Below are positions 1 to 64,000 of a stretch of DNA of 64,000 nt, piece after piece. Position 1 is the stretch's first letter. The number at the start of each line of letters is the position of its first letter. The position numbers and the translations under genes were made by a program. The notes beneath the pieces are model-generated. The model ran no database searches and was not told where the DNA came from. It saw only the letters and a list, made by a program, of their open reading frames with translations. This stretch comes from Macrolepiota albuminosa (Eukaryota; Basidiomycota; Agaricomycetes; Agaricales; Agaricaceae): contig JAMWFC010000113.1 in assembly GCA_027475525.1 (NCBI GenBank), positions 744,001-808,000 on the forward strand, given 5' to 3'.

Positions 1-737
1 GTCTGGAACTCCGGGGCTAGGACTCCGGGGTTCAAGACGAGGACAGGGGTAATCCCGGGAGAGGGGACTAGAGTCCGGGGGTTTTGGATGAGAGTGGCTG
101 GGAGTTAGAGGGGGTCGAGTCGTGAACCGGAGGTTCTAAGACGAGACCAAGTTAGTAATTTAAGAGTCGCGAAGTGCGTACCAAGCTTAGAGCACGCGAA
201 TACTAAGGCGTGCCAGTCGAAGCGTACCAAACAAGGCGTACCAGTCAAGCAAGGGGCACGCAATATCCAAAGTAACAGTTATGCAATCTCAAGACTACCG
301 AATACAACAGGGAGCTACGCTATAAGTACTACGGGGCCGGGTCTCGGGGTTCCGGGATGTCTGGGATGGGTTCCGGGGGTCATTGAGTAGCGGCAGGGGC
401 TATATACCGGGATCGCGCGTGTGGGGCGCGCGATCAATTGGCGCGGATGGGGCCGTGATGCGTGATGCGCGATGTCCGGAGCGAGTCGCGTGATCCGATC
501 GTTGATCGGGGCTGGGGGCGGCTGATGGCGGTCCCTGATGCGCGTGATGGCGGTGTCGGCGGTCGTGATGGCGGGGCGTGCCCTGTGGGGTCGGAGGGAG
601 GGTCCCGGAGGGTGTTCCGGGTGATGGCGGTGTCGGCGGTCGTGATGGCGGGGCGTGCCCTGTGGGGTCGGAGGGAGGGTCCCGGAGGGTGTTCCGGGGG
701 TGTTCCGGGGTGGGCCCGGAGGGGAGGGGTCGTGACA
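1..737 (-). repeat. 3' LTR of element A (partial at window edge)
   Basis: Matches the right LTR from position 11584 onward; the first 79 bp of the LTR lie outside the window. The inner end is the TGTCA terminus at 737, followed by a C-rich run that is the polypurine tract on the sense strand. Two 77-bp duplications affect it (544 and 694); the second crosses the LTR/internal border, so 814 is an equivalent end. After correction it is about 26 bp longer than the right LTR because of a short indel near 525-550. Confidence 0.9.
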
Positions 738-750
738 TCACCCCCCCCTC
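738..750 (-). promoter_or_regulatory. Polypurine tract of element A
   Basis: The sense strand reads a run of eight G flanked by GA and TGA directly before the LTR start TGTCACGACC. This is the expected primer for plus-strand synthesis. The same sequence recurs at 815-827 in the second copy of a 77-bp duplication and at 45722-45734 in element A'. Confidence 0.75.
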
Positions 751-941
751 AGCGCCGAGACCCTCCGAGGCCGGGGGTGTTCCGGGGTGGGCCCGGAGGG
801 GAGGGGTCGTGACATCACCCCCCCCTCAGCGCCGAGACCCTCCGAGGCACGCGTAGCCGGTGGTTCGGACCGGGGGTCAACCGTGGGATCCGGCACCTGA
901 CCTGCCACGTATCGAAAAAAATTTTACCATCAAGTTCAACC

Positions 942-2822
942 ATGTCGCGTACGCCAACGCATTCCCCGACGCCCCCGCAAACGAACGAGGTCGCGCCCCT
1001 CATGGCGTGGGAAGCCCGGGACGCGCGTTACCGGGCTCGACTTGACCGGGAGCGCGTGGCGGTGCTCGCCGAGCAACGTGAGTACTCCCGCGCCGCCTCT
1101 TTACCCCACTGACCTTTCCTTTTCAGAACAACGCAACATTCCGACCCCGGAGGCGGGTCCCAGCCGACTCCCGGAATCTGCTCCCGGGGCGGGTTCCAGT
1201 CGTCCTGCGCCGACCTTCGCGCGTATGACTGTTCGTCCTCCCCGTCCGCAGCCCCCTCCCCGTCCTAGATTGCCTGCCCCCCGCTTTCGTCGTTCCGGGA
1301 TGGAGATAGGGACCGTGTCGGAGGTCCCGGAGAGTCGACGTGTCGCGTGGGCGGACGCGACGCAGGATCTGTTTGTGGAGGCCCTGGAGAGGCTCCGAGG
1401 TCTGCCTACCCACGCCTGGTGCGTGAACAACGGACCGGTGAGTCGTTGCCCTACCTCTGATCTCTCTTGCTGACTCCGGTGTAGTGCTTGCACTGTGCTC
1501 GCCGAGGCGTACTTTGCGAGTTCAAAGTCCCGGGCCCCTCGTCCCGCCGGGACACGGCCGTGTGTGAGGCTTGCCGCCTCAACCACAAACGTTGTTCCGT
1601 GTCGGCGCTGTGGAGGGCGCGCTGTGTCGCCCAGGAGCAGGGATGGCCGTTGGGGGAGGTTACCCGGAGGATGGGGGTAGAGGAGCGGGACTGGGTGGCG
1701 GAGCCTGTGGGGGAGAGGGATGGCCGTTGGGGGAGGTTACCCGGAGGATGGGGGTAGAGGAGCGGGACTGGGTGGCGGAGCCTGTGGGGGAGGTGGTGGA
1801 GCCGGCAGGGGGGGTGCCCACAGCGCCCGCGGAGGCGTCCAGCGGGGGGTCGGGGGATCGGGGGGTCGGGGCCGGCCCGTGGTGCTGATTACGCGCCGGG
1901 CTCCTCGGTCCGGTACCCGGGGGAGGGGGGGCGCCTGGACAAGGGGAAGCGGCGGGCGTCGCCCAGTCCCTCCCCGGGCCCCTCCAAGAGGGCGCACCTG
2001 CCCATGCAGACCCCGTCCCTGGCCTCCCCATCGCGCGTTTCCCCAGCGGTGTTCTCCCCGCTGTCCGGGCGTCCCTTGAGCGCCGAGGTGAGGGAGCTGC
2101 AGGCGCGTTTGGAGCAGGCGGGCCGGGAGAGGGAGGAACGCGAGGAGGGGGCGAGGGAGGAGGCGGCGCTCCGGCGGAGGTTGGAGGAGGATCGCGAGGC
2201 GGCCCTCCGGGAGTTGGGGGAGGCGAGGGTGGCACGGGGGGAGGCCGAGGCCCGGCTGGACGCCATGGGGGCCAGGCTGGGGCAGGGGGTTGGGCTCCCT
2301 GGGCAGGGATCCCCGGGGTTGGTCGAGGTCCTGCGCCGGGATGTGGTGATCGGGCGGATGGCCTCTCTTAGTGAGTGTTCCTCTTCTCGGGGTCGGGTCG
2401 GTACTGACATTCCTAGGTTGGGCTCGGGAGCATCGCCAGCTCCTGGACGGAGTGGCCGCGGCGCTCGCCTCCCTGCAAGAGGGGCTCCAATCGGAGGCGG
2501 GGAACCCCGGGGTGGAGCGGGGTCTGGATCTGTTGGGGAGGCTGGTGACCGCGCACCGCCGGAGGAACGTCCCGGCCCCGGGATCGTGGTTCGAGCGGGT
2601 TCTGGACGAGGGGGAGCCACTCCCACCGCGCACCGCCGGAGGAACGTCCCGGCCCCGGGATCGTGGTTCGAGCGGGTTCTGGACGAGGGGGAGCCACTCC
2701 CTTCCTGGGACCAATTGGCCGAGGAGATGTGGCGAGGACACGGTCCGGAGGGGTTGGGGGAGGAGTTCCGGGGCTGGCCGAGGGGAGGGGAGGGTGAGGG
2801 TAGTTCGGGGCCCCAGCTCTAG
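942..2822 (+). CDS. Opposite-strand Zn-cluster/coiled-coil protein of element A
   Basis: A spliced gene running against gag-pol inside element A. Proposed exons are 942-1077, 1127-1437, 1485-2370 and 2417-2822, with introns of 46-49 bp, all GT-AG; about 528 aa after collapsing the 77-bp duplications at 1640 and 2548. The N-terminus is Pro/Arg-rich. Exon 3 opens with a six-cysteine cluster of pattern CX2CX6CX15CX2CX6C, whose second half (CEACRLNHKRC) is basic like fungal Zn2Cys6 clusters. A Glu/Arg-rich heptad region (about 2080-2280) follows, probably a coiled coil, then a conserved C-terminal domain. Two small frame changes in G-runs near 1860-1930 are absent from the A' copy, so they may be errors. 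DNA or RNA binding is inferred from the cluster only; the function is unknown to me. Confidence 0.72.
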
Positions 2823-3080
2823 GGGCCCCCGTTTTCTTGTTGCTGTCCCGTAGCTGTAGTATAGTGTACTATATATAGAAAATGTATATACTTTGGCTGT
2901 CCCGGGTCAGTAGGAGTAAGGGGCGAAAGAAGCCGAAAGAAACCGGAAAGAACATTTTGCCCAGACGCCGGGACATCACTATGAAATGGTACTAAAAGAG
3001 AGTAAGATCTAGAAAGGAGAAGCAGAAAATATACATGGGAGTTGAATCCCTACTGAACCCAGAGGCGGGGGTTACGCCCA
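2823..3080. other. Non-coding spacer between convergent genes of element A
   Basis: Lies between the stop of the opposite-strand gene and the stop of pol, which converge here. It holds an AT-rich stretch (about 2855-2895) and A/G-rich sequence near 2915-2955. It would have to contain the 3' ends of the opposite-strand transcript. I see no further gene. Confidence 0.6.
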
Positions 3081-6000
3081 CTACTGCCGTCTGTGAGTCC
3101 TGCGCCCGGGAAGATCGTTCCCCGGGTGCCGTTGTTGGAAGTTCCGGAGTTTGTCGAGGGCGCCCGTCTGTGAGCCCTGCGCCCGGGAAGATCGTTCCCG
3201 GGTGCCGTTGTTGGAAGTTCCGGAGTTTGTCGAGGGCGCCTTCGAGGTTTCGGCACGGTTCCCAAGTGTCGTCTTCCGGGCCGTATCCCTTCCATCGTAC
3301 GAGGAAGTGGGGTCGTCCACGAATGTTCCGGGAGTCGAGGATGTCTTCAACCTCGTAGTGGTATTCGTCCTCGACCTCGACCGGGGGAGGGGGCTCGGGG
3401 CGTCGTTCGGGGAAGGGATCCGGGGGGTGTCGTTCCAGGAGGCGTCCTCGACCTCGACCGGGGGAGGGGGCTCGGGGCGTCGTTCGGGGAAGGGATCCGG
3501 GGGGTGTCGTTCCAGGAGGCACGTGGAATACCGGGTGCAGACCTTTTAGTCCCGGGGGAGCTCGATCTTGTAGGCGTGGGATGAGACCTTCTTCAATATT
3601 TTGAACGGGCCGAGACGCTTGTGATCGAGTTTTGGGGAGGGCCGGCGGGTGCGGAGGTGTCGTCGATCTAACCATACCTTTGTCCGCCGAGACGCTTGTG
3701 ATCGAGTTTTGGGGAGGGCCGGCGGGTGCGGAGGTGTCGTCGATCTAACCATACCTTTGTCCGGGGGCCCAGTCGGGGGTGTCTTCCCGTTTCCGGTCGG
3801 CGTGTTTCACGTAGGCCCGGTTCGCGGTGTCGATCTCTTCCCGGCCCAGTCGGGGGTGTCTTCCCGTTTCCGGTCGGCGTGTTTCACGTAGGCCCGGTTC
3901 GCGGTGTCGATCTCTTCCCGAGAAACTCGTGAAGGGATTGGAGATCCCGGGCGACCTTGTGGGCGGCGTGCGACGGGATGTCCCGGAGCGAGAGCGTCAG
4001 TCGAGGGTGGTATCCCTTGTTGGCAAAGAAGGGCGATACCCCGGTGGCAGAGTGCGGCGTGTTGTTGTAAGCGTCAGTCGAGGGTGGTATCCCTTGTTGG
4101 CAAAGAAGGGCGATACCCCGGTGGCAGAGTGCGGCGTGTTGTTGTAGTGAACTCGGCCAGGGGGAGCTCGGCGCGCCAGTCGTCCTGCAAGTAGTTGACG
4201 TACAGCCGGAGGTACTGCTCAAGGGACTGGTTGACCCTTTCGGTTTGTCCGTCGGTTTCGGGGTGGTAGGCGGTAGAGAGGTTAGTCTTTACTTCAAGTG
4301 CCTTACACAGGGAAGTCCAAAACTTGGACACGAAGAGGGGGCCCCGGTCGGAGACGATGTCGTCCGGGAGACCATGCTTGGCGAAGACGTGCTCGAGGAA
4401 CAGCCGGGCGAAGTCCGGGGCGGTATCCGTGGTGTGGCAGGGTAGGAAGATGCCCTGTTTGGTTAGCCTGCACACAACGACGAGAATGGCATCGAACCCT
4501 TCAGATTCCGGGAGCTCGACGATGTGGTCCAGAGATATTGAGGACCAGGGGCGTCGTCCGACCGGCAGGGGTTTCAGGAGTCCGTATGGTCGGTGTCGGG
4601 GGACCTTGGCCCGGAGGCAGGGCTCGCATGATCGAATGTAACGGGTCACGTCCTTCTTCAACCCTGGCCAAAAGTAAGTCCGGGAGATGAGCTGGAGGGT
4701 CTTACGTATTCCAGGATGTCCCCGGAGCTTGTGGTCGTGGTGTTGACGGAGGACGTCGTAGCGAAGTCGGGCGTGATCCGGGACGTAGATGCGGCCGTCC
4801 CGGAGGAGGAGTTTTTCGTCGGGGGACAGGGAGAAGGCGGGGTCCCGGTCGGTTCCATCAGGGGGGTTGCGGGGGTCGTGATCGGTGAAGTACTTGTCTC
4901 GGGACAGGAGAAGGCGGGGTCCCGGTCGGTTCCATCAGGGGGGTTGCGGGGGTCGTGATCGGTGAAGTACTTGTCTCGGGGGGCACGGCGAATCTGACTC
5001 AGGGTCCCTTCCTTGTTTAAGATCAGTACGGCATTCAGATGTTCGGGAGGGATCACCACGCGATGATTGAACGCATTGCGTTCCGCCTCGAATGACTTCT
5101 TGGGGTAGACGTCCGGTCGACGGGTGAGGGCATCGGGTTTGGCGCCAAGTCGTCCCGGGCGGTACTGGATCGTGAAGTCGTATTCCGAGAGGATCTCGGA
5201 CCATCGGGCCTGTCGTCGACTGAGTTGCTTGGTCGTGGTGAAGTACTGCAGGTTATTATGATCCGAGTAGACCTGGATCCGGTGCCGGGCTCCCGACTGA
5301 GTTGCTTGGTCGTGGTGAAGTACTGCAGGTTATTATGATCCGAGTAGACCTGGATCCGGTGCCGGGCTCCTCGAGGTAGGCCCGCCATTGCTTGAAGGCT
5401 TCGACGATGGCGAGGAGTTCCTTGTCGTAAATGTCGTAGTTGAGCTCGGCGTCGATCATGGACCGGGTGTAGAAAGCGACTGGCCGGGGCTCCCCACCGT
5501 CAGGCTCCATCTGTGAGAGGATCCCGGCGATGGCGTAGTCGGACGCGTCACATTCCAGGATGATCGGGAGGGCCGGGTCGTAGTGCCGGAGTACCGGGGC
5601 GACTGTGAAAGCCTCCTTGAGCAAGTTAAAGACGCTCTGGCACTTACTGTCCCAGTTCCAGGCGATGTCCTTACGCGTGAGCCGGTTGAGGGGTTTCGTG
5701 ATCCCGGAGTGCTCTGGCACTTACTGTCCCAGTTCCAGGCGATGTCCTTACGCGTGAGCCGGTTGAGGGGTTTCGTGATCCCGGAGTAGTTGTTATAAAC
5801 CTCCGGTAGAAGTTAGCGAAACCCAGGAAGGACTGTACTTCCTTGACGTTCCGGGGCTGCGGCCAGTTGACGATGGCCTCGACCTTGTGGGGGTCCATGC
5901 GAACGCCATTCGGGGATACTATGACGCCAAGATACTCAACCTCTTCCGTATGGAATGAACACTTCTCGGGCTTGGCGTGGAGGTTGTGCTCCCGGAGGCG

Positions 6001-8465
6001 TTCGAGGACTTGCCGGACATGCTTCTGGTGATCCTCCGGTGAGTCGGAATAAATGAGGATGTCGTCCAGGTAGACGATCACGAAGACGTCGCTCATGTCG
6101 TGGAAGATGTCGTTCATGAAGTATTGGAACGTGGCGGGGGAGTTAGTCATTCCGAAAGGCATTACAAGGTACTCAAACAGACCATACCGCGTGCGGAACG
6201 CGGTTTTCCACTCGTGTCCCGGGGCGATGCGGACGTTGTTGTAACCGGAGCGGAGGTCGATTTTTGTATAAACCTTGGCACTGCGGAGTCGATCGACCAG
6301 ATCGCCAATGAGCGGGAGCGGGTAGCGGTTCTTCTTGGTGATCTTATTGAGTCCCCGGTAGTCGACACAGAGTCGGAGCGAGCCGTCCTTCTTCTTGGCG
6401 AATAGAACCGGGGCTCCGGCGGCGGAGGCGGAGGGTCGGATGAATCCCTTACCGAGCATTTCGTCGAGGTAGTCCTTGAGAGCCCGGAGTTCGACCTCCG
6501 ACATGTTGTAGACCTTGCCGAAAGGGGGGGTAGCATTTCGTCGAGGTAGTCCTTGAGAGCCCGGAGTTCGACCTCCGACATGTTGTAGACCTTGCCGAAA
6601 GGGGGGGGGCTCCTTCCTCGAGGTCGATGGTGTGATCATAGGGGCGGTGAGGGGGGATCTCCTTGGCGTCTCCTTCGGAGAATACGTCAGCGAACTCGTG
6701 ATACTCCGGGGGAACTACTTCTCGGAGGATTTGCTCCTCGGTTTTCTGTTCCGGGGGAATACGTCAGCGAACTCGTGATACTCCGGGGGAACTACTTCTC
6801 GGAGGATTTGCTCCTCGGTTTTCTGTTCCGGGGATGGCGTCCCCTCGTAGGTGTTCTTCCGGGAGAGAAGGCGAGGTGTGCAGCTGAAACGTGGGAGTCC
6901 CATCCCTCATGAGGCGGGCGAAGGGGGCGGCCCCAATGATCCTAATGTCGAGTGCGCTCGGGTCGATCGGTGTTGCGGAATCATCGGCCGGAGCGGGTGT
7001 GACGCGTGTCTGAGACCGGCAGGGGTAGTTCGGCCCTTTGTACTTGTTCCGAGGAATGTTTGGGGGTCGATCGGGGGCCTTGCGGTCTCGGATGGGCGGG
7101 GGTGGTGCATGCGTGGGGGCTTGTTCCGAGGAATGTTTGGGGGTCGATCGGGGGCCTTGCGGTCTCGGATGGGCGGGGGTGGTGCATGCGTGGGGGCGCG
7201 GCAGTCGTCCGGGGTGTCGGGCGTCGGGTCGCTTCCTAGGGCCCGGAGGTGCACGGCGGTCGAGGGGTGGTCTTCGGGTCCCGGGAAGGTCATGGTGAGC
7301 GTCCTCCAATCGATGTCGGGGTTCGTGTCGCGCAGCCAGGGCAGTCCCAGCACCATCGGGGTCGATTCGTGAAGTCGCGTGACCAGGAAGTCGGAAGTGA
7401 ACTCGTAGTTGTTGTCCAGGGTCACGCGTCCCGAGTGAGACCTTTGGATGGGGCCGGAGGAGGAGGGGGTGCCGTCGAGGCGTTGCAGGCGTCCAGGGTC
7501 ACGCGTCCCGAGTGAGACCTTTGGATGGGGCCGGAGGAGGAGGGGGTGCCGTCGAGGCGTTGCAGGCGGAGGGCTGGTCGAGGGAGTCGTGGGGGAGGTC
7601 GAGAGCGTCGCTGATGAAAACCCCGGTGGCTCCGCTGTCGATAAGGGCCGATATCGGTCCTGGGGTGCCGTCCAGCCTGGCATTGATGACGAAGGATCGG
7701 GACGAGCGGGATTGGAGTCCGGGGGGTGGTGAGGGCTCGTCCGGGGGGTCCTTCCTGGCATTGATGACGAAGGATCGGGACGAGCGGGATGGAGTCCGGG
7801 GGTGGTGAGGGCTCGTCCGGGGGGTCCTTCGGGGTTGGATTTGAGGAGTGGGGGATGTCGAAGGGGAGTTGCTGGTCGTCGGGGGTCGGGTCCCGGGTCA
7901 GGCGAAGGGTGAGGTGTCGCCAATCGATGCGGGGGTTAGTGTCCCGGAGCCACGGGAGTCCTAAGACCAGGGGTGCGGAAGGGTGGAGTTTTGTTATCAA
8001 CATCCGGAGGTTGTGAGTCTGTCCGTTGGCGAAGGTAACGGGCATACGCACGAAGTGGGTGATGTCCCCCGCCGTAGAGGCGTCTCCGTCAAAGAGGCAG
8101 AGTCGTACCGGGACCGGGAGTCGCTGGGCGGGTTCCGGGGCGAAGGTAGACCATGCTTCATCGATGAAGTTGTCGGTGGCGCCACTGTCGACGAGGGTGT
8201 TGAGGGGAGTTCCGGAGGGGGTGAGGCGGGTTTTGAGGAGGAGGGAGTGCGAAGAGTGGGAGGGTAGATAAGCCGTGAGGGTGTCCTGTATGAGTGTCGT
8301 AGAGCGAAGATGTGAGACCGGGGCGGAGAAGACGTCGGGGTCGATTCCGCGATTTAGGGCGTCTTCCGGGTCTAAATCGCCGGGTCGTTTTCCGAATACT
8401 CGTAGGTGGCGTCCTCCCCTTCGAAGGTCCAGGTGGCACGTCCCATGACCTGTCGTTTGGGGCAC
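3081..8465 (-). CDS. pol: Pol polyprotein of element A (PR-PR-RT-RH-IN-chromodomain)
   Basis: Replication and integration polyprotein. In sense order: first retropepsin with DSGAT (Asp at 8187-8189) and a distal LGLPWL motif; second retropepsin with DSGAT (Asp at 7637-7639) and its own LGLPWL; RT with catalytic YLDD at 6061-6072; RNase H (about 5720-5260); integrase with catalytic Asp at 4527-4529, Asp at 4347-4349 and Glu at 4239-4241, a D-x35-E spacing; and a chromodomain (about 3240-3420) with [17 protein letters not shown]. Pol overlaps the end of gag in the -1 frame. Many 77-bp duplications break the raw frame. Separately, about 1 nt is missing near 5797 compared with A', between RT and RNase H. 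The chromodomain places it among chromoviruses, which target chromatin. Confidence 0.9.
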
Positions 8466-11400
8466 TCGGAGATGAAATGATCTTTCTCACCACAGAGTAT
8501 GCAGACACCCTCCCTTCTCCGTCGTTCCTGCACATCCGTCGGGACTTCGATCCAGGGTCGTCCCTTCTTTTGAAGCCGGTTGGCTCGGAGGGCCTCCTCG
8601 TCCCGTTCGTCGTCGAAGTCGAAGTCTTCGGGGTCTTCCGGGGGTTCCTCGGGGCTTGGCACGTCGCCCGGGTCGTGGGCGGCCACGGCGGCGTTGAGTT
8701 GGGCCTGGGGGCGGGCGCCGCTGCCGGGGTTAGCATTGGGCGGGCCGCGACTCACCGGGGCACGGCGGCGTTGAGTTGGGCCTGGGGGCGGGCGCCGCTG
8801 CCGGGGTTAGCATTGGGCGGGCCGCGACTCACCGGGGTCGGCCGCCAGGGAACGCGGGGGGACCGGGGTTTCGACCTTGGGGGTTGGGAGCTTCGCCGGA
8901 GGGCCAAGGGGGTCCTCCTCTAGGGTTCCAGGGGGGTCGGGAATTCGAATACTCGCTGCGGTCTTCCCAGTAGCGTTGGTCGATCTGCATGACGAGGGCC
9001 TTGTATCCGTCGTAGGAGGGTTGTTTCGGGGCGAGTCGGAGGACGTCCTTGATGCGTTGTGGCAGGGCGCGGCGGAGGGCGTACCGGAGGGCGCTGTAGT
9101 TCCAACCTGTTTCGTAAGCTTCCTTCTCAAAACGTACGATAAAGGTGGTGAAACGTTCTTCCGAGCGCATCCGGAGGTTGAAGAGGTTGTCCTCGGCCTC
9201 GGCCACGGTGTCGTAGATTCCGAACTTCCCGGAGAACTCGTCGACGAAGGCCTGCCAGCGAGCGAGTGCCGGGTTGTTGGGGTCGAACTGGATGAGGGCC
9301 GTGTAGTGATCGAAGGCGATCCCAAGGCCTGCCAGCGAGCGAGTGCCGGGTTGTTGGGGTCGAACTGGATGAGGGCCGTGTAGTGATCGAAGGCGATCCC
9401 TGGAGGTACGATGCGGCAAAGGCCACCCGGGAGCTGTCAACCTGAAACGTGAGCGGCTTTGCCTGAAACGTATTGAGACACTGAGTGAGGAAGGTACGCC
9501 ATTTTCGGGGGTCCCGGCCCGTGAAAGCGTCAGGCTTTTGGATGTCCAGTCGTCCTTCGCGGGCGAGGGCGTCGCGAGCGTCGTCCGGTCCGGCAGCGTT
9601 GCGGGGAGGGGGGCCAGCATTGTAATAGTAGTAATAGTGATTACCCCCCCCTCCTTGAGGAGGAAAAGCACCAAGGGCGGGACCCCACCCGCCGGGAGGT
9701 CCTCCTCCGGGTGGCTCACCTGGGGGTCCACGCCCGGGAGGCCCGTTGTCCCAAGGGGGTTCGTTCCTGCCAGGAGGGGGCCCGGGTCTCCACGCAGGGG
9801 GGGTCCACGCCCGGGAGGCCCGTTGTCCCAAGGGGGTTCGTTCCTGCCAGGAGGGGGCCCGGGTCTCCACGCAGGGGTGGCGGAGGTGGAGGGCCTGGGG
9901 GTCGTCCTCGAGGTTCAGCTGGGGGTGGTGGAGGCGGTCGGGGAGGGTTCGGCGGTGTCGGGTCGGGCGGAGGGGGTTAGGTGCTGGGTCGGGTGCCGGG
10001 TTGCGCGGGGGACGTTCAACCCGGGAGGGTCGTGCTTGCATCGGGGGTCGCGGGGGGTTTCGTAGGTCGAAGTGGGGTGGCGGGTCGCGGCGGAAGTTGC
10101 GTTCCGGAGGGGCCGGGGCGGACGTGGGGGCGGTGCTGGTGCCGGGCGGGCGCGGGCGCGGACGTTGTTCGTTGTTGTCGCGTGTGAGCTCGTCGATGTA
10201 GCATAGCGTGTCGTCCGTACTAGGGGTGTCCACCCGGGCTCTACCGGGGTTCGCCGGGGCGGGGTCGGGCGTTGTCCATTCGCGGGAGGGGTTCCAGGGG
10301 TCTCTGGGGCTGCCCCAGGTCTCGAAGGTACTAGGAACGGAGTTAGCCCTGCGACGAGTTGACAAGCCTACCGTGCGGGCAGCGGGTTGGTCGAAAAGGC
10401 CTCCAGTCGGGTTGAGGGATCGTAGTATGGCTGAGGCGTTCTGCCGTTCTTCCCGTTGTCGTTGCTCCGGAGTGGGGACCGTGGGGGCTGCCGGGACTGC
10501 TGGGGCCGGTTCCGGGGGTTCCCGTCGAATGTGAATCGAGCGACCTGGGTCCGCGGGGTCGTTGAGGGGCCGAGGGGAGGGGGACGCGTGGACTTCGTCG
10601 AGCAGTTGCTGTAATTCTTCCCGGAGGATCGTATTGCGCCTATACTTTACCATGGTTTGCTCCGGGAGTTCTCCTCGCGTGAGGCGATCCCCGAATTCGA
10701 CCAGGCAGTGAGCCCATTCCTCCGGAGTGCCTTCGAAGTCGTCGTGTCCAAATTCCACGAGCAGCGTCCTTGTCCGTTGCGCGAAGTTCTCTGGCGAGAT
10801 CCTGAGGGAGCGGAGTACCTCGTCCCGTTGCCGTTCATACTCCTCGAGGCGTCGTCGTCCCATTGGCGAGGGAGGGGTTCGAGCGGGTGGAGCGGCGGCC
10901 GGGTAATGACGAGGGGGGTAGTCGGGGTAGGGGGGTCCTCGGGCGAGGGAGGGGTTCGAGCGGGTGGAGCGGCGGCCGGGTAATGACGAGGGGGGTAGTC
11001 GGGGTAGGGGGGTCCTCGGGTTCTCGGGGTTGGGGGACGGGGCGCTGGTAACCGTAGTAGGGGGTGGGTGCAAAGGGGCCCTCGCTGGGGGGAATCGGGC
11101 GAGGTCCGCTGGGTACAGGTGGGGTCTCCGGCAGGCCCCCGGGGATGCTCCGGTACGAGGGGACCTCCACGGGTCGTGCCATGGCTAAATTGGGCGGAGG
11201 GGCCCAGCTGGCTGAGGGCCCCAGGTCGTAGAGGGACGGGTCGGGGGCCCAGTGGCGGTGGAGGTATGGAGGTTCGTACCCCAGCTGGCTGAGGGCCCCA
11301 GGTCGTAGAGGGACGGGTCGGGGGCCCAGTGGCGGTGGAGGTATGGAGGTTCGTACGGGAGGGTGGATAGACGGGGCGGGGGGTCTGCGCGGAGTAGTGG

Positions 11401-11471
11401 TCGGGTACCGGGCGTCCGTAAGGGTCGGTCTGGTACCCGGTGGGGTAGTACGTGTGAGTATACGTAGCCAT
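8372..11471 (-). CDS. gag: Gag polyprotein of element A
   Basis: Capsid/nucleocapsid precursor. It starts at the ATG 33 bp inside the 5' LTR (MATYTHTYY). The N-terminal third is Pro-rich; the capsid region (about 9540-8960) has the retrotransposon-gag pattern around EERFTTFIVRFEKEA; a CX2CX4HX4C zinc knuckle ([14 protein letters not shown]) lies near 8470-8510; the stop is at 8372. Five 77-bp duplications fall inside (8684, 9247, 9724, 10865, 11204). Removing them leaves 2715 nt, exactly 905 codons with stop, and I see no other stop in the pieces. So gag is probably intact at 904 aa. Confidence 0.88.
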
Positions 11472-11491
11472 CAAGAACGGTGTAAGGAGAG

Positions 11492-11504
11492 AGTCTTGAT
11501 ATTA
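11492..11504 (-). promoter_or_regulatory. Self-priming primer binding site of element A
   Basis: Directly after the 5' LTR the sense strand reads TAATATCAAGACT, which does not begin with the TGG of a tRNA-primed site. It is the reverse complement of a sequence inside the family's own LTR (perfect in A', two mismatches in this LTR at 12021-12033). This resembles the self-primed reverse transcription known for Tf1/sushi chromoviruses. Confidence 0.65.
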
Positions 11505-12525
11505 TGTCAGGTTCCGCTGAATCGGGGGCTTTCCGGGAAAGCGACGCCCTTACGATGCGGACTTGATCTACGGATACTCGGGTGTCTGGAACTCCGGGGC
11601 TAGGACTCCGGGGTTCAAGACGAGGACAGGGGTAATCCCGGGAGAGGGGACTAGAGTCCGGGGGTTTTGGATGAGAGTGGCTGGGAGTTAGAGGGGGTCG
11701 AGTCGTGAACCGGAGGTTCTAAGACGAGACCAAGTTAGTAATTTTGGATGAGAGTGGCTGGGAGTTAGAGGGGGTCGAGTCGTGAACCGGAGGTTCTAAG
11801 ACGAGACCAAGTTAGTAATTAAGAGTCGCGAAGTGCGTACCAAGCTTAGAGCACGCGAATACTAAGGCGTGCCAGTCGAAGCGTACCAAACAAGGCGTAC
11901 CAGTCAAGCATGCGTACCAAGCTTAGAGCACGCGAATACTAAGGCGTGCCAGTCGAAGCGTACCAAACAAGGCGTACCAGTCAAGCAAGGGCACGCAATA
12001 TCCAAAGTAACAGTTATGCAATCTCAAGACTACCGAATACAACAGGGAGCTACGCTATAAGTACTACGGGGCCGGGTCTTGGGGTTCCGGGATGTCTGGG
12101 ATGGGTTCCGGGGGTCATTGAGTAGCGGCAGCTATAAGTACTACGGGGCCGGGTCTCGGGGTTCCGGGATGTCTGGGATGGGTTCCGGGGGTCATTGAGT
12201 AGCGGCAGGGGCTATATACCGGGATCGCGCGTGTGGGGCGCGCGATCAATTGGCGCGGATGGGGCCGTGATGCGTGATGCGCGATGTCCGGAGCGAGTCG
12301 CGTGATCCGATCGTTGATCGGGGCTGGGGGCGGCTGATGGCGGTTGATGCGTGATGCGCGATGTCCGGAGCGAGTCGCGTGATCCGATCGTTGATCGGGG
12401 CTGGGGGCGGCTGATGGCGGTGTCAGCGGTCGTGATGGCGGGGCGTGCCTGTGGGTCGGAGGGAGGGTCCCGGAGGGTGTTCCGGGGGTGTCCCGGGGTG
12501 GGCCCGGAGGGGAGGGGTCGTGACA
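11505..12525 (-). repeat. 5' LTR of element A
   Basis: Ends are TGTCAGGTTCC on the plus strand at 11505 and CGTGACA at 12525, i.e. TG...CA in sense orientation. The raw length is 1021 bp. Four 77-bp duplications (11665, 11834, 12054, 12268) reduce it to 713 bp, close to the 735 and 743 bp of the other LTR-A copies. Confidence 0.92.
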
Positions 12526-14951
12526 AATGCACCTTTTGCTTGCCCAGCATGCTGATCAGCAGCAAAGTGGAGAATCATACCATCAGTTTCATCAACAGAA
12601 TTTCCATGAAGATGGCGCCATCGAAGTGTCCTTCCTGTATCTAATTTGACTATTTCGCCAATCTCATAGAATAGTCGTTTATGGGCTGCAGCAGTTTGGC
12701 GGTTCAAAAAAACACGACAAAAAATGACACCTGAATAACAATCAGTGCAGTCAATATAGATATAAAAAAAGGCAAACTAGTATTAGCATTGCGATCAAGA
12801 CATGCAAGCTCAAATTCATAAAATCCAACTACGCGCTTGAAGCCAATATCACTTTAAATATATTGTGCATTCAAGAGTCGACGACTCCCCTCTTTACTCA
12901 TGCAAATGACCATTTGTATGTCTGTTGTTTGACCATTTTTCACAGGTTCATCTTCAATATGAATGGAAAGTGACGAGGAAGGAAGCTCTATAATTTTGCG
13001 AATATAGAGATCCTCAGATGACAGAGTGCGATCTTCATTTTCTTTGTAGCTTTTGACACCTAGTTTGAAAGTGTAAGATGTAGGTAGATTTTGTTCTGAA
13101 GAACAACACACCTTCCCAGCCTGTGCCCTCAGGATATAGTCTGTTTCTCTCTAGATCAATGATGTATGCCAGACGCTCACGGTTTGCCAAAGATGCATGA
13201 AGATCACTGAGTGTAGGTGAAGGAATGTCAGGTAGCATCTCACGAAGATGATTCTTTACAACAAGATGTCGTAGAAATTGCCGAGGTGTGAGGTCAGCAA
13301 GGTCAGTACCCAGACATTCAAGAAGATAGGCTACTTTAGAACGTATATGTGATGGTGTCTTCTGTGGTAACGGAATAGGATGGGGATGAACACCAGATGA
13401 TGTTATCAAAATCCAAGGACACTGCATTCGAAATTCTTCAAGTGGTTCAAAGATACGAAATTTGACATTGCAAGGTACATGTTTCATTTCTGGCTGCCAA
13501 GGTTGTCCATCTGGTAAGCGGTGATCACAAGCTGCGATCACCTTTAATATTAGCAATATTCAGTCAAACATCACTGATATAATACTCACGGCAGCATAAT
13601 TTCTGTGTTGAAAAGTTTGAAATAGTCAAACATTCAGCGAGAGGCCCAAAACCTGAAACAAATGCTGCTTGTTCAATGCGATCAAGTTTGTCTGTGTCTT
13701 CATTGAAGTATGCTTCCAAATAATCAAGGTCATAGCTTTCATCAAGGTGATGGACGTAATGATCACGACTATCTTTCTTGTAGTGCTCACATCTGTAACC
13801 AACTTCAGTAAATGACTCAAGGTATCTTAAGAAATGTGCATACTTAAGACACATCCTTTCTTGACCTAAATCATTGACATTATACTTCAAGATGATCCTG
13901 CCTTTACACTGTTCCGAAGTTGGTTTGTATCCATGTCGAGCCCTTTTAATTTGTGTTTGTGTTTTGTCGTAAGAAATCTGCTTGCTTTGAGATAATATGG
14001 TCTCTTCATATTCGGATGCTCTGCAGCCAACTTTCCGCACCGCAGCAATTAAAGCTGCTGTCTTGCGGAAAACATCACACTCAGGAGACGATGCCTCTAA
14101 TCGAGTTGACCGATCATTTGCAAGGCGTTCAGAGATAGCTTCCAGGGTGGCTGATGTATGAGGTACAGTCAATGCATCAATGTCTGTTTGAGGACAAACT
14201 TTGGAACCTTGACCTGACGATAAACCGTTGAAAAAGATGAGTTGCATTTCATTTAAAGTGACTACATACAAGTAAAATGACTTTCAACACAAGGAACACG
14301 CTCGCCGCTACTCATAGTCAACAAAGGGCATGTCACAGGCTTGCCAACCTGAGTATGCCCAGAGGGAAAACCAAGAGAATATGCAAAGTCATGAGCTGGG
14401 ATGCGCCACTTCTCAGGATCGCGCCTGAAAAGATATCCAACTGGGTCTTTATTGGTCTCGGGATATTCCACATAAGCCTGGGGGTCGTGATATTGGTAAA
14501 GCGTTGAAAGTGTTGTTTGCCGATTGATCTTCACCCCATATTTGATTGTTATATCCAATGGACTTGACAGATGTGAAGATTGCTGGAGTGGCGAGGATGA
14601 TGGAATGTCATAATTAGAGGATGACTGGGTTGGAGTGTGGCCAGGTGTGCTGGGTGTCAAACAAGAGGTCAGAGAATGAGGCCGGTTTGGCGATGGTGTA
14701 GTAGTCGCATGATAAGAGGGGGCAGGGCTCCGATTAGGAGTTGCACACACTTGACGATGTTCAGGCAAGGGTCTATTTTTGAGATATACAAGAACACGAG
14801 ACACCACTAATGAAATATCAGTAGACACAAGAATAGGTTCAGACCCAAGCATCGATGAAAGCTCCAGTACTTGTGAGCGTATGTCAACAAGTGTTTGTGC
14901 CTCTGGAGCCTCTGGATTGTTCAACAGGCTAGCAATTGACATGTGATTCAT
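12526..14951 (-). pseudogene. Multi-exon gene of a repeat-associated family, disrupted by element A
   Basis: Exons fit at 14270-14951, 13590-14213, 13112-13531, 13059 to about 12785, and about 12735 to 12526; the first three introns are 52-58 bp with GT-AG ends. The protein starts MNHMSIASLL, has a Ser/Pro/Thr-rich segment, then a Cys/His-rich region and the motif GVHPHPIPLP near 13380. The last exon contains RHLHGNSVDETDGMILHF and stops being this family where the element A LTR begins. One in-frame TAA near 12858 replaces a likely Gln codon (C to T). The missing C-terminus would lie left of the window. I recall similar proteins as highly repeated in Agaricomycete genomes and suspect a DNA-transposon protein, but cannot name the superfamily. 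Confidence 0.7.
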
Positions 14952-15672
14952 CGTTTTGAGCTGTCTTCAATGACGAGAGCACAAGACTTGCAACAGAGGG
15001 GAAAAATAATGACTTTCATTCCATTGACCCGTACATGTTCAGCAGACAAGCCGGAAGGGAAGAACTATCCTTCAAACTATCAGTGTATTGCTGCCACTAT
15101 GCAACTTCAATACATTAAGTTGCTTCCTCAATGAGAAGACCTATCTGTTGACTAGTAGGGCACCCATCAAGCAGTGCCAGCTCCGGGTCAAGCCAAATGT
15201 ACCAATTACCAGACCATATTGAGCTTGATTCAATGACTATTGTGCATAAATGAACACCTTGTGAGAGTGTGAATCACTTATACAGAAAGGAAAGGATAGT
15301 TTGACACATACCCGCCCCAGTGTATGCAAGGAGAACGATGTTGAACACAATGATTGTTTATAAATGAACACCTCGCAAGAGTGTGAATCAGTTATACAGA
15401 AAGGAAAGGGTAGTTTGACACATACCCGCCCCAGTGTAAGCGAGGAGAACAACGTTGAACAATGAGCGTGACAGACTCAATGTTTTTGCAAATCAAATGG
15501 TCAATAATTGTGCTTTATTATTTTCAGAAGGTTGAGTGGCAATGTTTGGTCTGTTTGGCTGAGTCATTGATGACATCAATTTTTGAACTGTCGGAACTTT
15601 CAGACCTCATTTCCGGCTGTCCAATGGGATCGTGATCGGATCGAGTTAGACAGATCGTCCCTCCCCTCCAGA
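14952..15672. other. Intergenic region with two copies of a 114-bp repeat
   Basis: No convincing gene. It includes an imperfect direct duplication at 15244-15345 and 15358-15460 (offset 114 bp, several substitutions), unlike the exact 77-bp class. Near 15630-15665 is a stretch resembling the end of the probable Copia LTR at 56420. Confidence 0.6.
15244..15460. repeat. Diverged 114-bp tandem duplication
   Basis: Two copies both contain ATAAATGAACACCT, TATACAGAAAGGAAAGG and ACACATACCCGCCCCAGTGTA. They differ at several positions, so this is a real older duplication, not an assembly overlap. Confidence 0.8.
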
Positions 15673-15940
15673 CAGGGACTGTATACTTGGATTGCATGTG
15701 TGGGGCGCACAATCAATTGGCGTGGAGGGAGCTGTGATGCGTGATGCATGATGGCCGGAAGCGAGTCGTGTGATCCGATTGTTGATCGGGGCTGGTGGCA
15801 GCTGATGGCGGTCCTTGATGCGCATGATGGCGGTGTCAGTAGTTGTGATGGCAGGGCGTGTCCTGTGGGGTCAGAGGGAGGGTCCCAGATGGTGTTCCGG
15901 GGGTGTCCTGGGGTGTTTCTGGAAGGGAGGGGTCGTGACA
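15673..15940 (-). repeat. Truncated LTR of the A family
   Basis: Covers the first part of the sense LTR, from TGTCACGACC at its right end to a break at about 15673; the rest is missing. It interrupts the tyrosine recombinase frame of DIRS-like copy I after KAIL, removing its catalytic half. It has many transitions compared with element A, so it is older. Confidence 0.85.
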
Positions 15941-15943
15941 ATA

Positions 15944-16376
15944 TGGCTTTCAGAAAATCTGGAGTGCACAGGAGCCTCTTTTTCTTCTTAGACAAAATTG
16001 GTGCTAATCTCTCAGCTGCTCTCAATAGTGCCTGCATTTGCCCTTCATCTATCTCCCACTTTACCCCGTGAAGCAAGTGCCACACTCTTATGCCAGCTAG
16101 GAAGTTCTTGATTGAGGATTTGGAGTAGGCTCCTGCCAATGCTGCGACGAAGGCTTCCAGGAGGCTGTGAGATGCTGGGGCTCTTTTTTTTTCAGGCACT
16201 TCTTTGAAATCACAGAAGACATGAAAAAGCAATAAGCCGGTGCCATAGGTGGCTTTAGTTGCTTCTGCCCAAGCGGCGTTCATCACAGTGAAAACTCTTC
16301 TTAAGTCTTCTTCTGCTTCTGTGTTGCTCCTTTCTACTCTGGTAATGCTGCTGGTATCCTTGACTGGCTTCCACAA
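15944..16376 (-). pseudogene. Tyrosine recombinase, N-terminal half (DIRS-like copy I)
   Basis: The frame shows the SAM-like core-binding half of a tyrosine recombinase (ATKATYGTGLLLFHVFCDF ... AYSKSSIKNFLAGIRVWHLL) and a Lys-rich hinge KKKKRLLCTPDFL. The catalytic domain with the Arg-His-Arg-Tyr residues is absent, because LTR-A sequence follows directly. It would have integrated a circular cDNA copy. Nearly the same segment is present in copy II at 51184-51495. Confidence 0.8.
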
Positions 16377-17394
16377 TTGGAGCCTGTCTTTGGCTACAAC
16401 ATGTGGTCAGAGTGCCGATGCTTCTGGTTTGCTTGGTCTGTACCTGAATTCCTGTCAGTTTTGCCAGCATTGTAGTACTTGGTGGCAAGTATTACTGTAG
16501 TTCTGGGGCTTATTCATCTACACCTGACTCTTTGTTGTCAACTCCCCAGCCTCCAGAACATATTTGATAGTCCAATTTCCCTTTTGGGAGGCATGTTTCG
16601 GTGCCACCAGTTCCACCATTCAACTTCTTGTTCCACTATTCCTCCAGATGTCTCTGATTGCCACTTCCCCATTTGCTTCAGCTCCATTTAGCACAATCCC
16701 ATTCATAGATCCTTCTTTCCTCTTTTAGTGCTTCCCTGCATTCCATGCTTCTTTTGACATCCCTCCATGCTTCTTTTCCTTTCCTCTTTCAGTCATGTCA
16801 AATCAAGCATTGTCAGATCTGATCTTGATTTAGATCATCACAAATTGATCCCATTTTTTCCTCTTTCAGTCATGTCAAATCAAGCATTGTCAGATCTGAT
16901 CTTGATTTAGATCATCACAAATTGATCCCATTTTGTCACTTCTGCCAGCTCCCATGATTCTCCTCCCCATTACAGTGGTTGGACTATTGTTGAGTGGATA
17001 GCTTGAGCTGGTCCCTGCCCTTTGTTCTGTACTGTCTGTGTATTTATTGAGGTGTTTTTGGAGATATAATTTGTTGAGACTGCTACCAGGAGGCTTACAG
17101 TTTTCAGCCTTATGATTAAATGTTTATTTTGACTTCTGGTGCATGTTGTGTCTCTGACTGCTGGTACAGCGTTGTATCAGCATTGTGCCTGTGGGAACCA
17201 CTCTCCCGCTTGTAGTTCTTCCACTTTGCTGGAAGATCGGTGCGTTTTTTTGTACATGCTTTGCTTGTCTTTGGGTGTGCACACAATGCTGGTTGGGAGG
17301 TGGCTTCTTGGCCAAGGAACCTCTTCATCAAAATTGAAGACCCAGTTCCTGAGAACACTCAGGATGGGAATGGCTGGCAAGAGAAAGTTTTAAG
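16377..17394. other. Degraded linker between RNase H and recombinase of DIRS-like copy I
   Basis: No frame of useful length matches the flanking domains. It includes one 77-bp duplication (16781). It is probably decayed DIRS sequence; I see nothing else in it. Confidence 0.5.
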
Positions 17395-19100
17395 GAGGGA
17401 ATTTTTCTTGGGAGGGGCCGTTGGCTGGGTTATACTCGCTTTGTATATATCTAGTGTGTATTTTGATTCTGAGCTGCTTACATGTTTTGTGTATGAGCTT
17501 GAACAATTCATTAATGCTTTTGTTCCAACTTCTGCCTGTCCACTACCCTTCCACAATGCCTCTGTTATCGCCAAAGACTTTGATGAACCGCTCTCTGTTT
17601 CTATGCTTTGCCATGGTGAATACCAGGAGGAGGAATCCTGCTGCTTCTGCCCATCTAATGTCCCTGCCTGACCTTTGCCAGCCTGGTTTGAGAATCCATG
17701 CTCTCCATTCTTGTCCAATAACAATGCCAATGCCCATGGTTGAGCTTGCGTCTGAGTAGGCCTGGATGTCGATGAATTTGCGTTATTCTGAAATTGGTCT
17801 CTCCATAGAAAGAGAAAGTATTCACTGCCACCAGTGCAAGTCCTTGGTTGTTCCTCTTGGCAGAGTTTGTGGCATAAATGGACAGTTATGGAATATTTCC
17901 AGGAAGGTTTCCAAGCTGGTGAGGTAAGCACAACCTTGAGGAACCATGCAGCACACGTGCAAGAGCTTTCCGTAAAGCTTCTGAGCATCTTTGAGGGTGT
18001 GGGTTTTAGACTTGTCCCAATTGGTGATTGCTTGAGCATATTTGTTCCATTTCTCTTCTGGTATGCTGACACAACACTCTGCCAGATTCCAGTGAAAGCC
18101 AATATAAGGAACTTCATCCCTGAAAGGTATGTCTTTTGCAGTTTCCCAAGGAACGCCCAGTTCCTCGGACAGTTTATCAATGTCTTGCATTGCATAGGTG
18201 TATTTGCTGTCTTCTTCTGACCTTGGAGAGCTTTCAGACAGGTCCACAATGGACATAGCCATATCTTCATCATATTTCTCATATTGTTCATCTGCTCCCC
18301 TCCTGCCACAGAACCAGATGCGCCCTCCTTTGTGCTTCTTGCCTCCTTCTTCTCTGATCTCTTTTGCCCACCTTTCTCTGGCTGCATTGTAATCTTGCAT
18401 GTATTCTTGCCTGATGCAAAAGAATACATGATTGTCAACCCACTTGGAGACTGGCCCCATGCCATGTGCTCTGATGATCTGGGCACTGGCATCTCCAACG
18501 ATGCCATAGCAGCTGCATCCAGAACCCAAGCCAAAGCAATCCATCATGTCAATAGCGAAGGAGTTGGGCTGCCAGAGTCTAACCACCAGACCAGGCCATT
18601 GCTCAGGTTTGATCGGAATAGTGTGGTATGCTTCCTTGACATCTCTGATTGCAGCTTGGGATCCTGGAGAAAGTCTTGCAATAAGCAAGAAGATGCTGCC
18701 AAATGTTCCCCAAGTACAAGGGAAAGCTGCAGAGTCAATCAAACTATTGATTGACTGAGAGAGGTTTGTGGCATGAGAAGAGTAGGGGTACAACAAATTT
18801 TGGATAAGCCTGAATTTTCCAGGCTTATTAGGCTTTGGTATGATGCTAAGAGGCGATGTTTGGAAGGGCCCAGGTACTGACCTTTGGCAAATTCAGTGTC
18901 AACAATCTTGTCAAATTTGTCTGCCAGTTGATGAATGGAGGATTTGTTGTCTGGCATGAAGCATTGGAATATCTCTGGTATCCCTGCATTAAAACCCCTT
19001 TCAAGGTCCTGCATGAGTGTGGGAAACATGGCAAGCAGATTGGCTTTTCTGATTTCTCTCTCCCAGGCTTCAGGCTTGTAGGGCATAGCAAATTTAAAGT
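17395..19100 (-). pseudogene. Reverse transcriptase-RNase H of DIRS-like copy I
   Basis: The RT fingers/palm are recognisable (GSQAAIRDVKEAYHTIPI, DMMDCFGLGSGCSCYGIVGD). The active site reads WVDN at 18431-18442 where copy II has WVDD, so the second catalytic Asp is Asn. RNase H follows with RWAEAAGFLLL, VFGDNRGIVEGW and a terminal NPANGPSQE matching the usual NPAD-PSR. The parts fall in three frames, and the frame shift inside RNase H near 17740 has no 77-bp duplication to explain it. Inactive by sequence. Confidence 0.85.
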
Positions 19101-19350
19101 TTTTGTGCAAGATCACATCTTTGAGCTCTGTGATCCTTTCTCCTGCAGCCTGAGCATTTGTGTTTGTGGTCATGGAAGAGAACTCTGCATTCCCTTGGCT
19201 TCTGCCAGTCAGTGCAAAGCTCCCTTCCTTCTGGGCTGATAAGCCTCCCATGCTTGTTTCTTGACATGTAGGCCTTCTGGCCGCTTCACAGTTCTTGAGC
19301 GGAGCAGTGCCAAATGTTGTGAGTGTGTTGACCGAGGCAAACTGTGCAGG
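19080..19350 (-). pseudogene. Gag-like Cys/His-rich region of DIRS-like copy I
   Basis: One minus frame reads ACTVCLGQHTHNIWHC, then after a TGA in place of Trp it continues through CTDWQKPREC and HKHKCSGCRRKDHRAQRC. Copy II at 53679-54041 has the same layout without that stop. The last part resembles a nucleic-acid-binding zinc knuckle. Confidence 0.75.
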
Positions 19351-19490
19351 CCACATTGGTCGAGTTGACTGCACCTGATGATGGACCTGTGGCTGCCTTT
19401 CTTTTCTTTCCTTGATCTAGAGGACTTGGCAGACTGTGAGTCTCTATCCTGACTCAGTGAGGCTGACCGCTTTCTTTTAGACTGGCTGGA

Positions 19491-19899
19491 AGTTGCCCAT
19501 GCCTTTACTTTGCTCCTGAGAGCGTTCAAGTCTATTGATAATTGCATATTGGTTGTACAGCAAAACACAAGCACCCACAGCCCAATGAATTTAGAGAAAA
19601 CCGTCTGGTCACACATTAACGGCAAATGCATAAGGTGCCCAGTCAAAATAAAGCAACAGAGACACATGTAGCAACATTCCCCAGAATATAGCAGATGGGA
19701 TTATAATGCACAGTCCCGTGCAAGCACAATTAAGCATAGCGCACAATGCATGATGCACCAAAATAAAGCCAACAAAATAAATTGTCATATGCAAAGGGCC
19801 ACAACAACATGTCTCCCGGTAAAGCAGTTGTGGTATAGAGCACGAGTAAAGTATGCAGGTTAAGGCAGTATGGCACATGGAGAAACATATAAATGAGGG
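19491..19899. other. Non-coding gap within the gag region of DIRS-like copy I
   Basis: No frame matches the DIRS proteins here. Copy II has a similar gap (54121-54409), so it may be an intron or a spacer between two ORFs of the element. Confidence 0.45.
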
Positions 19900-20325
19900 T
19901 TAAAGGTGAAAACCAAACTTGGCTAGCTCTGACAGGTCAACTTTTCCTGTGGACAACTTACCAGCCATTGCAGCGTTCTGCTTAGCATTGTATACCTGGT
20001 CTTTGAGGGTTCTGAGTACTCTGTTGTCTATTATACTAATGTCAAAGATGCCTGCTCTGGGTGGGTTCTTGATTTGGCAGTGCCACTCTCTCCTGACCCT
20101 GGCTTGATATAGTATGAGCACTTTCAGCCCATCACTGCCCTTGTTGCGGAGCTTGTGGTTGGTCAGACAAAAGAAGAAGGTGTGCATAGCATTGACCATA
20201 TTGTTGGGCCACCTTTCTTGAACTATGTTCTCTAAGAAGTTAGTGGACGCTATACACACTTGATCCCATGGCAAGTCTTCGTCCTGTAAAGCTTTATTCT
20301 TTGAACCCTTAAAATTTGTTACCGG
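19900..20325 (-). pseudogene. N-terminal gag-like ORF of DIRS-like copy I (truncated)
   Basis: Open frame ending in FGFHL-stop at 19900. It shares WDQVCIASTNFLE, LKVLILYQARV and LRTLKDQVYNAKQ with copy II. Its first part is removed where LTR-B starts at 20326, and the missing part is not found on the other side of element B. Confidence 0.75.
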
Positions 20326-21522
20326 TGATGATGCCAACTGTGGTTGGGTGCGCTGGACGTATACGCAGTACAACGCCGTCTCCAGCGCCTGGCGTACAGG
20401 TTTGTGAGGAGTCCCGGCAGGGTCCCGGTGTGCTCAAGCAGAGGTGATAGGGCGATGCGCTAGATGATAGCGCTTTGGGTGCTACCTAGCAAGTGGTAAG
20501 CGTCGTAGTTTAGGAGAAGTTATAGAGAATAAGACGAATAGCACAGCGTAGCGTGCCCGTAGGTGGCACCGTAAACGACGAAGACGAGATAGATGAAGCT
20601 AGCGCCGAACTTGGTGACAAAGTCAGGCAATGCTAGCGCAATTTGAACGCTAAGTGTAACTGGGTGCTCAAGAGGTTACGATTCGTTGTTATATACATGG
20701 CAAGTAGCTAGTTTTTATACTATGCGCTACGGTATTTCCAAAATAAGTCCATTGACGGTGCTACCAATTAGCGCCTCTCTTCATGACTGTAGCTAACGGC
20801 CACCTGTCAACGGCGACCTGCAGCACATGGGTGACGGCGACCAACGGCGACTCTAAAACTACTTAGAAGTGGTACGAGTTTGCTCACTTTTTGATGTAAT
20901 TTAATTGGCCATGCCATCCTGGGGTATGGTCGGGGAATCCTCGACAGACGCCGTGAGCGCTAATTCCGGCGCTAAACATTGTACCATCTTTTGATAGATT
21001 TAAATGTTGGGTCTGCGTGTATCCTGTCTCGTCGTCATTGATTCCTTTAGACTTCTGATTGAGGTGCCTCGGTGATTGACAGCGCCAGTTGCTAACTCCT
21101 TTCAGTACTGATCGGGGTTTGGTCAGAGTCACCTCCCGCCGTTGTGCTAGCGCTATGAGTTCTGGGCCTTCTTGGTTTTCAGTACTGATCGGGGTTTGGT
21201 CAGAGTCACCTCCCGCCGTTGTGCTAGCGCTATGAGTTCTGGGCCTTCTTGGTCTTTAAAGTAACTGAGTAGAGGGCGCTGAGGGGCTGATACTGGTGAT
21301 TGAGATGAATGGATAAGTCTTGCCATAGAGCGCCCGTGCTAGGGCTGCTCTGTACCCAAGGCTGGTCGCTAGAGTCTCTAGTGTGTCAAGTGTTGGTCGG
21401 CCTATAATGTCTCTGCTAGGGCTGCTCTGTACCCAAGGCTGGTCGCTAGAGTCTCTAGTGTGTCAAGTGTTGGTCGGCCTATAATGTCTCTTGATGCGCT
21501 CAGTCCGAGTAGAAGCCTATCA
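20326..21522 (-). repeat. 3' LTR of element B
   Basis: Begins TGATGATGCCAACTG and ends AAGCCTATCA on the plus strand. The raw length is 1197 bp; two internal 77-bp duplications (21101 and 21337) reduce it to 1043 bp, equal to the corrected 5' LTR. A third duplication (21515) crosses its inner border. Confidence 0.92.
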
Positions 21523-21534
21523 TCTCCCCCCAAC
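21523..21534 (-). promoter_or_regulatory. Polypurine tract of element B
   Basis: The sense strand reads GTTGGGGGGAGA immediately before the LTR start TGATAGG. It is repeated at 21600-21611 by a 77-bp duplication. Confidence 0.7.
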
Positions 21535-21688
21535 TGAAAAATTGACTGTCCTCAGTCAAACGCCGTCATTAATTTGACTGTGCTACGGTCCGCCTATCAT
21601 CTCCCCCCAACTGAAAAATTGACTGTCCTCAGTCAAACGCCGTCATTAATTTGACTGTGCTACGGTCCGTATAATGCTGCCGGCGCGT

Positions 21689-21696
21689 TATAAAAG
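21689..21696 (+). promoter_or_regulatory. TATA box of opposite-strand gene B1
   Basis: TATAAAAG lies 57 bp before the start codon of B1 and just inside the 3' LTR. This fits a separate promoter for the opposite-strand gene block. Confidence 0.55.
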
Positions 21697-21745
21697 TCGT
21701 TTTCAGCACTTTACCTTCCTGTGTTTTCCTTCCCATCTTTCCAGC

Positions 21746-22470
21746 ATGTCCACTCCTTTTGATGCCTCTGCTCTCCGCAATTTCCTGGCTAAGGCCTCCT
21801 ATTTATTTGATCGCACTAAGTCTGTCGGTCCCGCCAATGCACCACAAACCGTCCCTGGCATTATGCAACTCTATCGGCGCTGGCTTGTGGTCCGTGGCTC
21901 CGACAGTTCCTGGGAGCGGGGTGACGAAGTTCGCGAGTGGTGTGTGGCCCGGTACTGTAAGTACAAAGGTGCCGATTGGTTGCGCCCTTTTGCGGACCTT
22001 TTCGTAAGTTTATAAGTTTGATTTTGGCTTTGTGGCGCTAAGGTTCAGCACCCATACTAGGCTCCCTCCTTATCCGACGAGATCAACACGTTGTTGGCTA
22101 GTACCGAGGTCAGCGAAGTAAGTCCTTCCTTTTCTTCCCCCTTCTTCCACTGTTAATCCTTGAGTAGTCGGTTGCCACATCTCCCACCGTCGCCAGTCTT
22201 CCTACTGCCCCATCGGCCTCTACTGTCCCTTCTGTTCCTACTGCCCCTCCTTCTTCGACTTCTGTTCCACCTCCTTCCGTTCTTGGCAGCCCTTTTCGTG
22301 GCGCTGCTTCTTCTACTCGCCCTACCTCAAGCGCTGCTTCTCCCATCCGTACTGCCCCTCCCCATTCGGCCATCAAACATATTGCCATTTCCCGTAGTGA
22401 GCCACGACCCGGCCCGATGCGCCCAACTTCCCACAGTCCTCCGCGTAATTTTGCCATTGTTATTGAATGA
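21746..22470 (+). CDS. Opposite-strand gene B1 of element B (unknown, 205 aa)
   Basis: Three exons join in frame: 21746-22003, 22061-22117 and 22168-22470; introns of 57 and 50 bp have GT-AG ends, all in phase 0. The protein has a compact N-terminal half with conserved-looking Trp and Arg (YRRWLVVRGSDSSWERGDE, VREWCVARYC) and a Ser/Thr/Pro-rich low-complexity C-terminal half. I do not recognise the family. The terminal TGA sits where a CGA would extend the frame by about 20 codons, so B1 and B2 might once have been a single gene. Exon joins in phase without stops argue that it was recently coding. Confidence 0.65.
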
Positions 22471-22667
22471 GCGCCCCCTGCTCGTGCTAGTTCTCCCAAA
22501 CGTACCATGCGTTCCTTCCCTATCTTCCTTACTTCATTTTTCTGACTTCTCCCCTTCCAGATCAATCTCCCTGCTCGTGTTCCCCCTTTGTATGTCATAA
22601 GTGCTTTGCTCATTGTCGCTAGACTTTAGCGCCTAAATGTTAATGTCGATAGGCGCCTAACCAGACC

Positions 22668-24261
22668 ATGTTCACCGACGCGGAGCTTCGCGACCTTTTG
22701 CGTCTTCGCCGTGATACTACCGTCATTGATACCGGCATCCCGGCTGGTGTCCAAGTACTGGGCGGCAAGAAGAAGGTTACCGTTGCGCCCTTGGAGCGTC
22801 GTGCGTTTAGGGCAAAGATTGGCACGGTAAGCACTGGTTTGCCCATTAGTAGGTTCATGCCGTCGCTGATTTCTTTCTTAGTGTGACAAGTGTTGGTCTG
22901 AGAACGATCCTGAGGGCTGCTGGTTTCCTACCGCCTCTCTGCCTTGCTATTGGTGCGATGCGTTGAAACGAGGTTGCGCCTTCAACGGGATTCGTACTCG
23001 TAAACGTGGTAGGGACGCCATCATGCAAAGGAACTATGAACGCGCGGTGTTGGTTCGTAACGCCCGGAACTTTGTGTTGCAGCAACGTGATCTGGCCGCT
23101 ACTCACCAGCCCACACTGATCAGCGCAGCCAGCCTGGTGCTGCCAACTACCCAGGATGGTACCACCGTGGCGGCACCTTTCGCTTGCTCTCCTCGTCGTC
23201 CCATTCCTTCAAAACGTAAGCCTGTTGCTGCGTCTCCTGGCAAGAGTCCTGGTAAGCACCGCGAGCTAGCACCTGCTACGCCTGTGGTTTTGTCTTCGAC
23301 TGAGTCGTCTACGGATGAGGGGGGAGGGCACTGAGAGGGACGCCGAGGGAGAGGATGATGATGAAGCTGAGCCCGTTGTTGATGCCGATGCGCTGTTGGA
23401 GGTACGCGCTCTCCTGCTTCACCTTACTCCCCCTATTGCCGCTAACCCTCATCAGAGTGGCCCCAGTGGTAACCAGTACGTGTTTTTCTAAGTCCTTTTT
23501 CTTCGTGTGCTAACTTCTTGACTGATAGGTCCCCCACTCCTGTTCCTGTCGTAGTGGCTATCCCTGCTGCCGAAAATGTCGTTATGTCTGTTGCTGGCGC
23601 TACCCCCGCCCCAGAACCGGTTGCGGCTAGCGGCACTCCTGTTGCTCTTCCGATTACTCCGTCCCTTACTCCTCCCCACAGCTTTTCCTCTGTTCCTAGT
23701 AGTCACGAGACTTCTACAGCGCCGGAGTCTGAAGGAACCCTGGTGCTGGAAGGTGAGCGTCGTCGCCGCTGGAGGTACTTGCCTCCCTACGGCATCCATC
23801 TTTCTTCCGCTAGAGCTATGTCCCCCGGCGATGAGCGCCATGAGTGGACACCCCGTGCGCCTGTAACTGTCCGGGTACGTCCATCTTTGTTCGTGCTCTT
23901 TTCTCCCCTTTTCTAATCTCCCGGTAAGTTCGATCCCTTTTGGACGCCCCCTCCCGCCATGCGAGTTTCTGGTGACGCCTTCCCTTGGCTCAGGGACGAG
24001 TTCTCTTATCCCGTTACTCCCCTCCGTCCTTCTGCTGACCTTCGCCAGCAACTCCACCATATCGAGGATGCGACTGAAGCCGCTGGTCGCAAACTTGCCA
24101 ACCTGCGTCCTTGTGTTTCCACCTTAGCTCGCCGCAAGTGCCTCCTGCTCGAGCTCTATGACGATATTACAGCTGCGCTTGAGTGGCAAGCGAGTAACTT
24201 GATCCAGGATGGGGACTTGCTTCCTTTGGGCGATCCCACCCTTCCCGAGTATGATCCGTAG
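22668..24261 (+). CDS. Opposite-strand gene B2 of element B: six-cysteine cluster protein
   Basis: Five exons fit: 22668-22826, 22882-23401, 23456-23475, 23529-23874 and 23928-24261, with introns of 53-55 bp, all GT-AG; about 458 aa. Exon 2 opens with a cysteine cluster CX2CX8CX8CX2CX6C (CDKCWSENDPEGC ... CYWCDALKRGC) followed by a basic stretch, then Ser/Pro-rich and acidic segments. The last exon holds an Arg/Leu-rich, probably helical region. The only flaw is one extra base in a G-run near 23320 (exon 2 is 520 nt, one over a whole number of codons). As in gene 942-2822 of element A, the cluster starts right after an intron. A nucleic-acid-binding role is an inference from the cluster. Confidence 0.72.
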
Positions 24262-24784
24262 TTGCCGACCCGTAGCGCTTTAAACTTTTTATGGACTTTG
24301 TTGTTTGATACGTACTTTGTAGTGTGTGATACTAAAATAAACGCCCTCCCTTTGCTTCAAATCGTCAGTTTGTAAGTAATCAAAAGAAAAATAAGTAAAA
24401 GGGGAAACGCTCAGTAGATCATCACAGCGCAAAAACCCCTTTGCCGACGCGGTCCAATAGCCATTACCGCGCCAGCCTAAGTAGAAAATAGGAACTGTCT
24501 GGAAATAAATAAGCGGATCCATGTAAGAAGTAGCGCGTATAAAGAAATAGAAAACCAGTGATCGCTTATGCCCGTTTAGTGCGGTTGTGAGTAAGCGCTG
24601 TAAGAAGTAGCGCGTATAAAGAAATAGAAAACCAGTGATCGCTTATGCCCGTTTAGTGCGGTTGTGAGTAAGCGCTGAACATTGAATGTTGATTCCCTTT
24701 TTGGAGGGTCCCAGAATAAGTTAAACGCTTCTGATTGGCTAGCGCTCCTGTTAGGGTCCTGGCTCCTTGAGAAAAGTACTCCCC
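24262..24784. other. Spacer between opposite-strand genes B2 and B3
   Basis: AT-richer sequence downstream of B2, with one 77-bp duplication (24523-24676). It probably holds the B2 3' end and the B3 promoter. I see no gene. Confidence 0.5.
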
Positions 24785-24791
24785 TATAAAT
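24785..24791 (+). promoter_or_regulatory. TATA box of opposite-strand gene B3
   Basis: TATAAAT, 43 bp before the B3 start codon at 24828. Confidence 0.5.
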
Positions 24792-24827
24792 TACTTATGC
24801 ATCAACTCGATTCCATCAGTCTTTGCG

Positions 24828-25358
24828 ATGGCCACCCTGTCTGGTTGCGTGTGGACTCAGAGCTGTGATCGCGCCTATATCACCATGGACCCTCCCACCT
24901 TTCTGGACCGGGCCACCTCGTTTTTTCATCATTACCCTCCCGAGGGTATTCCTAAGTTGGCCGACGAAGTAGTGGAGTTGAGTCGTCGCTGTCAGCTTCT
25001 GCAGGCTGCTTGTGAAATTTGGGGAGACGCATCCCCGTTAACGCGTTTTAGTATGGAGGCCACTTGGAGTCAAGCTTTCCATGTGCGTGTCTTGCTATTC
25101 TTGGCGCACTACAGTGCCCTTCTGACAGTCGCCCAAATCCAGAAAATCGCCATCAAAGACACGGCGGATCATCTTCAACTTTTGATGGAGGAAAGCTATT
25201 ACCTGGTTAGTGACTGAGCCATCACCTCTCCTTCTTCCATGTCTAACGGCCCTTTTCTCCTAGTCCCCTCGCAAGTATACCGGCGCTCGTCTTTTTTGTG
25301 GTCCCCTCGAGGGGCCGACGGTTGTTAGCAAGCGTATTTCTTGGTTCAGCCCTTCTTG
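24828..25358 (+). CDS. Opposite-strand gene B3 of element B (unknown, about 157 aa)
   Basis: Exon 1 is 24828-25205 (126 codons) and ends at a GTTAGT donor; a 58-bp intron ends with TAG at 25263; exon 2 runs to a stop near 25358. The protein is mainly helical by composition (FLDRATSFFHHYPPEG, FHVRVLLFLAHYSALL). I do not recognise it. An inner Met at 24885 is an alternative start. Exon 2 could instead splice into B4, which would make B3 and B4 one gene. Confidence 0.5.
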
Positions 25359-25567
25359 ACCTGTTGTGTGTTGTTTCTCCCTCCCCCCCCATGTTGTTTG
25401 TGTGAGGCGATCCCATCTTCTTCGCAGCGCCACCGGCCTAACATATTCCCAGCTTTTTGCTTCTCCTGCCCTAGATATATGAAATATATCGTTGTTGTCA
25501 CGTCCTCGTGATGGTGCTGCATAAGTTCTGTTTCCTAAGTCCCTTCGACCCTGCATAATGTCGCTAG

Positions 25568-25574
25568 GTATATA
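25568..25574 (+). promoter_or_regulatory. Possible TATA box of opposite-strand gene B4
   Basis: An AT-rich TATATA stretch about 40-46 bp before the ATG at 25614, the same spacing as at B3. Weak on its own. Confidence 0.35.
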
Positions 25575-25613
25575 TCTGAGATTTCCGGGCCTAGCGTTGT
25601 TAAGTTCTTCAAA

Positions 25614-26478
25614 ATGCCTACTCCCTTTTTCCTTCTCAAAGACATCACCTCTGTTCCTCGTCCCAAGGTTTTAGATCGCCTCGAGATGTTCTTTGCTTGA
25701 CTGCCCCCAGGCGGTATTTGACACCAGAACGGGAACATCCTCACCCTGATTCATCATTACAGGTTACTTCTGGCTATGACCCAGGAGTGGCTCGTAGAGT
25801 CCGAACGTCACCCCAACACGGTAAGTTTCTACAGGCAGCGTGATTCAGTACCTTCTTACGCGTCCCTTCAGCCTCCTATTTTGGGTAGCCAAAAGTGCTT
25901 GGAGTTCCTACTCCTCGAAATGGATAATATTGTTAGTCCCTCCCCTTTTCCTTTCATACCTTCAGGGTTGCTGACCCCTTGCTTCAGACTTTGAAGTGGT
26001 TGCCCTTGCCGGATCTGATTGACGACGACGTTTGTGCCGCCACGCTCGAGCGTGTCATCATTCCCTTCACTCCTCTAGCTCCTCGCTTTGGAGCTGGAGC
26101 GCCTCCTGCCCCCATAAATGAGTCTCCACCCGGCTCCTCCACCTTACTCCTCTAGCTCCTCGCTTTGGAGCTGGAGCGCCTCCTGCCCCCATAAATGAGT
26201 CTCCACCCGGCTCCTCCACCTTTTGCTTTGGAGCTGGAGCGCCGCCTGCTCCCATAAATGAGTCTCCCACCGGCTCCTCCACCATTTGCGCTGGAGCGCC
26301 ACCTGCTCCCGTAAATGAATCTCCTCCCGGCTTCTCCACTTTTCCTCCGGGGACCTTTCCCTTTACTCCGTCGCCTATTCTCCCCCCTGCACCGCCTCCT
26401 TTTCCTGCGCAACTCCGCCGCAGACAGCATCCTAGGCATTCTGAGGGATTTGTTAGGGGTCCTCACCGTAGAACTTAA
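25614..26478 (+). CDS. Opposite-strand gene B4 of element B with proline-rich repeats
   Basis: Starts MPTPFFLLKDIT. Several short exons are suggested by GT-AG pairs (donors near 25820 and 25935, acceptors near 25872 and 25966); I cannot fix every border. The C-terminal part carries imperfect tandem repeats of about 19 residues (GAGAPPAPINESPPGSST and variants) and ends HRRT-stop at 26478. One of the repeats is a 77-bp duplication (26069); the other copies are diverged and real. Function unknown. It may be the 3' part of B3. Confidence 0.45.
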
Positions 26479-26682
26479 AGTAGCCAATAGTTCATTTATC
26501 GCCAGTTTCATAGGCCTGTATAGTATGAAATTATATGCATTGTTGTTCCTTTCATAAGTGAGGTGCAAGGCGCTAAGGTCTAGCGCCCTTCCCCTTCGTG
26601 TCCTATTACTGATCGTTTGTTGTTCCTTTCATAAGTGAGGTGCAAGGCGCTAAGGTCTAGCGCCCTTCCCCTTCGTGTCCTA

Positions 26683-29600
26683 TTACTGATCGTTTTCTTC
26701 TTCTTGTGCGACTTCGTCATCGTCCACAAGCTCGGTCTCCTCTAGCTCTCGAAGTTTAGCAGTGTCAATGTCCAGCGCCAATAAAGGTAATGAAATGTGT
26801 TCACGTGCTAAGTAGGGAATGAGTCGGAATGCCGCTACTGGTCAATGCAAAACTGAGCCGAAGGTAATGAAATGTGTTCACGTGCTAAGTAGGGAATGAG
26901 TCGGAATGCCGCTACTGGTCAATGCAAAACTGAGCCGTCCAACTTGCAGAGTACGTATGCACCTCCCCTATTGCGGGAAACCACTATTAGGGGTCCCAGA
27001 TACTGAGGCTGCATCTTTTTGTTATGGGTAACCTCGATCTTGGAGTTGCGCATTAGTACTAGGGCGCCCATTGTAAAGTTGTAGTCTCGAATCGTGGCGC
27101 TATGCTCGGTTTCAAACCGTAGCGCAGCTTGTCGTCTAGCCTGAAATACTACCTCGTGTAAGCGCTCGAGATCCTCCATGCGTCGTTGTAAGTCTATAGC
27201 GCGTCTAGCGATCATGTTGGTAGAGGATAGTATTGAGTTCGGTGGGGGTTGTAGGTACGTCGCTTCCACCACGTCCGCAGGTAGCAAGGGGTGGGTGCCA
27301 GTCGCCGCATAGTAGGGAGAGCAGCCCATCCTCTTTCGTACGGTAACCCGCTCTGACCAGAAGACCAAATAAGTCGCCTCACTCCAGCGACTTTCGTCAC
27401 CATCGACCGCCTTGAATAGCACTTGTTGAACATCGAAATAAGGCCTTTCTACAATTCCATTGGCGCGTTTATTGTATCCTGAGACTCGGATGTGTTGTAT
27501 GTTGTATTTCTTGGCAAGATAAGTGAGCGCCTTGACTATTGGTGCTCCGTTGTCTGTGACAATCTCGTGAAGGGCTCCCCATCGGCAGATAACGTCCTCA
27601 AAGAGCCACTTAGCTATAGCGTCTGTATTTTCTCACTGGAGCATACAAAACTCCGGCCAATGTACCAAGGAACACCTTCCTTGAATGATATACTTGTAGC
27701 GCCCTGACTTGGGCATGTGCATGGTGTCGATATATATTTTTCCGAATAACGGCGCTGGAGTCGCTACTGTTGGGGGAATCAGAACCTGACGTGTCTGCTG
27801 GATTTGACAGAGATGACAAGTGCGAATATACCATGCAATATCGGCGCTAACTTGATCAGAACCTGACGTGTCTGCTGGATTTGACAGAGATGACAAGTGC
27901 GAATATACCATGCAATATCGGCGCTAACTTGCGGCCACCAAAAACGCTCCAAAAGGTTCGCCCTTGTCGCGTAGAGTTCTTGGTGTCCCAAGTCATCATG
28001 CATAGCACGTAGAATTCTCACTCGATTATCCGGTTTAATTACTAGTTTATGGGCGCCATCTCTATTTCATCGCCAAAGTCGGTCTTCCACTATAAAGAAA
28101 GTTGTCACATATCGAATAAAGGTGGCGTATTCCATATCCGTAAGGTCTGATGGTCGTCGCAAATCCTGTAGCCACTTCCTAACCTGGTCCACTCGCTGAT
28201 CTTCTGACTTAGCTTTGGCACTTCGAGGTACCGCCAAATATGGCAGGTTCTGACTGTCTTCTCGCAAGGGTCTTGGTTCCTCGACTATCTTTAGATCGTT
28301 AGACGGCTTAGCGACGTTATAGATACTGGCCGTGTAAAAAGTCAATGATGCTTGATATGGCCGGGGCTAGTACAGAACAATAGGGTGAAGCCAAGTTAAA
28401 ACTGGTTGGTCTTCGCAAAGCACCGGAATAGGCAACTGAATGATATGCATGAAACCATGCAATCAATCAATCCAGTTGTCAAATACATCGTTGTTGCTAT
28501 CGTCTAGCGCTTCATCTTCCGGTTGTCTGGGTCGCCTAGATAATCCGTCCGGCCCGTGGAATGCACTTCTGACGTGTACTAACTCGAAGTGAAACATTAA
28601 TATCGCTACTACCCAGCGGTTCATACTGGCCAAAGGTTGAATATCAGGGTTCTGAAGCATTCCTTTGATGTATCGTGCATCGACCTCGACAATCAGATTC
28701 CGTACCCCAATGAGGTACATGTGCAGCGCCTGAAACGATCGAAACAAGCCATATAATCGACCTCGACAATCAGATTCCGTACCCCAATGAGGTACATGTG
28801 CAGCGCCTGAAACGATCGAAACAAGCCATATAACTCTAGCTTGGGCTGACTGTAGCGCGATTCTCAGTCGTTAAGGGTAATCAATCCAAAGCGATTGTAG
28901 CGCCTGATTTTCCAGTTCGTGCCATCACACTGGCATAAAAAGAAGCCAATGGCAATATAGGAAGTATCAACGGCAAGTATAACGGGATTGGCAGTAGTAT
29001 AGTCGATGGGCACCAATGGTTTCGCTTCCTGTAGCGCCTTTACTAAGTCCTTCTGGGCATTGATTTGATCAGGTCCGAATTTGAAGGGGACCCCTGAACA
29101 GGTGAGGCAATTAAGGGCGTTTGCGCAATGTGAAAAATGGTGTATGAACATGTGCAGCACCCCTACAGTGCCCAAGAATGCGCAGACTTCCAAGAGGTTA
29201 TGACAGACCCCCCATTTCTCCAGCAGCACTAATCAGCTCTCCTCTGGAATCCTGCCTTCTGGTGTGCAAACGTGCCCCAAAATTTTAAATTGCGGCGCAC
29301 AAAGGACGAGCTTGTGCCCTGAAAACGTACTGCCACAATACTTCATGCGCTGAAGTACTCGGTTAACCAGTTGAAAGAAGTCCCATAGCGCCATATGGAT
29401 ATTAGGATTTTCTGGGTGAACTTTGGGCTTGCCATCTACCAATCGCCAATCCTTCGGGCCTTTAATTCCTACGTCGTCTATGAAGCTGAGCACATGGTGG
29501 GGTATTTCGGGCTGTAGGATGAACGTAATATCGTCGTGAAATATTGGTACCGAGTTTGTCCATCCCATAGGAAGTGTGAATAGTCGTAGCGCCCCGAATG

Positions 29601-31231
29601 GTGTTTGAAACGTCGTCAAATCGCAAGAGGCAGGATGGATTAAGCGCTCATCATAGCCAACGTACAAATCCAGGGTAGCGCCACATATTCGTCCCGCAAA
29701 AGATTCAGCAACGTGATCGGGAAATGGCGGTACCCCTGAATGACGAATGGTGACTTTGTTTAGCGGTTCTAAGCTGTGAACTATACGTAGCTTCCCGTTT
29801 TTCTTCAGTATGCAGAACCATCTCAAGCGGTAGGCCAAATTAGAAGGCTCGTATACACCTGCTGCTATCTTAGAGCGAATAATTTGGCAGACTTCGGCTT
29901 CGATGCCCGGGGGTATGGGTCGGTTATGCTCAGTCCAGGGGCTATCTTAGAGCGAATAATTTGGCAGACTTCGGCTTCGATGCCCGGGGGTATGGGTCGG
30001 TTATGCTCAGTCCAGGGTACGTGCGGTATTGTCAGTATAACCACTGGTGGAAAGAAGTCAGTTCTAAGTTTACCGCGCTCTGAGTCCTCCCATGCGAAAG
30101 CCTCATTCTGCTTTTGCATGACGTTGACTAATACGTCCATTTCCTCCGTCGAGAGAAAGCCAGTATCGTGGGCGCTAAGAAATAGCGCCTTTTGTTCTTC
30201 TGTAAATCGTCCTGTTGGTTCAAAGGGTGGTGGATTTGGGTCGAGTTTTGGCAGGGTAGCCAACGGGTTGCCTATTATTTTTCTTTCAATGCGGAATTCC
30301 TCGGGTACGGCGCTCGCTACCGGTTTTGTTTTAAGCGCTACGGGTTTATATTTCTTCTTGACTTGAACCCCTTTGCGCTTAGGGGTACTATTGTTAGCAA
30401 ACGTATTATAAATAGAGTCATGGTTTCTAGCGAAACCTGATATCAAAGATTCTTTAGAGTCGGGAGTAGAAACGAAATAAGTGTCTGTTGAAAGGTTTTC
30501 AGTAATATCTGACGCAGTGAGGTATAAGTAGGATAACGCTTTGCTAGTAAGCGACGAGGAAGAATTCAAGATTTCATGGGCTAAAGGGGTATGTGATATA
30601 AAGTTTACTTGCCCAGTCCGATGGTTATAGTCCAAGATAAGCGCTTCATCTCCATGATCCTCATCACTCATCTCCTCAATGGCGCCGGAAAACACTCGCA
30701 AGGGTTGTCGCTAATGTAAGGTCGCTTTCTTGGTCCCAGCTTCTGGAATTTCCCCCGAGGGAACGTTGGTACCGTTCTCCTGATGCCCGAGTTAGGGTCG
30801 CTAATAGTTAGCGTCGTTTCGTCTTCAGACGTTGTCTTGACTACTGATCGGGCTAAGACGTCGAAGGGCCTCCCTAATAATAAGTTGTACGCAGGCGATC
30901 TAAGAATGTGTATTTGAAGGTAAAACGTAAGATCGCCAACAGCGCATGGCACGTTACGAGCCATTCCCAAGGATCGATCAATAGTGCTGTTAGCGCTTTG
31001 CATATTAAGAATGATGGTCGGGTCGTAAATGATGCCAAGCTCGTTAGCGACGTCGGCAGCCATTGAAATAATCTGTGATCCGCTGTTCACGATAGACTCT
31101 ATCTCACTTTTTCCATCAACTGTCAACATAATCGAGCAAATTGCATGAGAGTCTTGGGCTACAGTGAGGACGGCAGGATTGTCACTAGATCTTAGCGACT
31201 TAAGGTAGGTTTTGACTAGGTCAATGGACAT
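26683..31231 (-). CDS. pol: Pol polyprotein of element B (PR-RT-RH-IN)
   Basis: Starts at an ATG overlapping the gag stop in the +1 frame. The protease reads NSGSQ (about 31070) where DSGSQ is expected, so the catalytic Asp is Asn. RT has GATLDLYVGYDE and the active site FIDD near 29480. RNase H (VILAVDTSYIAIGFFLCQ) is near 28980. The integrase has an HHCC zinc region (HDDLGH ... CHLCQ, about 28000-27850), then VTDNGAP and IVERPY for the second and third catalytic residues. Pol ends in an acidic tail at 26683. Breaks come from 77-bp duplications (26784, 27778, 28679, 29864) plus a probable true frameshift near 30690, where frames change without a duplication. Probably inactive. Confidence 0.85.
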
Positions 31232-33233
31232 AGCTTCGTGCTACCGTCTCTGTTATGTACGCGAATCCAGGTAGTGCGTCGTCGCATTTGTCCACCGCTA
31301 TTACATTGTTAGCTACATTTTGTCGAGGAGTAACCGCTGTACGCATCTGATTCCTGACGTCTGGCGCCACACTGCATAGCTCCCCTACCAACATCGTGAC
31401 TTGACTTTTCATAATACGATCGAATACTTGCTTGGATTTTTCTATGTCGTAGATTGGTGCCATTGGTTGGTAGCCTCCTGCTGGCTTGTCTGGCGCCCCA
31501 AAGTTTTGATTGACAGGCGGAGCGTAGTTACCGGTGAGTCCTGAATACGGGTGTAGTGGCAGTTCCGTGCTAGCTGATGCTTTGGCCGTATCAAGTGTGT
31601 CGTCGTTGATGCTGGGATTCAAGGGCTTTGCTGGTGCTGGATCTGACGTAGCACCTGAGGGTCTATAGTCTTTTAATGGTTGCTTGCTCTTTTTAATCTC
31701 GACACCGTCAAAAACCTGATTCTTTAGCAACTTTAGCTCCCTTTCCAATGTCTCGATCCTCTCCTCTCGTGACAACGTCGGTCGCTCGCTAACAGCGTTA
31801 AGCTGGAGTACTTCATGGATTAGCGCCTGTTGTGGAGTTGTCTCTGCCTCCATCACGGCCATACTGTTAAGGTTGCCCGTTGCTAAGTTCCCAGGGTTAC
31901 GTCGGTGCCATTCATCAATTCGTCCCTGGAAAGTTCGATGCTCGGGATATAGAGGGATGTTAGCGCCAGAGGGTAGGACTATTTTACCGTCGGTGCCTCG
32001 GCGCGCTCTCCCTTGGCGTAGATATTGTTTGAGGATAGCGCAGCGACCGTGAGTCATCGTATGCCCTGCCTCACCACAGAAGTGACAAGGGCCAGATTGC
32101 ATATTACCTCGTGGCGCATTAAGGCTAGTCGAGATTAACGTTTCCAATTTGCTCATAACGTTTGCGACGGCCATGTTGACTGCGTTTTCTAGATCCTCCT
32201 TCTTGACAAAGCCTCCCTGGTTGTTAGTCGCGCTAGGTGCTGGCGCCACCACGGGCGGCGCCTTTCCTCCGTTATCAGTACTAGAAGGTCGCTGGAAGGG
32301 GATGCCCGTATCCGTTCCTTTCAGTATCCATTTACCTGCTTCAAAGACGTCTTCTATATCGTAGGGTTCCTCGGGATGGTGGTCGGACTTAAGAATTTCT
32401 AAGCGACGTGCTATTTGAGTCCATAACGATGTCGGAATCCCTTGTTGGAACAGGCGCCGTTCCTCGTTCCTGTAGAGTTTGCCGTTCTGTACTAGCCATT
32501 GTGCAATTCGCTGGAAATCTCGATAATAAGTAGATAGCGTGCCTAACGTATAAATGCCCGTTGCAAAGGTATCCTGTACCAGTTTCTGGATTTCAAGGAC
32601 TGTATAGCGCATGGATTCTTCAGCGCCAGGGTACAGTTTAATGATCGCCTTTTTCCATTCCTCGTAGGTAAATGGTCTTGGCACCGCCTCATGTGTTAAT
32701 CCTTGAAACTCGTCCAGTCCTGTCCAAGATTCCGCGGTATCATATGAAATGTATCTGGCGGCATATTCTTTCATTTGCGTGTTGTCAGTGACTCGGCAGT
32801 TGCGTAATAAATATTCCAATTCTCGGAAATACTGTGTTAGCTCACGAGGTTTCGTCTCGTCCCATTTTGGCGACGAGAAGTGGTTTCTTGGCGGCATACG
32901 TGGTGTGTTTGCCTGCTCCATACTAGCTGGCGTCGACGTCATGGTGGGAATAGTAGTGTTAGTGGTAGTTTTGCTTGGCGTGGTCGTAGTCGGTACTGGC
33001 TCGGGTAATTCGGAGTCGCTAGGTTCTGGCGATAATGACCTAGACAGCTCTTCCAAAGGAGTAAGCGGTGTATGGTTTTCACCTGCTAAATATTCGAATG
33101 GTTGGGAAAACGGAAAGAAGCTTTCAGCCAAGCTATCTGGAGCGGCTTCAAGTTCCTGATCTAAAGTCTGCCTTGGTAGCGTGCCTGGTAAGTGTGGTGA
33201 CTCAGTCAATGTTTGTTCAAACGCGCTCTCCAA
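31221..33233 (-). CDS. gag: Gag of element B (670 aa, intact)
   Basis: A single open frame with no duplications. It has an acidic/Ser-rich N-terminus, a capsid-like helical region (WDETKPRELTQYFRELEYLL and onward), and a zinc knuckle CHFCGEAGHTMTHGRC near 32060 (CX2CX4HX6C). A Leu/Glu heptad stretch near 31740 may be a coiled coil. It starts 80 bp inside the 5' LTR. The last 11 nt overlap the pol start codon. Confidence 0.88.
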   Translation of the reverse strand: MESAFEQTLTESPHLPGTLPRQTLDQELEAAPDSLAESFFPFSQPFEYLAGENHTPLTPLEELSRSLSPEPSDSELPEPVPTTTTPSKTTTNTTIPTMTSTPASMEQANTPRMPPRNHFSSPKWDETKPRELTQYFRELEYLLRNCRVTDNTQMKEYAARYISYDTAESWTGLDEFQGLTHEAVPRPFTYEEWKKAIIKLYPGAEESMRYTVLEIQKLVQDTFATGIYTLGTLSTYYRDFQRIAQWLVQNGKLYRNEERRLFQQGIPTSLWTQIARRLEILKSDHHPEEPYDIEDVFEAGKWILKGTDTGIPFQRPSSTDNGGKAPPVVAPAPSATNNQGGFVKKEDLENAVNMAVANVMSKLETLISTSLNAPRGNMQSGPCHFCGEAGHTMTHGRCAILKQYLRQGRARRGTDGKIVLPSGANIPLYPEHRTFQGRIDEWHRRNPGNLATGNLNSMAVMEAETTPQQALIHEVLQLNAVSERPTLSREERIETLERELKLLKNQVFDGVEIKKSKQPLKDYRPSGATSDPAPAKPLNPSINDDTLDTAKASASTELPLHPYSGLTGNYAPPVNQNFGAPDKPAGGYQPMAPIYDIEKSKQVFDRIMKSQVTMLVGELCSVAPDVRNQMRTAVTPRQNVANNVIAVDKCDDALPGFAYITETVARSYVH

Positions 33234-33292
33234 TAGGAGGCGGCGCTGTCGCTGGGCTCGAGTTTCCGGCGGAATTCTGCCTTAATAGAACC

Positions 33293-33309
33293 CCTCGCAG
33301 TGGGCTCCA
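33293..33309 (-). promoter_or_regulatory. Candidate tRNA primer binding site of element B
   Basis: A few bases after the 5' LTR the sense strand reads TGGAGCCCACTGCGAGG. It begins with TGG, as expected for pairing with a tRNA CCA end. I cannot name the tRNA. Unlike element A, I find no matching sequence inside the LTR. Confidence 0.45.
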
Positions 33310-33312
33310 AAA

Positions 33313-34432
33313 TGATGATGCCAACTGTGGTTGGGTGCGCTGGACGTATACACAGTACAACGCCGTCTCCAGCGCCTGGCGTACGGGTTTGTGAGGAGTC
33401 CCAGCAGGGTCCCGGTGTGCTCGAGCAGAGGTGATGGGGTGATGCGCTAGTCGATAGCGCCTCGGGTGCTACCTAGCAAGTGGTAAGCGTCGTAGTTTAG
33501 GAGAAGTTCTAGAGAAATAAACGAATAGCGCAGCGTAGCGTGCCCGTAGGTGGCACCGTAAACAACGAAGACGAGATAGACAAAGCTAGCGCCAAACTTG
33601 GTGACAAAGTCAGGCAACGCTAGTGCGATTTGAACGCTAAGTGTAACTGGGTGCTCAAGAGGTTACGATTCGTTGTTATATACATGGCAAGTAGCTAGTT
33701 TTTATACTATGCGCTACATTATTTCCAAAATAAGTCCATTGATGGCGCTACCAATTAGCGCCTCTCTTCGTGACTGTAGCTAACGGCCACCTGTCAACGG
33801 CGACCTGCAGCACATGGGTGACAGCGACCAACGGCGACTCTAAAACTACTTAGAAGTGGTACGAGTTTGCTCACTTTTTGATGTAATTTAATTGGCCATG
33901 CCATCCCGGGGTATGATCGGGGAATCCTCGACAGACGCCGTGAGCGCTAATTCCGGCGCTAAACATTGTACCATCTTTTGATAGATTTAAATGTCAGGTC
34001 TGCGTGTATCCTGTCTCGTCGTCATTGATTCCTTTAGACTTCTGATTGAGGTGCCTCGGTGATTGACAGCGCCAGTTGCTAACTCCTTTCAGTACTGATC
34101 GGGGTTTGGTCAGAGTCACCTCCCGCCATTGTGCTAGCGCTATGAGTTCTGGGCCTTCTTGGTCTTCAAAGTAACTGAGTGGAGGGCGCTGAGGGGCTGA
34201 TACTGGTGATTGAGATGAATGGATAAGTCTTGCCATAGAGCGCCCAAGTAACTGAGTGGAGGGCGCTGAGGGGCTGATACTGGTGATTGAGATGAATGGA
34301 TAAGTCTTGCCATAAAGCGCCCGCGCTAGGGCTGCTCTGTACCCAATGCTGGTCGCTAGAGTCTCTAGTGTGTCAAGTGTTGGTCGGCCTATAATGTCCC
34401 TTGATGCGCTCAGTCCGAGTAGAAGCCTATCA
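33313..34432 (-). repeat. 5' LTR of element B
   Basis: Raw length 1120 bp, 1043 bp after removing the 77-bp duplication at 34170, identical in length to the corrected 3' LTR. It has a TATAAAAA on the sense strand at 33699-33706, a likely promoter. Its outer end abuts the interior of an LTR-A. Confidence 0.92.
33699..33706 (-). promoter_or_regulatory. TATA box of LTR-B
   Basis: Sense-strand TATAAAAA in the middle of the LTR, conserved in the 3' LTR near 20717 and, with changes, in the solo LTR at 42279. Confidence 0.5.
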
Positions 34433-34490
34433 TCGGATCATGCGGCTTGCTCCCGGCCATCATGCATCACGCATCACAACTGCCTCCACG

Positions 34491-34748
34491 CTGCAATCCT
34501 AGGATTACGACTCCTATAGCTACGTCATTATATCCGCCACCTACCTACTTACCTACGTCATCTAGATCCGCGACATATAACCCCGACTTCTCGCAAAGGG
34601 GGGCTTCCTGGCTTTTTCCTTTCCCTTCGATATTCTTAGTCTCCTTAATTCTGTGTACGCGTACTCAGTGCTACTCGCTGTCGGAATATAGCGAGGTCCT
34701 GTTTATTGGCTGTGTCGGTCTCAGTGAGGACTGTAAACGTCCTACACG
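34491..34748. mobile_element. Unclassified 254-bp insertion inside LTR A'
   Basis: Absent from the other LTR-A copies (compare 45925-45935). The flanks share CACG (34487-34490 and 34745-34748), a possible 4-bp target duplication. It has no clear terminal inverted repeat and no coding capacity; it could be a small non-autonomous element. The exact borders are uncertain by 2-3 bp. Confidence 0.5.
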
Positions 34749-34896
34749 TGCCAATTGATTGCGTGCCCCACACGCACGATCCAGGTATACAGTCCCTGCC
34801 CGCTACTCAATGACTCCTGGAACCCATCCCAGACACTCCGGAACCCCGAGACCTGGCCCCGTAGTACTTATAGCATAGCTCCCTGTTGTATTCGCT

Positions 34897-34909
34897 AGTC
34901 TTGATATTA
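34897..34909 (+). promoter_or_regulatory. Inferred transcript start and self-primer of element A'
   Basis: AGTCTTGATATTA in the LTR is the perfect reverse complement of the 13 nt directly following the LTR (35290-35302). A TATA-like TTATAG lies about 28 bp upstream, so transcription would begin near here, placing this sequence at the RNA 5' end as self-priming needs. Confidence 0.6.
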
Positions 34910-35289
34910 CACTGCTTATACTGTTTTTGTTTGGTTACTTAAATTGTTGCGTGCCCTCTATTTGACTGGTACGCATTGACTGGCACACTTGACTGGCACG
35001 CTTGGATAATTGCGTGCTCTAAGACTGGTACGCACTTCACGACTTTAATTTACTAACTTGGTCTCGTCTTAGAACCTCTGGTTCACGACTTGATCCCCAC
35101 CCGAATTCCCCAACTACCTACCACCCAAAACCCCCGGACCAAGTCCCCTCTCCCGGGATTCCCCTGTCCGCGTCTTGAACCCCGGAGTCCTAGCCCCGGA
35201 GTTCCAGACACCCGAGTATCCGTGGGTCAAGTCCGCATTGTAAGGGCGATTGCTTTCCCGGAAAGCCCCTGACTCAGCGAAACCTGACA

Positions 35290-35302
35290 TAATATCAAGA
35301 CT
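35290..35302 (+). promoter_or_regulatory. Self-priming primer binding site of element A'
   Basis: TAATATCAAGACT follows the LTR end directly and pairs over 13 nt with 34897-34909. Same layout as element A. Confidence 0.65.
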
Positions 35303-35322
35303 CCCTCCTTACACCGTTTTTG

Positions 35323-38050
35323 ATGGCTACGTATACTCACACTTACTACCCCATGGGCTACCAGACTGACCCCTACGGGCGCCCGGTACCTGATCATTAC
35401 TCTGCACAGACCCCCCGCCCCGTCTATCCACCCCTCCCGTACGAACCTCCGTATCTCCACTGCCACTGGGCCCCCGACCCATCCCTCTATGATCTGGGGC
35501 CCTCAGCCAGCTGGGCCCCGAACCTCCGTATCTCCACTGCCACTGGGCCCCCGACCCATCCCTCTATGATCTGGGGCCCTCAGCCAGCTGGGCCCCTCCG
35601 CCCAACTTAGCCATGGCACAACCCATGGAGGTCCCCTCATACCGGAGCATCACCGGGGGCCTGCCGGAGACCCCACCAGTACCCAGTGGACCTCGCTGGT
35701 TCCTCCCAGCAAGGGCCCCTTTGCACCCATCCCCTACTACGGCTACCAGCGCCCCGTTCCCCAACTCTGGGAACCCCAAGGTCCCCCCTACCCCGACTAC
35801 CCCCCTCGCCACTACCCGGCCATCGCTCCACCTGCTCGAACCCCTCCCTCGCCAATGGGACGACGATGCCTCGAGGAGTATAAACGGCAACGGGATGAAG
35901 TACTCCGCTCACTCAGGATCTTGCCGGAGGACTTCGCGCAACGGGCAAGGGCGCTGCTCACGAAATTTGGGCACGACGACTTCGAAGGCACTTCGGAGGA
36001 ATGGGCTCATTGCTTGGTCGAATTCGGGGATTGCCTCACGTGAGGAGAACTCCCGGAGCAAACTATGGTAAAGTATAGGTGCAATATGATCCTCCGAGAA
36101 GAATTGCAGCAGCTGCTCGACGAAGTCCACACGTCCCCCTCCCCTCGACCCCTCAATGACCCCGCGGACCCAGGTTGCTCGATCCACGTTTGATGGGAAT
36201 CCCCGGAACTGGCACCAGCAGCCCCGACAGCCCCTGTGGTCCCCACTCCGGAGCAACGACAACGGGAAGAGCGACAAAATGCCTCGGCCATACTGCGGTC
36301 CCTCAACCCGACGGGAGGGCTATTCGATCAGCCTGCTGCCCACACGGTAGGCTTGTCAACTCGCTGTAGGGCTAACTCAGTTCCTAGCACCTTCGAGACC
36401 TGGGGACAGCCCCCGAGACTCCTGGAACCCCTCTTGCGAACGGACAACGCTCAACCCCCGGCCCCGGCAAACCCCGGTAGACCCCGCACGGACACCACTA
36501 GCACGGAAGACACGCTATGCTACATTGACGAGCTCATGCGCGGCAACAACGAACAACGTCCCGCACCCACGCCCGCCCCGGTATTGCCCCCTACGTCAGC
36601 CCCGGCCCCTCCGGAGCCCAACTTCTGCCATGACCCCCCGCCCCACTTCGATCTGCGGAACCCCCCACGGCCTCCGATGCAAGCACGACCCTCCCGGGTT
36701 GAACATCCCCCGCGCAACCCGGCACCCAACCCGACACCACCGAACCCTCCCCAACCACCTCCGCCACCTCCAGCCGAACCTCGAGGACGACCCCCAGGCC
36801 CCCCGCCTCTGCCAGTCCCTGCGTGGAGACCCGGGCCTCCCCCTGGCAGGAACGAACCCCCCTGGGACAACGGACCCCCCGGGCACAGACCTCCAGGTGA
36901 GCCACCCGGAGGAGGCCCTCCAGGCAGGTGGGGTCCTGCCCTCGGTGCCTTTCCTCCACAAGGAGGGGGGGTAACCATTATTACTACTACTACAATGCCG
37001 GCCGGTGGGGTCCTGCCCTCGGTGCCTTTCCTCCACAAGGAGGGGGGGTAACCATTATTACTACTACTACAATGCCGGCCCTCCCCCCCACAACACTGCC
37101 GGACCGGACGACGCTTGCAACGCCCTCGCCCACGAAGGACGTCTGGACATTCAGAAACCCGATGCGTTCACGGGCCGGGACCCCTGAAAATAGCGTACAT
37201 TCCTCACCCAATGTCTTAACACGTTTCAGGCGAAGCTGCTCACGTTTCAGGTTGACAGCTCCTGGGTGGCCTTTGCCGCATCGTACCTCCAGGAGATCGC
37301 CTTCGACCACTACACGGCCCTCATCCAGTTCGACCTCAACAACCTGGCACTCGCCCGCTAGCAAGCTTTCGTCGACAAGTTCTCCGGGAAGTTCGGGATC
37401 TACGACACCGTGGCCAAGGCCGAGGACAACCTCTTCAACCTCCGGATGCGCTCGGAAGAATGTTTCACCACCTTCATCGTACATTTTGAGAAGGAAGCTT
37501 ACGAGACAGGTTGGAACTACAGTGCCCTCCAGTAGAATGTTTCACCACCTTCATCGTACATTTTGAGAAGGAAGCTTACGAGACAGGTTGGAACTACAGT
37601 GCCCTCCAGTACGCTCTCCGTCGCGCCCTGCCGCAACGTATCAAGAACGTTCTCCAACTCACCCCAAAACAACCCTCCTACGACAAATACAAGGCCCTCG
37701 TCATGCAGATCGACCAACGCTACTGGGAAGACCGCAGCGAGTACTCGAACTCCCAACCCCTCTGGAACCCTAGGGGAGGACCCCCATGGCCCTCCGGCGA
37801 AACCCCCAACCCCCAAACCTGAAACCCCGCCCTCCGGGCCAACCGGCTCTCGAAAAAGGGGCGACCCTGGGTTGAGGTCCCGACGGATGTGCAGGAACGA
37901 CAGAGAAGGGAGGGTGTCTGCATACTCTGCGGTGAGAAAAACCACTTCGTCTCTGAGTGCCCCCAGCGACAGGTCATGGGATGTGCCACCTGGACCTTCA
38001 AAGGGGAGGACACCACTTACGAGTATTCGGAAAACAACCCGGCGATTTAG
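35323..38050 (+). pseudogene. gag: Gag of element A' (multiple stops)
   Basis: Homologous to gag of A from MATYTHTYY to the stop at 38048-38050, with the zinc knuckle CILCGEKNHFVSEC near 37920. Nonsense codons relative to A include TGA near 36042 and 36190, TGA and TAG near 37185-37195, and TAG near 37360; each fits C-to-T or G-to-A. Three 77-bp duplications (35443, 36927, 37457) add false shifts, but the corrected length is still not a multiple of 3. Confidence 0.88.
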
Positions 38051-41000
38051 ACCCGGAAGACGTCCTAAATCGCAGAATCGACCCCGACGTCTTCTCCGCC
38101 CCAGTCTCGCATCTTCGCTCTACGACATTCTTACAGGACACCCTCACGGCTTACCTACCCTCCCACTCCTCACACTCCCTCCTCCTCAAAACCCGCCTCA
38201 CCCCTCCAGAACCCCCCTCGACACCCTCGTTGACAGTGGCGCCACCGACAACTTCATCGACGAAGCATGGTCTACCTTTGCCCTGGAACCCGCTCAGCGA
38301 CTCCCAATCCCGGTACGGCTCTGCCTCTTTGACGGAGATGCCTCTACGGCGGGGGACATCACTCATTTCGTGCGTATGCCCGTTACTTTCGCCAACGGAC
38401 AGACTCACATCCTCCAGATGTTGATAACCAAACTCCACCCCTCCACACCCCTGGTCCTAGGGCTCCCGTGGCTCCGAGACACCAACCCCCGCATCGATTG
38501 GCGACATCTTACCCTTCGCCTGACCCCCTGGTCCTAGGGCTCCCGTGGCTCCGAGACACCAACCCCCGCATCGATTGGCGACATCTTACCCTTCGCCTGA
38601 CCCAGGACCCGACGCCTGACGACCAGCAACTCCCCTTCGACATCCTCCACTCTCCAAACCCTAGCCCGAAGGACGGGCCCCCACTACCCCCTGGACTCCA
38701 GTCCCGCTTGTCCCAATCCTTCATCATCAATGCCAGGCTGGACAGCGCTCCGGGACCGATGTCGGCCCTCATTGACAGCGGAGCCACCGGAGTTTTCATC
38801 AGCAACGCCCTCGACCTCCCCCACAACCCCCTCGATCAGCCCTCTGCCTGCAACGCCTCAACGGCACCCCCTCCTCCTCCAGCCCCATCCAGAGGTCTCA
38901 CTCGGGATGCCAATGACTACGAGTTCACCTCCGACTTCCTGGTCACGCGACTTCACGAATCGACCCCGATAGTGCTGGGACTACCCTGGCTGCACGACAC
39001 GAACCCCGACATCGATTGGAGGATGCTCACCATGACCTTCCCGGGACCCGAAGACCACCCCTCGACCGCCATGACACGAACCCCGACATCGATTGGAGGA
39101 TGCTCACCATGACCTTCCCGGGACCCGAAGACCACCCTCGACCGCCATGCACCTCCGGGCCCTAGGAAGCGACCCGACGCCCGACACCCCAGGACGACTG
39201 CCGCGCCCCCATGCATGCCCCACCCACGCCCGTCCAAGACCGCAAGGCCCCTGATCGACCCCCAAACATTCCTCGGAACAAGTATAAAGGGCCAAACTAC
39301 CCTGGCCGGTCTCAGACACGCATCACACCCGTTTTGGCTGATGCATCCGTGACCCCAATCGACCCGAACGCACTCGACATTAGGATCATTGGGGCCGCCC
39401 CCTTTGCCCGCCTCATGAGGAATGGAACTCCCACGTTTCAGCTACACACCTCGCCCTCCCTCCTGGAAGAACATCTATGAGGGGACGCTATTCCCCCGGA
39501 AAAGAAAACCGAGGAGCAAATCCTCCGAGAAGTAGTTCCCCCGAAGAACATCTATGAGGGGACGCTATTCCCCCGGAAAAGAAAACCGAGGAGCAAATCC
39601 TCCGAGAAGTAGTTCCCCCGGATTATCACGAGTTCGCTGACGTATTCTCCAAAGGAGACGCCAAGGAGATCCCCCCTCACCGCCCCTACGACCACACCAT
39701 TGACCTCAAGGAAGGAGCCACCCCCCCATTCAGCAAGGTATACAACATGTCGGAGGTCGAACTCCGGGCCCTCAAGGACTACCTCGATGAAATGCTCGGT
39801 AAGGGATTCATCCGACCCTCCGCCTCCGCCACCGGAGCCCCGGTTCTATTCGCCAAGAAGAAAGACGGCTCACTCCGACTCTGCGTCGACTACCGGGGAC
39901 TCAATAAGATCACCAAGAAGAACCGCTACCCGCTCCCGCTCATTGGCGATCTGGTCGATTGACTCCGCAGTGCCAAGGTTTACACAAAAATTGACCTCTG
40001 CTCTGGTTACAACAACGTCCGCATTGCCCCAGGACATGAGTGGAAAACCGCGTTCCGCACGTGGTATGGTCTGTTTGAGTATCTTGTGATGCCTTTTGGA
40101 ATGACTAACTCCCCTGCCACGTTCCAATACTTCATGAACGACATCTTCCATGACATAAGCGACGTCTTTGTGATTGTCTACCTGGACAACATCCTCATCT
40201 ATTCTGACTCGCAGGAGGACCACCAGAAACATGTCCGGCAAGTCCTCGAACGCCTCCGGGAGCACAACCTCCACGCCAAGCCCAAGAAGTGTTCATTCCA
40301 TATGGAAGAGGTTGAGTATCTTGGCATCGTAGTATCCCCGAATGGCGTTTGCATGGACCCCCACAAGGTCAAGGCCATCGTCAACTGGCCACAGCCCCGG
40401 AACGTCAAGGAAGTACAATCTTTCCTGGGTTTCGCTAACTTCTACCAGAGGTTCATAGATAACTACTCCAGTATCACGAAACCCCTCAACCGGCTCATGC
40501 GCAAGGACGTCGCCTGGAACTGGGACAGTAAGTGCCAGAGTGTCTTTAACCTGCTCAAGGAGGCTTTCACGGCCGCCCCCGTACTCTGGCACTACAACCC
40601 GACCCTCCCAATTATCCTGGAATGCGACGCCTCCGACTACGCCATCGCCGGGATTCTCTCACAGATGGAACCTGATGGCGGGGAGCTCCGGCCAGTTGCC
40701 TTCTACACCCGGTCCATGATCGACGCCGAGCTCAACTACAACATCTACAACAAGGAGCTCCTCGCCATTGTCGAAGCCTTCAAGCAATGGCAAGCCTACC
40801 TCGAGGGAGCCTGGCACCGGATTCAGGTCTACTCGGATCACAACAACCTGCAGTACTTCACCATGACCAAGCAACTTAGTCGACGGCAGGCCCAATGGTC
40901 TGAGGTTCTCTCGGAATACGACTTCACGATCCAGTACCGCCTGGGACGACTCAGAGCTAAACCCAATGCCCTCACCCGTCGACTGGATGTCTATCCCAAG

Positions 41001-43638
41001 AAGTCGTTCGAGGTGGAACTCAATGCGTTCAATCATTGCGTGGTGATCCCTCCCAAACATCTGAATGCTGTACTGATCTTAAACAACAAAGGAACCCTGA
41101 GCCAGATCTGCCGTGCCCCCCAGGACAAGTACTTCACTAACCACGACCCCCGCAACCCCCCCGACGGGACCGACCGGGACCCCGCCTTCTCCTTGTCCCC
41201 TGACAAAAAACTCCTCCTCCAGGACGGCCGCATCTACGTCCTGGATTACACCCGACTCCGCTATGACGTCCTCTGTCAACACCACGACCACAAGCTCCAG
41301 GGACACCCTAGAATACGTAAGACCCTCCAGCTTATCTCCTGGACTTACTTTTGGCCAGGGTTGAAGAAGGACGTGACCCGTTACATTTGATCATGTGAAC
41401 CCTGCCTCCAGGCCAAGGTCCCCTGACACCGACCATACAGACTCCTGAAACCCCTGCCAGTTGGACGATGTCCCTGGTCCTCCATATCCCTGGACCACAT
41501 CGTTGAACTCCCAGAATCTGAAGGGTTTGATGCCATTCTTGTCGTTGTGTGCAGGCTAACCAAACAGGGCATCTTCCTACCCTGCCACACCACGGACACC
41601 GCCCCGGACTTTGCCCGGCTGTTCCTTGAGCACGTCTTTGCCAAACATGGACTCCCAGACGACATCATCTCCGACCGTGGCCCACTTTTTGTGTCCAAGT
41701 TCTGGACTTCCCTGTGTAAGGCCCTTGAAGTAAAAACTAACCTCTCTACCACTTACCACCCCAAAACCGACGGCCAAACTGAAAGGGTCAACCAGTCCCT
41801 TGAGCAGTACCTCCGACTGTACGTCAACTACTTGCAGGACGACTGGCGCGCCAAGCTCCCCCTGGCCAAGTTCACCTACAACAACACACCGCACTCCACC
41901 ACTGGGGTATCGCCCTTCTTTGCCAACAAGGGGTACCACCCTCGACTGACACTCTCGCTTCGGGACATCCCATCACACGCCGCCCATGAGGTCGCCCGGG
42001 ATCTCCAATCCCTTCACGAGTTTCTCCAGGAAGAGATCGATACCGCAATCCAGGCCTATGTGAAACACACCGACCGGAAACGGGAAGACACCCCCGACTG
42101 GTCCCCCAGGACAAAGGTATGGTTAGATTGACGCCACCTCTGCACCCGCCAGCCCTCCCCAAAACTCAATCACAAGCGCCTCGGCCCGTTCAAAATTTTG
42201 AAGAAGGTCTCATCCCACGCCTACAAGATCGAGCTTCCCCCGGGACTAAAAGGTCTGCACCCGGTATTCCACATCCGCTGATGACACCAACTGTGGTTGG
42301 GTGCGCTGGACGTATACGCAGTACAACACCGTCTCCAGCGCTTGGCGTGCGTAGTTGTGAGGAGTCCTGACAGGGTCCCGGTGTGCTCGAGTGGAGGTAG
42401 TAAAACGATGCGCTAGCTTATAGCGCTTCGGGGGCTACCTGGCAGACGGTAAGCGTCGTAGTTTAGGCAAAGATATTGGAGAAAAGACGAATAGCGCAGC
42501 GTATTGTGCCCGTAGGTGGCACCGTAAACGATGAAGACGAGATGGACGAGGCTAGCGCCCGACTTAGTGAAGAAGTCGAAGGAAGCTAGCGCGAGTTGAA
42601 CGCTAAGTGTAACTGTCTGTTCGAGGGGTTACAATTCGTTGTTATATACATGTAAAGTAGCTATTTTATATACTATGCGCTACCGTGTTTGTCCAGATAC
42701 AAGTCCACCTGCGGCGCTACTTCCTAGCGCCTCTCCTCGTGGTTTCCTCTAACGGCGACCTGTCAACGGCAACCTTTTGCACATGGATGACGGCGACCAA
42801 CGGCGTTCTGACCCACGGCGACCAGCGGCGACTCTATATTGGCTTAGAATTGCATGAGTCTGCTCACTTTTATTCTAACTCCAATTGGCCAGGCTGTTTC
42901 GGGGTATGGTCGGAAAATCCTCGACAGACGCCGTGAGCGCTAGTGTCAGCGCTACTCATTGTATTAGTTCCTGACAGGTCCAGATGTCGGATTTAAGTAT
43001 ATCCAGTGCTGCCGTCATTGATCCTTTTAGACTTCTGATTGAAGTGCCTCGTCAAATGGCAGCGCCTGTTGCTGACTCTTTCTGGAAGTGATCGGGGTTT
43101 AGTTAGAGTCCTCTCCCGCCGTCGTGTTAGCGCTATACGTTATGGGCCTCCTTCGTCCTTGGGATAGGTGAATGGAGTGTGCTGAAAGCTGGGTAGCTAG
43201 TGGTTAGGATAAACGTCTAGATCCTGTAGTCAGTTGCCAGAGCTAGAGCTGCTCTATATTCCCAACTGGTCGCTAGAGCCTTTAGTACGTCAAGTGTTGG
43301 TTGGCCTATAATGTCCCTTGATGCGCTCAGTCCGAGTAGAAGCCTATCACCGCCTCCTGAAACGACACCCCCCGGATCCCTTCCCCGAACGACGCCCCAA
43401 GCCCCCTCCCCCGGTCAAGGTCGAGGACAAGTACCACTACAAGGTTGAAGACATCCTCGACTCCCGGGATATCCGTGGACGACCCCACTTTCTCGTACGG
43501 TGGAAGGGATACAGCCCGGAAGATGACACTTGGGAACCGCGCTGAAACCTTGAAGGTGCCCCCGACAAACTCTGGGACTTTCAACAACGGCACCCAGGAA
43601 ACGACCTTCCTGGGCGCAGAACTCACAGACGGCAGTAG
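37957..43638 (+). pseudogene. pol: Pol of element A' (interrupted by a solo LTR)
   Basis: Carries both proteases (catalytic Asp codons at 38232-38234 and 38774-38776; exactly 155 codons apart once the 77-bp duplication at 38448 is removed), RT with YLDN instead of YLDD at 40179-40190, RNase H (about 40480-40960), integrase (about 41390-41900) and chromodomain (about 43410-43550). Nonsense changes include TGA near 39958 and 41388. Solo LTR-B at 42279-43349 splits it before the chromodomain. Ends with TAG at 43636-43638. Confidence 0.88.
42279..43349 (-). repeat. Solo LTR of the B family inside element A'
   Basis: 1071 bp, starting TGATGACACCAACTG and ending AGCCTATCA. The flanks repeat CCGC (42275-42278 and 43350-43353), a 4-bp target duplication; removing LTR plus one repeat restores the A' pol sequence. 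It differs clearly from the LTRs of element B, so it is an older insertion reduced by LTR-LTR recombination. Confidence 0.9.
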
Positions 43639-43898
43639 TGGGCGTAACCCCTGCCTCTGGGCTCAGTAGGGATTCAACTCCCATGTATACTTTCTGCTTT
43701 CACTTTCTAGATCTTACTCCTTTTTTATTTACTTTTCCGCAGTAACGCCCCGGAGTCTGGACAAGGTACTCTCCCCAGTTCCCCCGCCGCCTTACTTACA
43801 CTATCACTTGACTCCAGGACACCGATTATATACATTTTTTTTACGTACACTATGTTACAGTTAGCAGTACCAGGACAACAGCAAGAAAATGGGGGCCC
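43639..43898. other. Non-coding spacer between convergent genes of element A'
   Basis: Equivalent to 2823-3080 of element A: AT-rich sequence between the stop of pol and the stop of the opposite-strand gene. No gene seen. Confidence 0.55.
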
Positions 43899-45605
43899 TT
43901 AGAGCTGGGGCCCCGAACCGCCTTCACTACCCCCTCCCCTCGGCCAGCCCCGGAAATCCTCCCCCACCCCCTCCAGACCGTGCTCCCGCCACACCTCCTC
44001 GGCTAGCTAATCCCAGGACAGGAGCTGCTCGTCCTCGTCCAAAACGCACTCGAACCATGACCCCGGGGCCAGGACGTTCCTCCAGCGGTACGCACCCACC
44101 AGCCTCCCCAGCAAATCCAGACCCCGCTCCACCCCGGGGTTCCCTGCCTCCGACCATAATCCCTCTTGAAGGGACACGAATGCTGCGGAGGCCCCGTCCA
44201 GGAGCAGGCGGTGCTCCTGAGCCCAGCCTGGAAATGTTAGTATGACCCAACCACGAAAAGGGGACACTCACTCAAGGAGGCCATGCGCCCAATCACCACG
44301 TCCCGACGCAAGGCCTCGACTAACTCCAGACTCGGGGGACCTTGCTCCAGGAGCCCCACCCCCTGTTCCAGCCGGGCCCTCATGGCATCCAGCTGGGCCT
44401 CGGCTCCCCCGCGGGCCACCCTCGCCTCCTCCAGTTCCTGAAAGGCGGCCTCGCGTTCCTCCTCCAGCCCCCTCCTCCCTCGCCCCCTCTTCGCGTTCCC
44501 CCCTCTCCCAGTTAGCCTGTTCCAGGTGCCCCTGCAGTGCCCTCACCTTGTCCTCCAACGGTTGCCCGGACAATGGGGAAAAAACCACCGGAGAAAGACG
44601 CGCTGGGGAAGCCAGGGATGGGGTCTCCAAGGGCAGGCGCGCCCTCTTAGAGGGCCCCGGCGAGGGACTGGGCAACGCCCACCTCTTCCCTTTGTCGGGG
44701 CGCCCCCCACGCCCCTCGTGACTGGTGGTCCCGGCCCGGGTCGCCCGACGGGTGATCAGGACCACAGGACGACCCCGGCCCCCCACCCGGACGACCCCTT
44801 GGCCCCTCGACCCCCCACCAGCCCCCGCGGGCACCTTCCCCACCGGCTCCACCACCCAATCCCGCTCCTCGACCCCCATCCTCCAGGTGACTCCCCCCAG
44901 CAGCCAGCCTTGCTCCCAAAAGACACAACGCGCCCTCCACAGCGCTCGTGGTTAAGGCGGCACGCCTCACACATGGACGTGTCCTGGCGGGACGAGAGAC
45001 CCGGGACCTCAAACAGGCAGGGGACCACCCATCGAGCGCAGTGCAGGCACTACGCCAGAGTCAGCAATGGGACCCGAGGTAAGACAGCACTTACCGGTCC
45101 ATTGCCTACGCACCAGGCATGGAGAGGTAAACTCCGGGGCCTCCCCAGACAGCTCCTGCGTTGCGTCCGCCCACGCAATGCGTTGACCCTCCAGGACCTC
45201 GGAGACAGCCCCTACCGCCATCCTGGAATGACAAAAGCGGGGGGCGGGCAGTCTAGGGCGGGGAGGGGGTTGAGGACGGGGAGGGCGGACAGCCATCTGT
45301 GCAAAGGTAGGCGTGGAACAACTCGGGTGGGACTCCGGGAGGGCACTAGGGCCCGCATCGGGAGCAGGCTCCGGGTGCCGACTGGGACCCGCTTCCGGGG
45401 CAGGATTACTGAGTTGTTCTGGATTATGAAGGTCAGCTGAGACAGGCAGATGACGCAGGAAGCACTCACGTTGCCAGACGAGCTCTGCTACACGCTCCCG
45501 GTCAAGGCAGGCTCAGTATCGCGCGTCCCGGGCCTCCCAGGCCATGAGGGGCGCGACCTCGTTAGTGTGTGGGGGCGTCGGGGAATGCATCAGCGTATGC
45601 GACAT
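43899..45605 (-). pseudogene. Opposite-strand Zn-cluster/coiled-coil gene of element A'
   Basis: Homologous over its length to gene 942-2822. It starts MSHTLMHSPTPP at 45605. The cysteine cluster is fully kept as CX2CX6CX15CX2CX6C near 45050-44935 (CLHCARWVVPC ... CEACRLNHERC), again right after a splice acceptor. Between about 44880 and 44500 the frame is continuous where A has two G-run shifts. A TGA replaces an Arg codon (CGA) early in exon 1, and the coiled-coil part has frame changes. Inactive as it stands, but useful for correcting the A model. Confidence 0.7.
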
Positions 45606-45721
45606 GGTTGAATTTGATGGTAAAATTTTTTTTTTGATACATGGCAAGTCAGGTGCCGGATCCCACAATTGGACCCCGGTCCGAACCCCCGGCTACGCGC
45701 ACCTTGGAGGGTCTCAGCGCT

Positions 45722-45734
45722 GAGGGGGGGGTGA
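45722..45734 (+). promoter_or_regulatory. Polypurine tract of element A'
   Basis: GAGGGGGGGGTGA directly before the 3' LTR start at 45735, identical to that of element A. Confidence 0.75.
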
Positions 45735-46623
45735 TGTCACGACCCCTCCCCTCCGGATCCACCCCGGGACTCTCCCTCCGACCCCACAGAACATGCCCCG
45801 CCATCACGACTACTGACACCGCCATCACACGCATCAAGGACCGCCATCAGCCGCCACCAGCCCTGATCAACAATTGGATCACGTGGCTCGCTCCCGGCCA
45901 TCACGCATCACACATCACAACTGCCTCCGCGCCAATTGATCGTGCGCCCCACACGCGCGATCCAGGTATACAGTCCCTGCCCGCTATTCAATGACTCCCG
46001 GAACCCATCCCAGACACTCCGGAACCCTGAGACCCGGCCCCATAGTACTTATAGCATAGCTCCCCGTTGTATTCGCTAGTCTTGATATTACACTGCTTAT
46101 ACTGTTTTCGTTTGGTTACTTAAATTGTTGCGTGCCCTCTATTTGACTGGTACACATTGACTGGCACGCTTGACTGGCACGCTTGGGTTTGGTTACTTAA
46201 ATTGTTGCGTGCCCTCTATTTGACTGGTACACATTGACTGGCACGCTTGACTGGCACGCTTGGATAATCGCGTGCTCTAAGACTGGTACGCACTTCGCGA
46301 CTTTAATTTACTAACTTGGTCTCGTCTTAGAACCTCCGGTTCACGACTCGACCCCCACCCGAATTCCCCAACTACCTACCACCCAAAACCCCCGGACCAA
46401 GTCCCCTCTCCCCCGGTTCATGACTCGACCCCCACCCGAATTCCCCAACTACCTACCACCCAAAACCCCCGGACCAAGTCCCCTCTCCCGGGATTCCCCT
46501 GTCTGCATCTTGAACCCCGGAGTCCTAGCCCGGAGTTCCAGACACCCGAGTATCCGTGGGTCAAGTCCACATTGTAAGGGCAATTGCTTTCCCGGAAAGC
46601 CCCCGACTCAGCGGAACCTGACA
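45735..46623 (+). repeat. 3' LTR of element A'
   Basis: TGTCACGACC to CCTGACA, 889 bp raw, 735 bp after removing 77-bp duplications at 46110 and 46336 (the second pair differs at one or two bases). It contains the AGTCTTGATATTA self-primer sequence near 46077. Confidence 0.92.
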
Positions 46624-47113
46624 ACAATGTGCTGTATGACACGGTCCAGTGAATCAATAAAAGGCGGGCACACACATGTGCATACAGGCCTGGCAGATGC
46701 CAGCGGACACTAGCAAACGTCAATGTGTGTCAGCGGCTGCTGGCGGGCATCAGCACACGAGTGAAAACCTCCTCCATTGGCGGACTTCATGGCATGAATA
46801 AACTCTCCTCGAGGTTCTCCACTTCCCTCCCCTCTCCATTCCTCCCTGCAATAACTCAAGGCTGCGCATCTCCCCTTCCCTCCTTTTCCCACCCCCAATG
46901 CCAGCATACATCCACAAAAGGGCCCTGCAAACCTATGCAGGCCTACGCAAGCCACCAGTGGACATCCACGCAGACGTACGTCGACAGACTCAAACCTACG
47001 TGGGCCCACGCAGGCCTGCGCAGGGCACCAGCGGACATCCACAGTGGCCTATGCAGGTCCACAGAATCTGGTTGGACCAAGGAAAAAGATAACTTCGTCT
47101 TGCCCACCATATG

Positions 47114-47192
47114 CCTGTGGGGGGGGAATCGAACCCCCGGCCTTGGGAAGGCCTCCAGCAACGGAACGCACATTTAACCGTTGCACCACAGG
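47114..47192 (-). other. tRNA-like sequence in the left foldback arm
   Basis: Sense strand: CCTGTGG and CCACAGG form a 7-bp acceptor-like stem; TGGTGCAACGG fits an A box and GGTTCGATTCC is a perfect B box; a GGCCTTCCCAAGGCC hairpin resembles a long variable arm. The A box overlaps the acceptor stem and no clear anticodon arm forms, so it is tRNA-derived, not a normal tRNA gene. Possible Pol III promoter. Confidence 0.6.
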
Positions 47193-47392
47193 TCCGTTAC
47201 TAACAGATAGATTCAAAGGTTGGATAACACAATGAACGGATGCCCACCTACGTTTCCGCAGGTTCCCATATAGATTTTTTGAGGTGGAAAGGGGGTGGCA
47301 TACCTCCCAAAAGAGTTTTTGTGGCTTGAAAGAGGCGTTGGCATCAGCAGCCATCAGCTGGCCATCAGCTGGCATCTGTCAGAGTTCGTCGG

Positions 47393-47580
47393 CAGCTGTC
47401 GTGACTTGCTGGCATCCATCGGCATCCGTCGTGCATCCGTCGGCATCTGCCGGCATCCGTCGTGCATCCGTCGGCATCTGCCGGCATCCGTCGTGCATCC
47501 GTCGGCATCTGCCGGCATCCGTCGTGCATCCGTCGGCATCTGCCGGCATCCGTCGTGCATCCGTCGGCATCCACCGGATA
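47393..47580. repeat. 31-bp minisatellite
   Basis: About five head-to-tail copies of a 31-bp unit built from CATCCGTCGG and CATCTGCCGG motifs. The other arm has only about one corresponding unit near 50040-50090, so the array expanded after the arms formed. There are no spacers, so it is not a CRISPR array. Confidence 0.85.
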
Positions 47581-48001
47581 TCTGCTAGTATCTGTTGGCA
47601 TCTACAGGAATCTGTTGGCAACCCCTGGCATCATCCAGCATTGTCTGGCATCAGGGCGGGAGAGAAGGAAACAGAGTGTGTGGGTGTCTGCCACATGAGG
47701 TGGCGTCTCAGAGAGCGTGGGGGGTGGCGGAAGAGGGATGGGGGTGGGGAGGAGCGTGGGTGTCTGCTGGTACGCCAGCAGACGTCAGGTCAGGGAGGAG
47801 GAGGGAAGCGGGGTGCATGTGGTGGATGGGAGTGGCGTGTGAGGTAGTGTGGGGAGTGGAGAGGATGGCACTGGGGAGAAAGAGGGGGAAGGGCAGAAGA
47901 GGGTGCGTGAGTGTCCGCTGTCCGCTGGCATGCCAGCGGACGGTAGCAGACGGTAGCTGACATTGGCATGTGAGCCAGCTGACATCAGTGGTGCAACCAG
48001 T

Positions 48002-49210
48002 CCCAGTGGTTCAGTGGAATATTTGTTTATTGATATTCAATATTGTGTACAGCGGTGGGTTCTACTCCCCCTACTCCACCTTAACGGGGACTAATGGTGT
48101 GTTTTTATATGGGTGCATTTTTGCTCTACATATACATCGTACTGACCTGTAGTATGCGCCTGTGGTAGTGGATCTGACCAAAACTCTAGCAATTACTGAA
48201 GCAGGATAGGATGGAGGAGTTGACACATGAGATCATTCCAGAGCTCGTGACAAGTGACAATATACCAGGGCTGACTACCTTTTTTACAAAGACCAGCACA
48301 AAGGTATCCAGCCACAGTGTATTATCAACTGGTCATGAGCTCTGGAATGAACACACACGTGAACTTGTCCATCTTATGCCACTGCAGAAATCTCTGGAGT
48401 TTTCAATGAATCAAATTCATGACGCTAGCGGACGTCAGTGGCCTGCTGCTATTATATAATGTGAACTAGTAGGAGTTGAACATACTTCTTGTGCACAATA
48501 TGAAATATCAATTGATGAATATTCCATTGTACCACAGGCGCTTACTACAAGTCAGGACGGTGTTCATGTAGTGCACAAATGGACCCATACAGAATTTGAA
48601 CGGATAGAGATTTTACTGCAACTGGTGCATCTGTATTGAATTGACAATATTAGACTGATATTTATTTACACCATAGAAGTATACAGGAAAGAGGAAAACC
48701 ATGGTTTGTAGCAGAATATTAGACTGATATTGATTTACACCATAGCATTATACATGAAGCATCTGTGGTGTAGTGGAATATTTCCCATTGGTATTCCTTG
48801 TATCTTGCATTAGGTGGGTTCGACTCCCCCTAGTGCATTGACATCGAACTCAAATATTTTTGACCACACACAGAAGAATAGACTGATGTTTATTTACATC
48901 ATAGCAATGTACAGTAAGCATCGGTGGTCTAGTGGAATATTATCTATTGGTCTTTATTATGTCTTGCAGTAGACGGGTTTGATTCCTACTAGTGCATTTA
49001 CGTCAAACTGTTTAGAATTTTTGACCTGCTTAGCTAATTGTTATTTACTATACAGTATGATAAACAAAGTAAGGTCCTATTTAAACAGGCTGACATGATA
49101 TCTATTTAGACTATAGCTGTGTACATTAAAGCTTTGATAGTCTAGTGGAATATTATCCATTGGTGTTCATTGTGTGTTGCAGTAGGTGGGTTCGACTCCT
49201 GCTTAGTGCA
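48002..49210 (+). repeat. Four tRNA-Gly-like units in the foldback centre
   Basis: Units at 48002-48077, 48759-48837, 48918-48996 and 49131-49210 share GGTGGTNTAGTGGAATATT-type starts, a GGGTTCGACTCC-type B box and AGTGCA ends, like tRNA-Gly (GCATNGGTGGT...). The last three sit in a tandem repeat whose spacers share ACTGATNTTNATTTACA and TTTTTGAC. The stems are too degraded for function. They look like SINE monomers or dispersed pseudo-tRNAs. Confidence 0.6.
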
Positions 49211-49651
49211 ATGAACATTAAGATGTTTGCTATTTTTGGCCTGCTTAGCTAATTGTTATTTACTAAACTGTAAGATAAACAAGTGCAATGAACATTAAGA
49301 TGTTTGCTATTTTTGGCCTGCTTAGCTAATTGTTATTTACTAAACTGTAAGATAAACAAGATAAGGTTTTGTCAAGCAATAAATCAAACTTCTTTTGTAA
49401 TTTAAACAGGGTCACATGATATCTATTTTCAGAACTTGCTTCGTGTAAAGTTCTTGTCCGTTTCTTTAATCCTCCATCCGCCATGTCTAACAAAGAACTC
49501 CACCAACGGGTCGTTGACGCGGATGTTTGAGTATTATACCTTGCTTTCAGAGGAGACCTGTGACAACTCAAAGCACAGCAGAAGGACCTGGTAAGATACA
49601 AGCACTCCTGCCTAATAGACATGCACTAATAGTCGTCCTGTAGATTGACAT

Positions 49652-50938
49652 GGACACTCACGCACCCTCTTCTGCCCTTCCCCCTCTTTCTCCCCAGTGC
49701 TATCCTCTCCACTCCCCACACTACTTCACATGCCACCCCCGTCCACCACATGCACCCCGCTTTCCTCCTCCCCCCTGACCTGACGTCCAACGTCTGCTAC
49801 GTCCGCTGGCGTACCAGCAGACACCCACGCTCTTCTCCTTCCTCCTTCCCCCTCTTTCTCCCCATCCCCATCCCTCTTCTGCCACTCCCCACGCTCTCTG
49901 AGATGCCACCCCATGTGGCGGACACCCATGCACCCCATTTTCTTCTCTCCCACCCTGATGCCAGACAATGCCAGACAATGCCGGGGGTTGCCGATAGATT
50001 CCCGTGGATGCCAACGGATACCAGCGGATATCCGGTGGATGCTTATGGATGCACGACAGATGCCAACAAATGCCAGCAGGTCATGATGGCTGCCAACGAA
50101 CTCTGACAGATGCCAGCTGATGGCCAGCTGATAGCTGCTGATGCCAACGCCCCTTTCAAGCCACGAAAACTCTTTTGGGAGGTATGCCACCCCCCTTCCA
50201 CCTCAAAAAATCCATACGGGAACCTGCGGAAACGTAGGTGGGCGTCTGTTCATTGTGTTATCCGACCTTTGAATCTATCTGTTAGTAACGGACCTGTGGT
50301 GCAACAGTTAAATATGTGTTCCGTTGCTGGAGGCTTTTCCAAGGCCGGGGGTTTGATTCCCCCCCACAGGCATATGGTGGGCAAGACAAAGTTACCTTTT
50401 TCCTTGGTCCAATCAGACTCCGTGGACCTGCGTAGGCCACTGTGGATGTCTGCTGGTGCCCTGCACAGGCCTGCGTGGGCCTACGTAGGTTTGAGTCCGT
50501 TGACGTACGTCTGCGTGGATGTCTGCTGGTGGCTTGCGTAGGCCTGCGTAGGTTTGCAGGGCCCTTTTGTGGACGTATGCTGGCGTCGGGGGTGGGAAAA
50601 GGAGGGAAGGGGAGACGCACAGCCTTGAGTTATTGCAGGGAGGAATGGAGAGGGGAGGGAAGTGGGGAACCTTGAGGAGGGTTTATTCATGCCATGCAGC
50701 CTTGAGTTATTGCAGGGAGGAATGGAGAGGGGAGGGAAGTGGGGAACCTTGAGGAGGGTTTATTCATGCCATGAAGTCCGCCAATGGAGGAGGTTTTCAC
50801 TCGTGTGCTGATGCCCGCCGGCGGCCGCTGACGCACATTGACGTCCGCTAGTGTCCGCTGGCATCCGCCAGGCCTGCATGCGCATGTGTGTGCCCGCCTT
50901 TTATTGATCCACTGGACCGTGTCATACAGCACATTGTG
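49652..50938 (-). repeat. Right arm of the foldback element
   Basis: Inverted match to 46624-47915. It includes one 77-bp duplication (50620-50773). Confidence 0.8.
50293..50370 (+). other. tRNA-like sequence in the right foldback arm
   Basis: Inverted counterpart of 47114-47192 with substitutions (B box GGTTTGATTCC); the acceptor-like stem is kept. Confidence 0.58.
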
Positions 50939-51079
50939 ACACGTCTGCAGCTCTGTATTCTACGGCACTGTGGGGACTGCTCTGCTCCAGTGTAGTGGAC
51001 TCTACTGGACACGTATGGTACAGCACAAAGCGAGCTCCCGTACAATGTATGACACGTACCGTTGTGATGTCTCTATGTG

Positions 51080-51560
51080 ATCGTGGCACAGGCAAAGCCC
51101 GCTACATTTAGCGGATCAGGATTTTGACTCAACCTGCCTAGCTGATCATGCACAGCAATCAGAAAAGCTGGGGTGCACAGTGATCACTTCTTCTTTTTGG
51201 AGGAGCTCGGCGCTAATTTATCTGCTGCCCTCATCAAGGTGTGCAACCTTGCTTCGTCTGTGTCCCAGCTCACGTTGTGCAGTAGATGCCATGCATGGAT
51301 TCCAGCAATGAAGTTCTTTATAGCAGACTTGGAATATGCGCCTGCTAAAGCTGCTACAAAGGCTTCCAGTATGTTGTGAGAAACTGGTGCATGAGCTTCT
51401 TCATTAATGCCTCTAAAATCACAGAATACATGGAAGAGTAACAGACCAGTGCCATATGTTGCCTTGGTCGACTCAGCCCACACTGCACTCATCACGGTAA
51501 AAACATTATCTGCCTCTTCCTCTGCGGTGACTGATGCTCTGTCATTTTGTACATTGCTCG
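51080..51560 (-). pseudogene. Tyrosine recombinase, N-terminal part (DIRS-like copy II)
   Basis: ESTKATYGTGLLLFHVFCDF and YSKSAIKNFIAGIHAWHLL match copy I. After a TGA in the Lys-rich hinge it continues through CTPAFLIAVHDQLGRLSQ to about 51080, slightly further than copy I, then is replaced by unrelated sequence. The catalytic residues are missing. Confidence 0.78.
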
Positions 51561-51787
51561 AGCCTGGCTAGTGTGGCCACCACAACTTCAACCTTTCATT
51601 TGCTGCAATGTGTGGTCTTAATGGAGACAAAATGAGTTTGAGTCCTTCAGGATATGGCATAGGCTTCTTCTTAATGTTGGTCTCCGCTACTGCATGTTGG
51701 GTACCTTTTAATCTATCCCGTTTACCAGCTATCGACAAATTCCCACCACTCTTCAACTTGTGACTCTCTGACCTCGCTAAGAGTTTG

Positions 51788-53680
51788 TCATGGTATGTCG
51801 TCTATTTCTTTGCTGTCTTGGGGGTCATTGTTTTGTTCTCCTGGGGTTTTACCTTCTCCCTGACTGCCTAACTCGTTGAGGTTTACAATGTATTGCACTG
51901 CCCACTCTGGTAGGGGAATGGTGGGTAGAAGGAGCTGTCCAGGGGGGTAGATCCCATGTGAAGGCCTGTCAGCAGGGTTAAATTTGCTTGGTACGTAGCA
52001 TGTGCAGATTCTAACGCAAAACTGCTCACATGTTTTGTGTACTTGTTTAAAAATCTCATTGATTCCGTTGTTGCGACTCCTTCTGACCCACCATCCTTTG
52101 ACAATGCCGGTGTTGTCTCCGTAAACTTGGATCTGCTGCCCTGCGTCCCTTGTACGTGTGATGGTTCCCACCAAGAAGTAGAAGCCCATTGCTTCCGCCC
52201 AGCCAATGTCTCGTCCTTGACTTCTCCACCCTGGTATAAGATGCCACGCCCGCCAACGTGCACCAATGGTGATTGCAATTCCAATAGATGAGCTTGCGTC
52301 AGAGAATGCTTGAATATTGAGGTAGGGTTTTGCCTCTGAAATTCTTTTCTCCATTAGTTCACAAAGTACTCGCTTCCACCAGCACAGGTCTTTGTGAGCT
52401 TGTCTCAGCGGAGTTCTTGGCATGAAAGGATGGTTATGGAACACTCCCATAAAGGTCTACAAACTGGTGAGGTAAGCTCGTCCTCTAGGCACCACACAAC
52501 AGGAATGTAAAAGTTTTCCGTACAGTTTTTGAGCCTCTTCCAGAGTGTGTGTTCTGGATTTTTCCCACTTGGCGATGGCTTGTAAATATCGTTCTCTTTT
52601 TTCCTGTGTAAGGCTAACTCGACATTCTTTAATGTCCCAAGTAAATCTGATATATGGTATGACATCTCTGAAAGGAATATCTTTCCCCTTTTCCCAAGGG
52701 ATGCCCAGTTGCTTGGATATCACGTCAATGTCTTGCATTGCATATGAATAGTCTCAATCTTCTCCTGATCTGGATGAGACTTCGGAAAGGTCTTTAACTG
52801 GGTGTGCCATATTTTTGTCATACTCTTCTGAGTTATCGTCATGATCTGTCTTTCCTTGATACTATATGTGTCTGCCTTTATATCTTCTGCCTCCATTTTC
52901 CTCAATTTCCTTCTGCCACTGCCTGCAATTTCTGTTGTAAGTGTTGATGTAATCTCTGCGTATCCAAAAAAACACATGATCATCCACCCATTTAGAGACT
53001 GGACCCATTCTGTTGGCTCTGATGATTTCAGTGCCTGCATCACCCACTTTGCCATAGCAACCACAGCCTGATCCAAGCCCAAAGCAATCCATCATATCGA
53101 TGGCATATGAATCTGGCTTGCTGATCTTGACGACCAGTCCCAGCCATTGGGAAGGGGTAATCGGAACTGTACAATAGGCTTCTTTAACATCATGCACTGC
53201 TCCCTGGGAGCCCAGGGGAAGTCTAAAAATGAGTAAATAAATACTGTTGAAAGTCCCCCATGTGCATGGGAATAAAGAAGAATCGATTTTGCTATTAATT
53301 TATTGTGTCCAACTTGAGCTCAGCGGTGAGTGTGGGAAGGACAAATTCTGAATAAGTCTGTACTTTCCAGGTTTATTTGGCTTTGGAATGATTCATAAAG
53401 GGGAGGACTGAAACAGGCTAAGGATACTTTCAACTTGTCCTTTGCTAAACAGGCCTAGGTAATGCCCTCTGTTAAACTTGGTTGCCACAATCCTGGCAAA
53501 CTCGTCTGCCAGCTGGCGCACTGACTCTTTATTAGGAGGCGTGAAGGTTTTGAATATCTTAGGAATGCCCACATCAAAGCCATGCTCGAGTCGATTGGCC
53601 AATTTAGGAAATGTGTCTGTAGCTCCTGCTTTCTCCAGCTCTCTCTTCCATTCATCAGGATTGTAAGGCATTGCAAATCT
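51788..53680 (-). pseudogene. Reverse transcriptase-RNase H of DIRS-like copy II
   Basis: RT: FARIVATKFNRGHYLG, DMMDCFGLGSGCGCYGKVGD and the active site WVDDHVFF. The thumb region contains HTLEEAQKLYGKLLHSCC. RNase H: QAFSDASSSIGIAITIG, DIGWAEAMGFYFLV, VYGDNTGIVKGWW, then SKFNPADRPSHG. Stops near 52454, 52755 and 52860, and a frame change between 53400 and 53200, disable it. Confidence 0.85.
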
Positions 53681-54120
53681 AAATCAATTGAGCAAGATGG
53701 CATCTCTGAGCTTCATGATCCTTTTTTCCACATCCAGAACACTTGTGTTTGTAATTGTAAGACATGACAGTGCATCCTCGTGGCTTCTGCCAGTCGGTGC
53801 ATAACTCTTTGCCATTGGGATTGACAAGCCATCCACTTTTGTTCCATAATACAAAAGCCTTTTGCCCATTCCAGAGGTCTCTGGCACTGCAATGCCAGAT
53901 ATTGTGCGTGTGGCAGCCAAGGCATACCATGCAGGCTGCATTGGCTGAGCTGGAAGTTCCAGTTGATGAACCTGCATGGTTTTGAAAATTCTCCTTGCCT
54001 TTACCACCTCTCCTCTGCTTACAGGAGCTCGCTGCTTCCAACTCTCATGCGGGTGAGGGAGAATGCTTTTGCTTTCCTTTACTGTTTGTGGCGAGCACAG
54101 CCACTTTGTTTTTTAATGCG
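53679..54120 (-). pseudogene. Gag-like Cys/His-rich ORF of DIRS-like copy II
   Basis: CMVCLGCHTHNIWHC, CTDWQKPRGC and HKCSGCGKKDHEAQRC in order, matching the broken copy I region at 19080-19350. The final part is knuckle-like. The frame is open over about 120 codons. Confidence 0.75.
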
Positions 54121-54409
54121 TTTAGATTTTTTTGATTCCATATTGATTATGGAAAAGAATAAAGCAATCAAGCGGGGGGGTTTATACCTGCAATTAAAGC
54201 ATGTGGGGTTGTGATGCATAATGACAATGACAGCCACCACACCCTGCATAGAGCAATTTAATGCATCAGGATACCACCGATAGTGGTGGCAACCAGATTT
54301 ATATATGGTTATGCACAGTTATAGCATTGAATAATATCGCAGTTTTAATGAGTATTGTTTGATTCAATGACCAGTACATCCAATATCACAGAAAGAAGAG
54401 AAATTCCAA

Positions 54410-56097
54410 TTAAACATATTCTTTTGTCAGCTGCAAGATTTTGTTGATCGAGTACAACTCACTGTTAATTATGGAACTCCTCTTGGCATCGTAGACCTGG
54501 TCTTTCAATGTCTTTAAGACCTTTTCCTCAATGAGCCCTATGTCAAAAATACCGGCTTTGGGTAGATTCTTAATCTGCTGGTGCCACTCTCTTTGCACAT
54601 GGGTGTCAGGTTCCGCTGAGTCGGGGGCTTTCCGGGAAAGCAACGCCCTTACAATGCGGACTTGACCTACGAATACTCGGGTGTCTGGAACTCTGGGGCT
54701 AGGATTCCGGGGTTCAAAACGAGGACAGGGGTAATCCCGGGATAGGGGACTAGAGCCCGGAGGTTTTGGGTTGGAGGTAACTGAGGTTAGAGGGGGTCGA
54801 GTCGTGAACCGGAGGTTCTAAGACGAGACCAAGTTAGTAAATCAAGAGTCACGAAGTGCGTACCAAAACTTAGAGCACGCGAATACTTAGGCGTGCCAGT
54901 CGAAGCGTACCAATCAAGGCGTACCAGTCAAGCAAAAGGGCACGCAATAACCAAAGTAACAGTGTATGTAATATCAAGACTACCGAATACAACAAGGAAT
55001 CGTGCTATAAGTACTACGGGACCGGGTCTCGGGGCTCCCGGGTGTCTGGGATGGGTTCCGGGGGTCATTGAGTAGCGGCAGGGGCTGTATACCGGGATCG
55101 CGCGTGTGGGGCGCGCGATCAATTGGCACAGAGGGGGTTGTGATGCGTGATGCGTGATGGCCGGGAACGATCCGCGTGATCCGATCGCTGATCGGGGCTG
55201 GTGGCGGCTGATGGCGGTCCTTGATGTGCGTGATGGCGGTGTCGGCGGTCGTGATGGTGGGGCGTGTCTGGTGGGGTCGGAGGGAGGGTCCCGGGGGTTG
55301 TTCCGGGGGTGTCCCGGGGTGGATCCGGAGGGGAGGGGTCGTGACAATGGGCTTGATAGAGAATCAATACTTTCAAGCCATCTTGTTCCTCATTACACAA
55401 CTTGTGGTTAGTAAGGCGAAAAAAAGGCGTGCATCGCCTTGATTATGTTGACTGGCCAGCTTTCCTGTACTATGTGCTCAAGGAAGTTGGTAGATGCAAT
55501 ACACACCTGATCCCAAGACAAATCTTCATCTTGAGTTGCTTTGCCTTTCAACCCTTTGAAATTGATCACTGGCTTTAAAGAAAGCATGTCATACTCCTTA
55601 GCCAAGGTAAAAATTTTGCTCAAAGAAACTGATTTGGTCCTCGCAGCTTCTGCCCTGCCTTCAGGAGTGAAATAGCTAAGCTCAATATATTTGCACTCCC
55701 TTAGTTTTTTTATAGCAAAGCACGTGGGTGGATACTCAATAACGTCGGGAACAGACATCCCAGCCACTAAATTTGGGCCTCTTTCCTCATTCTCTGGGGA
55801 GTGTTCCCTAGAGTGTCTGGACTGTAAAGTCACATCATCTATTGCTGGCACCGGGGCCTCCTCTCTGTTGTTACTGTGATCAGCTCTGCCCTCAGCTTCC
55901 CTTTCTTCCCGCTCTGCTTCCCAGGTCGCTTTCCTGCGCTCTAAAGCAGCTAACCATAAATTGGACAAAGCATCTGCAGCTTGGTCATTGGAAATCCCTT
56001 CTCTTTCATGAACAAAAGCATCTCTAGTAAACCTGTGTTCCTCAGCTCTGAAATCTGGAGCAACTTCCGAGTGGGGGTCTACCATGAGTGTAATCAT
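54410..56097 (-). pseudogene. N-terminal gag-like ORF of DIRS-like copy II (split by solo LTR)
   Basis: Starts at an ATG at 56097 or 56085 (MVDPHSEVAPDF), has a Glu/Arg-rich middle, then WDQVCIASTNFLEHIVQ. A frame change in a T-run near 55424 is followed by LTNHKL and LKVLILYQA. Solo LTR-A 54604-55346 interrupts here; the frame resumes at VQREWHQQIKNL and ends at 54410. It supplies the start that copy I has lost. Confidence 0.8.
54604..55346 (-). repeat. Solo LTR of the A family with target duplication
   Basis: 743 bp, TGTCAGGTTCC to CGTGACA, with a perfect 5-bp duplication ATGGG on both sides (54599-54603 and 55347-55351). It contains the self-primer complement TAATATCAAGACT near 54970. It was left by LTR-LTR recombination of an element inserted in DIRS-like copy II. 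Confidence 0.95.
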
Positions 56098-56419
56098 AAT
56101 TGGAGTAATCAGAAAACACTTGAGTACAAGGTATATATGATAAGAAAAACTTTTGCGAACAGAGCGAGTACAAGAGGGTAGTGAAAAAATTAGGAGGTGG
56201 CAGTCACAAAGGAAAAAAGGAGTTCCAGAGAAATGCACAGCCACCTCCTTCAAAGACCACACCCTGTCCATCACTCGCACTCTCATGACAAACAGGCCAG
56301 CCCTCTCGTTACTGCACTGCCACCTCAGACAAAGATCACACCCTGTCCTCCCCTCGCCCCTTGGGGCAGACAGGCCAACCCTCTTCAACAGCAACTGTCA
56401 AAAGGATGGCTGATTTGAT
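56098..56419. other. Upstream region of DIRS-like copy II with diverged 80-bp repeat
   Basis: Contains AGGTATATATG near 56128, a possible TATA element for copy II. Two imperfect direct repeats (about 56240 and 56320) share GCCACCTC, CAAAGA and CACACCCTGTCC. No gene seen. Confidence 0.5.
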
Positions 56420-56641
56420 TGTTTGATGGGATCGAGTTAGACAAATCGACCCTCCACTGGAGACAACTGAGAACAGACCAGACGGTGGCGAGACAAGAGT
56501 AACAAAGTGCACGAATCAAGCAGAGCTCAAGACCAGAAGTTGTGGGGTACGAAAATCTATTTATTCCTATGTCTTTCTTCCCTTTTATACATATTATACA
56601 TGTTCTTGAGATCGACGATTCACCCCCGGAACCTCCCAACA
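56420..56641 (-). repeat. Probable Copia-type solo LTR
   Basis: The sense strand begins TGTTGGGAGG and ends CATCAAACA, 222 bp, with TATAAAAGG in the first third, a typical short Copia LTR layout. No clear target duplication, so the ends are tentative. A related end lies near 15630-15665. Confidence 0.5.
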
Positions 56642-56879
56642 TCATCAATTCCTCCTGGATTTCATTTTCAACCGTTGGTTGGTCTCGTAATTTCCAAACT
56701 TTAATTTTCCCTTGCCCCAATTGTATTATCAATTTCCTAATACAGCCTTGTTTTTCCTGTCGTAAACCTACTCAGACGTTATCTCCTCATTCCACACATA
56801 CTTGTCATTTTCATAGTTGAATCCCATTTGCCTTCCATACCTCCACATCAGCCCAATTCTATCAACAGACTCCCCCTCC
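56642..56879. other. Unassigned sequence beside the ATG18 pseudogene
   Basis: No recognisable protein. It could be the decayed C-terminal or 3' part of the ATG18 copy, but I cannot align it. Confidence 0.35.
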
Positions 56880-57690
56880 CTACCACAACGGAGACTGGGA
56901 CTGGGACTGCGGGCGCTGCGGGCTGAGCTTGAAAATATGTACGGTATCATGAGCAGAAGTGACAGCGAGGAGTGTAGACATCGAGTTAAAATTGAGAGAA
57001 TATATACATGCTTCACGTGTGCCACGGCGGAACTGGTAGAGCTTTTTGGCAGCGGGAACACTCCAGACGCGGATGACGGTGCCTTTATTGGAGGTGGTGG
57101 CAAGGAGGGTGCCGGTGGAGTTGAGGGAGAGGAGGGAGATGGGGAACTTGTGCGCGTGCATGATATTTGTGATGATGAGAGAGTGGGTGGAGAAGAGGAG
57201 GACGTTGCTGGTAGGGGGTGGGCTGGTGGAGGTGGGAAATGAGGACGGCGAGGGCAGTGGGGCGGGGTAGGCGAGGTATGAGTTGTCAGCAGAGAGATAG
57301 AGGGCGCAGATTGCTGGGAAAGGTCAGCGAGGATGAAGAGGGATGAGGTTGTTGGTTGTCTCAATGACATGGAGCAGACGCATGTTGGAGATGTCTTAGA
57401 TGTAGATTTATGCAGCGAGAACAATGACGAGAGTCTTGCAGTTCATCTTGACAGCAAGAATGGACGACGGGAACAGCAACTCGCAGATCATCAATTGGCG
57501 CTGTGGCCATCAGCATGGGCAACTTGGACAACGGCGAAGACAGACCTTGGTGTTGACAATCTGAAGCTTGCATGGGCTTGACTCTGGCTGGTCAGCAGCA
57601 CCCATGAGCGCAAGGAGCAACGTGCAGAAGAGCATTTTGACAATACCACTGATACGTATGCCTCTACTGAGGCAGACAAGAAGGCCAGAA
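56880..57690 (-). pseudogene. ATG18: ATG18/PROPPIN pseudogene (autophagy WD-repeat protein)
   Basis: PROPPINs are beta-propellers that bind PI3P and PI(3,5)P2 in autophagy and vacuole membranes. The minus strand shows, in order, [20 protein letters not shown], a retained GT-AG intron, [48 protein letters not shown], the lipid-binding FRRG motif (57021-57032) and [15 protein letters not shown]. Two stops flank IYI just before DISNM near 57398-57410, and others follow. The retained intron argues for a copied or degraded gene, not a processed one. Blades before and after this part are absent: a transposon starts at 57809 and an LTR ends at 56641. Confidence 0.8.
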
Positions 57691-57808
57691 AAAGCTCTAA
57701 TATACCCTAAAAACCCGCTGAAACCTGTAAGCATGGAAGTCAAAAACCATAGACTGAGAGCGGCTCACCAAAAACACCACCCCGGACTAAGTAAAGACAA
57801 GTACCCAG

Positions 57809-59705
57809 AGGACCCCTGAAAGCCCTGCAGGGCCTCTGATTTTTTTCAAGTAAAAATCGAGAAATTTTGGACCAAACGCAACAGGGCTATTAAGGTAAAA
57901 ATGCCCAAAATCACATCGAAATGTGTGAGGAATTGTTCAGGTAAAAAGTGGCCTCCAGCGCTGAAGCAAGATGTCCGTCCCGGTAAAATTGGTCCGGTCT
58001 TGCCAAAAACATTTGAAGTTCAAGCTAGATGGAGCTGATGGTAAGGGTCAGGGAAGAGTTGACAAGATTGAAAAGACTTCATTAGTTCTAACTTGGCAAT
58101 CTCAATTTCAAATGTGCAACTTAAATATGTTTTCAATGATCCACAATCAAATTCAAGTGGGTCTTCAGTGTTGAAATTTATTCTATCCCTGTAAATGCAA
58201 CCACTCAATACTCCAGCACTATCTCTCAAAGTTGCTGGGAGTCAAAGACTTTCTCAAATTTCAGTTTTCACCTTTGACACATGGTCTTGTTAGCCTAAAT
58301 CTCAAAAAATACTTCAGTCCTTCATCTCCAAATGCTAACATCGAGATCCTGCACACTTGTCCAATTCCTCCACTCAATACTGTTACAAAGCTCCTTGAGC
58401 ATGCAAAGCAAGCAATATTAGATGACATGTCATCAATTTGCGATCCTGCATACTCTGAGTCACTTCTGCCACTTTGGAGCATTACCTATTTCAAGGATGT
58501 TCATCAGTTCTCTGGCATGCGACTCGAGTGGAAAAGGGGCATTGAATGGTTGGATACTCACAGTCATGACAAGCCTTCATTACCTGCACGTCGCTACGCC
58601 GAAACAATCCGCTGGAATGAGCACACAGAGATTCCTGGAGCGTCGAACTTGAGTTCCACAAGCCAGTTTATTTCACTTCTGAACAGTGATAGTCGTATGA
58701 GCAGAGACCTCATCAATATGATGTTTGCTCAACTTGGAGAGCGTGTCAAACGTAACGATACAGCCGAGAAACTTGTCATTGTCAAAACCCTGTGCTTTAT
58801 GCATGAAATGAATAAAGCAGAGTCTTCAAGTCACTATGCCAACCAATTGGTGTCACCTTTCCTTAGACGCCTCGAGCAGCAAATCAAAGGAGAAGAGCAG
58901 GAAGCATTGGTTTTTCCGGCCTATCTTGACATCCAGCAACACTGGCTAACTTAATTGATTTTTGTAGCTGTGAAATTTTGTATGGTGAGTATAGGTTTAT
59001 ACAGATATTCGACAAGAACTTACCCATTCCAGGCATGTCTTGGTAGAGGCATGTCAAATCTCTTGAACTAGGTATATACCTTGCTGACTTCTAAGCAGTT
59101 CTTGCAATATATTCAAAGCCTCCTAGCAAAGATGGCCGACATGGTTTTGTCACGGACTCATCAAATATCTGTGCCATTTCGAATATCACTATTCAAGTCT
59201 TCGAGCATCAACTTGGATCACAATTTCGTGCATTATCAACATCTCAACCACTTCTTGTCAATTGTTATGATCTCATTCCTTCATCCACCTTTCTTTACAT
59301 GCTCTGTGATAAACCAACTGGAACTGATGCTTGCTGGAAGATTTCAGCAACCAATTGGTCATTCTTCAAGCAACTCAAAGCCAGTAAAGAAAAAATTGTT
59401 GCAGCTGTTGTAGCATTGCGCAGTGGCCAAGATTAATATGACTATTCTGCAGTTATATCTTGTGGTCCTAGTGGATATCTTACTTTTTTTTTGCATGCCT
59501 GAAGGGTGTGGAGACAATTTTTTGCATTGTCAGTTAAAAAAAAATACATTTTTTCATATGTGTGATTATGATTAAGGTAAAAATTGGGGTCCCAAGATGG
59601 CTGATGTTTTTATTAAGGTAAGAACTGGCCAAAATGGTTAAGGTAAAAAACCCCAATTTTGGTCAATTTTGGATTAGGCATCTAAGGGGACTTTCGGGGG
59701 TCCCA
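57809..59705 (+). mobile_element. DNA transposon with terminal inverted repeats and Ulp1-like gene
   Basis: The left end AGGACCCCTGAAAGCCC and the reverse complement of the right end, GGGACCCCCGAAAGTCCC, form imperfect inverted repeats of about 17 bp. Both sides carry TACCCAG (57802-57808 and 59706-59712), a 7-bp or slightly imperfect 8-bp target duplication. Subterminal zones contain several TTAAGGTAAAAA-like motifs. Inside is a broken Ulp1-like protease frame. 8-bp duplications suit hAT or Zisupton-type elements, and fungal Zisupton-like elements are associated with Ulp1 proteases; assignment is tentative as no transposase core is seen. Confidence 0.72.
57971..59437 (+). pseudogene. Ulp1-like (C48) protease pseudogene of the DNA transposon
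   Basis: The main open frame is 58232-58954 and the reading continues upstream past a stop. In the last third, ISLLNSDSRMSRDLINMMF resembles the start of Ulp1-type catalytic domains; the catalytic His is likely in QQHW (58940-58942). A 1-nt loss just after shifts the frame out of LIDFCSCEILYG, which would hold the Asp. A later frame has HGFVTDSSNICAISN, like the HG-x-DS-NC region before the catalytic Cys, and ends RSGQD-stop near 59437. At least three lesions. SUMO/ubiquitin-like protease identity is motif-based. Confidence 0.55.
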
Positions 59706-59712
59706 TACCCAG

Positions 59713-60577
59713 TTACGCAGTGAGGGAAGCGATAATCAAAGATTGATAAGATGACAACAGCTGATAGGTGGCGGTGCTCAGCAGGAAGATGAGCTTGGTA
59801 TAAGCTCCGAGCTCTGATCCCCATCAAAAGCTGCCATCACCCATCAGCAGCATCATCAACCCGCATCTCCAATCCAAAATCTGTTACATTGCATTATTCA
59901 CAACTTCTCACCACACACCCCAGCCAACCGTGGCCACAAAACAACGACAACGCAAGCACAAGAGGAGAGAGGAAGGACAGAGAGGGTAGTAAGGAGAGGA
60001 CAAGAAAGAGGTGGGTGGAAAAACCATGGAAAAGGTTTAGCTGGAAAAACAGGGAAAACCATGTGCATCGAGCATCAGGAAGAACAAGTACTGGTAACTC
60101 GATGAACTGGACGCCTAGCCCTGTCAAACACAACAATGCCTTGTTACCACATAACAGCACGCTGGTCCGTGCATGAGAAGGAAGGATATAAAAGGAGTAG
60201 AATTTCAGGGAGGCCTGGCAAGCAATTGCATTGCCACAGCTCAGAATCCCCAGGGAGCGGATCTCTTAGGCCTAGGAGCATTACAGTAGCTTTGGGTTTT
60301 AGTACTAATACTATTTGTACCCAACTTTTGAGTGCGAACTTTTTAAGTTTACATTCAATTAAAAACAATTAAAATTATAACACTGTTTTACAAAGTACAT
60401 GGGGCTAATTAGAGTATGTACTGACAATATCATAATAACTACTCACCTGGCAGAGGGAGATCCAAAGAAAACAAGTCTAGGGATTCCCTATGCCAGGTTG
60501 GATGCTTACGGGGCTTCTGAAGCATGGGAAACAACTGTACAGTACAACAAAACCTTAAAAACTCAAAAATTGACTAA
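59713..60577. other. Unassigned region between DNA transposon and DIRS-like copy III
   Basis: Two weak frames (59889-60176 and 60399-60698) show no recognisable domain. A TATAAAAG lies near 60187. It may hold decayed host promoter or untranslated sequence. I cannot support a gene. Confidence 0.4.
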
Positions 60578-60868
60578 CCAAACAACTGTGCAAACAAGGC
60601 AGGAAAACTCCGGACTTTGGAATTCAGAAAGGCAGACTCTGGCTTATATAAGCAGTCTGGAAGTGGTGCTGAAGGGCCCACGCTTGTCTGAATGGTAGCT
60701 AAAGAACCAGAGCACCTCAAGGGCTGAGAGTAGTACTAACAGATAGTGTTGAAAGAATAGAAACAGTAAAATGAAATAATGTCAGAAGAAATAAGAGAAT
60801 GAATGAAGAGAGAGTGAAGAGATAAGGAGTGAGAAAAGGAAGAAATGAGGAGTCCCCTGACAGGAAAG
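60578..60868 (+). repeat. Left inverted terminal repeat of DIRS-like copy III
   Basis: Pairs with 62959-63245 in inverse orientation, with substitutions and small indels. It includes TTATATAAGC near 60643, possibly a promoter. Confidence 0.72.
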
Positions 60869-61158
60869 CACATTCCAAAAACTAACTTTGTGGAAGTCCA
60901 ACATTGCTGAGGCCTACCAAATTATTCTCATGCACAAGCTTTGGCAACTCAAGCAGGTTGTAATGATTGATGGTGAAAGACATATTGATCAGTGCAACTG
61001 TTTTGAGTAAAGAATGTTTCTTTACTGCTTTGGTGCTGCTAATAGCCTAATTATGTGAATAGCAGAAAATGTCAAGAGAGTAATATGCCCTCTAATGTTC
61101 AATGACAACATGTTTGGGATTAATGATGAAGGGGATCTTCTTTACTATGCCCCATATG

Positions 61159-62087
61159 ACCAATATATATCCTTGAATCAGTGCAAGTTGTTACAATTGT
61201 GAGATGACCTTGGGGTTTTCCACAAGGCAAAGAAGCAAGTATTTGGGGCACCATTGGTCATAATTGGCATACTTGTGGACCTAAATAAAATGACAATGAT
61301 GTTACCAGAAAATGCCAAATCTGATCTAATAGCAGAAATGAAATCCTTTGCTGATTCCTCAAGAGGAAAGTCAAAATACTTTACCAAGTGAAGGTGGCAA
61401 AGACTGGCAGGTTGGATAAACTGGGGCCTGAATGTCTTCCCATTCTTGGCCCCATGCTTATCAAATATTTACACATAATTAAACAATGTCAGGGACTATC
61501 CTCACACCTGGATTTGGTCCAACAAAGCTGTAAGATTAGATTTGTGGTGGAAAATCAGACATATGGAACATTCCAGCAGAACAAGGATTTTGAAGTTGAC
61601 AGCATGGGACAAGGCTGAAGCAGACCTTGTAATTGAGTCTGATGCCTGCCTTACTGGGATGGGTTTCTGGTACCCATAAACATGAAGAGCCTTCTTTGCT
61701 TACAAGCCTCCTGAAGCATCAAACAATCTCATCTTTTTTCTAGAAGCTCTTTCTGTCACATCAGCTTTCACATCAGCTTTCTCTCTAGCAGTTGGTATAG
61801 TGCAACACCCTCTAAAAATAATTATCTTTACCAATGACTCAAATATGGTCACAATGTTTAATAGCTTCCATGCATTGCCACATTATAATCTATTATTAAC
61901 ACATGTCATTGATCATCTGCTGAGTGGAGGTCATGAATTAAAAGTCCAGTTTATTCCTATACAAGAGAATCAAGTAGCAGACCTGATTTCAAGACAGAAA
62001 TTTGATGAGGCCTGTCAAATGTTTCCATTGCTCACTGTTGAGCTCTTTCAACCCTCTCAAGTACTGCTAGGGGCTGCTCCAAAATAA
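61159..62087 (+). pseudogene. RT thumb-RNase H remnant of DIRS-like copy III
   Basis: Segments in different frames: VFHKAKKQVFGAPLVIIG, QRLAGWINWGLNVFPILGP, then RNase H with IFTNDSNMVTMFNSFHALPH and VADLISRQKFDEA, ending at 62087. The core RT palm is not seen. Several stops. Confidence 0.75.
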
Positions 62088-62806
62088 TCATTTCATTTGT
62101 CAGTGCCAGGCAGCTAGTCAGAGTTGCTTGGTTGCAAGAGAGATTTGTTTGAGAATGGTCTCTAGCCTTAGAAATGTTTATTGACTCTAATACTTATACT
62201 CTTACTGCTCTGCACTCAATTTATATCTAAACTTTGTCTGCCTTTACAACATAGACATTGAACCAACCCAAGACACCTTATCCTTCTATATAGTCTACAT
62301 GTCACACCACATTAAGCCAGGATCAGTCCAGACTTATCTGGCAGGCATTTGTAGCCAGCTCAAAGTTTACTACTCATATTTGAGAAATATGGAACTTGAG
62401 TCTGGTCAAAAACATACTGGCCAGATGCATAAGAATGAAATCCTCACCTATTAACAGTAAGTTACCTTTATCCTAGGATCACCTTCACTGAGTCCCACAG
62501 TCTGTCAATATCACATCCAATTACAACAATCTTCTCTTTGTTACATTACTGCTGACTGGCTTCTATGGTCTCCTCTATTTGGGAGAACTTTGTCAGCTGG
62601 ACAGCATACACTTAAGGAATGACCAAAAAGCAATAAAATACCTGTCAGCAAAGCTTTTTGAAGTTGAAGACTGCTACAAATGTATTCTTCCTGCTCACAA
62701 GTCAGATGCTTACTTTGAGGAGAATAAGATAGTAATCTTAAAATCCAACCACACAGCAAATCCACACAAATATTTTTTGATCTATTTCTGCAGCTGGAGT
62801 ATATGA
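62088..62806 (+). pseudogene. Tyrosine recombinase remnant of DIRS-like copy III
   Basis: One frame reads IDIEPTQDTLSFYIVYMSHH and SVQTYLAGICSQLK, the SAM-like half; after stops, LLLTGFYGLLYLGEL and HKSDAYFEENKIVIL belong to the catalytic half. The usual Arg of box I (before LGEL) is Tyr. The box II residues are not identifiable. Inactive. Confidence 0.72.
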
Positions 62807-62958
62807 TTTCTATTGAGATGGGAGGTGTGGTTGACTAGCAAAGTCAAACAACCAACTAGAACTTTCTTTTTGATTTGTTTGTGAAGTTTTTTTCCCTGCA
62901 TCAATAGCAGGGCAGTCAATGAGGGTGAGAAGAGCAACTTTTTTTAGTGAAGGCTGGA

Positions 62959-63245
62959 GTTGCCTGTCAGGGGACTCCTCTTTTCTTCCTGCTTTCACTC
63001 TTCATTTATTCATTCACTCTTTATTCATTCTCTTGTTTCTGCTGTCACTCTTTTACTTTACTGCTTCTTCTCTTTCAACACTATCTATTGATACTATTCT
63101 CAGCTCTTGATCTGGAACTTTAGCTGTCACTCAGACAAGTGTGGGCCTTTTAGTACTGTTTCTAGACCGCTTACATAAGCTGGAGTTTGCCTTTCTGACC
63201 TCCAAAGTCTGGAGTTTTCCTGCCTTGTTTGTATACTTGTTAAAG
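62959..63245 (-). repeat. Right inverted terminal repeat of DIRS-like copy III
   Basis: Inverse partner of 60578-60868. Confidence 0.72.
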
Positions 63246-64000
63246 TAGAAGTCACTTTATATATACATGTCAGAGCTCAGGACAAGCCACACAGGCTCTC
63301 TCAGAATGTACTCCAACTTGTCTGGTAATAGAGAACTTTTACAAGTGTGGTCATTGGTGATTATAGCAGTGCATGCACTAGTCCCTGACTCTTATATTTT
63401 TCTTTTTCTTTTATTATGTATATATTACATGTGATAATTGTTATACAATAATAATAATAAAATCATTATGTAATTGTTCTTGTAGACAAACACTTGTGCA
63501 ATTATTCATGGAGATAAATACTTATATAATCATTTGAGAATAGATCTGTAGTAACTGTAATTTTTTTTTGTAGTGTCACAGTAAGTTAGTATACAACACA
63601 ATAATGTCAGCCTCTACTGGTCAGGACATGTGTGAAGGGGGGTGCAAGACAGAAATAATTTGTTACACCCTTGTTGTAGGATCTACTCTGTCAAAAATGC
63701 CATTATGCATATAGTGTGAGGCTTGGCACTTACACTTACCCTATACTCACTAAAACTGTAGTTATTTTTCTCTATCACCTGAGAGGTGTTGATGAGGTTG
63801 GAATGTGATTCTTCCATGTGTTTTTGATGAATCTGGGCTTTGTTGCTTTCTGCCCAAATCTCTCTGCATTAGTTGCTTTCTTTCCATTGTGGTTCTTATG
63901 CTATATAACATTTTGTTTCTTGTTAGAGTTTTTTCTGGATCTGCATTCTTTGATATTTTCCACACCCACCTTGCCTTTCATATAGTGTGTGCAGCTTTTG
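63246..64000. other. AT-rich terminal region without recognisable gene
   Basis: Contains ATA/AT-rich microsatellite-like stretches (about 63400-63560). At 63636-63650 a G-run before TGCAAGAC could be a polypurine tract plus LTR start, but no partner is in view. A 67-codon minus frame at the edge has no recognisable content. Confidence 0.4.

What the first reader, a model, noticed from the sequence alone, without database searches (positions are those of the whole stretch)
942..45605. Spliced opposite-strand genes with six-cysteine clusters as cargo in two unrelated Gypsy lineages
Elements A, A' and B each place a spliced gene on the strand opposite gag-pol, between pol and the 3' LTR (942-2822, 43899-45605 and the block 21746-26478). 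In A/A' the cluster is CX2CX6CX15CX2CX6C; in B2 it is CX2CX8CX8CX2CX6C. In all three the first cysteine is the first codon after an intron. Introns on the strand opposite the genomic RNA are not spliced out of it, so such a gene can survive retrotransposition intact. Opposite-strand ORFs are known in some plant and oomycete LTR elements; I know of no described system with a zinc-cluster, coiled-coil product shared by two fungal Gypsy lineages. It could regulate the element's own transcription, its integration, or host silencing.
Basis: partly seen in the sequence, partly recalled or inferred. Interest (0 to 1): 0.9.

Follow-up and report, generated by a model that had tools for sequence, protein, structure and literature searches.

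The report
Antisense spliced genes in fungal retrotransposons
Two kinds of jumping element in a fungal genome each carry extra genes written on the strand opposite their own enzymes, cut by introns and kept under selection in many copies, which suggests the elements encode their own nuclear helper proteins.

Summary
In both Gypsy lineages of the window a spliced gene lies between pol and the 3' LTR on the opposite strand, and the first cysteine of a six-cysteine cluster follows an intron. Genome-wide, each cluster has over 800 first-look candidates, 150 of each scored and matching. Where a scored reverse transcriptase has a scored cluster nearby, the gene is opposite and downstream in 66 of 67 (A) and 78 of 81 (B) cases. 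Some copies elsewhere give uninterrupted spliced proteins (A 15 of 40, B2 28 of 40 loci, a few with artefact-like extra segments). Among those, dN/dS is 0.16-0.17 in A's conserved parts and 0.03 at B2's cluster. The three window copies are all interrupted, A possibly only by an assembly artefact. B carries four opposite-strand genes, not one.

Not supported: that the two products are one family (profile comparison 0.5%), or that either is a Pfam Zn2Cys6 protein. [quoted passage not shown] The likeliest function, inferred only, is a nuclear regulator of the element.

The parts
1..737 (-). Element A 3' LTR (starts at or just before the window start; the LTR end and PPT are present twice because of a 77-nt duplication at 694-848)
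   Evidence: LTR repeat with 11584-12525 and with A'; TG..CA ends
738..750 (-). Polypurine tract of A beside the 3' LTR (reads GAGGGGGGGGTGA on the minus strand)
   Evidence: same block in the 8 loci aligned
942..1077 (+). A opposite-strand gene, exon 1
   Evidence: conserved in intact copies
1078..1126 (+). A intron 1 (GTGAG..CTGAC..CAG)
1127..1437 (+). A exon 2
1438..1484 (+). A intron 2, ends directly before Cys1
   Evidence: 39 of 40 loci
1485..2370 (+). A exon 3: CX2CX6CX15CX2CX6C cluster (1485-1595), linker, coil; frame shifted by the exact 77-nt duplication 1639-1792
2371..2416 (+). A intron 3
2417..2822 (+). A exon 4, conserved C-terminal domain; contains the 77-nt duplication 2548-2701
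2992..3675 (-). 3' end of A pol with chromodomain; converges on the opposite-strand gene about 170 nt apart
   Evidence: PF00385 E 8.2e-14
5674..6639 (-). A reverse transcriptase frame
   Evidence: PF00078 E 1.1e-43
11584..12525 (-). Element A 5' LTR
43899..45605 (-). A' opposite-strand gene (exons 45605-45470, 45418-45095, 45049-44272, 44227-43899); decayed, stops in exons 1 and 4; cluster cysteines kept
39558..42128 (+). A' pol (RT, RNase H, integrase pieces), broken by stops and frameshifts; a B-type LTR is inserted further on
20326..21522 (-). Element B 3' LTR (contains 77-nt duplications)
21746..22600 (+). B1, opposite-strand spliced gene (exon 1 21746-22003; later exons and end approximate)
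   Evidence: first exon also in L041, L060
22668..24261 (+). B2, opposite-strand spliced gene: exons 22668-22826, 22882-23475, 23529-23874, 23929-24261; cluster CX2CX8CX8CX2CX6C at 22882; window copy loses frame near 23.3 kb
24828..25356 (+). B3, opposite-strand spliced gene (start 24828 or 24885; end approximate)
25614..26478 (+). B4, opposite-strand spliced gene, paralogue of B3; window copy has a stop in exon 1; inner exon ends not worked out
29236..29946 (-). B reverse transcriptase piece, FIDD box, about 22% identical to the A RT
33313..34432 (-). Element B 5' LTR

Best explanation
The Gypsy lineages A (a chromovirus) and B (FIDD-box RT, no chromodomain found in the part searched) carry conserved accessory genes on the strand opposite gag-pol, between pol and the 3' LTR. 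A has one, B has four. Shown here: position, strand, high copy number, introns kept across copies, and purifying selection on the opposite-strand frame. Inferred: an antisense promoter in or beside the 3' LTR makes a separate mRNA, whose introns are removed by the spliceosome. The genomic RNA carries those introns only as complement, so they are not spliced there and each new copy inherits an intron-bearing gene. Inferred: the A and B2 proteins enter the nucleus through basic stretches, fold six cysteines around metal in the manner of a zinc cluster, and oligomerise through a C-terminal helical region. They act in trans on the element's own DNA, most likely to set the level of sense transcription, as antisense-encoded HBZ does in HTLV-1 (recalled) and as proposed for Grande GENE23 and Retand TRP28. 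B1, B3 and B4 would be small helical partner proteins.
For: Gene reality: 820 (A) and 828 (B2) first-look candidates genome-wide, 150 of each scored, all 150 matching. Placement: 66 of 67 (A) and 78 of 81 (B) paired scored RT copies have the gene opposite and downstream. Three of 4 A-type RT copies that lacked a scored partner also have the cluster downstream and opposite. Intact spliced ORFs: A 15 of 40, B2 28 of 40 loci, counting one A and four B2 products with odd extra segments. Introns: GT..AG, 44-52 nt in A, branch-like CTRAY in 44 of 45 introns of the 15 intact A loci; intron before Cys1 in 39 of 40 loci of each family. Selection: A dN/dS 0.16 (N-terminus), 0.17 (cluster), 0.17 (C-terminus), 0.39 (linker), 0.44 (coil), 0.23 overall; B2 between subfamilies 0.03 at the cluster, 0.08 overall; B3 and B4 exon 1 pN/pS 0.22-0.29 from three B3 and two B4 copies; A-type RT for comparison 0.11. 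In both families the five other frames of the aligned exons have stops in every row. Chance of the cysteine pattern: 0 in 20 randomisations. Basic stretches: SKRARL in 14 of 15 A, SKRKP in 27 of 28 B2 predictions; that these are nuclear signals is recalled. Analogues: HBZ, GENE23, TRP28.
Against: No RNA or protein data. The cluster is not recognised as Zn2Cys6 at Pfam's cut-off, and none of 59 Zn_clus matches in the genome lies within 2 kb of the 300 scored A and B2 loci. Single-sequence structure models are weak (mean pLDDT 67 and 70), and a PDB fold search of the A model gives nothing significant. No binding site, promoter or target was shown. The dN/dS values come only from copies with open frames (7 of 8 distinct A proteins; 10 of 28 B2 predictions), so the gene frame is stop-free there by selection of rows, and the reverse frame that shares third positions also shows a low ratio (0.42 A, 0.19 B2) though it has stops. 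One of 4 unpaired RT copies showed no gene in its 2-kb stretch (L097).
Confidence: 0.5

Rival explanations
1. The opposite-strand proteins work after transcription: they are accessory factors of the particle or pre-integration complex (nuclear import, target choice, chromatin tethering), not transcription regulators.
For: Basic stretches and a helical C-terminus suit this too; Vicient and Casacuberta raise nuclear import of the pre-integration complex for such proteins.
Against: A already has a chromodomain on pol, the usual tether of chromoviruses (recalled); a separately promoted antisense gene is an indirect way to make a virion factor.
Confidence: 0.2
2. The proteins counter host silencing (an anti-silencing factor, as VANC proteins do for VANDAL elements; recalled).
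For: Runs of identical copies (8 of 40 A loci encode one identical 539-aa protein) suggest recent activity of such elements, although assembly duplicates may add to this; a cysteine cluster with basic stretches would fit.
Against: Nothing here links the gene to chromatin or small RNA; convergent transcription by itself would promote dsRNA silencing.
Confidence: 0.2
3. The A and B2 genes are descendants of one ancient accessory gene carried by both lineages.
For: Both place a phase-0 intron exactly before the first cysteine; with three introns in about 1430 nt this has roughly a 0.2% chance for B2 given A (my arithmetic). Both end the cluster with CX2CX6C, then a linker with basic stretches, then a helical C-terminus, at the same place in the element.
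Against: hhalign probability 0.5%, E 0.13, with shallow profiles (5 and 4 sequences); different spacing (X6/X15 against X8/X8); coincidence or constraint on the intron cannot be excluded.
Confidence: 0.4
4. The frames are by-products: non-coding antisense transcripts with accidental ORFs in GC-rich DNA.
For: The A gene region is GC-rich, and long mechanical ORFs occur on both strands there.
Against: dN/dS is far below 1 in the gene frame and the other five frames have stops; introns and cysteines are kept.
Confidence: 0.02

Closest known systems
Antisense additional ORFs between pol and 3' LTR (aORF-3R) of plant LTR elements: maize Grande gene23, rice RIRE2, Silene Retand, PvRetro13
   Same: Position, orientation, presence in most copies of a family, conservation comparable to other element proteins, proposed nuclear role (PMC7264820, parts 1 and 2 of 3 read; PMC11963269 passages)
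   Different: Plants; no six-cysteine cluster described in what I read; the main text of the Retand paper has 0 occurrences of 'intron' and 'zinc'; here three introns in A and in B2 and, in B, four genes
Boty / BcGypsy1 antisense gene brtn (Botrytis cinerea)
   Same: Fungal Gypsy element with an antisense gene; title of Zhao et al. 2011 seen in the reference list of PMC8365987 and cited as an example in PMC7264820
   Different: Ascomycete element; the Zhao paper itself was not seen, so its structure, introns and product could not be compared
HTLV-1 HBZ
   Same: Antisense product of a retrovirus with an antisense promoter inside the 3' LTR, nuclear, with a critical role in the life cycle (passage in PMC11963269); that it is spliced and acts on sense transcription is recalled
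   Different: bZIP protein (recalled) of an animal retrovirus; no sequence relation tested; analogy of mechanism only
Fungal Zn2Cys6 binuclear cluster proteins (PF00172)
   Same: Six cysteines in two CX2C-led halves; A spacing CX2CX6C..CX2CX6C
   Different: Below Pfam cut-off for A, no match for B2; loop of 15 in A and X8 in B2 do not fit the usual spacing (recalled); Zn_clus matches in this genome are at other loci

Membership tests
[quoted passage not shown]
   Window anatomy; 66 of 67 and 78 of 81 paired copies opposite and downstream of RT
aORF-3R (antisense ORF between pol and 3' LTR) | Antisense to gag-pol | tested here: met
   67 of 67 (A) and 79 of 81 (B) paired copies on the opposite strand
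aORF-3R (antisense ORF between pol and 3' LTR) | Present in most copies of the family | tested here: inconclusive
   Over 800 candidates each, but hit lists are cut at 150, so the fraction of copies with the gene is not known; 3 of 4 unpaired RTs had it
Zn2Cys6 (PF00172) | Score above Pfam gathering cut-off | tested here: not met
   A: 14.6 bits against 21 for the window copy; best E 0.019, in 2 of 5 members; B2: no Zn_clus match in 4 members, one has a weak zf-FPG_IleRS match at E 0.044
Zn2Cys6 (PF00172) | Six cysteines in CX2CX6CX5-12CX2CX6-8C spacing (recalled) | tested here: not met
   A CX2CX6CX15CX2CX6C; B2 CX2CX8CX8CX2CX6C
Zn2Cys6 (PF00172) | Binds two zinc ions and DNA | not testable with these tools
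   Models too weak
One protein family for A and B2 | Significant profile-profile similarity | tested here: not met
   hhalign probability 0.5%
Chromovirus (element A) | Chromodomain at the end of pol | tested here: met
   PF00385 E 8.2e-14
Chromovirus (element B) | Chromodomain at the end of pol | tested here: inconclusive
   None in window 26922-27632, but this pol is frame-broken, so it was only partly covered
Boty brtn | Sequence relation to brtn | not tested

The most novel reading that the evidence does not exclude
Fungal Gypsy elements evolved a multi-gene antisense regulatory module. It is a spliced cysteine-cluster DNA-binding protein plus, in B, a duplicated set of small helical partners, transcribed from the 3' LTR side and protected through retrotransposition by lying antisense. 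One ancestral cysteine-cluster gene was passed between, or kept in, distant Gypsy lineages. The elements would thus have a retrovirus-like accessory layer controlling their own expression.
Probability: 0.25. Interest if true: 0.85.

Novelty: new variant of a known kind. Interest (0 to 1): 0.62.

Why it matters
Antisense genes of LTR elements have been seen for years with no known function. Here they are shown in two distant fungal lineages, with at least 150 scored copies of each cluster in one genome, introns, cysteine clusters and measured selection, and up to four genes in one element. That makes the question testable in culturable fungi. Introns on the opposite strand also mark these genes: a copy that had passed through the antisense mRNA would lack them. 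In practical annotation, such genes are easily mistaken for host transcription-factor-like or orphan genes.

Tried and rejected
Searches for relatives outside this genome gave nothing usable. The 5.8-billion protein set had no match for the A or B2 product. This is weak evidence, because the set holds many relatives of the B reverse transcriptase (1038, 120 of them listed) but single unspliced exons fall outside the length range of a spliced query. Viral contigs gave no relative for either cluster or either reverse transcriptase, and bacterial/archaeal contigs none for the B reverse transcriptase; since even the RT is missing, these collections say nothing about distribution.

A stand-alone fold of each cluster was weak, and the PDB search of the A model meaningless; no fold search was run for B2. 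The idea that one profile would join A and B2 failed. PDB sequence searches gave only chance or coil-type hits. Reading A as a canonical Zn2Cys6 factor was rejected. A first pol dN/dS estimate (0.22) included the window copy, whose frame is shifted, and (0.30) included two loci with stops (L001, L004); both were set aside, and with 6 of 8 loci (0.11) is the one used. A conserved CGG-N-CCG-like inverted repeat in the A leader was not taken as evidence, since the region is GC-rich and chance was not excluded. Ten ORFs from the rest of the window gave no Pfam match that explains them. Paper searches in the open PMC library listed no paper on a spliced cysteine-cluster antisense gene in a fungal element; this rests on titles, abstracts and the passages cited, and most subscription papers are not covered.

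Rows dropped: A dN/dS used 7 of 8 distinct proteins (L071 left out, different C-terminal end); B2 dN/dS used 10 of 28 predictions; the 495-aa predictions (L051, L060, L066) and the 516-aa L088, which carry duplicated segments, were not used, nor was L036 (A, accepted, rejected). One A pair with dS of 0.02 or less was dropped from the cluster median.
Full report
What is there. Short introns and the only two organisms named among the 120 listed relatives of the B RT (Grifola frondosa, Galerina marginata) point to an Agaricomycete (inference). Elements A (minus strand, 1-12.5 kb), A' (plus strand, 34.7-46.5 kb) and B (minus strand, 20.3-34.4 kb) have LTRs. A and A' pol are about 90% alike; the A pol ends in a chromodomain. 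The B RT is about 22% identical to the A RT, has FIDD in place of YLDD, and no chromodomain was found in the part searched. So 'two distant Gypsy lineages' holds.

The opposite-strand genes. A gene: ATG at 942, four exons, stop at 2822, pol ending about 170 nt away on the other strand. A' gene: 45605 to 43899 with the same exon plan. B2: 22668-24261, four exons. Besides B2, the B block holds B1, B3 and B4. B3 and B4 are paralogues (35% identity over 51 residues, E 5e-8 in a small pairwise comparison); B1 may be a third member (E 0.001). Their first exons are present in the few other copies examined: B1 in L041 and L060, B3 in L091-L094 and B4 in L091, L093 and L094, with a frame break in L092. 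B3/B4 exon 1 pN/pS is 0.22-0.29 from three B3 and two B4 copies.

More than chance. A loose six-cysteine pattern occurs three times in 64 kb, each time directly after TAG, and never in 20 randomised windows. In fetched loci, 39 of 40 A copies and 39 of 40 B2 copies have a donor within about 60 nt and AG directly before the first cysteine; in the other one of each the cluster start was not found. Intron lengths vary (A intron 2: 45-48 nt) while exons stay in frame, so the full-length frames join only when introns are removed. One exception tells less: in B subfamily b intron 2 happens to be open and in frame.

State of copies. Uninterrupted spliced predictions: A 15 of 40 loci, 8 distinct proteins of 527-577 aa, one of them (539 aa) identical in 8 loci, one (L071) with an odd C-terminus; B2 28 of 40 loci, 24 of them 476-477 aa, and L051, L060, L066 and L088 with extra segments that look like 77-nt artefacts. 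These 80 loci are the best-scoring hits plus 20 more diverged ones chosen by me for long open frames, not a random sample. Window copies are all interrupted: A by two exact 77-nt tandem repeats, A' by stops, B2 by a frameshift.

A technical trap. The window has 46 exact tandem matches of period 77 (42 with a run of at least 74) and, apart from one 31-nt minisatellite, no other period between 20 and 199 at the same threshold. In about 298 kb of fetched loci, some of which lie in the window, there are 99 of period 77; periods 40-51 occur once each, which I attribute to a run of N in one locus. A fixed 77-base overlap is what a k=77 graph assembly leaves when contigs are joined without merging (inference). 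Frames in this genome are therefore often shifted by artefact, and decay of A in the window cannot be judged.

Genome-wide placement. Of 150 scored A-type RT hits (2743 candidates) and 150 scored A clusters (820 candidates), 67 pair within 8 kb: all 67 opposite in strand, 66 with the gene 3.3-5.0 kb downstream, one upstream; 83 are unpaired in each list. For B, 81 RT hits pair within 10 kb: 78 opposite and downstream, three exceptions (one same-strand downstream, one same-strand upstream, one opposite upstream); 69 RT hits unpaired. The cut at 150 probably explains many unpaired rows: 3 of 4 unpaired A RTs examined have the cluster in place, 1 shows none in the 2 kb read.

Selection. A (7 proteins, 21 pairs): dN/dS 0.16 N-terminus and exon 2, 0.17 cluster, 0.39 linker, 0.44 coil, 0.17 C-terminus, 0.23 overall. 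B2 (10 proteins): between subfamilies 0.03 cluster, 0.11 linker, 0.08 C-terminus, 0.08 overall; within subfamilies 0.18. All five other frames have stops in every row; the gene frame has none, but rows were chosen for that. pN/pS is 0.26 (A) and 0.14 (B2) in the gene frame and 1.2-3.5 in four other frames; the reverse frame that shares third positions has 0.42 and 0.19. RT of A: 0.11 (6 of 8 loci). Copies with closed frames were left out, which lowers dN somewhat.

What the proteins look like. A: N-terminal part, cluster, Ser/Pro/Gly-rich linker with KGKRR...SKRARL, variable coil, conserved C-terminal domain. B2: short N-terminus, cluster, long linker with SKRKP and GKRRE, C-terminal helical part. 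SKRARL is in 14 of 15 A and SKRKP in 27 of 28 B2 predictions. Pfam: Zn_clus below cut-off for A, nothing convincing for B2; a weak coil match for A in one of 5 members. A genome search with Zn_clus finds 59 places, none within 2 kb of the scored A or B2 loci. Models are of low confidence. The A-B2 profile comparison is negative. The shared intron position is the best remaining hint of common descent.

How it probably works. The gene must have its own antisense transcript; parts of the leader between LTR and ATG are conserved in the 8 (of 27) leaders aligned. Since the introns are antisense to the genomic RNA, each round of retrotransposition keeps them; this follows from the anatomy and fits the retained introns. 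A nuclear regulator acting on the element is inferred from basic stretches, the cysteine cluster and analogy with HBZ, GENE23 and TRP28.

Known or new. Antisense genes in this position are known in plants (Grande, RIRE2, Retand, PvRetro13) and in Botrytis Boty. In the searched library I found none described as spliced, with a cysteine cluster, or in sets of four. I read two of three parts of PMC7264820, passages of PMC11963269, PMC8365987 and PMC5408684, and search listings for the rest. Hence: a new variant of a known kind.

Noticed in passing
46 places in the window, e.g. 544-698, 694-848, 1639-1792, 2548-2701, 38448-38603: Exact tandem matches of period 77 (42 of 46 with a run of 74 or more), 43 of 46 inside the A, B and A' stretches; also 99 in fetched loci. 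Looks like unmerged k=77 contig overlaps of the assembly; frames of this genome should be read with that in mind.
   Followed up: yes
24828-26478 against 22668-24261: Window B3 is far from the B3 of a copy in the subfamily whose B2 it resembles (pS 0.87 against L091; the B2 cluster exon is up to 93% identical at protein level): the antisense cassette looks mosaic, as if modules recombine between elements.
   Followed up: partly
21746-26478: B3 and B4 are tandem paralogues and B1 possibly a third: a small helical protein family duplicated inside one retroelement.
   Followed up: partly
42279-43349: Solo LTR of the B family inserted in A' near the end of pol, flanked by a 4-bp direct repeat CCGC.
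   Followed up: partly
46545-46620: The 3' LTR of A' is followed by sequence that normally lies just inside the 5' LTR of an A element: a tandem LTR-internal-LTR-internal arrangement.
   Followed up: no
54683-55307 and 15673-15959: Further A-type LTR copies or fragments in the window.
   Followed up: no
47380-47627: Array of a 31-nt minisatellite inside an inverted repeat pair (46624-47918 and 49652-50937).
   Followed up: no
genome, e.g. pairs C36/C115, C92/C92, C81/C81: Zn_clus matches often appear as pairs with identical scores, suggesting that the assembly keeps both haplotypes or duplicated segments; copy counts may be inflated.
   Followed up: no
window 850-873, leader upstream of the A ATG: Block GCGTAGCCGGTGGTTCGGACCGG with inverted CCGGT..ACCGG arms, complete in 6 of 8 aligned loci; a candidate binding or promoter site, chance not excluded.
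   Followed up: partly
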